DNA of 40,595 nt from NCBI RefSeq assembly GCF_001485575.1, contig NZ_BCNB01000008.1, positions 1-40,595 of the forward strand, written 5' to 3'. Positions within the stretch are counted from its first letter, which is position 1; every line of letters begins with the position of its first letter. Shown in pieces: positions 1 to 40,595 of this stretch. The notes beneath the pieces are model-generated. The model was not told the origin of the DNA. It did no database searches and worked only from the letters and a program-made list of their open reading frames with translations. Both the position numbers and the translations under genes were made by a program. This DNA comes from Haloarcula sp. CBA1127. Its GTDB lineage: Archaea > Halobacteriota > Halobacteria > Halobacteriales > Haloarculaceae.

Positions 1-2095
1 GACGTCGATAGTCCCCGGCCGCGGCTGGTATCTAGAAGTGGACCACCCCGACGGCAACATCTGGCGGCCGGACGTCGTCGGCGAGCCCACGCCACAGCCG
101 ACGATCAATGGCCTGCCGCGGCTATCGGTTCCTGTGCGGGCAAGCGACCGCTACGCTCGTGGGGATTTCGACGGCCAGCCGATGCGGGCCTGGTTCAACG
201 GCGTCCGGCTACCGGTCGATCAGGTCGACACACCGCGAGCGACCGAGCGGGGCTGGATCCTAGAGGGACGCGGCGCCGTCGAACTCGACGAGCGTGTCCG
301 GATGGAGGTCGACTCGCGACCGGCGCATCTTGTTGCTGATGACATCATCGGACAGACGCCATACACGGCTGACGTCGATGCGCCGCCCAGTGCAGCTACG
401 GAAACACTCGTACAGTCAGCAAGCACGCAGAGCGAATGGGAGCAGCTACTGCCTGACCTTCCGAGCACATCGCCGCTGCAGCTGAACAACGGCACGCTTG
501 AGGTCGCGCAAACATCGTGGCTCCGAGAAGCCGAAGAGGAGACGTTCTTCGGCGGCGTCCGGTCTGACAGCAACGCAAGTGCTGGTGAGATGGTCGCGAT
601 GAGTAGCACAGTGCACGAACTGGAATACTCGTGGACGCCACAGTACGACATCCCGGCCGGCGAGCTTGGTGCCTCGATCAGGCTTCGAGCGCCGAGTGGT
701 TCTGGGCCCGGATTCGAGGTAACGATCGACGGCAATAGTGTTTACTTGATCCCTGCCGGTGGATACGGCAGTGATCGGTTTACCTTCCTGCAAAGGTCCG
801 GAGCCAATGACGCCCCGAGTGTTTCTGCAGGGAGTTCGGTTAGTGTCAAAATCTCCGTCACCGAAGAGAACGGCAACGTCATCGAGGTCGACACGCTCGG
901 CCTGACTGACGCCAGATTCAGCTACACGTTCCCAGACAATGTCAACAGTGATGGCTACTTACCCGGCCCGGAACCCCATCCACAGCTGCTACTACAGGAT
1001 ACCGACGACGCCATCACATCGCTCTCGGCGGAGGGTGCCCGGCTCAACGCAGCGTACGACGACGTCTCGAACAACCAGCAACTGCAGGTCTCGAACGACC
1101 AGGGCGGCAGTTACGCGCCGTCGGACGGCTCCGAGAACAACACCGAGTCGGTTGATGTCACATTCAGCCAATCGTCTAGCACAGTCCGTGCCCGGTTCGG
1201 CCTGAGCCGATACGGGAGTGGTCGACAGCAATCTCCTGCGAACGGGTACAACGCTCAGTCCGTCAGTTCGTACGAGCTCTATGCAGACCTCAACGAGCAA
1301 CCACTCGTCATCAACCAGACGTTCGACGACGACGCCGCGACAGTCTTGAACCAGATCGCACCGCCGGGGACGGTCTGGCAGGCCGTTCGCGACGGCGACT
1401 CCTACCAAGTGGTCTGGACCGAGGCCGGCCAGCGGACAACCGACGTCGAGGACGACGTCTCCAACTGGGAGTACGAGCGTCGCGTTGAGCAGGCCGTCGA
1501 CAAGGTCGTCATCAAGGGCTCGGTGCTGCGGCGTCGCGATGAGCGCGTGACTGCCCAGCACGACACGGCTGTCCCACTGGACGAGAACGAACTCGTGCAT
1601 GGCCGCGAGACCGTCTACGATCCCGGCACATCAACTGAGTACGTCGAGGGCCAAGACTACTCACTCAACGCCCAGCCCGGTGAACTGGTCGCGCTGTCAT
1701 CGGGCAACATCAGCGACGGCCAGGAGGTGGCCATCGACTACGGATATCGGCCTGTCGGAGAGTCTTCAACGACCGTGTCGGATCCACACACTATCGTCCG
1801 GTCGATCACCGGGCTGACGACGGACCGCGAGTGCACGCTCGTCGCGAAGCAACTCGCCAGTGAACTGGACACGCCCGTGACTGAGGGGACGGTCACACTC
1901 TCCGCCGGTCGGACAGACTGGTCGCTCGTCGAGTCGCGGGCGTTCGAGGCGCTCCCGACGCCGGACCAGGTCGACATCCACGACGCCCAGCCGTCGGCCT
2001 CCGGGACTGACCTACGGATCGGCTCCCGCCAGCCCCTCGAGGAGATCATCGACGACATCCGGGCCCGCGTCTCGCAGAACGCCGAGCGGACCTGA
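1..2095 (+). CDS. Tail tip / hub-like structural protein (5' end lies across the junction)
   Basis: The reading frame is open from base 2. If the ends are joined it starts at a GTG formed by bases 40594, 40595 and 1, behind the ribosome site GAGGTGA, giving about 700 residues; GTG at 38 is the first start inside the window. The protein is acidic and rich in beta-type segments, with a C-terminal part (from about residue 480) that resembles the hub or carbohydrate-facing proteins at the tail tip of siphoviruses. It follows tape measure and two tail genes, where tail tip or adhesion proteins are normally found, and is last in the late operon except for a small membrane protein. Exact family not recognised; tail location is confident from order, function is inferred. 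Confidence 0.7.
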   Translation, partial: TSIVPGRGWYLEVDHPDGNIWRPDVVGEPTPQPTINGLPRLSVPVRASDRYARGDFDGQPMRAWFNGVRLPVDQVDTPRATERGWILEGRGAVELDERVRMEVDSRPAHLVADDIIGQTPYTADVDAPPSAATETLVQSASTQSEWEQLLPDLPSTSPLQLNNGTLEVAQTSWLREAEEETFFGGVRSDSNASAGEMVAMSSTVHELEYSWTPQYDIPAGELGASIRLRAPSGSGPGFEVTIDGNSVYLIPAGGYGSDRFTFLQRSGANDAPSVSAGSSVSVKISVTEENGNVIEVDTLGLTDARFSYTFPDNVNSDGYLPGPEPHPQLLLQDTDDAITSLSAEGARLNAAYDDVSNNQQLQVSNDQGGSYAPSDGSENNTESVDVTFSQSSSTVRARFGLSRYGSGRQQSPANGYNAQSVSSYELYADLNEQPLVINQTFDDDAATVLNQIAPPGTVWQAVRDGDSYQVVWTEAGQRTTDVEDDVSNWEYERRVEQAVDKVVIKGSVLRRRDERVTAQHDTAVPLDENELVHGRETVYDPGTSTEYVEGQDYSLNAQPGELVALSSGNISDGQEVAIDYGYRPVGESSTTVSDPHTIVRSITGLTTDRECTLVAKQLASELDTPVTEGTVTLSAGRTDWSLVESRAFEALPTPDQVDIHDAQPSASGTDLRIGSRQPLEEIIDDIRARVSQNAERT

Positions 2096-2147
2096 AACCT
2101 GTCAGCATGGGGGTTTGCTTACAAACTACTCGCCACAAGTTTACCAT

Positions 2148-2363
2148 ATGACTAATCCACTCACAGCAGGCGTGCTGGTCCTCATCTTCGCGATGGGCTG
2201 CATAACGATCTTGCTGTTCAATCGTCAAATAAACCAGAACACCCGGGAGATCGCCCGGATCAAGGCTCGCGAACGATCCGTCGAGGCGGCATTCGAAGAT
2301 CTTGATGATCCCGTGCCGGCGGTCGAGCAGTCACAGGACAATACTGACAGGATCCGTGAGTGA
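2148..2363 (+). CDS. Small single-span membrane protein
   Basis: A 71-residue protein with one hydrophobic segment at about residues 7-24 followed by a charged, probably helical tail rich in Glu, Arg and Asp. I chose ATG 2148; a TTG at 2115 would add 11 residues. It is the last gene of the late transcription unit, behind the tail-tip gene. Position at the end of the late genes and a single membrane anchor fit an accessory lysis or envelope role, but no lysis family is recognisable. Confidence 0.55.
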   Translation: MTNPLTAGVLVLIFAMGCITILLFNRQINQNTREIARIKARERSVEAAFEDLDDPVPAVEQSQDNTDRIRE

Positions 2364-2717
2364 TCGCGGTTTAGACGACTCGTTTGTCGCGGCCAACCCC
2401 AGGAGTCCAACTACTTCTTAACCGACACTCCTGAGGGTTCGCGTTGGTTATAACTTGAGCGGGCTCGCCAGCGGCAGCGCTGTCACCCCACCCACCTCCA
2501 CAGATAAGAGACAGTATTTGTGAATCTGACACCACTCTGCGAGTGTTTCCCGTCGCCGTCTGGCGGTTTTACTCCGGAAACAGTGGTGTGCCTATCCCGC
2601 GAGAACACTCGAAACGCGGGGTGTCGCCAGTTCTATATAGCGTATAGCGCTATACAAATTTCGATCAGACTGCGAAGCTGGAGAAGGTATATAAGTTACA
2701 CCGGGAAACCAGCTGTC
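2364..2717. other. Non-coding stretch with operator-like palindromes
   Basis: No convincing gene. It contains CAGGAGT/ACTCCTG (2400-2406 and 2427-2433), a degenerate copy of the genome's long-spacer repeat (TTAACCGACA 2418-2427 with CGTTGGTTAT 2442-2451), a perfect 14-bp palindrome GTATAGCGCTATAC (2642-2655), and a TATA box (2688-2695). It separates the late genes from the small gene at 2718 and from the leftward par operon. Confidence 0.6.
2642..2695 (+). promoter_or_regulatory. Promoter and palindromic operator of the 51-residue membrane gene
   Basis: TATATAAG at 2688-2695 is centred about 27 bp before the GTG at 2718, the spacing of a leaderless haloarchaeal transcript. The 14-bp palindrome GTATAGCGCTATAC at 2642-2655 lies upstream of the TATA box, where an activator or repressor could bind. 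The regulator is not identified. Confidence 0.55.
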
Positions 2718-2873
2718 GTGCTTGAAAGAATCATAGGGGCGGCAGCGGTGATAGCCATACTGCTCATTCTCCTAGACGCGTTTGTTCTGGGATGGTTCCT
2801 TGTGAGCGAACCACTCCTGAAACAGATCGCGGGTTCGGTGTCGTTACTCGGCGTCGTAGCCCCACTCGCGTAG
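2718..2873 (+). CDS. 51-residue hydrophobic protein, probably membrane
   Basis: GTG start 27 bp behind a clear TATA box. The protein is mostly hydrophobic, with one strong membrane segment at about residues 6-26 and a second, weaker one near the C-terminus. Its last 30 bases overlap the end of the convergent par-partner gene. No family recognised. The promoter spacing is the main reason to believe it; the longer frame from 2520 has an unlikely, Arg- and Cys-rich N-terminus. Confidence 0.5.
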   Translation: MLERIIGAAAVIAILLILLDAFVLGWFLVSEPLLKQIAGSVSLLGVVAPLA

Positions 2874-3284
2874 CTGCTCGGCAACGTCGTCGAGGTGCTG
2901 CTCGAGGGCGACCTGATACGCTGCCTCCCTGAGGTCCAGCACGAGGACGTCTTCGTCGAGGCGATCGCCGAGTTCGGACTGCGCGACCTCCTCGGCGGCC
3001 TGGGTCTCTTCCTGGAGGAAGAACTGCACCATCTCCCGGCCGTCTTTTGCATTCGACCGTGAGTACTTCCAGGGTAGCCCCGTCGACACACCACCGTTTC
3101 CACTATTGTCGACGCCGCCGTCGGCCGATCCCTCATCATCACTACCAGGCGCATCCGCAGCGGCGGCCGCTTCATCGGCCGCATCGGCGGTAGCGTCGCC
3201 GGCTGGCTCCTCGTCCTGGTCGTCGCTGCTCTCGATGCCCTCGAATGGATCCTCACCGGAGCCGGACTTCATGCCGTTGCCCAT
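2844..3284 (-). CDS. Acidic partner of ParA (putative centromere-binding or adaptor protein)
   Basis: A 146-residue protein starting directly behind the parA stop. The N-terminal half (about 1-70) is a low-complexity Asp/Ala/Gly/Glu-rich linker; the C-terminal half is a compact predicted helical domain with a basic patch near residues 73-82. Small genes directly downstream of parA usually encode the DNA-binding component of a type I partition locus. I see no ParB, RHH or HTH signature, so the partner role is inferred from position and the nearby iterons. Confidence 0.6.
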   Translation of the reverse strand: MGNGMKSGSGEDPFEGIESSDDQDEEPAGDATADAADEAAAAADAPGSDDEGSADGGVDNSGNGGVSTGLPWKYSRSNAKDGREMVQFFLQEETQAAEEVAQSELGDRLDEDVLVLDLREAAYQVALEQHLDDVAEQLREWGYDAE

Positions 3285-4112
3285 CTACGCCACCTCCTCG
3301 ATGTGGGTCGCGAGTTCATCCAGCTGGGCGAGCGTCTCCTCCTCGTAGTCGTAGGCACTGCGGACCTCCTGAACGTAGTGTGCCGCCGGCAGTTGCGTGT
3401 CCCAACAGCCCTCGAAGAGCGAGGAGCGGTCGGCGATCGCGACCGGCGCGTCAAAGCCGAGGTCGCGGATCCGCTCAAGATATTTTTGCTGGTCGCTCGT
3501 CGAACCGATGCCGTTCGGGATGACCGCCATCACGCCGATGTCGATATCGAGCGAGTCCTGGAGGTTGATGACAACGTCCTCGAGGCCTTCGACGGACTGC
3601 ATCCCCTTGCCCGTCGGTTCGACCGGGACAACGAGCGACCGTGTCGCGTGGATCGCGTTGTACAGCTGTGGGCCCGCGGTCGCCGGCGGGTCGACGACGA
3701 TCGTGTCGTAGTCCTCCATCACGCCGGCGTCGACGAGGACCTCAAACAGGCGCTCGTTCGGCGCGAAGTACTCGCCGAGGTCCTCCGCCATCTCGTCGGC
3801 CTTCGAGAGCAGGCTGGGCAGGTTCTCCAGCATGTCGTGGTTGGGCACGAGGTCGAAGCCGTAGTCCGTCTCCTGGACGATGTCAGCGAACGGCCCGAGT
3901 GGCCGGTCGATGAGGTGCCGGGCGATGTTGTCTGCGTCGCCGTCATTCCGTGGCGCGTCGACGCCCAGGAGATACGTCAGCGACCCCTGCTGTGGGTCGA
4001 GGTCGATGGCCAGGACATCGCGACCGTGGTCAGCGTGCGCCGTCGCGAGGCTCGCAGCGAGCGTCGTCTTCCCGACGCCGCCGGCCTCGCTGTAGATCGT
4101 GTACGCGAGCAT
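3285..4112 (-). CDS. parA: ParA-family partition ATPase
   Basis: A 275-residue MinD/ParA-type P-loop ATPase, likely moving or positioning the viral genome as an episome. Residues 9-17 (EAGGVGKTT) form the P-loop; the signature lysine of deviant Walker A boxes is replaced by Glu/Ala at the start, while the catalytic-core GK is kept. DLDPQ at about 37-41 is the Walker A' motif and VVDPPAT near residue 140 is the Walker B region. ATG 4112 lies 27 bp from a TATA-like box on the minus strand, so a leaderless transcript is likely. It is followed at once by the partner gene, and an iteron array lies upstream. Confidence 0.9.
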   Translation of the reverse strand: MLAYTIYSEAGGVGKTTLAASLATAHADHGRDVLAIDLDPQQGSLTYLLGVDAPRNDGDADNIARHLIDRPLGPFADIVQETDYGFDLVPNHDMLENLPSLLSKADEMAEDLGEYFAPNERLFEVLVDAGVMEDYDTIVVDPPATAGPQLYNAIHATRSLVVPVEPTGKGMQSVEGLEDVVINLQDSLDIDIGVMAVIPNGIGSTSDQQKYLERIRDLGFDAPVAIADRSSLFEGCWDTQLPAAHYVQEVRSAYDYEEETLAQLDELATHIEEVA

Positions 4113-4114
4113 GT

Positions 4115-4143
4115 CTCACTCGTGAGTCTAAACCGGCATAAAC
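4115..4143 (-). promoter_or_regulatory. parA promoter with dyad
   Basis: On the minus strand GTTTATGCC (about 4136-4143) is centred 27 bp before the parA ATG. Between it and the start are a reversed TTAGACT element (4125-4131) and the dyad CTCAC/GTGAG (4115-4119 and 4122-4126). The same TTAGACT word forms the upstream iterons, which suggests autoregulation by the Par proteins. Confidence 0.55.
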
Positions 4144-4187
4144 ACTCGTCAGACGTACGACGCACACTAACTGGTGAGTCTGATCAG

Positions 4188-4233
4188 TTAGACTGGTGGG
4201 TTAGACTGATAGATTAGACCGGAGAGTTAGACT
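4188..4233. repeat. Four 13-bp iterons, putative partition site
   Basis: TTAGACT, TTAGACT, TTAGACC and TTAGACT begin at 4188, 4201, 4214 and 4227, an exact 13-bp period. A reversed copy lies at 4125-4131 in the parA promoter. Regular short iterons upstream of a parA operon are the usual form of a plasmid centromere. That they bind the 146-residue partner is inference. Confidence 0.65.
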
Positions 4234-4243
4234 AACTACAGGC

Positions 4244-4287
4244 ACTAACCAACATCGAACAAGAAAAGTTGTGCAGTGTTGGTTAGT
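4244..4287. repeat. Long-spacer inverted repeat, copy A
   Basis: ACTAACCAACA (4244-4254) and TGTTGGTTAGT (4277-4287) form perfect 11-bp arms separated by 22 bp. The right arm touches the stop codon of the minus-strand zinc-ribbon gene. It lies between that gene's end and the parA promoter. Related copies are at 10334, 11003 and 21916. Confidence 0.8.
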
Positions 4288-4424
4288 CAGAAATCGTCGA
4301 GGGTCGTGTTCGAGGAGTTGTCGCAGTAGGGCCGTGGACAGTCGCCTTTGTCGTATATCGCCGCGTCGAACTGCTCGAAACACTCGTCGCACATCCAATA
4401 CTCGTCGGCGTCAGCGACGTTCAC
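4287..4424 (-). CDS. 45-residue zinc-ribbon protein
   Basis: A short gene starting at GTG 4424, overlapping the stop of the upstream gene, with GGAGGG about seven bases before the start. The product has CDEC at residues 12-15 and a second pair at Cys29 and Cys34, enough for one zinc ribbon. It ends at the edge of inverted repeat A. Function unknown; it is one of many small zinc proteins here. Confidence 0.6.
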   Translation of the reverse strand: MNVADADEYWMCDECFEQFDAAIYDKGDCPRPYCDNSSNTTLDDF

Positions 4425-5083
4425 ACCGACCCTCCTGCGAACTCGGTAAAGTCCGCCTGGTGCTCAGCCTCGCCAACGACTTCGAAGACCGGTGCGCCGA
4501 GGAACTCCTCGCCGTAGCGGCAGTACACGTCGCCATCGCGAGCGACGAGTTCGTTCTGGAACTTCGACTGCCAGTCGTCCCGTGTGAGGTCCGTCCCGGG
4601 ATCAGCGTAGGCCACCGACCACGTCGCGATCCCACACGATCGCGTCTCGGTCACCCGCGCGACCTTGCCCTCACGGTCGCCCGGCAGTTCGATTCGGTCA
4701 CCGCGCTGAACGAGCCCGTCGACGTCGTCGGTCGAGCGCGGATACCATGGGCCCCAGGACTCGCTGTCGAACGAGAGTGGCTCGGCCGGGCCGGCGTCGC
4801 CGATGTAGACGTGATGAGTATCGCCCAGGCGACGGGCTCGGTCAGCCTCCAACTGGGTGCAGTCCGCGCCACAGCGGCCGACGTGATAGGCATCCTGCTT
4901 ACGACGTCGTCGATAGAGGTGCGCATTGACAGCTTCCTCGGCGAGCGGGAGTGTCGGGAACAATCCGGCCCACTCGCAGCGGCGTGAGCTACAGCTGACA
5001 TGGTAGCCCCAGCTGGCGTTGCGCAGTGTCTGCCGCGGGAGTGGGTTCTCGACGATAATGTCGGAGGGGTCAGTGATCTCCAC
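4421..5083 (-). CDS. Uncharacterised protein of the leftward operon
   Basis: About 220 residues. I prefer GTG 5083, because GGAGG stands seven bases before it; ATG 5107 would overlap the upstream gene by 38 bases. The N-terminal part contains Cys pairs and a basic stretch (YRRRRK near residue 60); the C-terminal half looks beta-rich, with many Gly, Val and Trp. No family recognised. It sits in an operon of overlapping small genes ahead of parA. Confidence 0.6.
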   Translation of the reverse strand: MEITDPSDIIVENPLPRQTLRNASWGYHVSCSSRRCEWAGLFPTLPLAEEAVNAHLYRRRRKQDAYHVGRCGADCTQLEADRARRLGDTHHVYIGDAGPAEPLSFDSESWGPWYPRSTDDVDGLVQRGDRIELPGDREGKVARVTETRSCGIATWSVAYADPGTDLTRDDWQSKFQNELVARDGDVYCRYGEEFLGAPVFEVVGEAEHQADFTEFAGGSV

Positions 5084-5264
5084 GGTTTCCCTCCTGGTCA
5101 GTGGCATCCACGTATCGGAGCTCTAAGTCGGCCTCGTCGGACTCGCGCACCTCAGCAAACTCTGCTTCCGCAGCGCGCAACGCCTCTTCTTCAGATGCGT
5201 CCTCGGGACACGGCAGTCGGTGGCGCACAGTCACCTCAACGAACGGGAGGTCGCTTTCGCTCAC
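5070..5264 (-). CDS. 64-residue acidic protein
   Basis: A small acidic protein with a beta-strand-like start (FVEVTVRHRL) and an alanine/glutamate-rich helix in the middle. Its start overlaps the stop of the DUF6884-like gene, so it is probably translated with it. No known family recognised. Confidence 0.55.
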   Translation of the reverse strand: MSESDLPFVEVTVRHRLPCPEDASEEEALRAAEAEFAEVRESDEADLELRYVDATDQEGNRGDH

Positions 5265-5899
5265 GCCGACTCACCACCGACCGCTCCGTAGTGATCTAGA
5301 TCGGCCCTGTCCGGTGGGTGGTAGCTGTCGATCTGCTCGCGTAGCCAGCCCTGCTGGTCCCCGATCCCGCCGAGGTCGTCCGACCGAAACGGGAACGACA
5401 CGCGGCGGTGGCCGCTTGCCAGTTCGTCCTCGATATGGCGAACGTAGTCCTCTCCTGCCAGTACGACGTAGCTCGCATACACTGCCTGGAACGAATCGAA
5501 GACACGGATCTCGTTGGATGTGTTGACCGACCACTTCCCGGCCTCGTAGTCGCCTATGTAGCTGTTCGAACTCGGCTTCAGCGAGGCGTCGTAGGCCCCA
5601 ATCTCTTCGTCGGGCGAGATGAGACCGTGCTCCGCAGACAGGATCATCCACTTGTCACAGCAGGTTTCGGCGAACTCGCGTTTCAGCGAGAAGTACGGCG
5701 AGTCGTACAGGTCCTTCGCCGCCACTGTCTCGCCGTCGTCGAGGGCGATCTTCGATGACCCACAGCCGACCAGCGCGATGCGTGGCGCAGCAACGCACTC
5801 ACGGCAGACCTGGCCGTCGACGTGAGAGAACTTACTGTCGAGTCCTTCGCCGGAAGCCAGCCGGGAATCGCACCAGTGGCAACGATTAGTACCGGTCAT
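5261..5899 (-). CDS. DUF6884-like protein with N-terminal zinc knuckle
   Basis: A 212-residue protein. An N-terminal CHWC ... CREC pair (residues 7-10 and 32-35) suggests a zinc knuckle. From about residue 40 it carries the pattern of a phage and archaeal family I recall as DUF6884: VGCGSSKI, then AKDLYDSPYF, then WMILSAEHGLISPDE, then GAYDASL. The biochemical activity of that family is not established to my knowledge. The start ATG overlaps the previous stop as ATGA. The family assignment is from memory of the motif order. Confidence 0.65.
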   Translation of the reverse strand: MTGTNRCHWCDSRLASGEGLDSKFSHVDGQVCRECVAAPRIALVGCGSSKIALDDGETVAAKDLYDSPYFSLKREFAETCCDKWMILSAEHGLISPDEEIGAYDASLKPSSNSYIGDYEAGKWSVNTSNEIRVFDSFQAVYASYVVLAGEDYVRHIEDELASGHRRVSFPFRSDDLGGIGDQQGWLREQIDSYHPPDRADLDHYGAVGGESA

Positions 5900-6087
5900 A
5901 GTCTAACAGTCGCTCCAGTAGTGAGGTGGTCGATATCGGGCCCGCAGTCAGGACAGACCGTGTAGCCACGCGTCGACCCTGACCCACAGACCCAGCGTTC
6001 AGCGTCGCAGTGCTCGTAGCGACACGGGAGCTTCACACAGGCCGGGTGCAGTTCCCGAACGTCGACGTAATCGTCGAGGTCAGGCAT
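5896..6087 (-). CDS. 63-residue zinc-ribbon protein
   Basis: A small protein with five to seven cysteines, including CVKLPC, a CRYEHC segment, a single Cys and CPDC near the C-terminus, consistent with one zinc ribbon. Start ATG 6087 overlaps the upstream stop and the stop overlaps the next ATG, so it is part of a tightly coupled operon. Role unknown. Confidence 0.6.
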   Translation of the reverse strand: MPDLDDYVDVRELHPACVKLPCRYEHCDAERWVCGSGSTRGYTVCPDCGPDIDHLTTGATVRL

Positions 6088-6454
6088 CGTCACCACGCGC
6101 GAAGGCAGCCAGTCCTGTCTGGGGCGTGGCGATCTCCTCGACACCGCGCACGCGCTCGAAGACGACAACCGACGACTTTGGGAGATAGCCGCCGAGGCCG
6201 TTGCGATGCGGTTGTTCGAACTTCCACGCCTTGTCGCTGTAGTCCTCGACGTCGCCGACGGCCAGGTGATCGGATGCATCGACCGTCTCGATATCCTTGT
6301 CGCTGTCCTCCAGCAGCCACGACGGGAGCCAGACGACGTGGTCCCACGACTGTTCGGTGAAGATCGTCGCGACGCGCTGCTTTACTCGCGACGAGGCTTC
6401 CGGTGCGGCGTCGATGTCGTCCCACGATGAGACAGCGATGTGGCTGTCAGACAT
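6080..6454 (-). CDS. Uncharacterised 124-residue protein
   Basis: Start ATG 6454 overlaps the end of the exonuclease gene by eight bases. The protein has a Trp-rich central part (WDHVVWLPSWLL) and a C-terminal beta-like segment ending in a short acidic tail. No motif tied to a known activity. Longer frames upstream are Arg/Cys-rich and unlikely to be coding. Confidence 0.6.
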   Translation of the reverse strand: MSDSHIAVSSWDDIDAAPEASSRVKQRVATIFTEQSWDHVVWLPSWLLEDSDKDIETVDASDHLAVGDVEDYSDKAWKFEQPHRNGLGGYLPKSSVVVFERVRGVEEIATPQTGLAAFARGDDA

Positions 6455-6962
6455 CACTGTCCTCCAACCGGCGGAGTGTCGCTTGCACGAGACGCACCTG
6501 GTGGATCGCATCATCAAGCGCGTCGTGTTCGACGCCGTCATGTTCGAGCTCCGGCGCGACGGGGAGCGACTTCAGCGTGCGTACGTCCCGCTCCTCGTAG
6601 AACTCCCAGGGCATCGACACACCAACGGCCTTGCCGGCCTCGATGAGCATCTCACAGTCGAACGACGGACTGTTTGCCCAGACTTCATCAGCGCCACCGG
6701 CCCAGAGCGAGAAGTCCTGCAGGACATCCTCGAGGGCGTCGCCACCGTCCAAGGCTTCGCGAGCGGCGTCGGACTGATCCTGCCACCACTCCAGCGTATC
6801 TTCGTCGACGGTGAGGCCAGCCGCCTCGCAACTCTCGCGACTGATCGAGGCTTCGAACGTGCCGCCGATCGTGTCGGTGTCGAACTTGACGGCGCCGATG
6901 CTCAGGATAGCCGCGCCCCGTTCGAGCCCAAGCGTCTCGATATCGACCATGACCCGCATCAT
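6447..6962 (-). CDS. DEDD-type 3'-5' exonuclease, Rv2179c-like
   Basis: A 171-residue RNase H-fold exonuclease. Motif I is MVDIETLG (Asp7, Glu9), followed by ILSIGAVKFD; motif II is near FDCEML (about residue 100); RDVRTL follows; and HDALDDA near residue 150 is the Exo III region with His and Asp. The compact size matches phage and bacterial Rv2179c-like enzymes, which act on single-stranded ends of DNA or RNA. The substrate here is unknown. It overlaps its neighbours by four and eight bases. Confidence 0.8.
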   Translation of the reverse strand: MMRVMVDIETLGLERGAAILSIGAVKFDTDTIGGTFEASISRESCEAAGLTVDEDTLEWWQDQSDAAREALDGGDALEDVLQDFSLWAGGADEVWANSPSFDCEMLIEAGKAVGVSMPWEFYEERDVRTLKSLPVAPELEHDGVEHDALDDAIHQVRLVQATLRRLEDSDV

Positions 6963-7190
6963 GCGAACCTCCCGAGACCTTCTTGATTGGCGTCGCGTGT
7001 GGTGTCCCGGTCGCTCCGGATGTCCTGGCAGGACTTACAGAGCCACTCGCCGGCGAGGGTGAGCTCCGATGTGTCGGTCCCGCAGCGAGAGCAGTCGCCC
7101 GGCGCTGCGCAGTCGATGCATAGCGTTTCACCGTCGAACTCGCGGATGGGCGCCACGGGACGTGACGCCACACTGCTCGCACTCAGACAT
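6959..7190 (-). CDS. Double zinc-ribbon protein with a frame break near its start
   Basis: From GTG 7171 a 70-residue protein is read, with CIDC, CSRC and CKSC pairs. ATG 7190, just before it and overlapping the upstream stop region, begins MSECEQCG in another frame, supplying the fourth CxxC pair expected for two complete ribbons. Skipping one C in the CCC at minus-strand 7150-7148 joins the frames into a 76-residue protein. Either the sequence has a one-base insertion, or GTG 7171 is the true start and the ribbon is incomplete. Function unknown. Confidence 0.55.
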
Positions 7191-7467
7191 GGGCGTCCTC
7201 CAGGCCCCGCTCACTCAGTCGCGGCGGGACCGTGCCTCTGGGGACGGTCTTCCCAGTCGGATACTCAGTGAGGTCAGGCTGGTAACCGACCTCCTGGGAC
7301 CACTGTGCGACGACCCACTGTGCGCGCTCTGTGTCGTCAGTAAACCCCTTGTCGCTCCTGATAGCCTCGCCGATGAGGCCGAGCAGGTAGTCGATATCGT
7401 TCGTCGAGTCGAGATTGTTCGACTCCGAGAGCAGGGTGCGTACTGCGCCTTCCTGCTCACTCGCCAT
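7183..7467 (-). CDS. Uncharacterised 94-residue protein
   Basis: ATG 7467 overlaps the end of the J-domain gene by 11 bases. The middle (about residues 20-60) is helical, with conserved-looking AQWVVAQWSQEVGY; the tail is Pro/Arg-rich. Longer upstream readings are Arg/Ser-rich shadow sequence. No family recognised. Confidence 0.6.
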   Translation of the reverse strand: MASEQEGAVRTLLSESNNLDSTNDIDYLLGLIGEAIRSDKGFTDDTERAQWVVAQWSQEVGYQPDLTEYPTGKTVPRGTVPPRLSERGLEDAHV

Positions 7468-8086
7468 CCAGCATCGCCCCCTTGGCTTCCTGAATCCGCT
7501 GGAATTCTTCGCGATCGCCGTCGTCGTTGTCGGGATGGACGTTCGCCGATAGCCTGCGGGCGACGGCCTCGACGACGTCGTCGGAAGCATCCTCAGCGAC
7601 GCCCAGGACCTCGTGGGGCGGTTCCGTCGACGCGACACCCGAGCCGTCGCCGGCGACGATGACGTCTTCGTTCCCCGAGGGCAGCTGCGCCGTCGCGAAC
7701 TCATCCTGCCCGGTGTGGACCGGCCGGTTGTTCATCTTCCGCTTCTCTGCGATGTAGAGGCCGATGGCGCGCACGTTGTCCCGGAGGCCGTCGTACTGGT
7801 CGGCGGCGACGGCGTACTGCTCGCCGTCCATCGTCCATCTGACGACAGCGCCGGGATCGGCCGGGTTCGCGTCGGCGTAGGGGCGACCGTCCTTCTTGCG
7901 ATGGGGCGCTGCGGTCGACAGTCGCCAGTCGTCGACGCCGAGTCTGTCCTCGAGTTCAGTCTCGATATCGTTGATCGCCTGCGCGAGCGTGACCGAGAAC
8001 TTCGGCGTGCTTTCTGGGCGCTGCGTTCGCTCAGCCCAGTGAGGCCAGTCTATCTCCCCGCCGGTGCGGTCAGTCTTGCTGGGCAT
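7457..8086 (-). CDS. J-domain-containing protein
   Basis: A 209-residue protein with a C-terminal J-domain-like segment from about residue 158: PHEVLGVAEDASDDVVEAV, then the HPD motif at residues 184-186, then a final helix ending AKGAML. HPD is the residue set that stimulates Hsp70 ATPases. The N-terminal 150 residues are a separate alpha/beta region of unknown role. Such proteins occur in haloarchaeal viruses and plasmids and may recruit host DnaK. Its ATG overlaps the end of the upstream gene. Confidence 0.7.
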   Translation of the reverse strand: MPSKTDRTGGEIDWPHWAERTQRPESTPKFSVTLAQAINDIETELEDRLGVDDWRLSTAAPHRKKDGRPYADANPADPGAVVRWTMDGEQYAVAADQYDGLRDNVRAIGLYIAEKRKMNNRPVHTGQDEFATAQLPSGNEDVIVAGDGSGVASTEPPHEVLGVAEDASDDVVEAVARRLSANVHPDNDDGDREEFQRIQEAKGAMLDGE

Positions 8087-8312
8087 CGTTCACCTCGTCG
8101 ACGACCATTTCATATACTTCGGGGAAGTGGTCCTGTAGGAAATCCAGATCCTCACCGAGATGCTTCTTGACGCGGTTTCGAACCGTGCTTTCCACCTTGT
8201 ACCGGTAGTTGTCCGACACATCGGCGTCGCCACTGATTATCTCCCGTTCGCGATCAGTCAGCAGCGCGCGTCCCTCTTCACTCATTACCTCGTCTGTTTC
8301 TTGGACAGCCAT
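8070..8312 (-). CDS. 80-residue protein, first gene of the leftward operon
   Basis: Starts at ATG 8312 with GAGGT five bases before it, so the transcript has a leader. The product is helical and charged, with LTDREREIISG followed by YRYKVESTVRNRVKKHL, a pattern I have seen in many haloarchaeal genomic islands but cannot name. The basic middle helix could contact DNA. As the first gene after the divergent control region it may be an early regulator; this is inference. Confidence 0.65.
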   Translation of the reverse strand: MAVQETDEVMSEEGRALLTDREREIISGDADVSDNYRYKVESTVRNRVKKHLGEDLDFLQDHFPEVYEMVVDEVNDAQQD

Positions 8313-8434
8313 ATATTACCTCATGTCGTAAGTATACGCCTTGGAGTAAGTAACTTACGCTTATGCGTATGCACGCTTTGGAGTGTATACGCTATAGAGT
8401 AAGTATTAAGTGCATGGCGCTATGACTACTATAC
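8313..8434. promoter_or_regulatory. Divergent early control region with direct repeats
   Basis: An AT-rich gap between the leftward and rightward early operons. A 21-bp unit is repeated at 8332-8352 and 8385-8405 with 18 of 21 positions equal; both copies start GTATACGC and end AGTAAGTA. Between them lies the perfect dyad GTAAGT/ACTTAC (8346-8358). TATA-like words at 8390-8395 and 8404-8409 sit about 28 bp from the possible starts at 8422 and 8435. Likely operators for one regulator of both operons. Confidence 0.65.
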
Positions 8435-8974
8435 GTGAAGCGGAACACCGGCGATCCGACGCAGAACACGATGGCCGGGACGCGTTGCACCGCGTCCGAC
8501 CGCTTCGCTACCAACGAAGCAATGAGTACTATTCCATCCACCCGAAGTAAGCCTTCGGGCACGGACCGAGTGTGGAAGTGGATCGATCAGTCAGACAACC
8601 CAGAGATCATCCCGGAGACGTGGGCCGACAACGGCGCTCGTGAAGACGCCGCCGCTGACGAAGAGCGGTACTTCGCCGTCGAGGCACGGGCCGGCCTCCA
8701 GCTGGAGTACAACACCAACGACCGCGGGCAGGCAACCGGCGTCCCCAACCGGGAGCGGCCAGCCATCCAGACGCTGTTCGTCACGGCCGACGGCGGTCGC
8801 GCTGTCGTGATCGAGTCCCAGGCCGCCGGCAACGGCGACAGTGTGCGGCCGCTGTCGGACTGGGCGGCCGTCATCTCGCGGCCGGAAGGTCACGGTGACA
8901 CCGTCGACGCCGACGCTCGCGATGCGTACCGCGCCGTCGTTCGCGATCTCTACCCCGAGGAGGTCGAGGCTTGA
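8435..8974 (+). CDS. Uncharacterised 179-residue protein, first gene of the rightward operon
   Basis: GTG 8435 lies 28 bp after a TATA-like word; ATG 8522 would give a 150-residue protein. The GC-rich third positions of the first codons favour 8435. The protein has a Trp-rich segment (about 46-65) and an alpha/beta core up to the C-terminus, which ends in an acidic helix. No family recognised. A short frame of 42 codons beginning at ATG 8422 overlaps it and looks less coding-like. Confidence 0.6.
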   Translation: MKRNTGDPTQNTMAGTRCTASDRFATNEAMSTIPSTRSKPSGTDRVWKWIDQSDNPEIIPETWADNGAREDAAADEERYFAVEARAGLQLEYNTNDRGQATGVPNRERPAIQTLFVTADGGRAVVIESQAAGNGDSVRPLSDWAAVISRPEGHGDTVDADARDAYRAVVRDLYPEEVEA

Positions 8975-9252
8975 TGAGCGAGCTTGTCGACGCGCTGGCC
9001 GACCGCGGCTTCGAAGAGATCGAGGACGCCGGCCTGCCCGGCGGCTGGGCGACCGACGGCGAGTGGACGGTCGCCATCCGCAGCCGGATGACAGGCGTCG
9101 GTGGTCTTGACCACGAGGTCCGCGTCTACGACTGCGAAGCGGGCCTGATCTCGATCGGGACTTCGCCGGTTGGTCGTGGCTATGGGTCGAGCCACGACCT
9201 CGCGGTGAGAGAGGCGCTTGAAGATGCGGGCTACATGGAGGGCGATCACTGA
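8974..9252 (+). CDS. Uncharacterised 92-residue protein
   Basis: Start ATG 8974 overlaps the previous stop as TGATG. The protein reads like a small alpha/beta domain: an N-terminal helix (LVDALADRGFEEIEDAG), then strands with EWTVAIRSRM and HEVRVYDCE, then a C-terminal helix. Not recognised. Coupled to both neighbours. Confidence 0.6.
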   Translation: MSELVDALADRGFEEIEDAGLPGGWATDGEWTVAIRSRMTGVGGLDHEVRVYDCEAGLISIGTSPVGRGYGSSHDLAVREALEDAGYMEGDH

Positions 9253-9581
9253 TGTCTGGCGCTCGAACCTGTCCGGCCGACCTCCAGGATGTCTTTGTCG
9301 GCGACCACGTCGAAGACCGCGATGCTGACGACGACGGTGACGCGGCGACGCTGCTGGTGGTCGCGACGCCGCCCCAGGACGCCGACGAGTACGCCGTCGG
9401 TGACGATGCGACGGTCGCGGACTACAACGAGGACTACCCCAGCGACGACGCCGTCATCGAAGTGGTCTACGCCCAGCGGACGTGCGTCGATATCGACAAC
9501 ACCCGGCGCTACGCGTTCCCGCGTTCCCGGCTGCAGTTGACCGAGCCCGCCCACGATCTCGAAGCGGAGGGTGACGACTGA
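9252..9581 (+). CDS. 109-residue protein sharing a domain with the ParB-like gene at 20958
   Basis: Most of this protein matches the first 100 residues of the ParB-like protein: a DIVQ/DVFVGD-like start, a hydrophobic strand before TPP, then YNEDYPSDDAVIEVVY against DNPEYPADDRVVIVVY, and YAFP near the end of both. The shared domain is about 95 residues and probably beta-rich. Function unknown. It overlaps its neighbours by one base on either side. Confidence 0.6.
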   Translation: MSGARTCPADLQDVFVGDHVEDRDADDDGDAATLLVVATPPQDADEYAVGDDATVADYNEDYPSDDAVIEVVYAQRTCVDIDNTRRYAFPRSRLQLTEPAHDLEAEGDD

Positions 9582-9916
9582 TGGCCGCCGCAGCGAGTGC
9601 CGACATCGAAGCGCTGGCCCAGCTGGACAGTCGCGACGTCGGAGCGCTGACCGAGCACATGGATATCTACGCCGACGACCCGGCGACACGGGACGAGCAG
9701 GTGGCTGTCTACAACAAGGGCACGCGGTACATCATCGACTTGGTCGCCGAGACCTGTGACTGCCCGGACATGCTCCACCGGCGGCCCGACGGCGGGTGCA
9801 AGCACTGCCGGCGCATCCAGTTCCGTCGTGGTGAGCGGGAGATCCCCGCCGGGGTCGACCGTGATGCCATCGACGATTCGTTGCTCGAACACATCGATGA
9901 CGGGGTGTCCCGATGA
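9581..9916 (+). CDS. SWIM-type zinc finger protein
   Basis: A 111-residue protein. An N-terminal region with VAVYNKGTRYIIDLVAETCDC leads into CxC, a spacer, and CKHC, the CxCx(n)CxH pattern of SWIM zinc fingers, at about residues 63-80. SWIM fingers bind DNA or proteins. Similar small SWIM proteins occur in haloarchaeal plasmids and viruses. The tail is acidic and helical. Confidence 0.65.
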   Translation: MAAAASADIEALAQLDSRDVGALTEHMDIYADDPATRDEQVAVYNKGTRYIIDLVAETCDCPDMLHRRPDGGCKHCRRIQFRRGEREIPAGVDRDAIDDSLLEHIDDGVSR

Positions 9917-10077
9917 CGGAGATGCAGTACGGCCAGGGCTGGATCGACTGGGCCCACGTCGAGATCACGCCGTTGTCGTCGATGCGCTTCGGTGTCTACC
10001 TCCCGAGCCCGGTCAGCGACCACGTTACGCTGCTGGCCTACCGTCGGTCGACCGGCCTCGAGGTGGACGTCCGATGA
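9913..10077 (+). CDS. 54-residue protein
   Basis: A short gene overlapping the upstream stop (ATGA) and the downstream start. The product has an N-terminal WIDWAHVEITPL segment and a strand-rich middle. Only the overlaps and codon use support it. No function can be given. Confidence 0.5.
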   Translation: MTEMQYGQGWIDWAHVEITPLSSMRFGVYLPSPVSDHVTLLAYRRSTGLEVDVR

Positions 10078-10271
10078 TGCGGCCGCCGGCCTGGGCGCTG
10101 CCCGAGTCCGAGTTCAGGTTGGTTCGCTCTGGCGTCCCGGTCGACGTCGACGGCATCAAGATCGGCGCGCCGACGGGCTACGTGGTCTGCTGTGACTGTG
10201 GCCGCGGGGCCCGCAACATCGACTGGATCGAGCACGGTCCGACCTGCGACAGTCCCGCCGCGGAGAACTGA
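10074..10271 (+). CDS. 65-residue zinc-binding protein
   Basis: Start ATG 10074 overlaps the upstream stop. The C-terminal half holds CCDC (about 43-46) and a further Cys and His (HGPTC), consistent with one zinc site. It is the last gene of this operon, ahead of inverted repeat B. Function unknown. Confidence 0.55.
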   Translation: MMRPPAWALPESEFRLVRSGVPVDVDGIKIGAPTGYVVCCDCGRGARNIDWIEHGPTCDSPAAEN

Positions 10272-10333
10272 CAGCGTTCATTTCTTGTTTTAAGCGGTTA
10301 CCCCACGCTGACAGGAGGGGCGTACTGCGAGCG

Positions 10334-10374
10334 TTAACCAACACTGGCCGGCTCCGCCGACGACTGTTGGTTAA
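10334..10374. repeat. Long-spacer inverted repeat, copy B
   Basis: TTAACCAACA (10334-10343) and TGTTGGTTAA (10365-10374) are perfect 10-bp arms with a 21-bp spacer. The copy lies 62 bp after a gene end and before the TATA-like words at about 10391-10407 of the next gene. See copies A, C and D. Confidence 0.8.
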
Positions 10375-10431
10375 GCCACTGATGCCCCCAGCTTTATCCC
10401 GATTTAGTGACCAGATAGCTACATCGCCGCC

Positions 10432-10997
10432 ATGCCTGACCATCCGACGGGCCGCTGTGGATCTGTGCGGACTGCGGGGCCCGTCACGACAGCAACGACC
10501 CTCCCTGTCGAGAGTGCGCTAGTGAGCAGTTCGCCAAGCTCGAGCCGAGCGATACAGACCGGCTCGACTCGACGAACCGAGTGACGTGGATCTGCCAGGA
10601 CTGCGGGACCAGTTCGCCGCGGAACAACTCGGCCTGCCGTGAGTGTGGCGGGTTTAACTACGCGAAAATCGACACCGACAGCGCCACTGCCGGCTACGAC
10701 GGTAGTGATGTCCCGGACGAGCCCACCAGCGACTCCAACCGGAAGCGCGACTACTACATCGGCGTCGTGCTGGGTGTTGTCGGCGTCCTCGTGTTTCCGT
10801 ACTTTTTCTTCCTGGTCGCACTGCCAGAAGCGCTGTTCCAGCTGGGCGGGCGGTCACTGCAGGACGTGCTCGGCGGCGACGCTCGCGACAATCCATTTCT
10901 GTCTGGGTCGTTGCTCATCATGCGCTGGTTCGGCAACTTCCTTATCCTCACGTTCATCCTAGGGTTCCTTCTAGGGCTGCTGTTCATCTTCGGCTGA
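10432..10997 (+). CDS. Zinc-ribbon membrane protein with a frame break
   Basis: The coding signal runs from ATG 10432, but a one-base shift is needed within ACGGGCC (10447-10453). In the corrected reading the protein has two zinc ribbons, CADC/CREC and CQDC/CREC, a polar linker, then two strongly hydrophobic segments at the C-terminus. Without correction the only in-frame start is GTG 10581, giving 138 residues with one ribbon. Zinc-ribbon-plus-membrane proteins are common and uncharacterised in haloarchaea. The repeats B and C flank the gene. Confidence 0.6.
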
Positions 10998-11002
10998 GGA
11001 GA

Positions 11003-11044
11003 CTAACCAACACCCGGTGGTATCTGCGCACGGTTGTTGGTTAG
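11003..11044. repeat. Long-spacer inverted repeat, copy C
   Basis: CTAACCAACA (11003-11012) and TGTTGGTTAG (11035-11044), perfect 10-bp arms with a 22-bp spacer. It begins six bases after the upstream stop codon and ends about 40 bp before the orc TATA box, so it could be a terminator, an operator, or an origin element bound by Orc1. Confidence 0.8.
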
Positions 11045-11084
11045 CGCACCGGCGCACGAAACGAACGAAACGACCCCCTGTTGC

Positions 11085-11093
11085 TTTATATAT
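11085..11093 (+). promoter_or_regulatory. Promoter of the orc gene
   Basis: TTTATATAT at 11085-11093 is centred about 30 bp before ATG 11120. This spacing implies a transcript with little or no leader and is the reason ATG 11120 is taken as the start instead of the upstream TTG-like codon at 11081. Confidence 0.65.
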
Positions 11094-11119
11094 CATATCT
11101 GAGTACTATCCAGTTACTT

Positions 11120-12130
11120 ATGCTCTCCTCCAGACATGTGTTGGACGAAGAGCGGGTTCCCGACGAGGACCTCGTCGTCCACCGTCGCGACGAGCTTGAT
11201 CGGTTGATGGCGGCGCTGCGGCCGGGCGACACCTGGCCAACGGATTTGATGTTTCTTATCGGCCCGACGGGCACGGGCAAGACGATGCTCTCGAAGCTCG
11301 CCTTTGACCTCCTCGAGCAGGACGGCGAGATGCCGGAGTTCGAGAGCGCGTACGTGAATGCCTGGCGCCACGACGAACGCCGGGATATCCTGCTGCAGAC
11401 CGTCGATCAGCTTTGCCGAGCGCCGGTCCACGAGAACGCCACCGGTCGGTCGGAACTGATATCGCATCTCGAAGGCGACCCAGGCCATCCGCAGTACCTA
11501 GTCCTCGACGAGGTGGACCAACTGCACGACAAGGACGTCCTCTACGATTTGCACAGCGTTCCGGTCAATCTTATCCTCGTCGCGAACCGTGAGGAGGACC
11601 TATTCGCTGGCATGGCCGACCGGCTCAAAAGCCGGCTGAGCGTGGGCCGCCGGATCGAGTGCGGTGCATACGCCGACCGGGAGATCGCGGCGATCCTGTC
11701 GAAGCGGGCTGAGTATGTGCTCGGCCGGGCGGGCTCACGGTGGGACGAACGGGACATGATGCACATCGCCGAGCACTGCGACGGTGACGCTCGGGTCGGC
11801 GTCCGCACGCTGCGGATCGCCATCGAAGAGGATGGGGAAGTCCCCGACGACGTCGTCGAACGCATCCTGCCTCAGGCCCGGGACCGACTACGCCAGAAGA
11901 GTCGCGACCAGCTGACCGACCACCAGGAAGCCGTGCTCTGTGTCGTCGAAGAGTTCGGCCCGATCACGACCAACGGCGTGATGGACCAGTATCGAGACCG
12001 CGTCGACGACGCCCGGACGAAGCGGACCGTCCAAACTTACCTTTCGAAGCTCGAGCAGTACAACCACGTCGAGCGGGCGGGCCCAGACAACAAACCAGAG
12101 TGGTCGGCAGTCGAGTACGAAACGGTCTAA
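11120..12130 (+). CDS. orc1/cdc6: Orc1/Cdc6-family replication initiator
   Basis: A 336-residue AAA+ ATPase. Walker A is GPTGTGKT at residues 48-55, Walker B is YLVLDEVD at 126-133, and NLILVANRE follows as the sensor 1 region. The C-terminal 80 residues form a winged helix (LTDHQEAVLCVVEEFGP to the end), the part that binds origin DNA. Archaeal Orc1/Cdc6 proteins recognise origins and load the MCM helicase; none is coded here, so host MCM would be used. The protein is slightly shorter than chromosomal Orc1. The intergenic region before it, with inverted repeat C, is a candidate origin. Confidence 0.9.
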   Translation: MLSSRHVLDEERVPDEDLVVHRRDELDRLMAALRPGDTWPTDLMFLIGPTGTGKTMLSKLAFDLLEQDGEMPEFESAYVNAWRHDERRDILLQTVDQLCRAPVHENATGRSELISHLEGDPGHPQYLVLDEVDQLHDKDVLYDLHSVPVNLILVANREEDLFAGMADRLKSRLSVGRRIECGAYADREIAAILSKRAEYVLGRAGSRWDERDMMHIAEHCDGDARVGVRTLRIAIEEDGEVPDDVVERILPQARDRLRQKSRDQLTDHQEAVLCVVEEFGPITTNGVMDQYRDRVDDARTKRTVQTYLSKLEQYNHVERAGPDNKPEWSAVEYETV

Positions 12131-12259
12131 TCGCCAGACGGCGCGGCACGAAGTTCGCGAAACACCTCCCCTTTCGTTTTGAAAGTTGGTCTTGTCAGTA
12201 CAGGTGTATGGAAGAGAACCGCATCAGGGCCGACGCTGGAGGGGGCGCGTAAAATGTCG

Positions 12260-12427
12260 TCAGTCAGCCTTTGCGACTTGGGCGCTGTTCGCATTTCCCT
12301 GGAGATATTCCCTCAGGGCAGTTCTGACAATATCCGATTCCGATGGTTCGTAGGGATGTGCCTCTACCTCCTCGCTGATCATTTCTTCCAATTCGTCGTC
12401 GATGCGAACACTCAGCTGCTTCGCCAT
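12260..12427 (-). CDS. Ribbon-helix-helix regulator (leftward)
   Basis: A 55-residue protein. The first strand is KQLSVRIDDELEEMI, with alternating hydrophobic residues; then a helix, a turn, and a second helix (SESDIVRTALREYL), the MetJ/Arc/CopG fold. Such proteins bind palindromic operators as dimers. ATG 12427 lies 27 bp from a minus-strand TATA box, with the perfect dyad TGTGTTGC/GCAACACA between them, so it probably represses itself. It stands back to back with another RHH gene. Confidence 0.8.
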   Translation of the reverse strand: MAKQLSVRIDDELEEMISEEVEAHPYEPSESDIVRTALREYLQGNANSAQVAKAD

Positions 12428-12432
12428 ACATC

Positions 12433-12535
12433 TGTGTTGCCCAGCAACACATATAAGTATAGGGCCATGCGTGTAATGTTCCCATTAACTGTAATTATTG
12501 CACCACAAGCACTAAGTCGCAACACTTGCAACACA
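12433..12535. promoter_or_regulatory. Shared operator region of two divergent RHH genes
   Basis: The dyad TGTGTTGC (12433-12440) and GCAACACA (12444-12451) lies between the leftward gene's start and its TATA box (about 12449-12458). In front of the rightward gene the same word occurs twice as direct repeats: GCAACAC (12519-12525) and GCAACACA (12528-12535), ending six bases before the ATG. The four copies suggest one repressor family controls both genes. Confidence 0.7.
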
Positions 12536-12541
12536 TAACTA

Positions 12542-12715
12542 ATGCCGGAAAATGACGATCCTCGGATACACATCCGGGTGGATTCCGAGCTTAAGAAAAA
12601 GGTCGGCATTGCCGCGGGTTTAGAGGGTGTTTCGAATAGCGAGTACATTCGAAACCAGCTTCGAGATGCCACATCTCACGTCGACCTCGATGAATTAGTC
12701 CCGGCAGACCAGTAG
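12542..12715 (+). CDS. Ribbon-helix-helix regulator (rightward)
   Basis: A 57-residue protein with the RHH pattern: strand RIHIRVDSELKKKV, helix, then SNSEYIRNQL as the second helix, and an acidic tail. It is divergent from the other RHH gene, and the two share the GCAACAC operator word. Two such genes facing apart could form a switch, but which protein binds which half-site cannot be told from the sequence. Confidence 0.75.
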   Translation: MPENDDPRIHIRVDSELKKKVGIAAGLEGVSNSEYIRNQLRDATSHVDLDELVPADQ

Positions 12716-12808
12716 CACAGCTCACCAATCAACGACCCGGCCCAGCCCGCGAGCCTGTCTACGCACACGGACTCACCCTACCAAAGCCGAGCCCGTGCAC
12801 GCAGGGCA

Positions 12809-12841
12809 GTCTCGATTGTGGCTTCAGGCAGGAATCGAGAC
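12809..12841. promoter_or_regulatory. 9-bp inverted repeat just before the PadR-like gene
   Basis: GTCTCGATT (12809-12817) and AATCGAGAC (12833-12841) are perfect arms with a 15-bp spacer, ending four bases before ATG 12846. As DNA this is a good operator for a dimeric winged-helix regulator; as RNA it would fold over the ribosome binding region. Confidence 0.6.
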
Positions 12842-12845
12842 CACG

Positions 12846-13595
12846 ATGTCAAACACACACGATACTCAAAACGATACCGACACGAGCACCGACCAGCGAA
12901 CCACGACGACCGTCATCTACGACGCCATCGAGACGCTCGGCGGCGAGCGCGAAGAGGCCCCGGTCGGGATGGTCGTCACGCGAGCGGTTACGACCAGTCC
13001 CTACCAGCTGCCGGACGTCCTCGACGAGATCAACCGACTCATCGTCAACGGTGAGCTCTACCAGCCCCAGGATGTGACGATCCGGCCGACGGAGCCGGCG
13101 GTCATGGCCGATGGGGGCGTCCGCCCGGCCCACGACGGCGGCGACCTGACACGCTTCCAGTTCGAGATCCTCTTCCAGCTGGCCGAGGCGCGTGACTGTG
13201 CCGACTACGGGCTCGGCATCAAGGAACGGCTCGAAGCGTACTACGAGGAGGAAGTTAACCACGGCCGCCTGTACCCGAACCTCGACACGCTCGTCGAGAA
13301 CGGGCTGCTCACGAAGAGCGAACTCGACAAACGAACCAACGAGTACGCGCTGACCGAGGCGGGGAAGGACCTGCTGTGGAAGCGGTCCCGGCGACACTCC
13401 GAGGCCGTCAGCGCGACCCGCGAGACGGTCGGCGGGCTCACCGATCACGGCGCGGCGGCAATGCTCGAGGGCGTGCTGACCGAGGTCGAACCGTCACTTG
13501 ATGAGGGCGAGCTAGACGACCTCGGCCAAGTCATCGACCATCTTCGTAGCAGTGGCGAGGACATCCCAGTCGTCGTTGAGGACGGTGATGCCTGA
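12846..13595 (+). CDS. PadR-like regulator with an extra N-terminal winged helix
   Basis: About 249 residues from ATG 12846. Residues 20-85 read as a winged helix (VIYDAIETLGG to ELYQPQDVTIRPT), similar in feel to the C-terminal domain of haloarchaeal MCM. Residues 100-180 match PadR: LTRFQFEILFQLAE, GLGIKERLEAYY, GRLYPNLDTLVENGLL and the strand NEYALTEAGKDLL. The C-terminal part is helical and may dimerise. A 9-bp inverted repeat precedes the start, consistent with autoregulation. Confidence 0.7.
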   Translation: MSNTHDTQNDTDTSTDQRTTTTVIYDAIETLGGEREEAPVGMVVTRAVTTSPYQLPDVLDEINRLIVNGELYQPQDVTIRPTEPAVMADGGVRPAHDGGDLTRFQFEILFQLAEARDCADYGLGIKERLEAYYEEEVNHGRLYPNLDTLVENGLLTKSELDKRTNEYALTEAGKDLLWKRSRRHSEAVSATRETVGGLTDHGAAAMLEGVLTEVEPSLDEGELDDLGQVIDHLRSSGEDIPVVVEDGDA

Positions 13596-13885
13596 TGTGG
13601 CCCATTTGGCTCTCTCTTGTTCAGGCCGCCGCTCGCCGCCAGCGTCCGGACGCCACCGACGCCGACGTTCGCGATGCCGTCGAAGCGGCCGAATCCGACA
13701 GTAAAGACAACCCGCCCCGCAGCGAGATTCCCGACACCGGTATCGCGTGCGTTGGTCGCGCTGGCCAGTCCGTGTTCGCGCCGGCGGTGACGCTCCGAGA
13801 GTTTTCGAATACAACGCTGGCCGGTGTCGCTGGAAACGAGTGGATCAAGACCGACAGCACGGTCGACGTGACGGAGGTGGCCTAA
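13595..13885 (+). CDS. Uncharacterised 96-residue protein
   Basis: Overlaps the regulator's stop by one base. A hydrophobic N-terminus (MWPIWLSLVQAA) could be a weak signal or an amphipathic helix; then a helical, acidic region and a C-terminal strand-rich part with one Cys. Not recognised. Confidence 0.5.
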   Translation: MWPIWLSLVQAAARRQRPDATDADVRDAVEAAESDSKDNPPRSEIPDTGIACVGRAGQSVFAPAVTLREFSNTTLAGVAGNEWIKTDSTVDVTEVA

Positions 13886-13886
13886 G

Positions 13887-14075
13887 ATGGCGGCCGAAGA
13901 GAACCGCCCAACTGCGAACTTCTGTCCGTACTGTGGCGAGCCCGTCGACGCCGCTCAGGTGTTCGCCGTCGACAGTGAATTCATCGAGCAGGGAGTCATC
14001 GGCGACTCGCAAGCACATGTCGCGCTGGAGGGTGGCCAGCTGACCATCTACTCCCATGCCGAGGAGGCAGCATGA
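13887..14075 (+). CDS. 62-residue zinc-ribbon protein
   Basis: Contains CPYCGEP at about residues 13-19, a classic half zinc ribbon with no second Cys pair, so the metal site would need a partner or another copy. The C-terminal His/Glu-rich tail is short. Part of the dense early operon. Confidence 0.5.
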   Translation: MAAEENRPTANFCPYCGEPVDAAQVFAVDSEFIEQGVIGDSQAHVALEGGQLTIYSHAEEAA

Positions 14076-14497
14076 GTGCCGCGACGGACCCAGACGAGGC
14101 CCGCGCCGAGCTCGAGCCCGACGACGTCGTCGGGAACGCACTCTGTGACCTGCTGCTGGAGGCCCCGAACCCGTCGGTCATCCGCGTTCTGAACTACCAC
14201 GGCGACTGGGCCGAGGCCGTCCCGCAGTGGACGGACTTCCGCCAGACGCTGGACTCCTGCCAGGACGTCGTCGCTCGGTTCCCCGCGGACGATATGTACG
14301 GTAACACCGTGCTGGTCCGAGCCAGCAACGAGGTCGGCCGCTACGAGCGCGTCGCCGTCGACGGCGACACCACGCTGGGCCACGTCAGCGAGGCATCGGC
14401 TGCCCTCATCGAGTCACTGGTCGAGTCCCGCGGCGGGCCGGAGTTGGTCCCGTTCGATGACGTGCAATCGCACTTCCTCAACGGTGATCTGCCATGA
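14072..14497 (+). CDS. Uncharacterised 141-residue protein
   Basis: Overlaps the genes on both sides by four bases. Alternating helices and strands, with RVLNYHGDWAEAVPQW and an acidic C-terminal part ending SHFLNGDLP. No diagnostic motif. Coding is supported by overlaps and codon use. Confidence 0.6.
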   Translation: MSAATDPDEARAELEPDDVVGNALCDLLLEAPNPSVIRVLNYHGDWAEAVPQWTDFRQTLDSCQDVVARFPADDMYGNTVLVRASNEVGRYERVAVDGDTTLGHVSEASAALIESLVESRGGPELVPFDDVQSHFLNGDLP

Positions 14498-15183
14498 CGG
14501 TCGACTGTCCCAGTTGCACGCGAGACTTCGACGACCAGGAGGCGATGCGGATCCATCATGCACGCACCCACGGCGAGAGTCTGGTCGAGCCGGAGCTGTC
14601 GACCTGCGATCACTGCGGCGACGAGTTCGAGGTCTCGGCCGGCACCGAGGGCAAGTACTGCTCGCGGTCCTGTACCGGCGCGTCCAGGCGCAACCGCGAA
14701 ACGCTGACCTGCGAGGGCTGTGGTGAAGAGTTTGAGGTCAAGCCCTCCGACGCCGACGGCCGGCGGTTCTGTGGAAACGAGTGTCGCTCCGAGTGGATGC
14801 GGGAGCTGGACGACCGCGACTGTGAGATGTGTGGCCAGACGTTCCGGCCGTCGCGAGACTCGCGGCGATACTGCTGTCGAGCGTGCCGGTTTGAGGCTGA
14901 GACGAGCAAGCCACGGCCCGACGACCCGGACATGCTGGTGTGGCTGCTCTACGTCTACGAGGGTCACAACAAGACCGAAACCTATCGCCGACAGCGGGCC
15001 GTGCTGGGCAACGAAGACCGGATGTACCGGTCTGAAGTTGTTGAGCGACTCGAGGAGATGGGCGTCGCCGGGCGATATGCTTCGGACACGGTCAACGCAG
15101 CGCTGGCTGCTGACGCATCCTCCCCAGACGAGACGCCCGGCGGCGATGATACCTGGCGGCAGTACCAGGAGGGATCGTCGTGA
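14494..15183 (+). CDS. Multi-zinc-finger protein
   Basis: A 229-residue protein with a string of metal sites: a C2H2-type finger at the N-terminus (CPSC ... HHARTH), then CDHC ... CSRSC, CEGC ... CGNEC and CEMC ... CCRAC. This gives four modules in the first 135 residues. The C-terminal 80 residues are helical, with a tyrosine-rich segment (VWLLYVYEGHNKTETYRR) that could be a helix-turn-helix-like domain. DNA or RNA binding is likely; the target is unknown. Confidence 0.65.
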   Translation: MTVDCPSCTRDFDDQEAMRIHHARTHGESLVEPELSTCDHCGDEFEVSAGTEGKYCSRSCTGASRRNRETLTCEGCGEEFEVKPSDADGRRFCGNECRSEWMRELDDRDCEMCGQTFRPSRDSRRYCCRACRFEAETSKPRPDDPDMLVWLLYVYEGHNKTETYRRQRAVLGNEDRMYRSEVVERLEEMGVAGRYASDTVNAALAADASSPDETPGGDDTWRQYQEGSS

Positions 15184-15311
15184 GCGACAACATCTGCCCG
15201 GTCTGCGATGCAGTGAGTACCGAAATCTTCCGCTGCTCGGAGTGCGGGAAGCTGTTCGACGATGACGAGAGCAGCGGACGGTCCGGCTCGATGCTCGGAG
15301 GTGGGGCCTGA
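15180..15311 (+). CDS. 43-residue zinc-ribbon protein
   Basis: GTG 15180 overlaps the upstream stop and the stop overlaps the next ATG. The product carries CPVC (residues 6-9) and CSEC (19-22), a complete minimal zinc ribbon, followed by a polar Gly/Ser tail. Confidence 0.55.
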   Translation: MSDNICPVCDAVSTEIFRCSECGKLFDDDESSGRSGSMLGGGA

Positions 15312-16165
15312 TGCAGTGCGGCAAGCTCGGGATCGTCACCGACGGCTGGCTCGAAGACCCCGTCGCTGCGGAGTACCGCGCTAGCGAAGAGCGGTTCATC
15401 GACAGTGGCGAGAAAAAGTTCGTCCGGATGCTGTCTGTCGACGACTCCACGCAAGCAACGCTGTCGACGATCGGCGATGTCGAGGTCTACGAGGGTGCTG
15501 CGCTCTGGGACGAAGAGAAAGAGCCCGAGCAGTGGTATCCCGCAGGCAACACCGTCGAGAAGGGGCAGTCGACCGTCCGGCAGCGAACCGGGACCAAATG
15601 GGCAGCAGTCCCGGCGGCCAACGGCCACGACGGCTTCGCGATGACGTCAACAAGCGCAGGTGCGTTCGCGTTCAAGCAACTCGGGGCTCGGCAGACGAAC
15701 TGTCGGATCGAGCCCGCGTATCTTGACCTGCGGTCGTGGCTCGAGGACAAGCGTGACCGACTCGACGTGTGGGAGATCGGGAAAGACCAGCCGGCATTCG
15801 AGACGACGATGACGTGGTCGGGTCGCGAATCGCTGGATGCCGACGCCATCGACGAGGCCATCCGCGACCACGCGGTCCTGACTCTCGACGTTGACTACCA
15901 GGACGAGTTCCGCCGTGTCTCCCTTGCGCAGTCTGGCTGGGTCGAAGTATTCGAACCCGACATGGAGACGTCGGAGTTCATGGAGTTCGTCTCGTCGGAG
16001 ATCCTCCCCTACGCGTTCGCTGCCGAGAACGAAGACGAGGCCGTCTACGACATCGTCCACGAGCGCACCGACGTCGGCAACGTCGAACTAACCGACGAGA
16101 GTCAGACGTCACTGGACGACCTCGACAGCGTCACCATGAGCGGGGGTGAAGCCGATGCCGAGTGA
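15311..16165 (+). CDS. Uncharacterised 284-residue protein
   Basis: The largest unassigned early protein. It is mixed alpha/beta, with several Trp-containing strands, and its tail is acidic. There are no cysteine pairs or nucleotide-binding motifs. It overlaps genes on both sides. I cannot link it to a family; an interaction partner for nearby zinc proteins is possible but not shown. Confidence 0.6.
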   Translation: MQCGKLGIVTDGWLEDPVAAEYRASEERFIDSGEKKFVRMLSVDDSTQATLSTIGDVEVYEGAALWDEEKEPEQWYPAGNTVEKGQSTVRQRTGTKWAAVPAANGHDGFAMTSTSAGAFAFKQLGARQTNCRIEPAYLDLRSWLEDKRDRLDVWEIGKDQPAFETTMTWSGRESLDADAIDEAIRDHAVLTLDVDYQDEFRRVSLAQSGWVEVFEPDMETSEFMEFVSSEILPYAFAAENEDEAVYDIVHERTDVGNVELTDESQTSLDDLDSVTMSGGEADAE

Positions 16166-16367
16166 GCAGTCCTTGGGCGGTACTGAGCGCCCCGGTCGTT
16201 TCTCGCACCCGAGAAACCTGCTGGTTGATGGACCGAAAGGGCCGATGTTAGCCCACGACTGCGAAAGTTCTGGGACCGGATGGCCTAAACCGGGCTCGGT
16301 AGAGAAGTGTCTACACTGCACAGTAGACACGGCCACTGACCAGGAGGTGTCGGCCGATGGTCAGTGA
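16155..16367 (+). CDS. 70-residue small zinc-binding protein
   Basis: ATG 16155 overlaps the previous stop. Contains one isolated Cys and CLHC near residue 55, plus several His, enough for a partial metal site. Pro/Gly-rich N-terminus. Unknown function. Confidence 0.5.
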   Translation: MPSEQSLGGTERPGRFSHPRNLLVDGPKGPMLAHDCESSGTGWPKPGSVEKCLHCTVDTATDQEVSADGQ

Positions 16368-16599
16368 GGGCGACATCATTCTCGAGGCCGGCCGCAACCA
16401 CATCGAGTCCGGGCTGGGTCAGTACATCCCGCTGTGTGGAGCCAGCCTCGACGCCGACGAGGTCGACCGCGTCGAGTACCGGACCGGCGACGGCGAGGAC
16501 CGCGACATCTGGTGGCAGTCTCACGAGTCGTTCTGCTTCGACTGCCACTCGGTCCAGAACCGTCGGGCTGTCGAGGGCAACGGAGGTGCGTTGTCGTGA
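16357..16599 (+). CDS. 80-residue Cys-containing protein
   Basis: Starts inside the upstream gene's end (ATG 16357). IPLCGASL in the middle and a C-terminal FCFDCHSVQNRR, so two cysteine clusters that could bind one metal. This arrangement is frequent in haloarchaeal virus and plasmid proteins of unknown role. Confidence 0.55.
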   Translation: MVSEGDIILEAGRNHIESGLGQYIPLCGASLDADEVDRVEYRTGDGEDRDIWWQSHESFCFDCHSVQNRRAVEGNGGALS

Positions 16600-16880
16600 G
16601 CGCCTTGGCCGAGCTGCTCGCCGGCGCGGTCCCGCTGTACGAGGACGATGCCCCCCGCTTGATCGAGTGGGCGGAGAACGTCCAGGAAGCCGACGGCAAG
16701 ATCCTGCCCGGAGCCGGCTTCGGGATAGACACGACCGGCCGCTCGATCAACGTCCAGGACCGCGTCGGCGACAACGCCGATGTGGAACCCGGGTCGTTCG
16801 ACGACGGCTGGATCGCGACGCCGGGCCACAGTCACGGCGACTGTCCCCGGTGTGCTGACAACCAGCCGTCATCGCACTGA
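16596..16880 (+). CDS. Uncharacterised 94-residue protein
   Basis: GTG 16596 overlaps the preceding stop. The protein is acidic, with a helix at the N-terminus (LAELLAGAVPLY) and a C-terminal HSHGDCPRCADN that holds one CPRC pair and two His. Not recognised. Confidence 0.55.
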   Translation: MSALAELLAGAVPLYEDDAPRLIEWAENVQEADGKILPGAGFGIDTTGRSINVQDRVGDNADVEPGSFDDGWIATPGHSHGDCPRCADNQPSSH

Positions 16881-16900
16881 GCCACAAAGAGCGGGAGATC

Positions 16901-16975
16901 GTGCTCATCGACTGTATCAACTGTCGGACCCGGTACAGTCTGGACGCCCTCGGAGGTGACGGCGATGGAGCGTGA
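16901..16975 (+). CDS. Possible 24-residue zinc-knuckle peptide
   Basis: A GTG-started frame with CINC at residues 5-8, ending inside the next gene. It is very short and weakly supported; it fills the 84-base gap between 16880 and 16965 and follows the operon's habit of small Cys-pair proteins. Confidence 0.3.
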   Translation: MLIDCINCRTRYSLDALGGDGDGA

Positions 16976-17543
16976 CGGGTCAGACCCGCGGGCCCCGCAC
17001 TGGTTCGGGTTCAACCGCGTCAACGACCTGCCGAACCCCTGGAGCTTCGAGGTCTTGGACTGGAACGACGACCCCGACGGCGAAGCGGTCGACCGCGGGC
17101 TCGGCGTGACGACCGACGGCGAGCATCGCCTGCTCATCACCACGTGGCTGGTCGAGCGCGAGCGCACCCACGACCGGATGTTCAGCGTGGCCTACGAAAC
17201 GGTCAATCAGGACGGCGAGGACGAGCCACTCGCGTTCCACATCGGTCGCGATACATCCATCGCTCGCAACAACTGTGGGCACGCACGGGACAGTCTCGAT
17301 GCGACCGACACCGAGCCACACGTGCTAGTTCGACAGCACGACAACGGAGACGGTGAGCGTGAGACCTTCGAGTTCCCGAACGAGACACTCGCGCAGCAAG
17401 CCGCAGACCTGCAGGCGCGGCTGAAGCTCGAACACAGCAACCGCGACTACATCGTGACAGTCCACAGCAAAGACGAGTGGCAGGAGCGTCTTGAGCTCGA
17501 AGCAGACCTCGAGGCCGTGGGTCGGGGTGGTGCCGATGTCTAA
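16965..17543 (+). CDS. Uncharacterised 192-residue protein
   Basis: ATG 16965 chosen; GTG 16956 would add three residues. Mixed alpha/beta, with an N-terminal HWFGFNRVNDLPNPW segment, a strand-rich middle and a C-terminal helix with many Glu. No known motif. It is in one operon with the next gene, overlapping by eight bases. Confidence 0.6.
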   Translation: MERDGSDPRAPHWFGFNRVNDLPNPWSFEVLDWNDDPDGEAVDRGLGVTTDGEHRLLITTWLVERERTHDRMFSVAYETVNQDGEDEPLAFHIGRDTSIARNNCGHARDSLDATDTEPHVLVRQHDNGDGERETFEFPNETLAQQAADLQARLKLEHSNRDYIVTVHSKDEWQERLELEADLEAVGRGGADV

Positions 17544-18378
17544 CCTGTCCGACTACGTCGACAGCGCCGCCCGCCGGGTCACCGAGTTCGACGAGGATCC
17601 GCGGATGGCCGTGTCGGTTGTCGTCGACGATGCGCTCGCAGCGGATCAGCGCGAGGTCGTGCTCGAGCGTGTCCAGGAGCAGGTCACTGTGCCGGTCGCA
17701 GATGGCGGCTCGTCTGCCCTCGATACCGATATCGAAGACATCGGCGTCGGCGAGGGGGAGTCCTGGACCGAGGCCGCGGAGCGCCTCGACGAAACACCCG
17801 ACTGGGACCTTGGCGTAGGCGCGGTCCTGTACAACGACCGTCCCGACGCGCCGGAGGATCGCCGAGACCTCTGGCACGTGACCACGCGGCTGGTCGACCA
17901 CGACGGGTCCGACCACTTCTACGTGCTGTGGGACGGCACTCACACCCGGCGACGATTCGTCCGCATCGAAGACGTCCTCGCTGACTTCGCGCCGGCGGGC
18001 TGGTGCTGGCCGACCGGTCGGAAACCACTCTACCACCTGACCCGGAACTGCGGCGTCGACGATCCCGACGACCTCATGACCGACGGTGGCAGTATCACAG
18101 CCCCGACATGCGGGACAGAAAACTGTGACACCGTGTGTCCGGGTCTCGATGACGGCTGGGAACAGCACGACGGAACCCTCCGGTGCGCTGACTGTTGGAG
18201 TTACCAAGAGCGACACGGTCACTGGCCCGATGAAGACGTGAAGATCTGCGTCGAGTGTCGGCTCGACCAGGGCAAGGTCAAGCACGACTGCGAGGAGTCG
18301 TTCGCCGACTACGTCATCGTCGACGAGGGCGGCGAGTGTCCGATCTGTGATAACGCCATCGAGGGTGGTGAGCAGTGA
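17536..18378 (+). CDS. Large protein with C-terminal zinc ribbons
   Basis: 280 residues from ATG 17536. The N-terminal part is helical (ARRVTEFDEDPRM ...), the middle strand-rich. The last 100 residues hold a cluster of cysteines: NCGVDD, TCGTENC, a CADC pair, a CVEC pair and CPIC, about three metal sites. Possibly a nucleic acid-binding or scaffold protein of the early phase; no family known to me. Confidence 0.6.
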   Translation: MSNLSDYVDSAARRVTEFDEDPRMAVSVVVDDALAADQREVVLERVQEQVTVPVADGGSSALDTDIEDIGVGEGESWTEAAERLDETPDWDLGVGAVLYNDRPDAPEDRRDLWHVTTRLVDHDGSDHFYVLWDGTHTRRRFVRIEDVLADFAPAGWCWPTGRKPLYHLTRNCGVDDPDDLMTDGGSITAPTCGTENCDTVCPGLDDGWEQHDGTLRCADCWSYQERHGHWPDEDVKICVECRLDQGKVKHDCEESFADYVIVDEGGECPICDNAIEGGEQ

Positions 18379-18689
18379 TGGCCGCACGACAGCTGGGCGG
18401 CGGGCAGTACCAGCACCAAGACGGCCAGATCGTCCGGAAGTCCCACCCGCGAGAGATGTGGGACCAGCGCTGCGATTCCGAGTGGGAAGGCACGAACCTC
18501 CGTGCCATGTGGCGCGAAGCAGAGGACGTCGTTTACGCCGACATCGAGGGGTCGTATTACCGCTACCACGAGGCCTCGGGGATGATGCTGGTCGCTCGGT
18601 GGGGCATGATCCAGACGGCCTACCGACTCGACACGGACCCGAGATACCGACAAGAAGCTGTCAAGTCGCAACTGGAGGACGATCACTGA
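18378..18689 (+). CDS. Uncharacterised 103-residue protein
   Basis: ATG 18378 overlaps the previous TGA by one base. Gln/His-rich start, then WREAEDVVYADIEGSYYRYHE and RWGMIQTAYRL. The stop overlaps the next ATG. Not recognised. Confidence 0.55.
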   Translation: MAARQLGGGQYQHQDGQIVRKSHPREMWDQRCDSEWEGTNLRAMWREAEDVVYADIEGSYYRYHEASGMMLVARWGMIQTAYRLDTDPRYRQEAVKSQLEDDH

Positions 18690-19113
18690 TGTCTGACGCA
18701 ACTAGCGGTTTTAAGTCGGCGGATGAGCAATTCGAGAGACAGAGCAAGGACTACGAGAACACAACTCACCTGAGAATGGGACGCCGTCCCGGGCTCGGAC
18801 CCGCGCCAACGGGATTCGCCCGGGACGCAACCGTTGACTGTAGCGTTCTATTCTGGGTAGACGGTCTTAAGCCTTTACCAAGAGCCCCCGCTCTACGCAG
18901 AGGACCGTCTGCCGTCGCCTTCGGGCGTCGGGTCTGCCGTGACACTACGAGCATGCAGAGATCGCACAACAGACGACCGTCGTCGTACAGAACTACAGAA
19001 CCGTCTTTGAGAGTGACCCTATCCAGCAGCGATCCCTGCAAACAGATTTTTTGTTTGAACTCAGGGGAACCACTCCACAAGAGGGGGTACCCAGCCACCC
19101 CCAAAGCCGCTGA
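18689..19113 (+). pseudogene. Small gene interrupted by a 176-bp structured insert
   Basis: ATG 18689 opens a frame of 27 codons up to CAC 18767-18769. The rest of the protein appears to continue in another frame from TAC 18946 to the TGA at 19111. Removing 18770-18945, which is bounded by CAC on both sides, gives an 82-residue protein whose second half is helical and clearly coding (EHAEIAQQTTVVVQNYR). Read straight through, frame 2 continues to 19309 as Arg/Pro-rich sequence unlike a real protein. It could be inactivated by an insertion or restored by RNA or DNA removal. Confidence 0.5.
18770..18945 (+). mobile_element. 176-bp hairpin-rich insert (possible IS200/IS605-like MITE, or intron)
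   Basis: Stems seen: GTCCCGGGC/GCCCGGGAC (18786-18794, 18818-18826); AGACGGTC/GACCGTCT (18859-18866, 18903-18910) enclosing AGAGC/GCTCT (18881-18885, 18890-18894); and CGCC-TTCG-GGCG (18916-18927). Hairpins close to both ends and no clear target duplication beyond CAC fit the ends of IS200/IS605 elements and of the haloarchaeal palindrome-associated elements. No transposase is present. Other readings are a small intron or a free structured RNA. Confidence 0.5.
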
Positions 19114-19189
19114 AAGCGGCGTTAGCCTGTCGATGAGACAGGCTCAACCAGAGCAGCACTCAGGGGGCGGGCTTGCCCCCGCCCCCCTG
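19106..19189 (+). other. Three consecutive hairpins behind the interrupted gene
   Basis: GCCGCT/AGCGGC with loop GAA (19106-19120), AGCCTGTC/GACAGGCT with a 5-base loop (19124-19144), and a GC-rich hairpin CAGGGGGCGGG with CCCGCCCCCCTG (19161-19189). The first overlaps the gene's stop codon. They could end or protect transcripts; no T-run follows. Confidence 0.5.
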
Positions 19190-19390
19190 CCTCACAGCAT
19201 GATGCTGTGTGTGGCGGTGGTGCAGCCCCCACCCACACAGCACATAGCTGTGAGGCTGGTTCAGGGGGTGGTCCCGATGCGTGCCCCGCCCCCCTGCCTC
19301 ACAGCATGATGCTGTGTGTGGCGGTGGTGCAGCCCCCACCCACACAGCACATAGCTGTGAGGCTGGTTCAGGGGGTGGTCCCGATGCGTG
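19177..19390 (+). repeat. Exact 107-bp tandem duplication
   Basis: Unit 1 is 19177-19283 and unit 2 is 19284-19390, identical by eye. Each unit holds CACAGCA-tga-TGCTGTG, a second CACAGC/GCTGTG and an outer CCTCACAGC/GCTGTGAGG, so it can fold into a branched structure. 107 is not a multiple of three, which speaks against coding use. It ends at the start region of the next gene. Confidence 0.8.
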
Positions 19391-20571
19391 ATCTCGTCAT
19401 GTTGGACTGGATGGTTCCTGAGTGTTCCTGGCAAGATTTCCGAAATAAGGTCCAATCTGAACACGGCTCTGTTGAGGGCTATCTCGGCCGAAAAGCCGCG
19501 GATGCTATGGATGAATTTTCCGAGGCTGATGGCTACGAAACTGTCGAGGATCAGATTGACCGTCTCGTCCGTGCCGCCGGTCGCACTCCCAAAGACCGCT
19601 GCAAAGAAAAAAAGAGCGCAGATGAACGGGGCTCCCCACTCTCATCTGAGGCTACGACTCGTGTGACTATCCGTGTGGACAAGCGCGTCAAAGAGCGGTT
19701 CAAGTCTGCCGCCGATGACTCGGCGTTTGACTCCTATGGCGTCGCGTTTGGTCGTGCGTTAGAACTGTACTGTGACGGCGGAAGGGCATCCCGGTTAGAG
19801 GATAAACTGGACCGGGTCGTCGATGATGCAGAGGCTATTCTTTCCCAACTCAACGAAAGTGAAAGTACCAGCGATGGGCTCAGTGCGGTCGAGCGACGGA
19901 CAATCACCATCTGTCACCGACTGGGTGAGCAGTTTACAGATGACGAGCTCACTACCGAGATCGCTGATGTTGCGGGTAGCTCAGAACCGACTGTTGAGAA
20001 GTATCGCGAGCGTGTCGTGTCCCGGCTGGGTTACGAGCCCCATCCCAAGGCGCAGCGGAAAGTCTGGGTGCCGGCTGAGGTAGCGAAAGAAATAGCGACG
20101 GACGGCGTGCCACGCGAGATACGTCGCCCAGTTGATCTACTGGATCGTGATGAGCGAGTGAAACGGATCAAACTCGCCCTCGGCAAACACGCTGGAAAGT
20201 GCGGGGGGCAGGCGAGGGCCACGGCGACAGATGTCCGCAGTAAGGTATTCGACCACAATATCTCTCTGTCGAGTGTCCTAGATCTCCTGAATCAGGTTGC
20301 GCTGGAAGACGGCTATAAACTTGATCGGGGTGGCGAGACGACAACAATCGGTGTGAACGTTGCGGGTGGGATCACCGACGAAACCCTCGCCGAAACGATT
20401 CGTGAGTACATCAGCGCTGATGTAGGCAGTCTGCTTGGTGAGACGACAGAGACAACGATGAGTGACTGGACGGACAACTCGGATCCGTCAATTGCGGGCA
20501 CTTCAGGTTCGCCATCGAGCGCAGCAACAGACGGCGGTGGGCCGGCTCCGCGTGGTGATCGTGATGACTGA
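19384..20571 (+). CDS. Haloarchaeal accessory DNA-binding-type protein
   Basis: About 395 residues from ATG 19384; MVPECSW at 19411 may be the true start. I recall similar proteins in haloarchaeal islands and plasmids but no firm function. Domains by eye: an N-terminal helical part (about 10-75), a segment TTRVTIRVDKRVKERF that resembles an RHH or Arc-like strand-helix, a helix-turn-helix region at about 165-215 (VERRTITICHRLGEQF, then SSEPTVEKYRERVV), then a winged-helix-like region and an acidic, Ser/Gly-rich tail. Codon use is less GC-biased than in its neighbours, and the hairpins and duplication upstream suggest it came as a separate unit. Confidence 0.6.
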   Translation: MRDLVMLDWMVPECSWQDFRNKVQSEHGSVEGYLGRKAADAMDEFSEADGYETVEDQIDRLVRAAGRTPKDRCKEKKSADERGSPLSSEATTRVTIRVDKRVKERFKSAADDSAFDSYGVAFGRALELYCDGGRASRLEDKLDRVVDDAEAILSQLNESESTSDGLSAVERRTITICHRLGEQFTDDELTTEIADVAGSSEPTVEKYRERVVSRLGYEPHPKAQRKVWVPAEVAKEIATDGVPREIRRPVDLLDRDERVKRIKLALGKHAGKCGGQARATATDVRSKVFDHNISLSSVLDLLNQVALEDGYKLDRGGETTTIGVNVAGGITDETLAETIREYISADVGSLLGETTETTMSDWTDNSDPSIAGTSGSPSSAATDGGGPAPRGDRDD

Positions 20572-20965
20572 TGTCGAGATCCGAGACGGTGCCCAACCCG
20601 AGTCTGAAGACGAGGATGATCCCGTGCGGCGTTACGAGCGCGTGCTCAGCATCGCCCACGAACACGTCGGGGGGCCACAAATCCCTGGGGCGTCGGTCTC
20701 AACGATCCGCCGGCTGCTTGTCGGTGAGCCAGTCGGCTACGGGCCCTATCATCGAGACGATGTCGACGCCACCATCCAGGCGGTGATCAACGCCGAGGAC
20801 GCAATCATGTGGCGGGACCGCAACGGCCGCCGGCGGCTTGTCCCGACTAGGGATGAGGACCTCCGTGAGCTCATCGGCCACGAAAACGCACAGGAGTACC
20901 CGACGACAGCACTGATCCAGCAGGCAGCGCGTCACATCGATGACTTGGAGGCCAGCGATGCGTAA
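20564..20965 (+). CDS. Helical protein of 133 residues, winged-helix-like
   Basis: ATG 20564 overlaps the upstream end by eight bases. After an acidic N-terminus, the segment ASVSTIRRLLVGEPVGYGP and VDATIQAVINAEDAIMWRDRNGRRRLVPT looks like a winged helix with a basic wing. The tail is helical. Possibly a regulator working with the ParB-like protein that follows. Confidence 0.5.
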   Translation: MTDVEIRDGAQPESEDEDDPVRRYERVLSIAHEHVGGPQIPGASVSTIRRLLVGEPVGYGPYHRDDVDATIQAVINAEDAIMWRDRNGRRRLVPTRDEDLRELIGHENAQEYPTTALIQQAARHIDDLEASDA

Positions 20966-21692
20966 CTGCCCACACTCCCCCGGCGATATCGTCCAGGACC
21001 GCGAGCAGCACAGCCCCGACGACGCGGTCGTGGTGAACACACCGCCAGTCCCGGTTGCTGACTGGGACCTCGAGGACCGCGACAGGACCGTTGCCGAAGA
21101 CAATCCCGAGTACCCAGCCGATGACCGGGTGGTGATCGTGGTTTATCGAGAGGCCCTGGACCAGCATCGGCCACAGTACGCCGGCTACCAGCACCTCAAA
21201 CTCTCCCGACTGCTTGCTGACGGTGTGCCGTTGTACGCCTTCCCTTCATTACGCCTCGAGGCCGTCGGCAGTCTCAGTCCGACGACGGTCGCCGTCGACG
21301 AGATCCAGCCGACACCGTACCATGCACGCAACTTCTGCTACGAGGCCAACCAAGAGTTCATCGACAGCGTTCGCGAGCGTGGCTACCCAGTTCCGGAACC
21401 AGTCGTCCGTGTCGTCGACGACGGCTACGAAGTCGTCAACGGCCACAAGCGGCTGTGGGTGTCCCACCTTGCTGGGTTAGACCACATCCGGGCCCACGTC
21501 ATCCACGTCGACGAGTGGGACGCGGCCCAGCTGTTCGTCGAGAATCACCTCGACGGTAGCTACTCACAGTCCGAGGCCGATGTCGCCATCGCGAGGCTTC
21601 GTGTGCGCTGGGGGGACCGGGTGACTGGGCTCAGCATCCCGTCGAAGTACCTGCAGTCGACACAGTGCCAGGAGGAGCAAGCGTCGGCATGA
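20958..21692 (+). CDS. ParB/sulfiredoxin-fold protein fused to a virus-specific N-terminal domain
   Basis: 244 residues. Residues 1-100 repeat the domain of the gene at 9252. Residues 112-195 follow the ParB N-terminal pattern: VDEIQPTPYHARN, then NQEFIDSVRERG, EPVVRVVDDGYEVVNGHKR (162-165, in place of the usual GERR) and a hydrophobic strand. The ParB C-terminal DNA-binding and dimer domains are absent. Such proteins may be CTPases or nucleases, or act in viral gene control. It is far from parA, so it is unlikely to be the partition ParB. Confidence 0.65.
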   Translation: MRNCPHSPGDIVQDREQHSPDDAVVVNTPPVPVADWDLEDRDRTVAEDNPEYPADDRVVIVVYREALDQHRPQYAGYQHLKLSRLLADGVPLYAFPSLRLEAVGSLSPTTVAVDEIQPTPYHARNFCYEANQEFIDSVRERGYPVPEPVVRVVDDGYEVVNGHKRLWVSHLAGLDHIRAHVIHVDEWDAAQLFVENHLDGSYSQSEADVAIARLRVRWGDRVTGLSIPSKYLQSTQCQEEQASA

Positions 21693-21919
21693 GCCAGGGC
21701 GAGCACGCAGAGCTGTCGGACCTACCGCCGAGCGCTTTGCTGGTGTATCGCGTGCTCGAAGAGAGCCAACCCCTGACCAAACAAGAGATCTGTGCGGAGT
21801 CGTACCTCTGTGCGTCAACAGCTGGGAATGCGCTCTCAGAGCTAATCGATGTGGGTGTCGTCGACTACAACTATAGCACTGCTGACGCCCGCCGCCGGGT
21901 GTACTATCTTGAGCACTAA
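21689..21919 (+). CDS. Winged-helix DNA-binding protein, 76 residues
   Basis: ATG 21689 overlaps the ParB-like stop. The sequence has the helix-turn-helix shape of small archaeal winged helices: PPSALLVYRVLEES, then LTKQEICAESYLCASTAGNALSELIDVGVV and a wing ending YSTADARRRVYYLEH. It probably binds DNA as a dimer. Its TAA stop is part of the left arm of inverted repeat D, a possible target. Confidence 0.7.
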   Translation: MSQGEHAELSDLPPSALLVYRVLEESQPLTKQEICAESYLCASTAGNALSELIDVGVVDYNYSTADARRRVYYLEH

Positions 21920-21957
21920 CCAACACAACGTGCCGTCGACGGACGACTGTTGGTTAG
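21916..21957. repeat. Long-spacer inverted repeat, copy D
   Basis: CTAACCAACA (21916-21925, containing the stop codon of the winged-helix gene) and TGTTGGTTAG (21948-21957), perfect arms, 22-bp spacer. An inner dyad CCGTCGACGG lies in the spacer. The next promoter begins about 60 bp downstream. Confidence 0.8.
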
Positions 21958-22017
21958 CCCGAAGATGCTTCCAATACTGGTGCAACAGTTTCGTTCATTA
22001 CACTCGGCGCACGTATG

Positions 22018-22046
22018 TCATATCAGATAGAACACCATTGGTGTTC
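22018..22046 (+). promoter_or_regulatory. Promoter with operator-like dyad
   Basis: A TATA-like CATATCAG at about 22018-22025 is followed by the perfect dyad GAACACC/GGTGTTC (22030-22036, 22040-22046), which would cover the expected transcription start. The next gene starts at 22086, so the transcript would carry a leader of about 40 bases. Confidence 0.5.
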
Positions 22047-22085
22047 GCCGATCAGACCGCCCGCCGTGGGCCGTCTTTTTCATAG

Positions 22086-22652
22086 ATGCAAGTATCAACA
22101 GACCGCTTTGACCTCGACCAGCAGGACCGTGACGGAATCGAGGCGTTCGAGGAGTACATCTGGTACAACAGTGAGCTGTGCAGCCACTGTTTCGCGCGTG
22201 TCCGAGACATCGGGCCTGAGTACTCGTCCGTCCTCCGGCGGACGAACGGAACGGAACTCGACGTACCCGATCTTGAGCTAACGACGAACGAGTGGTACGA
22301 GCGGACGGACCTCGGATCCCAGGAGTACACTAGCTGGGACAACACCCGACGCTTCGGGACGTGTTTCTGCGAGAACTGCGGGAGTGACACGCAACCGAGT
22401 CACCACCAACTGCCTTGGGAGAAGATGAAAGCGTTTGCAGTCAACCTGCACGCCTACATCCGCGATCACACTCCACTGTCGCTGGACAAACGACGGTTCT
22501 GCACCGAACTTTCGAAGCTGAAAGTCGGCCGGCGCGACACCCAGGGCAAGGAGTCCCAGATGTTCGCGGTCGCGTTCGCCCGTGCCCTCGAGACAACGCC
22601 GGCCACGGCTACTGGGTCGACTGACGGCAAGACTGCTGCCCTAACAGAGTAA
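22086..22652 (+). CDS. Uncharacterised 188-residue Cys-containing protein
   Basis: Contains ELCSHCFARV near residue 30 and FCENCG near residue 98, two cysteine pairs that could form one zinc site in a ribbon with a long insert. The C-terminal part is helical and basic, with SLDKRRFCTELSKL. This may be the kind of protein found in haloarchaeal integrated elements; its function is unknown. Confidence 0.6.
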   Translation: MQVSTDRFDLDQQDRDGIEAFEEYIWYNSELCSHCFARVRDIGPEYSSVLRRTNGTELDVPDLELTTNEWYERTDLGSQEYTSWDNTRRFGTCFCENCGSDTQPSHHQLPWEKMKAFAVNLHAYIRDHTPLSLDKRRFCTELSKLKVGRRDTQGKESQMFAVAFARALETTPATATGSTDGKTAALTE

Positions 22653-22657
22653 CTCAC

Positions 22658-23017
22658 ATGGCCACTGCCGACAACTGCCCGCGTGAGCCGTCGGCCTACC
22701 GTCCGTCGTTGCACTTCCCCGAGCGGTTCCACGACCGGTACGAGGACGACCGGCCGCCGCGACACCTGGACGGCGAGATCGTCGCGGGCTGCATCACAGA
22801 CGGCACCGCCAACCACGACTCGGGTTCGTCGAAGATCGTCTGGTTCCGGGAGACCTTCGGCGGCGTGACCTATCGTCTTGTCGTCGACGTCGACGAGCGC
22901 GAGGTCGTCACTGGCTACCCGATCAGCATCAACACCAAAGCTGCGCGCCGATCGGGACGCTGGACTGCGACCCAGGTCGAAGACATTCGAGAGTTCATCG
23001 CGACGGATCCCCGATGA
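22658..23017 (+). CDS. Uncharacterised 119-residue protein, possibly RelE/DUF4258-like
   Basis: The pattern is basic residues at the start, then HLDGEIVAGCITDG, a Trp/Phe strand, GVTYRLVVDVDEREVVTGYPI and a final helix. The mid-part, a paired strand with VTYRLVVDVDER, resembles small toxin-like beta folds of the BrnT/DUF4258 kind, but catalytic residues cannot be named. No antitoxin is adjacent. It is the last gene of the early rightward region. Confidence 0.5.
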   Translation: MATADNCPREPSAYRPSLHFPERFHDRYEDDRPPRHLDGEIVAGCITDGTANHDSGSSKIVWFRETFGGVTYRLVVDVDEREVVTGYPISINTKAARRSGRWTATQVEDIREFIATDPR

Positions 23018-23243
23018 CGCGGTGACTGCCACGAAGCAGAGGCAGTAGACGAGGGGATGCATCGCCCGTCAACCGGCCGGCATCCAGCTCGGGTGTCACA
23101 CCGCCGGCCGCCCTGCCCGGTCGTAGAGCGCTCGTCCCCCAACACCACTTCACGAGCGCGGGGTGCAACTCCCCAACCGGGCCTATGATCCAGTACAGTA
23201 GCAGACAACCGACCAAGCCTGGGGTTGGGGCCCACGATGCATC
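23018..23243. other. Non-coding gap with three strong hairpins
   Basis: No convincing gene. CGGCCGGC/GCCGGCCG (23074-23081, 23103-23110), GCGCTCGT/ACGAGCGC (23128-23135, 23152-23159), and CCCCAAC/GTTGGGG (23171-23177 with 23224-23230; an alternative left arm lies at 23137-23143). It separates the early genes from the late operon and could be a terminator, a small RNA or a packaging start. Confidence 0.5.
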
Positions 23244-23561
23244 ATGAGCCACTCAAAGCCTCGGACTCTGCCTTGGTACGTTCCAGACGGACTGGTCGAC
23301 GACTACTGCGAGATCGCACGCTCCGGTGGTGACCTCCGGATGCTCAAGACACTCAAAATTCTTCGGAGCATCCTCGTCAACGCCGGCATCATCGGTATCA
23401 CGCTATCGGCACTGTTTCTCACCAACGCCGACGCGACCATCACTACCGTTCTGGGCATCGTCACGCTCGGGCTGTACAACGGCATCGAGGTGGCCGACTA
23501 CGCCGCCCTCGCAGCCGCCTTTGCTGAGGTTCGAGCACAGCAAACGGAGGACGATCAGTGA
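23244..23561 (+). CDS. Small membrane protein
   Basis: 105 residues with a soluble N-terminus, two hydrophobic segments at about 44-62 and 66-84, and an acidic C-terminus. It is the first of two coupled membrane proteins ahead of the terminase genes. Two-span proteins in this position could be holin-like, but haloarchaeal lysis genes are not well defined and no lysin is seen. Confidence 0.55.
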   Translation: MSHSKPRTLPWYVPDGLVDDYCEIARSGGDLRMLKTLKILRSILVNAGIIGITLSALFLTNADATITTVLGIVTLGLYNGIEVADYAALAAAFAEVRAQQTEDDQ

Positions 23562-23806
23562 TGAAACCGCAGCGTCCCTACCGAGCGCTTCGGGCTGGCG
23601 TCGGGACGGTCGTCCTACTCGTGACGTTTGGCCTGTGGGCCCACGCCCAGCTGTCGGGCCAGGGCCTGGGCACGCTGTGGGACGTCGTCGCACTGGCGAT
23701 CGTCATCGCCGCCGGCTACGCTGTCTTCGGCAAGCGCACGTTCGGGGCTGCCCTCGAGGAGGCACAGGACGTCCAGGGTGGCGATGGAGACGACGATAGT
23801 TCGTGA
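23561..23806 (+). CDS. Small two-span membrane protein
   Basis: 81 residues with hydrophobic segments at about 16-30 and 38-56, a basic N-terminus and an acidic C-terminus. ATG 23561 overlaps the upstream stop. Like its partner it could take part in release or virion envelope contact; nothing in the sequence decides this. Confidence 0.55.
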   Translation: MKPQRPYRALRAGVGTVVLLVTFGLWAHAQLSGQGLGTLWDVVALAIVIAAGYAVFGKRTFGAALEEAQDVQGGDGDDDSS

Positions 23807-23860
23807 TTTTGACACAGGCCGTGCGTCACGACAAGCTGTTGAACCGCCGTTCGACTGCGC

Positions 23861-23878
23861 CTTTTAAAGTATAATACT
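23861..23878 (+). promoter_or_regulatory. Late promoter before the terminase genes
   Basis: CTTTTAAAG (23861-23869) overlaps the 11-bp palindrome AGTAT-A-ATACT (23868-23878). The terS ATG is at 23909, about 40 bp from the TATA centre, so the leader would be short, about 10 bases. There is no obvious ribosome site before that ATG. Confidence 0.55.
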
Positions 23879-23908
23879 GCTACCGACACTGCACGACAGA
23901 TTTCCATC

Positions 23909-24613
23909 ATGAGTTCACGAGACCGCCGGGTACAGATCGCCCTGAAGTGGAAGTATCTCGACAATCTCAGCGTCGCAGAGATTCGGGACCGCTTCGAGGA
24001 GGAGGGCATCGGCTCGTACACCCGGTCGACCATCCGGGACTACCTCAACGAGAAGCCCAAGGAAGAGGTCATCGAGGCGATCGAGAAGCGCCACGCAGAC
24101 ATCCGTCTGCAGGCGGCCGACCGCTTCGAACGACTCTACCAGGAGGCTCGCGAGGATCTCGACCTCGCCGTCGAGGACGAGCCGGTCGTCGCGATGGTCC
24201 CAAAACAGGACCGCCACACCGGCGATGGCGAGCTGCGCGTCTCGGACTGGGAGCGCGTCCCGCCTGGTGACGATCACCGGCCCGAGTGGGCAAGCGAGCG
24301 CGACATCATCATCGAGTTCACCGACGGGACCCGCTACATCGAGCCCGGCGACGAGTATCCCGTCGGCGCTGAACGGGGCCGCCTCCCGGAGTACCGCAAG
24401 GCGATGGCCGGCCTTCGTCGCGACGAACCCGACCCGAAGAAGCGGGCGATGGCGCGCAAAGAGATGGCCGCCCACATGCACGAGAAGGCGGACGTCCTCG
24501 GCGTCTACACGACGGACATCAACATGAACGTCGACGGTGAGTTGGACACGACGGTCTCGCTCGACGAGGAAGCCGCTGCGACCATCAGGGAGGCGACGCT
24601 TGACGATGAGTAG
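23909..24613 (+). CDS. terS: Terminase small subunit
   Basis: A 234-residue protein directly before the large subunit and overlapping it by eight bases. The N-terminal 50 residues form an HTH domain: VQIALKWKYLDNLSVAEIRDRFEEEG, then a recognition-type helix STIRDYLNEK. A coiled-coil-like helical region follows (about 55-85), then a C-terminal part with acidic helix for contact with the large subunit. Small subunits bind the packaging start and regulate the motor. The identification rests on domain type and position. Confidence 0.75.
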   Translation: MSSRDRRVQIALKWKYLDNLSVAEIRDRFEEEGIGSYTRSTIRDYLNEKPKEEVIEAIEKRHADIRLQAADRFERLYQEAREDLDLAVEDEPVVAMVPKQDRHTGDGELRVSDWERVPPGDDHRPEWASERDIIIEFTDGTRYIEPGDEYPVGAERGRLPEYRKAMAGLRRDEPDPKKRAMARKEMAAHMHEKADVLGVYTTDINMNVDGELDTTVSLDEEAAATIREATLDDE

Positions 24614-26198
24614 TACCGCCGACGCCGGCACAACCGAGGTCGACCTCTCTCGGGCGGAGATCCGCGCGGCCTACAACCCGTTCGAGCATGGGTGCTGGTT
24701 GGACTTCGCGAACAAGCTCACGCAGGGGTACATGGACGCGGAGTACGACGACTGGGCTCCGCTCGGCGGCCACCATTCGGAATGGCTTCGACACCTCGCC
24801 GGCGAGGCCGACGTCGACGGCGACCTCGCGCTCCTGTGTCATCGCGACGGGCTGAAGACGACGATCATCTCGGCCTTCGCGATCGCCTGCATGGAGTACC
24901 TCGACGGGTACCGCGTCATCTGGACGATGAACACGCAGGAGCAGGCCTACGAGAAGGCCGATCGGGAGCTCAACAAGTTCATCGAGCGGAACCCGTGGCT
25001 GGTCAACCTGAACAAGCCCCGGGAGACGGACAGCAAGAAGACGAAAGAGTTCGCGAACGGCTCGTCGCTGACGACGGGCTGGCTGAAGGGGTCCATCGAA
25101 GGGGCCCGTGCCCACCTCCTGATCCTAGACGACATCATCTCGGAGCAGGGTGACGGCCCGACCGAGGGCGTCCTCAACTGGGTCGACGGCGTCGCCCAGC
25201 CGATGGTCAAGGACGACGGGCGCACGGTGATCGTCGGGACACGCAAGCGACCTGACGACATCTACAGCCACTACCGAGACTACGAGGGGTACTCGCTGCG
25301 AGAGTTCCCTGCCATCCTCGACACCTGGGACCAGAAGTTCCGCGAGGACGACGACTGGCAGGCCCGCCGGCCCGACGAAGACCTCTACACCGAGGTCGAC
25401 AACCCGTGGGGCGGCGGGACACTCCAGCTGCTGTGGCCAGAGGCTCGGGGTCCAGAGTGGCTGGCGAACAAGCGCTCGAAGATGGCAGACTACCTCTTCT
25501 GGCGCGAGTACACGCTCACGATCCAGGGAGCGTCGGGCAACCTCATCGAGGAGGAAGACATCAACCGCCTCGTCGACGACGGCGGCTGTTCCATCCGCGG
25601 GCAGGAGCCACCACACCGTCTCACGCCCGGCGCCGGCGAGGCGACGATCGTCGCCCACGACCCGGCCCAGTCTCCGACCGGCGACAACGCTGCGTTCACC
25701 GCGTTCCGCGTCGGTCGCGATGGTCGTCGTCGCCTTCTGGATGCCAAAGCCGAGACGGGGATGCAGCCCTCGGAAGTCAAGGCGACGCTCGCCGACTACG
25801 ACGACCGCTACGATCCGGCGGTGATCGTGATCGAGTCCAACGGGATGCAGCAGTACGTCGCCAACGACGCCCTTGAGTTCTCGGCCTCGCTGCGAGCGAA
25901 AGTTACGGGCGTCCCGACGACGGGAAAGAAACACAGCTGGGAGAACGGTATCCCGCGACTCCGTCGTCTCGTCGAAAACGGCGGCATCCAGTTCTATCGG
26001 GGTCACTCCGGGACTGAGGACTTCGTCCAGGCAGCGATGTCGCTGACGTTGCAGGACGGGAAGCTACAGGGCCACACGCCGGACCTGATCGCGGGATGGT
26101 ACATGGCCGAGCAGGGCATCCGCCATCTGGAGGGCATCGGTGCGCTCGAGGAGGATGCTGACGACGATGACGACTCTGGGGCGGTGACACACCTATGA
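24606..26198 (+). CDS. terL: Terminase large subunit
   Basis: The packaging ATPase/nuclease, 530 residues from ATG 24606. The P-loop is a degenerate HRDGLKTT at residues 79-86; Walker B is LLILDDI at 171-177; VIVGTR at 208-213 is the coupling region. The RNase H-type nuclease part carries Asp352 (VAHDPAQ), Glu410 (VIESNG) and Asp493 (TPDLIAG) as probable metal ligands. Together with circular permutation of the genome this suggests headful packaging, though the type of terminase would need a tree. Confidence 0.9.
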   Translation: MSSTADAGTTEVDLSRAEIRAAYNPFEHGCWLDFANKLTQGYMDAEYDDWAPLGGHHSEWLRHLAGEADVDGDLALLCHRDGLKTTIISAFAIACMEYLDGYRVIWTMNTQEQAYEKADRELNKFIERNPWLVNLNKPRETDSKKTKEFANGSSLTTGWLKGSIEGARAHLLILDDIISEQGDGPTEGVLNWVDGVAQPMVKDDGRTVIVGTRKRPDDIYSHYRDYEGYSLREFPAILDTWDQKFREDDDWQARRPDEDLYTEVDNPWGGGTLQLLWPEARGPEWLANKRSKMADYLFWREYTLTIQGASGNLIEEEDINRLVDDGGCSIRGQEPPHRLTPGAGEATIVAHDPAQSPTGDNAAFTAFRVGRDGRRRLLDAKAETGMQPSEVKATLADYDDRYDPAVIVIESNGMQQYVANDALEFSASLRAKVTGVPTTGKKHSWENGIPRLRRLVENGGIQFYRGHSGTEDFVQAAMSLTLQDGKLQGHTPDLIAGWYMAEQGIRHLEGIGALEEDADDDDDSGAVTHL

Positions 26199-26302
26199 CT
26201 TCTGACAACGACTCTCGCAAGAAGCACGGCATCGTGGGCGGAACCGACACCGTCGAACAACTCCGCGACGCCGTCGACGAGGAGGGCGAAGACGATGAGT
26301 GA
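26195..26302 (+). CDS. 35-residue acidic peptide between terminase and portal
   Basis: ATG 26195 overlaps the terminase stop as ATGA; its stop overlaps the portal ATG. The product starts with a polar basic segment (SRKKHGIVGG) and ends acidic. It fills the gap exactly, which supports translation, but the role is unknown. Confidence 0.5.
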   Translation: MTSDNDSRKKHGIVGGTDTVEQLRDAVDEEGEDDE

Positions 26303-28111
26303 CGACGGGGGCGACGTCTCGGTTTCGGTCACGAAACTCGGGCAGGACGGCGCCATGTCGAAAGCTCGCGAGACCACGCAACTGGACGAGCGTCATCTCG
26401 CAACGGGACGTGGCTTCGGTATCCAGCCGCCGTACAACCCGGAGACGCTGGCTGCCTTCCAGGAGCTCAACGAGACGCTGGGAGCTGGTGTCCGGAAGAA
26501 GTCTCGGTGGGAGGTCGGCTACGGGTTCAACATCGTCCCCCACCGAAGCCTCGATGCCGAAGAAGCCAGTGACAGCGAGCGAGACACCGTCGAAGAGTTC
26601 TGGTACGGCGACTCCTCACAGTGGCAGACCGGGCCCGAGCACACGCCGGCGACGTCACCGACGGAGATCGTCGAACTCGCACGGATGGACTGGCATCTCA
26701 TCGGCTGGTGTGCCCTGGAGATCCTCGTCGACGCCACGGGCGACCCGGTCGGACTAGCCCACGTCCCGGCGACGACGGTCCGCGTCCGCAAGACCGAGAA
26801 GGAAACCGAGGAGGGCGAGACCATCGTCACCCGAGGCCACGGCTACGTCCAGCGTCGGGCGGGACGGCGTCGATACTTCGCCGAAGCCGGCGACCGCTAC
26901 CTTGACGAGGATGACCCGACGGACCGGCGTGTGTTCGTCGACAGGGAGACGGGCGACATCGCCTACGACAGTGCGGAGAACCTCGACAACGAGCCGGCGA
27001 ACGAGCTCATCTGGATACCGAACCCGAGCCCCATCTCGCTATACTACGGCATCCCCGACTGGATCCCGGCGATGGAGACGGTGTCGATGGATCAGGCAGC
27101 CAAGCGGTACAACCGCGACAAGCTGGAGCACTTCGGCATCTCGCACTTCGCCGTCATCGTCAAAGGCGGCACTCTCACCGAGGACAGCAAAGAAGACCTC
27201 CAGGAGATGCTCAACAACCTGGAGGACAACCCGCATCGAGCGTCCGTCCTCGAAGTGGAGAAGCTGGAAGAGGAGGCCAACGACCTCAGCCTCGAGGGCG
27301 AGAGCGGGTCGGACATCGAGGTCGAACTCCGCCCGCTGGCTGGCGATAACGCCGGCGAGATGGACTACGAGACCCTCCGGAAAGAAGCCGAGCAGGACAT
27401 CGCGAAGGTCCTGGAGGTCCCGCCGGTGCTGTACAACCGGCCGGGGCAGTCCAACCGCTCCAACAGCCAGGAGCAGATCCGGGAGTTCGCCGAGGAGGTC
27501 GTCGCTCCCGAGCAACAGAAGTTCGAGGCGCGACTGTACGAAATCCTTCACAAGACGGCGATGGATGCCTCGGACTGGACCATCCAGTTCAAGCTCAAGG
27601 GCGCCGACCGGCCCGATCGGGACGCCACCATCGCACGGAAGCGCGTGGCCGGCTCCCGTGGGACGATGACCGTCGACGAAGCCCGGGCAGAGTTCGACCT
27701 GGACCCGCTGCCCGACGACCACGACGTCGACGGCGACACACTGCTATCGAACCTCGGCAGCGGCAACCCATCCAGTTCGACAAGGAGGGCCGAACCGACG
27801 ACGAGCCGCCGGCCGAGAACAAGGTCGGTGAGCGGCCGGGCGTCACTGCCAAGGATCCTATCGAGACCGAGCAGTTCGACTCGTCGAATCTCGTCGACGG
27901 GCTCTACGACATCGGCGAGGAGGAGTTGTATATTTCGTTCGAGCGCGAGGACGGGACTAATTCGGTGTATGTCTACCAGGACGTCCCCGAGTCTGAGTGG
28001 GAATCGCTGGTAGCTGCGGACTCGCACGGCTCCTATCACTATGATAACATCCGGCTGGACTACTCCTACGAGGAGCTCACGGACTTCCACGAACCGCTGA
28101 CCGACGTATAA
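26295..28111 (+). CDS. Portal protein with C-terminal KTSC domain (frame break at 27766-27772)
   Basis: Forms the dodecameric channel for DNA. The uninterrupted frame reads about 491 residues of portal core, then after GSGNP turns into Arg/Ser-rich sequence until 28013. In the -1 frame the same DNA reads NPIQFDKEGR and on to a KTSC domain (YISFEREDGT ... VYVYQDVPESEW ... ADSHGSYHYDNIR), ending at 28111. The join lies in ACCCATC (27766-27772). The intended product is about 605 residues. No canonical slippery heptamer is in phase here, so a one-base loss in the sequence is the simplest reading. Confidence 0.8.
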
Positions 28112-28178
28112 CTGACTGATCGATGACGGCACGCCTCGCCGGGGCCTCTGCCCGAGACATGTACCGGCCTTCTGATAG

Positions 28179-29870
28179 ATGACAGAGTCACAAAGTCGCC
28201 AGTTTACCAAACAGGTCGCGATCAAGGCGACCAACGACGACGAGCAGATAGCCACCGGGCTGGCGCTGACAGCTGACGAGGTCGACCACCAGCTGGATTT
28301 CTTCCGGTCCGAGGGGGTGGAGGCGATGTTCAACCCCGACCCGGATCACGGCGTCATGCACGGTCGGTTCCCAGAGGACGATGCGGAGCTGGTCCGCAAC
28401 GAAGTCCTCGACGAGGATGAAGAGATCGACGGTGCGCAGTTCGAGGCCGGCGACTGGGTCGTCCAGCGCCAGTACACGGATGACGACCTGTGGGACCTCG
28501 TCGACCGGGGCGTTCTCAATGGCTACTCCATCGGTGGCGAGGTCACCGAGGCCGTCGAGTACGACTCTGTCGAGGACCTCCCCGACGACGTCGCCATCCC
28601 CGATGCTGTCGACCCCGACCGCGTCGACGACAAGTACTGGCCGCCGGTCCAGGTGACCAACGGCTACGTGTCCGAGCTTTCGGACGTCGACATCCCGGCC
28701 GTGGTTTCGGCACAGTTCACGAGCACCAAGGGCGCGAGTAAATCCGTCGTCGACGACGTCGCCGGCGAGGATGAGTTCGTCCAGGTCATGTCCAACCGCG
28801 GGCATGACGAGACGGACGCCCGCGACCTGTGGAGTTACTTGGAGTCGGCCGCGAAGGCCGGCCCCGCTGATGCAATGAGTAAATCACAACCAGAGACAGA
28901 TCCCGACGCCGGCGACCTCGACGACGAGGACGTCGGCTTCCTCAAGCGTCTCCGCCGGGCGGTCAGTACGGCCGACCCGGCCGAGAAGTCGGAGTCCGAT
29001 GACGACGTAAGTCCCGAGCCTGGGCTGTCCGAGGTCTCCGAGGTCGCGCTCGCGAAGGCTCTCGATGCAGCCAAAGAGGGCCGGACGCTGAACGGCGACA
29101 ACCGCGAGGCGCTGATGGCAGCCCACGACGCCGTCGAGGCGTCGCTGGCGTCGGAAATGGATATCGAGACGAACCGCTTTACAGACGACCCAGACAGCGA
29201 CTTCCACCTCTCCGAGTACGGCTGGAGTGGTGACGACGAAGACGAGGGCGAGAAGGCTGCCCCGGTGGAGAAGCTCACCGAGGAGCAGGGCAACCTCGTC
29301 ATGGACGCCATCCAGCGGTTCATCGACTCCCAGGGCGAGGCGCCGTTCGGCGAGTTCTCGTCGTGGGTGTGGACAACGGATGCACTCGGTGACGACGCAG
29401 CGTTCGCCGCCGACGAGGCGTGCTGGCAGTACCGCGAGTACGTCCGCGAACAGCGCGATGAAACACCCATCACCGACGACTTCGCTGACTGGGTCACTGC
29501 AGACAGCGGTGCAGATGCGGAGCTGACAATGAGTAAGGACAACCCCGAGGGGGACGAGAAGTCCCTCCCTGAGCAGAACGCAGAGGCGCTCGAGGACATC
29601 CAGGACACCCTGAAAGACCTCACCGCCGACGAGGAATCGACAGACAAGAACGCCGACAACCCTGACGAAGAGCCCTCGCAGGCCGAAAAGAACGCCGAGG
29701 CTATCGGCGACATCAAGGAGACGCTCGACGCGATCTCCAAGCAGACCGGCGCGAGCCAGCAGCTGGCTGGTGCCGAGAAGGGCGCCGGCACTGACGGCGA
29801 GGGCGGCATGTCTGAAGAGGCTGAACAGTTCAAGAAAGCGCTGGGCGGTACGAGCGGAGGTGACTTCTGA
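28179..29870 (+). CDS. Prohead protease/scaffold fusion (XkdF-like)
   Basis: 563 residues. The N-terminal 190 residues resemble XkdF-type putative serine proteases: IKATNDDEQIATGLALTADEVDHQLDFF, then a HGRFP motif and VQVTNGYVSELSDVDIPAVVSAQF. The rest is acidic and helical, as in internal scaffolds, ending with repeated AEAL/IGDIKETLD helices. Two in-frame ATGAGTAA starts (28875 and 29529) could give separate scaffold forms. The protease is expected to mature the capsid that the next gene encodes. Confidence 0.7.
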   Translation: MTESQSRQFTKQVAIKATNDDEQIATGLALTADEVDHQLDFFRSEGVEAMFNPDPDHGVMHGRFPEDDAELVRNEVLDEDEEIDGAQFEAGDWVVQRQYTDDDLWDLVDRGVLNGYSIGGEVTEAVEYDSVEDLPDDVAIPDAVDPDRVDDKYWPPVQVTNGYVSELSDVDIPAVVSAQFTSTKGASKSVVDDVAGEDEFVQVMSNRGHDETDARDLWSYLESAAKAGPADAMSKSQPETDPDAGDLDDEDVGFLKRLRRAVSTADPAEKSESDDDVSPEPGLSEVSEVALAKALDAAKEGRTLNGDNREALMAAHDAVEASLASEMDIETNRFTDDPDSDFHLSEYGWSGDDEDEGEKAAPVEKLTEEQGNLVMDAIQRFIDSQGEAPFGEFSSWVWTTDALGDDAAFAADEACWQYREYVREQRDETPITDDFADWVTADSGADAELTMSKDNPEGDEKSLPEQNAEALEDIQDTLKDLTADEESTDKNADNPDEEPSQAEKNAEAIGDIKETLDAISKQTGASQQLAGAEKGAGTDGEGGMSEEAEQFKKALGGTSGGDF

Positions 29871-30904
29871 TGAGCGCTATCGAAGACGCACGAGAGACGA
29901 ACAAGAACTCGCTACAGAAGCAGACAATCGACACGACGGACCTCAACGGAGCCCAGCTCCCGCGGGACCTCTACGAGCGGTTCATCGAGCGCCAGCAGCG
30001 CGACGCCGAGCTGCTCTCGATGGTCCGTGTCGAGGACCTCCCGCGCCTGGAGATGGGCGTCCCGAAGATCGGCGTCCCCGAACTCTCCGGTGACGTTCGC
30101 GCCGAGGGTGGCGAAGACGCGACCGGAACGTCTGATGCCGCAACCGGGTCTGTCGAGTTCAACGCGACGGACCAGTCGTACTACATCCAGTACGACCTCA
30201 AGCGAGACTCGGTCAAGAACGCCATCACGAACGAGGACAGCGTCGCCGAGGTCATCCTCAGCCACTTCGAGAAGGCCTGGGGGAACGACGTCCAGAACAT
30301 CGGCATCAACGCCGGCCGGTCTGGAAGCGGACTCCCGGCGACGTTCAACGACACGTTCGACGGCTGGATCAGCATCGCCGAGGGCAACGACACGGACTCG
30401 ACCCGTATCGGGACCGGCGAGGAGGCTGACGCCTCGACGATGCCGTCCTACGACCACGCTGACGGTGGCGGTTCCGCTCAGCCGGTCAACACCACGCTGT
30501 TCAACAACATGATCCAGACGGTCCCGGAGCGCTACCGGGATCCGGACGATCTCGTCTTCCTCACCTCGAAGTCCCAGGTCCAGAGCTACGCCTACCGCCT
30601 CACCGAGCGGGAGGACGCACTCGGCGTCGCGGCGCTGCTGGGTGACAACGACGTCACGCCGTTCGAGTACGACGTCATGGGCGTCTCCTACTGGCCCGAC
30701 GACGCCATGATGCTGGTCAACCCGCAGAACCTGGCCTACGGTCTGTTCACCGAGGTCGAGATGACTCAGCTCACCAACACGGACAAGACGATGGAGCGCC
30801 GCCTCCACTCGCGCAACCTCATCGAGGGGCAGTTCGACTACCAGATCGAGGAGCTCCAGGCCGGCGCGCTCGGGACCAACATCGCCGCGCCGTCCCTGGC
30901 CTGA
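29870..30904 (+). CDS. Major capsid protein, HK97 fold
   Basis: 344 residues. The order (portal, protease/scaffold, capsid) and the sequence fit an HK97-fold shell protein: an N-terminal helical arm, a strand-rich E-loop region (ELSGDVRAEGGED), the spine helix (SVAEVILSHFEKAWGNDVQNIG), a P/A-domain part with VFLTSKSQVQSYAYRLTERED and a C-terminal strand (DKTMERRLHSRNLIEGQFDYQIEE). Overlaps the scaffold stop as TGATGA. It needs cleavage by the preceding protease if a delta domain is present. Confidence 0.85.
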   Translation: MSAIEDARETNKNSLQKQTIDTTDLNGAQLPRDLYERFIERQQRDAELLSMVRVEDLPRLEMGVPKIGVPELSGDVRAEGGEDATGTSDAATGSVEFNATDQSYYIQYDLKRDSVKNAITNEDSVAEVILSHFEKAWGNDVQNIGINAGRSGSGLPATFNDTFDGWISIAEGNDTDSTRIGTGEEADASTMPSYDHADGGGSAQPVNTTLFNNMIQTVPERYRDPDDLVFLTSKSQVQSYAYRLTEREDALGVAALLGDNDVTPFEYDVMGVSYWPDDAMMLVNPQNLAYGLFTEVEMTQLTNTDKTMERRLHSRNLIEGQFDYQIEELQAGALGTNIAAPSLA

Positions 30905-30915
30905 GGTGATCACTG

Positions 30916-31098
30916 ATGCCAACCACGCAAGCGCGCATCCGTGAGGCCTGGGAAGAGTACCGGATCGTCCGTCGTGTCTCGAGTGATCCCGACGCTGATG
31001 ATCGCGTCAACGGGTCCGTCTGGTATCGCACCGACCTCGACGAACTGCGCGCCCAGGAGGCGGGCGCGGTCGTGACCGTCGACACGACGGCGGTGTGA
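30916..31098 (+). CDS. Small structural protein, 60 residues
   Basis: Follows the capsid gene by 12 bases behind GAGGTGA. Helical N-terminus, then a strand-rich second half (NGSVWYRTDLDEL). Position suggests a head decoration or connector protein. No family recognised. Confidence 0.55.
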   Translation: MPTTQARIREAWEEYRIVRRVSSDPDADDRVNGSVWYRTDLDELRAQEAGAVVTVDTTAV

Positions 31099-31109
31099 GG
31101 TGAGCAGGT

Positions 31110-31478
31110 ATGCCTACTATCAAACACACCGACGGCCCAGGACGGTACAGCCACAGCGCGCTGGACCACGTCTCGGGCCACGGCGATACCCACGAGGTTT
31201 CGCCCAGTGCTGTCGACTACCTCTGCGACGAGGTCGGGTACTTCACCCGCGTCGACGGGTCTGAGGATGACACTGTCGGTCAGGAGGACGGGCCACCCGA
31301 TGCCGACGACTGGGAAGAGTGGTCCGAAGACACCTGGCTGGATCTCGACTACCAGCAGCGAGCCGACGACGTCCGCGAGGGTCGCGCCGATGACCACCTG
31401 GAAGCAATCGCCGAGGTCGAAACGAGCGACACGGTGATCGAAGCCGTCGACGCCCGACGCGACGAACTGGAGGAGTAA
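31110..31478 (+). CDS. Head protein of 122 residues
   Basis: GAGGTGA before the start marks efficient translation. The protein is acidic, starts with a strand (KHTDGPGRYSHSALDHVS), and contains VDYLCDEVGYFTRVDG and a long helical tail. Probably a head-completion or decoration protein; the exact role is not clear. Confidence 0.55.
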   Translation: MPTIKHTDGPGRYSHSALDHVSGHGDTHEVSPSAVDYLCDEVGYFTRVDGSEDDTVGQEDGPPDADDWEEWSEDTWLDLDYQQRADDVREGRADDHLEAIAEVETSDTVIEAVDARRDELEE

Positions 31479-31484
31479 CGACCC

Positions 31485-32234
31485 ATGCCTGACACGGGGT
31501 ACTGCACGCTTGAGGACCTTCGCCGAGCGATGCAAGATGCATCACTCTCTGGCGACCTCTCGCAGGACACGCAGATCGCCGTTGACGCGATCACGGCCCA
31601 GACCGAATGGCTGGAGAAGTCGCTCAAGCGCCACTGGTACGCCCCGACCGGGGCCGACATCCTCGACGAGGCAACGGCTATCGACATCCCGACCGAGCCC
31701 AAGAGCCGCAACGACGAGGAGGATATCCCGACGTCGTCTGCGTTCGTTGTCGATGATGATGGCCCAGCGCCAAAGACCTACCAGGGCGACTACGCCCGGA
31801 TCTCGCTGGACCGTCGCGACGCCGGCGAAGTGTCTCAGCTGCTGGTCCGGGACGCTGATGGTGGCTACACCGACTGGGTCGCCAGCGACGACTATGCCGG
31901 GGGCCAGTTCCCCGACGCGCTCGGTGATGACTACTACGTCCGGGAGAACAACGGCGGCTGGTCGTACCTGTATCTCGACGTCACCAACCTGTACGACGAC
32001 AAGAAGGAGGAGTACGTGCTCGACACGTTCAGCAACGCCGTGTACGTGTTCTTCAAATATGGCAACGAGGGGATTCCCCAGAACGTCCGCAGAGCCGTTG
32101 CGTTCCGGGCAGCCTCAGACTTCGTCGAGGAGGCCGCGATGCAGATACCGGAGAACGCGAAGGCCTACAACGTCGAATCGCTAGCCGATCAGTTCGAGCG
32201 CAAGGCCGAGGAACTCCTGGAGGTGTACCGGTGA
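31485..32234 (+). CDS. Head-tail connector (adaptor) protein
   Basis: 249 residues. The N-terminal CTLEDLRRAMQDASLS and AVDAITAQTEWLEKSLKRHW match the start of gp6/Gp15-type adaptors. A beta domain follows, then a C-terminal helical bundle (VRRAVAFRAASDFVEEAA ... ADQFERKAEELLEVYR), the part that contacts the portal in these families. Located between capsid and neck genes, as expected. Confidence 0.7.
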   Translation: MPDTGYCTLEDLRRAMQDASLSGDLSQDTQIAVDAITAQTEWLEKSLKRHWYAPTGADILDEATAIDIPTEPKSRNDEEDIPTSSAFVVDDDGPAPKTYQGDYARISLDRRDAGEVSQLLVRDADGGYTDWVASDDYAGGQFPDALGDDYYVRENNGGWSYLYLDVTNLYDDKKEEYVLDTFSNAVYVFFKYGNEGIPQNVRRAVAFRAASDFVEEAAMQIPENAKAYNVESLADQFERKAEELLEVYR

Positions 32235-32235
32235 C

Positions 32236-32748
32236 GTGGCTGATGTCTCGATCACCATCGAGTTCGAGTTGGAGCTCCAGACCGACCCGCTTGGGGCGAC
32301 GCTCGACATCGCGGTCCCGAGCGCGCCCTCCGATGCGGCCCGGCAGGCCCTACTTGACAGCGTCGAGTCAACGATGGTCGGGGCCCGTGGCAACCTCGTG
32401 TTCCAGAGCGTGCAGCGCGTCCACGAGGCCGTCGACGGATATGCTACATCGCACAATTACGACCTCGATTTTTTCAGTGACACCTTCTCTGGCGTCGACT
32501 ACCAGCGCGACCGGACATCCATCCACGTCGAGTGGTCGTGGCTGGGTAACTTACCGATGTTCTACGAGTTTGGCGTCAGCCCACACACCATCGAGGGCGA
32601 CCCACTGCTCCACTTCTATTGGGAGCAAATCGACCAGTGGATCCAGACAGAGTCGGTTGACTGGGGCAGCGAAACAGGCGGCATTCCAGAGTCCCGCGCC
32701 GTCCGTGACAGCCTCAACTGGCTGCGACGGGAGGTTGGCCAAGCATGA
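32236..32748 (+). CDS. HK97 gp10-like neck/tail-completion protein
   Basis: 170 residues from GTG 32236. Strand-rich, with HVEWSWLGNLPMFYEFGVSPHTI in the middle, the aromatic FEFG...PH motif seen in HK97 gp10-like proteins, then FYWEQIDQWIQ. These proteins stabilise the head-tail junction. Assignment by motif and position. Confidence 0.6.
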   Translation: MADVSITIEFELELQTDPLGATLDIAVPSAPSDAARQALLDSVESTMVGARGNLVFQSVQRVHEAVDGYATSHNYDLDFFSDTFSGVDYQRDRTSIHVEWSWLGNLPMFYEFGVSPHTIEGDPLLHFYWEQIDQWIQTESVDWGSETGGIPESRAVRDSLNWLRREVGQA

Positions 32749-33269
32749 CTGAGGAAGTCGATTTTCTGATCGAGCGGATCCGCGAGGAGTACGGCGCCGG
32801 CAGCCTGCCGGCCGGCCTGCGGCCAGCTGGCGAGGATCCACCGCCGTTGGCGTTGATCGACCGGCAAAACATCGAGGATGAAGACGATATCGAGCAGCGC
32901 AAAGGCGAGCTGACGCGGGGCAACATCGTCTCAATCGCTAGCGTCGACGAATCCACGTCGCCGATCGGGACTGAGTACGACCACGATATCGAGCGAGTTG
33001 CCGGCATCCGCATCGAAGGGCTGGACGCCGACGAGTTCGGCTACGTCGACGACAGCGGCGACGACGGGGCACCGTGGTCCTCGCTGGTCCGGGTGATCCG
33101 GCGGGCGATCCTGCGTGTCCGAAGCTATCCCGACACAGGCACCCCCAGCATCGACTACACGCACCTGGAGCTAGCGAACGCAGCGCCCCAGAGCCAGACT
33201 TGGTCCGACTACTATCGCTGGGATGTCGACGTCATTTTCGACGGCTTCGAACGGCTTCCGGATATTTGA
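32745..33269 (+). CDS. Tail-terminator-like neck protein
   Basis: 174 residues; overlaps the previous gene by four bases. A helix at the start, a Pro-rich loop, then an alpha/beta domain ending with a strand (YYRWDVDVIFDGFERLPDI), as in tail terminators that cap the tail tube. Order alone is the main support. Confidence 0.55.
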   Translation: MTEEVDFLIERIREEYGAGSLPAGLRPAGEDPPPLALIDRQNIEDEDDIEQRKGELTRGNIVSIASVDESTSPIGTEYDHDIERVAGIRIEGLDADEFGYVDDSGDDGAPWSSLVRVIRRAILRVRSYPDTGTPSIDYTHLELANAAPQSQTWSDYYRWDVDVIFDGFERLPDI

Positions 33270-33281
33270 GGAGCACTTAGT

Positions 33282-33536
33282 ATGGCAAACGACACGACTG
33301 ATACGACAGATACCCACGGCATCGAGTACCCGGTCACAGGGTACGACGCAACGCCGGACTGGGCGACGCTGTACGGGCAGGCCTTCGAGCAGATCGATCA
33401 GTTGCTGGCCGACGGCCAAGTCGGCGCGACGACGGTCGCGTCAGCAAGCGATCTGGTTGATGGCGAGCCCGGCTTCTACTACCTCGAAGACGAGGACAGC
33501 GTCGTCTGGTTCGACGGCGACACGTCCACGAATTAG
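33282..33536 (+). CDS. Small protein of the late accessory block, 84 residues
   Basis: A Thr/Asp-rich N-terminus, then WATLYGQAFEQIDQLLADG and a C-terminal strand (FYYLEDEDSVVWFDGDT) with the look of a fibre or spike module. It begins the block between the neck and major tail genes. Role inferred only. Confidence 0.5.
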   Translation: MANDTTDTTDTHGIEYPVTGYDATPDWATLYGQAFEQIDQLLADGQVGATTVASASDLVDGEPGFYYLEDEDSVVWFDGDTSTN

Positions 33537-33545
33537 GAGCTGCAG

Positions 33546-33872
33546 ATGGTTCAAAAACAGTCAACGACCCGAGAGAGCGACGCCGATATCAGCACGACTG
33601 GCGTGGTGCTGACAGCGGAGACGCCCGGCGATGCGCTTGTCTCGCTCAACATCGACGCGACAGCTGATGCATCGTACGCCCTCGACGTCAGTCCAACCGG
33701 CGACGCCGGCGACTGGTTCGACGGCGAAGAGATCTACGACCAGGCCGACGTCGACGATCCCCAAGACATCCGGGATACGTTCATCGCCGGCGACGCTCAC
33801 GTTCGCATCCGGGTGACCGACGCGGCAGCGGCTGGTGAGACGGCGGACATCACAATTCAGCAGGCACACTAA
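33546..33872 (+). CDS. Beta-rich virion protein, 108 residues
   Basis: Alternating strands (TGVVLTAETPG, ALVSLNIDATADASYAL, AHVRIRVTDAAAAGETADITI) suggest an Ig-like or jelly-roll fold, typical of decoration or fibre-base proteins. It precedes the tailspike gene by two bases and may be its base or adaptor. Confidence 0.5.
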   Translation: MVQKQSTTRESDADISTTGVVLTAETPGDALVSLNIDATADASYALDVSPTGDAGDWFDGEEIYDQADVDDPQDIRDTFIAGDAHVRIRVTDAAAAGETADITIQQAH

Positions 33873-33874
33873 CA

Positions 33875-35119
33875 ATGGGACTATTTCGATTCATCAATCA
33901 GTGGCGAGAAAAGAAAGACGGAGAACTCGAAGGGCCAGCGCTCAGTACAGACGAAGGACATGCCAATTACGCCTCTTTCAAAGGAAAGCCGTGGTTCGAC
34001 GTGACCGAGTACGGTGCTGTTGGAGACGGTGTTGCCGACGACGGACCTGCGATCCAAGCCGCAATAGACGACGCTGCATCCGCTGACGGCATGGGCGTCG
34101 TTTACTACCCGACTCCCAACGACGGCTACCTAATCGACTCACATCTCAAGCCCAAGTCAAATACCGCACACATCGCTCCCGAACCGTGGACGGGAGCCAA
34201 ACTCTACGCAGGCCCGAATCTCAGTTATGACGAAGCAGTTTACAAAAACGTTGATGGGTTCCAGAACCTCTATTTCTACGGTCTGGAGGTTGACGGATCT
34301 ACTGGATGGAATGGTGTGGAATACTGGCCCAGTGAGAAATGTTGGCTCTTGAAGCCGGGGGCGACCGATGACGGGACGCGGAATCTCGTCATCGAATGCT
34401 GCTACGCACACGATACTCCCGCGTCAGCAATCGGTTGCGACTCGATTATCAACCAGCATTACCGATACAACATCGTTGAGGGTGCGGGGACTGATGGGGA
34501 GACAACGGGCGGAAACGGCATCGGGATTGGACTTGGGGAAGTGACTGGGCCGTGCCCGACCTGGATTGTCGGCAATGAAGTTACCGACACAGCAGAGTTC
34601 GGGATTATCCTCGAACAGACGGGTGACTCAAAAGTAGCTGAAGGAATCTTCGTCGGACACAATTTTGTCAACGATGCGCGTGTTGGGATAGGGGTCGAGC
34701 AGTGCAAAGGCGTCTCAGTCACGGATAACTGGGTAAAAGCATCCTCACGAATGGAGCGTGGGATCCTTCTTGATGCTCTTGACGGGACTTTTGGTGTTAA
34801 AGATGCGACGGTTAGTGGGGCGCATATTCTCGCTGGTCCGGATGGAGAGGCGATAACAACGCCCATCGAGTTGGGTTCTGAGGCATCCATTTGCACCCTC
34901 GAAAGTTACACTATCCCGACTGGTGGAGGGTTCGAGACCCCAGTGAACAACGGATCGTTCTGCGCAATCGACGGGATCGGCAAGGAGGCGGCTGGCTTAG
35001 GTAACAGCCCGACTTGGATCGACCGATGGGAACGTCTATCTGTGAATCAGGTCAGAAACACCGACGACGGGACTGTCTGGGTCCCCGATCAGACTGGTGG
35101 ATGGGATCAGATCGTCTAA
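33875..35119 (+). CDS. Tailspike-like protein with pectate-lyase (beta-helix) fold
   Basis: 414 residues. Residues 1-20 form a short basic virion-attachment-like start. FDVTEYGAVGDG and VADDGPAIQAAIDDA (41-67) are the signature of the pectate-lyase-3 group of right-handed beta-helices, common in tailspikes that bind or cut polysaccharide. Glycine-rich repeats follow through residue 300. The catalytic residues are not clear. Codon use is less GC-biased than in its neighbours, a sign of transfer. It likely contacts the host surface glycans. Confidence 0.8.
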   Translation: MGLFRFINQWREKKDGELEGPALSTDEGHANYASFKGKPWFDVTEYGAVGDGVADDGPAIQAAIDDAASADGMGVVYYPTPNDGYLIDSHLKPKSNTAHIAPEPWTGAKLYAGPNLSYDEAVYKNVDGFQNLYFYGLEVDGSTGWNGVEYWPSEKCWLLKPGATDDGTRNLVIECCYAHDTPASAIGCDSIINQHYRYNIVEGAGTDGETTGGNGIGIGLGEVTGPCPTWIVGNEVTDTAEFGIILEQTGDSKVAEGIFVGHNFVNDARVGIGVEQCKGVSVTDNWVKASSRMERGILLDALDGTFGVKDATVSGAHILAGPDGEAITTPIELGSEASICTLESYTIPTGGGFETPVNNGSFCAIDGIGKEAAGLGNSPTWIDRWERLSVNQVRNTDDGTVWVPDQTGGWDQIV

Positions 35120-35188
35120 TCGGAGTGTTCTGACGGCGTCCACCACTCAAAAGAGTATGCGCTGGACGACCGCGAATTCGAACTCCTC

Positions 35189-35809
35189 TTGGAAGCGACC
35201 TACCGAATGGACGACGACTACTTTGGCCTTGAGAGTCGCTTCATCGTCCTCGCCGCCGGCCGCCTCGGCCTTCGGTCGGGCGAAATCTGCCACATGCGCG
35301 AGGAGTGGCTCAACGAGCGGCGCCGGATGATCGTCATCCCGGCTCACCAATCCTGCCAGAAGGGCAAGGACGGCGGCATCTGCGGCGCGTGCGAGCAATC
35401 GGCTCGCCAGAAGGCCGAGCACAACGACGACGTCGACCTCGAGCAGGCCCGCGAGTCGATGTGGAGTCCGAAGACGTCGGCCGCCGCACGCGAGGTGCCC
35501 TTCGACGCCGAGCCCCGCGCAGAGCTCGCCGTCGAGCGTTATCTGGATAAGTACGGTCGTTTCCAGGCCAGCCAGACAGCGATCAACCGCCGGGTAACCC
35601 GCGCGGCAGAGATCGCCGAGGAGCTGGACCCCGACATGGTGACGCCCCACGGTCTCCGAGCGACGGCGGCGACGCGCTTCGCTTCGAGGGGGCTGGATAC
35701 CGTCGCGCTCCAATCCATGTTCGGGTGGAGCAACCTGAGCACCGCCCACAACTACATCCGACGGTCGGGTGAGGCGACCGCTCGCGCCATCCGAGACATC
35801 CAGTTCTGA
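35189..35809 (+). CDS. int: Tyrosine recombinase (catalytic domain)
   Basis: 206 residues read from TTG 35189. Catalytic set: Arg29 (GLRSGE), Lys95 region (PKTSAAREVPF), His154 and Arg157 (HGLRATAATRF), Trp180 (GWSN) and Tyr189 (HNYIRRSG). A Cys-rich insert (CQKGKDGGICGAC) may bind zinc. The frame stays open upstream to the tailspike stop at 35117 and reads EYALDDREFELLLEATY, which looks native, but no ATG, GTG or TTG stands there. So the 5' end seems missing or replaced. It may integrate the genome or switch tail genes. Confidence 0.8.
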   Translation: MEATYRMDDDYFGLESRFIVLAAGRLGLRSGEICHMREEWLNERRRMIVIPAHQSCQKGKDGGICGACEQSARQKAEHNDDVDLEQARESMWSPKTSAAAREVPFDAEPRAELAVERYLDKYGRFQASQTAINRRVTRAAEIAEELDPDMVTPHGLRATAATRFASRGLDTVALQSMFGWSNLSTAHNYIRRSGEATARAIRDIQF

Positions 35810-36175
35810 GGACATAGTTCGTTTTTTCGCGGCCTTTCTTTCAGCGGTTCGGCGATGGATTGGGTGCTATTGAGCAGTCAGTACTGCTCGCTGTCGTGGG
35901 GCCACGACTAAATGGCCCGGAATCGTACGTCGACATGCTTGGTGCAGCCAAGCACGGTCGGGTGTTCTAGCACCCGGCCACTGTTTCCTAGATGGCAATA
36001 CCGTGCTCGTGTAGACCGTCGGCCGTCGGGCGGTTAAACGACCGCCCCACAGCGGAAGTAAAGACTAAGTGACACTGATGACGCGCCAGTGGCCGCGGCC
36101 GGCGTCGAGGATACCACGCGGCGTTTTCGAGGACTTATTCATGATCATGAGACACACGATTAGCGGAGGTACAGC
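35810..36175 (+). other. Non-coding stretch with five perfect hairpins
   Basis: No gene seen. T6 at 35822-35827 may end upstream transcripts. Then GAGCAGT/ACTGCTC (35872-35889), GTCGTGG/CCACGAC (35893-35908), GCTTGG/CCAAGC (35937-35953), CGGGTG/CACCCG (35959-35976) and GGGCGGT/ACCGCCC (36028-36047). At the right end GGAGGT (36165-36170) serves the tail gene. Such a cluster next to a recombinase could be an attachment region or a structured RNA. Confidence 0.65.
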
Positions 36176-37106
36176 ATGACTAGCGCCGGCTCTGGAAGCC
36201 TAGCGTTCGGGAAAGAGCAGTCGTTCAAGGGCTCGCTGGAGACCGACGCCAACAGCGACCCGCAGTACTGGCAGTTCGGTCGCGACGAGACGCTGAGCGA
36301 CCTCTCGCTGGACAACCAACTCCAGCGCCTCGACGAGGCCGGGGCTGTCGAAAGCGTCGAATCGGTCAAACAGAACTTCGAGGGTTCGGTCGAGGTCGAG
36401 GCAGCCATCTCGTCGGACACGTTCAACGACGTCGAGGACCTCGTCTTCAACGACGGCGGCACGCAATTCACGAACGGCCGCCCCAACTCGGCGAAGATCT
36501 ACGCCGGCGTCGACTACCTGGACGGCGTCGCCGAGCGCGAACTGGTCGGCTGCATCCCGGTCGATTTCACACCCGTCAGCTACGAGCAGGGCGGGATGAC
36601 GACGTTCTCGATATCGTTCTTGTACGCGACCGAGAATCTCGACACGTCGATCACGCCGTCGAACGTGACGGCGGTCGCGGGCGGGACGTCCGCACCGTCG
36701 CACGCGATCACCGTGGACATCGACGGCACGACGATCACGAAGCTGCAGTCGGCCGAGATATCCATCAGCAACATCGCGCGGTTCCAGTACGGCTCGGTCG
36801 GGCCCGAGCCCGTCGACGCCGTCATCGAGAAGCCAGAGACAGAGGTCACGACGGAGGGCATCTTCACCGGCCCCTCGCGGCTGGAGTACGCGCTCGGAGC
36901 TGCCGACGCGACCTCGCCACAAGACCAGCTGGTCTCCGTGCCCGGATCCGTCGACATCACCCATCGACGGGACGCCAGTCTCGACGTACAACTTCTCGGC
37001 GTTGACGGTCGCGACCGAGGCCTGGAACAACGTCATCTCCGAGGACGACACGACCGAATCAATCAGCTGGAACGCTGACGGCGAGCCGGCGGTGAGCATC
37101 ACATGA
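36176..37106 (+). CDS. Major tail protein (frame break at 36959-36965)
   Basis: A tail-tube protein rich in strands (KQNFEGSVEVEAAISSD, ELVGCIPVDFTPVSYEQGG, DGTTITKLQSAEISIS). The 300-residue frame turns into Arg/His-rich sequence after VDIT. In the +1 frame the DNA reads DGTPVSTYNFSALTVATEAW and ends in a TGA at 37104-37106 that overlaps the next ATG (37103), the usual coupling. One base too many in ACCCATC (36959-36965), or a +1 shift, joins them to about 309 residues. GGAGGT sits five bases before the start. Confidence 0.8.
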
Positions 37107-37603
37107 CGTTCAACGAGACATACATCAGCTTCGACGACTCAATCGAGGCGCTCGAGGAACAGATCGAAGAGATCGCCGAGCAGCTGGACGACCTGGACGA
37201 CGACAACCCAGTCGTACCTGGCCTGCAGAGCCAGCGATCACAGCTCGCGACGCAACGAAAGGGTGCGATTTGGGCCCGAGACCGTGCACATGAGAGCGAT
37301 GACTTCCCGATGTGGGACGTGGACGTCGACGGCGTCACTCTCAGCGGTGTTCGGGCCGGCGCGTTCGCCGGCATCGAAAAAGAGTCCGCCCAACGCGATG
37401 GCGAGGGGACGGACCTCCTGCTCATCGCCGACGGCACGGTCGACGCACCGTACGTCGACGACGATGGCGACGACGACATGACCGCTGCGGCAGTCGGGCA
37501 ACTGCATCCGTACTACCGCGACTGGGCCAGCTCGCGGATAGATGAGCTGATGGATCCCGAGGGAAACGTGATCGGCTCCAGCGACTCGCCCGAGGAGACC
37601 TGA
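37103..37603 (+). CDS. Tail assembly chaperone, gpG-like
   Basis: 166 residues between the major tail and tape measure genes, the place of lambda G and its relatives. An N-terminal coiled coil (EALEEQIEEIAEQLDDLDDD), then an alpha/beta part and a C-terminus ending near the slippery site. In siphoviruses this protein and its longer form hold the tape measure during tail building. The sequence has no other assigned function. Confidence 0.75.
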   Translation: MTFNETYISFDDSIEALEEQIEEIAEQLDDLDDDNPVVPGLQSQRSQLATQRKGAIWARDRAHESDDFPMWDVDVDGVTLSGVRAGAFAGIEKESAQRDGEGTDLLLIADGTVDAPYVDDDGDDDMTAAAVGQLHPYYRDWASSRIDELMDPEGNVIGSSDSPEET

Positions 37604-37776
37604 CTGACGATGAGCTGGACCAGCAGACTGTCTATCGGTACGCTCGTGCGGTCTACATCGACAGGGGCGGCGATCCGTCGGCGTTTGACAAGATGGACTG
37701 GACTGCGGTGCTGGACTGGCTCGCGATCCATGATATCCTCGACGTCCGCGGGACGCTGGGGTGGACAGGTGACTGA
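37103..37776 (+). CDS. gpGT-like frameshift product of the tail chaperone gene
   Basis: A -1 shift at GGGAAAC (37561-37567) continues translation to the TGA at 37774-37776, making about 224 residues: 155 shared plus a 69-residue extension. The extension frame is open only from 37546 and reads LTDDELDQQTVYRYARAV and MDWTAVLDWLAIHDI, a plausible folded T domain with no start of its own. This mirrors the lambda G/GT arrangement. No protein data can be read from the window. Confidence 0.75.
37561..37567 (+). promoter_or_regulatory. Slippery heptamer for -1 frameshifting
   Basis: GGGAAAC in phase X XXY YYZ with the gpG frame: G GGA AAC, slipping to GGG AAA. It differs from the lambda site GGGAAAG only at the last base. 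It lies 36 bases before the gpG stop. Confidence 0.8.
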
Positions 37777-37779
37777 CTT

Positions 37780-38859
37780 ATGACCGGATTCGACGCGACA
37801 GGTACGCTCGTTATCGACAGTATCGAAGGCGCACAGGCCGAAATCGAGGATGCGTTTGAAGTGAGTGCGTCCTCGGCGGCAAACGGCTCGAGCCGCTCCG
37901 GCGGTCGAGCAGTTCAGCAGGCCGTCGACCACCTCGACCGCAATCTCGACCTCAACGAGACACGCAACGATCTCCTGCGTGAGCTGCTGGAGTCGTCTGA
38001 GTCACAGCGGTTTTCGAGGGCCCGAGGCAGCGGCCGGACACTGGGGCTGCTCGGGGCCGGGTTCGGCGCTGTCGGCGGGGCGATCGCCGGCCTCTCTGGT
38101 GCGCTGACTGGACTGCTCGATAGTCTGCCGACGGGTGGTCAGGATGCTGGAACGCCACCACCCGGAGATGGCGGATCACCAAGCCCGCAGCCAGCACCGC
38201 AGCCGAGTCCGCAACCGTCACCACAGCCGACGCCCAGTCCGACAGCTGTCACTGTGTCGGATATCATCAAAGAGCCTGCATCGGTGACAGTCGCCGATAT
38301 CATTACTGACCCGGCGTCGATCCTGTCGAATGATCTCATCAGCGACCAAGCAGTTGTGACTGCGTCGGCGGTCGTGTCGCAAGGTGCAGTCCTTGGGCCA
38401 GCTGCAGTCATTGGGACGAAGGCTGCAGTCACTGCAAGCGATGTGATATCGTCCCCTGCATCCCCCAGCATTGGAGATATTATCGATCCGGTGACCGATA
38501 TCTCTGCGTCTGATATCCTCAAAGCACTCGGTCTTGGTGGGATCGTTGGTGCCGGCGCCGGTGCAGCGAAGCTATTCAGTGGCAGCGGCGGCAGTCCGAC
38601 AGGTGTGCCCGGCGGCATCATCCCGCCGGTGAACATCTTACCCAAGCTGTTAGACACGGCCAACGATTTCACTGATCGGACTCTCCCGGGCTTCGGCGCT
38701 GGCCGAGGCAATAGGCAAGCTGAAACCCGTGAGACAACGATCAACAGCGATACGACAGTCAACGTCCAGCAGGACGCGAGCCTCGACCGGCGTCAGAAGG
38801 AAGATATCATCAGCAGCACCGTCGACGAAGTGCGCCGTGACCTTGAGAGGTCCCTCTGA
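37780..38859 (+). CDS. Short tape measure protein
   Basis: 359 residues. Helical start (about 30-75), a hydrophobic glycine-rich stretch (LGLLGAGFGAVGGAIAGLSG), a Pro/Ser/Gln linker (about 124-155), then short repeats of the type DII...PAS (about 155-245), a second hydrophobic stretch and a helical C-terminus (RRQKEDIISSTVDEVRRDL). Position behind the frameshifting chaperone defines it. At about 1.5 angstrom per residue the tail would be near 54 nm; this rule is general, the value is an estimate. Confidence 0.75.
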   Translation: MTGFDATGTLVIDSIEGAQAEIEDAFEVSASSAANGSSRSGGRAVQQAVDHLDRNLDLNETRNDLLRELLESSESQRFSRARGSGRTLGLLGAGFGAVGGAIAGLSGALTGLLDSLPTGGQDAGTPPPGDGGSPSPQPAPQPSPQPSPQPTPSPTAVTVSDIIKEPASVTVADIITDPASILSNDLISDQAVVTASAVVSQGAVLGPAAVIGTKAAVTASDVISSPASPSIGDIIDPVTDISASDILKALGLGGIVGAGAGAAKLFSGSGGSPTGVPGGIIPPVNILPKLLDTANDFTDRTLPGFGAGRGNRQAETRETTINSDTTVNVQQDASLDRRQKEDIISSTVDEVRRDLERSL

Positions 38860-39434
38860 TGCCGGCGCAAGAATATCCCATCCTACAGATCGAAGCTGAG
38901 ATAGAGGGTGCCCAGCGCACCGGACGCTTCGAGATGCGCAAGGCAAAAGTTCAGGGCGGCATCCGCACGGGCCCGCTCGTCGATAATGGGTTCTCGCAAG
39001 CACTCGCCGCCATCTCCGAGATCATCGGCGAGCAGCAGCTTGATGGGATCACCGTCAACAACGGTGCCGGGCAACGCTACTGGGACCTGGACGTTGAGAT
39101 CCGCGACGACGGCGACGACGGGCAGTGGGGATACACAGCTGACGAGTCTGTGCTCGACTCTGGGAGCGCGACCGCCGGCGACCGGTACCAAAAAAAGCAG
39201 GTACTGCTCAACTACCTCGAAAAAGGGGAACCTGATTCGATGACGCCGGCGCGGCTCATCTACGGCGGTTACGCACCAGACGGCATCATGCCCGAGGACT
39301 ACGTCAACGTCTACATTGAGGATCCACAGGGCTCTGTGGACCGCAACAAGAGTAGCACCGTCCCGATGAGCCTGACCTGCATCCGGACGCTTGACCTCAG
39401 CGAAGCAGTCAGTGCAACGGAGCGAACAGGATAA
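38859..39434 (+). CDS. Distal tail protein, 191 residues
   Basis: ATG 38859 overlaps the tape measure stop. Strand-rich at the start (PILQIEAEIEGAQRTGRFEMRKAKVQ), with a loop-rich middle and TVPMSLTCIRTLDL near the end. Proteins behind the tape measure usually form the tail tip. No family recognised. Confidence 0.6.
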   Translation: MPAQEYPILQIEAEIEGAQRTGRFEMRKAKVQGGIRTGPLVDNGFSQALAAISEIIGEQQLDGITVNNGAGQRYWDLDVEIRDDGDDGQWGYTADESVLDSGSATAGDRYQKKQVLLNYLEKGEPDSMTPARLIYGGYAPDGIMPEDYVNVYIEDPQGSVDRNKSSTVPMSLTCIRTLDLSEAVSATERTG

Positions 39435-40595
39435 TGGCGCGGACACTATACGCACTCAGAGTTCCCGACTCAGCGTTGGAAAAGCCGAGTCAGTCGCAAT
39501 CGCTTCAGATCGCGAGTAACTCCCCGCTCAACAGCGACGCCCCAGAGGTCGATACCCTCGGCGCAGACCCGGGTTCGCGGCCGCTGGCAGGCGTCGTCGC
39601 GGGCAAGTACAGCAACATGATCGCCCGCGAGTTTGAGGAACTCTTCAGCGCAACCGGCATCGAAGTCGTGCCGTGGTACGGCGACCGCGAGGACCAGACG
39701 GATGCGTACGTCGCACTCGAGGACGTCACGCTCGAACAGTCCACGGCTCAGGAGTCCCGACTCCAACGCTTCGACGGGCGCCTCTCGCTTGCTGGCACCC
39801 GCGACTCACACTACCGAGCGCTGTACTGCAGCCCACAGCAGGTCGACAACCCGTTCGGCTCTGGCACAGACGCCCGTGCCGCGATTCCGCGTGATGCATA
39901 CAATGAGGTCTGGTGGGACCACGTCACTGGCTCAAAGGTCAATGCAAGCCCAGAGCGGGTTGTCTGGGGAGAGCATACGTACATCGACATTCACGATGCT
40001 CGCAACGGGCTAGACAACCCGGTCTTACTGTACGAGATTCCATACGAAGATGAGTGGCAGGCTGACGTCACTGTCTGGGACACGTACAATCGAGACAAAG
40101 CGATCAACGAAACTGTCAACGGCAGCGTCCAGACTATCGATCCAGCGTGGCAGCGGTGCTTTGTCAGTAGCCACGAGTTCATCGGCCACCCCGTGGTCAA
40201 GAATGAGAACCTGAAGCTCGAGTTCAACATCGACACCAAGGACTACAGTAATATCAATGACGAGCTCGTCGCCTATCGCTGGGACGGCTCAAACGATACA
40301 TACAGCCAAGTTTCGCTCGGGGCATCCGACTGGCGAATCAGGTCTATCGACTTCGAACGGATTGGTGTTGAACGAGTCACAGCCCAGACTGAATGGCTGA
40401 ATACGGCAAACGACGACACGCATCGTCTCGATATGAATGTCTGGCGAGGTGAGGACAACGCACTCTTTACCGTCCCGGACAACGGCACAGCACCGCCCTC
40501 CGGACTGGTCACTCGACTCGACCCAATAGCTGCAGGTTATGAGTGGGTATCCGGCCAAGTCTCCGATATCGTCGCCAAATCCGAGGTGAGAGAGT
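39434..40595 (+). CDS. Tail protein whose stop lies across the junction
   Basis: 387 complete codons run to the window end; base 40595 plus bases 1 and 2 form TGA, so the protein is exactly 387 residues if the ends are joined. ATG 39434 overlaps the previous TAA. The sequence is strand-rich, with many Trp and Asn and patches such as VWWDHVTGSK and RIRSIDFERIGVERVTAQTEW. It probably forms part of the tail tip or side structure with the gene that continues at base 1. No domain recognised. Confidence 0.7.
   Translation, partial: MARTLYALRVPDSALEKPSQSQSLQIASNSPLNSDAPEVDTLGADPGSRPLAGVVAGKYSNMIAREFEELFSATGIEVVPWYGDREDQTDAYVALEDVTLEQSTAQESRLQRFDGRLSLAGTRDSHYRALYCSPQQVDNPFGSGTDARAAIPRDAYNEVWWDHVTGSKVNASPERVVWGEHTYIDIHDARNGLDNPVLLYEIPYEDEWQADVTVWDTYNRDKAINETVNGSVQTIDPAWQRCFVSSHEFIGHPVVKNENLKLEFNIDTKDYSNINDELVAYRWDGSNDTYSQVSLGASDWRIRSIDFERIGVERVTAQTEWLNTANDDTHRLDMNVWRGEDNALFTVPDNGTAPPSGLVTRLDPIAAGYEWVSGQVSDIVAKSEVRE

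Follow-up and report, generated by a model that had tools for sequence, protein, structure and literature searches.

A dispersed inverted repeat of haloarchaeal plasmids and proviruses as the putative operator of a DUF6788-like protein

A long-spaced inverted repeat that occurs four times in exact form in a haloarchaeal provirus is dispersed between genes of plasmids and viruses of Halobacteria, accompanies the gene of a small DUF6788-like protein and changes in type together with that protein. The architecture and conservation of the repeat, its linkage to the DUF6788-like gene and the co-variation of the two are established from the sequences; protein binding, autorepression and DNA bending at the sites are what we infer. 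It appears likely that the repeats are operators of an autoregulated, co-evolving DUF6788-like protein, with the sites distant from its gene being stoperator-like. This would be the first predicted function for members of the uncharacterised DUF6788 protein family, with an operator named to the base pair and natural specificity classes (TTAACCAACA, CTAACCAACA, AGTTACCCCAC, TCTTACCAAACA and others). A hitherto unexplained haloarchaeal plasmid repeat, including the copies on pNRC100/200 and pNG500/600, would become a plasmid- and virus-spanning regulatory network, and may reveal an archaeal dispersed-operator strategy comparable with phage stoperators.

Exact sites in a plasmid-like provirus

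The window, i.e. the whole stretch of DNA analysed, is contig C8 (40,595 bp), one of the nine contigs of a 4.36-Mb genome. It encodes a terminase, a portal protein, a minor tail protein, an integrase, ParA, a ParB-domain protein and an Orc1-like ATPase (the last assigned via gene clustering); because tail, terminase and portal genes are combined with an integrase and with ParA, ParB and Orc1-like genes, we regard C8 as a plasmid-like tailed provirus. The closest relative with an annotation is a Haloarcula plasmid, and the provirus is related to NZ_CP010534. The window contains four exact sites of the pattern YTAACCAACA-N21/22-TGTTGGTTAR, whereas 100 shuffles of its sequence gave no match, so that the inverted repeats noticed in the preliminary description are real; by chance, practically none would be expected (0.008 with a looser pattern in a whole genome of the same size). 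The single arm sequence given there for all four positions, CTAACCAACA, holds for 4244, 11003 and 21916, but the arms at 10334 are of the T-type. The four sites and a shortened copy are:

4245–4286, no strand: C-type site, CTAACCAACA-N22-TGTTGGTTAG; exact match; counterpart in NZ_CP010534 (L222) with both arms kept
10334–10374, no strand: T-type site, TTAACCAACA-N21-TGTTGGTTAA; exact match; counterpart in NZ_CP010534 (L222)
11003–11044, no strand: C-type site with a spacer of 22; exact match; counterpart in NZ_CP010534 (L222)
21916–21957, no strand: C-type site with a spacer of 22; exact match; counterpart in NZ_CP010534 (L222)
2419–2452, no strand: degenerate, shortened copy, TTAACCGACA...CGTTGGTTAT; one-mismatch counterpart in NZ_CP010534 (L222)

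The positions of the sites relative to genes are as previously described. The site at 4245–4286, in which an extra A..T pair extends the arms to 11 bp from 4244, lies between a minus-strand gene (4287–4424), whose end abuts 4286, and parA (3285–4112, minus strand). The 10334 site lies 62 bp past a zinc-ribbon gene (10074–10271), the 11003 site starts 5 bp past the stop of gene 10581–10997 and precedes the promoter of the orc1-like gene (11138–12130), and the TAA of the 21916 site is the stop codon of a winged-helix gene (21689–21919). The degenerate copy, placed near 2418 in the earlier account, is credible as well, given that at the corresponding place (~31,035) NZ_CP010534 (L222) has a one-mismatch site of normal spacing with a 24-bp gap; the copy is probably a decayed site. 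When the four exact sites were compared between C8 and NZ_CP010534, 80 of 80 arm bases were identical, compared with 52% identity in the spacers and 77% in the 60-bp flanks.

Distribution across replicons, genomes and viruses

In this genome, 21 strict sites were found, all of them on five plasmids, C8 itself and C3, C4, C5 and C9; the 3.12-Mb chromosome (C6) and the contigs C1, C2 and C7 were free of sites, and a reversed control pattern had no match in the same genome. The whole collection amounts to at least approximately 350 different sites, almost all of them halobacterial. Sites are present in 37 of 60 related genomes, with up to 34 per genome, and some genera also have chromosomal copies. 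Among named plasmids, pNRC100 has 3 sites, pNRC200 has 8 (among them those at 308493, 323165 and 330573), pNG500 has 4, pNG600 has 8, pHH126 has 2 and pJ7-1 has 6. Of 46 halovirus contigs, 14 have sites, and many elements carry a single site. In scans of public genomes and IMG/VR, the matches listed came mostly from contigs, plasmids and viruses of Halobacteria; the few bacterial matches among those listed fit the ~56 that chance would produce in the whole collection, with the exception of one metagenome-assembled genome (MAG; see below). No near match to the repeat was found in the phage collection searched.

Anatomy, conservation and genomic context of the sites

The arms are nearly invariant and the spacer is fixed in length and free in sequence apart from its AT-rich centre. 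The gap between the 9-bp arms is 21–22 bp in 187 of 245 sites and 20–23 bp in 225 of 245, and few arms in the DNA examined deviate by one or two mismatches, the site collections being partly selected through exact arms. In orthologs chosen without the requirement of a site, the conservation of the arms is 0.97, compared with 0.93 for nearby coding DNA and 0.81 for the spacer, and in 467 orthologous pairs the divergence of the spacer is somewhat above that of the flanks. The AT-rich centre is bordered by GC-rich shoulders, likewise in sites distant from DUF6788-like genes, a pattern that would be expected if the DNA bends around a protein. A two-orientation spacer motif exceeded shuffles and probably reflects the relatedness of sites together with the AT-rich centre. 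The fixed spacing, invariant arms, free spacer and AT/GC pattern support the original suggestion of a protein-binding site whose two halves are separated by about three turns of the helix.

The outermost arm bases are coupled (T..A in 279 cases, C..G in 44 and mixed C..A or T..G in 22), and the inner variable pair is uncoupled, its asymmetric cases being without a G.U preference in the transcript. This combination favours symmetric proteins that recognise the DNA with two different specificities over an RNA hairpin.

With genes called by a simple codon model, 7 of 185 sites are located inside genes, compared with 67% of random positions. Tandem, convergent and divergent contexts occur at background proportions without a preference for gene orientation, so that a directional promoter or terminator role was rejected; a functional regulon was rejected as well, the adjoining genes being very diverse. 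For 40% of the tandem sites (16% expected), a stop codon is at most 20 bp away, and some have T-runs just downstream; avoidance of promoters may explain this proximity.

Linkage to a DUF6788-like gene

One gene family stands out, namely that of a ~107–123-aa protein: for 25 of its 26 members, a site lies no more than 150 bp away, compared with 14% of all genes, and in nearly all close members, the site is located 0–22 bp upstream of the start codon. The family includes the proteins of Halobacterium NRC-1 VNG_RS11225 (WP_010904068.1) and Haloarcula marismortui pNG600 RR_RS02195 (WP_011222482.1). When loci were selected by protein search alone and the upstream DNA was read afterwards, an exact, type-matched site just before the start was found for 19 of the 23 distinct genes of subfamily 1 and for 11 of the 12 of subfamily 2. 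Similarly, a close DUF6788-like gene (best E < 1 × 10−15) is present in 34 of the 37 relatives with sites, the remaining 3 being without one, vs. 3 of the 23 relatives without sites. The site and the gene stay together while neighbouring genes vary (MarR-type, SWIM and others). Among the 14 site-bearing halovirus contigs, a single one has a DUF6788-like gene, directly preceded by a site, so that most viral sites would have to act in trans, if at all. In the genome studied here, plasmid C4 carries an intact gene of subfamily 1, accompanied by a T-type site of its own; an intact subfamily 2 gene was not found, although most sites of this genome are of the C-type.

Six divergent members (L565, L568, L569, L571, L578 and L579), some of them with long-spaced repeats of their own, exceed the gathering cut-off of Pfam DUF6788 (PF20586), a family with no function assigned in Pfam. 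Members of subfamilies 1 and 2 score below this cut-off and are alignable relatives, joined to the divergent members through a common profile; hence the designation 'DUF6788-like'. The AlphaFold2 model of the protein consists of a long helix followed by a C-terminal three-stranded sheet (pLDDT 74), and that of a bacterial relative of a helix, three strands and a long helix (pLDDT 89). Foldseek searches with the two models yielded no matches at E ≤ 0.001 and no significant likeness to a known DNA-binding fold, a sequence search of the PDB yielded no convincing relative, and neither the arm sequence nor DUF6788 brought up anything relevant in the literature searched. The exceptional bacterial MAG (L100) has two T-type sites, with a similar protein encoded 12 bp downstream (Pfam DUF6788 E = 0.38), and the gene that follows reads like a nucleotidyltransferase.

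Co-variation of site type and protein type

In subfamily 1 (..KEINDNRYYYWQWREG..), the arms are T..A in 78 of 78 cases and C..G in none; in subfamily 2 (..KTIDGRDYYYLQWRDG..), a clade with support of 1.0, they are C..G in 11 cases, T..G in 2 and T..A in none, these counts coming partly from protein-selected loci, many of them related by descent and therefore not independent events. In lists compiled by hand, the type of the sites on a contig also follows the type of the protein encoded there (22:1 vs. 1:18 with own operators included), and the same holds for distal sites when own operators are left out (15:1 vs. 1:12, p = 3 × 10−6).

Of the 22 divergent members tested, 11 carry long-spaced inverted repeats of a different sequence at their start codon, 7 of which exceed all 200 shuffles and 4 more of which reach p ≤ 0.01; in the other 11, including the chromosomal group L570–L574, no such repeat was found. 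These alternative repeats include AGTTACCCCAC (spacer 22), TCTTACCAAACA (22), TACCTTATCAATAC (21), ATCTTAACCAAGG (23) and CCTTATGTAAC (26), and two of them recur elsewhere on the contigs of their own genes (G017:C2, G028:C11, G039:C29).

A protein-operator model

We propose that each repeat is a ~42-bp bipartite operator for a dimer, or a larger symmetric assembly, of the DUF6788-like protein, whose genes are found mainly on halobacterial plasmids. The protein would contact two inverted half-sites of ~10–13 bp each, three helical turns apart, and would probably bend the DNA at the AT-rich centre; bound directly before the start codon, it would repress its own gene. The two subfamilies would read the two site types, with an outer pair of T..A or C..G, and distant relatives would read other arms. 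The window, which has sites and no DUF6788-like gene, would be acted on in trans, its three C-type sites and one T-type site being putative targets of a protein encoded by a co-resident plasmid; the subfamily 1 protein of C4 is the one matched in type to the 10334 site (T..A). Since no intact subfamily 2 gene was found here, the C-type sites of the window would be orphans in this genome, or would be recognised by a protein of the other type or in different hosts. The virus regulator considered in the preliminary description comes near to this proposal in idea, but the gene of the best candidate is found mostly on plasmids, and the window lacks it.

Where it occupies distal intergenic sites, the protein would most likely form a stoperator-like two-way roadblock or an insulator between transcription units, a role that we put forward tentatively from the position of the sites and from the stoperator analogy. 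A more speculative possibility is that a DUF6788-like code links haloarchaeal plasmids and viruses, whereby plasmid proteins read the sites kept by co-resident proviruses and set transcription boundaries or an immunity-like relation, with the arm classes serving as compatibility groups.

Comparison with known systems

Stoperators, known from cluster A mycobacteriophages (L5, Bxb1), lack symmetry, mostly point in the direction of transcription and are recognised by the repressor that the phage itself encodes (PMC6550527, PMC9283540); most are located away from promoters and block elongation (PMC6550527). The haloarchaeal repeats would resemble them in the many dispersed copies, most of them off promoters, in the single cognate regulator and in a consensus that shifts with the protein: multiple intergenic sites per element are present (4 in the window, 8 in each of pNRC200 and pNG600), and the sequences co-vary as expected of a cognate specificity changing with the site. 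Unlike stoperators, however, these sites are symmetric, occur in all gene orientations, span 42 bp and are found on plasmids as well as viruses, with a protein that is unrelated.

On plasmid RK2, symmetric operators are scattered among the plasmid genes and bound by a plasmid protein, KorB, a ParB relative with a compact operator. The DUF6788-like protein, which would likewise be a plasmid protein bound at symmetric sites between plasmid genes, is not ParB-like, and its half-sites are three turns apart. The AbiEi antitoxin of the type IV toxin-antitoxin system AbiE is a DNA-binding protein from a small operon that represses its own gene via inverted repeats (PMC7319586). Putative autorepression via inverted repeats would be common to both, and the bacterial relative (L100) precedes a nucleotidyltransferase-like gene; however, haloarchaeal members mostly have no adjacent toxin gene, their sites are also found far from the gene, and no similarity of the DUF6788-like protein to AbiEi was found.

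Alternative explanations

As for the identity of the binder, it seems improbable that the sites are bound by a different regulator, from the host or from a plasmid, and that the DUF6788-like gene is merely its favoured target. Sites do exist in genomes and viruses without such a gene, and the protein has no recognised DNA-binding domain; yet the site type tracks the protein subfamily, divergent proteins have different arms in the same place, and the pairing of site and gene persists amid changing neighbours. Orc1, named as a possible binder in the preliminary description, is hardly credible, whether the repeats are taken as its binding sites or as replication origins: the enrichment of Orc1-like genes around sites (no more than 150 bp away for 17 of 44, p = 4 × 10−5) is set against C1, C2 and C7, which have orc1 and no site, C3–C5, where sites are not beside orc1, and C9, which has sites and where orc1 was not called; moreover, plasmid Orc1 proteins vary, whereas the arms do not. 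The 76-aa winged-helix protein, proposed alongside Orc1, is not supported either: its family shows no association with sites, 1 of 9 members having one within 150 bp.

As for what the sites do, the main alternative at distal positions, which we regard as unlikely, is that the same protein serves DNA bridging, partition or replicon organisation, not transcription. The dispersed, symmetric arrangement without orientation preference, the limitation mostly to plasmids and viruses and the location of some sites upstream of parA would suit such a role, but the nearness of sites to parA falls short of significance (4 of 13, p = 0.1) and many elements have a single site. Site-specific recombination or attC-like gene-cassette sites are very improbable. 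Sites do follow gene ends, are sometimes paired around single genes and have diverse neighbours, and one-sided homology at ≥70% identity is more common at sites (164/136 vs. 39/110 in controls), perhaps due to weakly conserved neighbours falling below detection; at ≥80% identity, however, homology breaks show no excess (21/118 vs. 15/78), neighbour diversity is at control level and site positions are conserved between genera. An RNA hairpin or intrinsic terminator is equally hard to credit. The proximity to stop codons, the occasional T-runs and the coupled outer pair would fit, but the coupled pair is Y..R only and leans to U.G (8 vs. 3), A.C (10) exceeds G.U (2) in transcripts at the uncoupled inner pair, the loop is fixed at 21–22 nt, and divergent and leader positions occur. 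With orientation contexts at background and RNA-type pairing not seen, a shared transcript 3' end, the other function suggested initially, does not stand as a general rule.

A SWIM zinc-finger protein was rejected as the binder on the strength of the 46 halovirus contigs, of which 7 have both a site and the protein, 7 a site only, 11 the SWIM protein only and 21 neither. As a separate observation, in the present genome a SWIM zinc-finger protein is encoded on exactly the five site-bearing replicons, among the replicons read.

Divergence and clustering of the sites

When the four sites of the window (long-spaced inverted repeats) were compared with those of the related plasmid NZ_CP010534 (L222), the arms were 100% identical and the flanks 77% identical, whereas the spacers were far more divergent (52% identity); at the 10334 site, spacer identity was 50%, compared to 91% for the flanks. 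On the G190 plasmids (L520-L524), several loci carry clusters of two or three sites with related spacers, separated by 85-410 bp, which suggests that whole sites were amplified locally.

Genes and repeats near the sites

Upstream of the gene for the DUF6788-like protein, the proposed binder of the sites, in L090, L138 and their orthologs, an inverted repeat, GAAACTT..AAGTTTC, surrounds a TATA-like box between the site and a divergent MarR-type gene; this repeat is probably the MarR-type regulator's own operator. In a bacterial MAG (L100, 4850-6000), two TTAACCAACA sites lie upstream of the DUF6788-like gene, which overlaps a nucleotidyltransferase-like gene, and the two genes may form an operon of the toxin-antitoxin type. 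In the window, GTTAGACT-like repeats clustered at 4160-4240, between the 4245 site and parA, resemble an operator, or else a centromere, belonging to the ParA module.

Genes for an ArdC-like ssDNA-binding protein, PCNA, PolB and Orc1 are located close to sites on the plasmids pHH126 (L483), pNG600 (L519) and L002, some of these plasmids being typed MPF_T; this may be an early-entry region. In six haloarchaeal genomes, a site is found 16-34 bp 3' of xseB in xseA-xseB, which encode the Exonuclease VII subunits. SWIM-type zinc-finger proteins (CxC...CxH), common on haloarchaeal plasmids and viruses, have tandem domains on the plasmids of the window's genome listed below and a single domain in the provirus.

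Loci with xseA-xseB and SWIM-type genes
xseA-xseB with a site after xseB: L017, L033, L039, L051, L085, L089
SWIM-type zinc-finger protein genes: window, 9581-9916; also contigs C3, C4, C5 and C9 of the same genome (G000)
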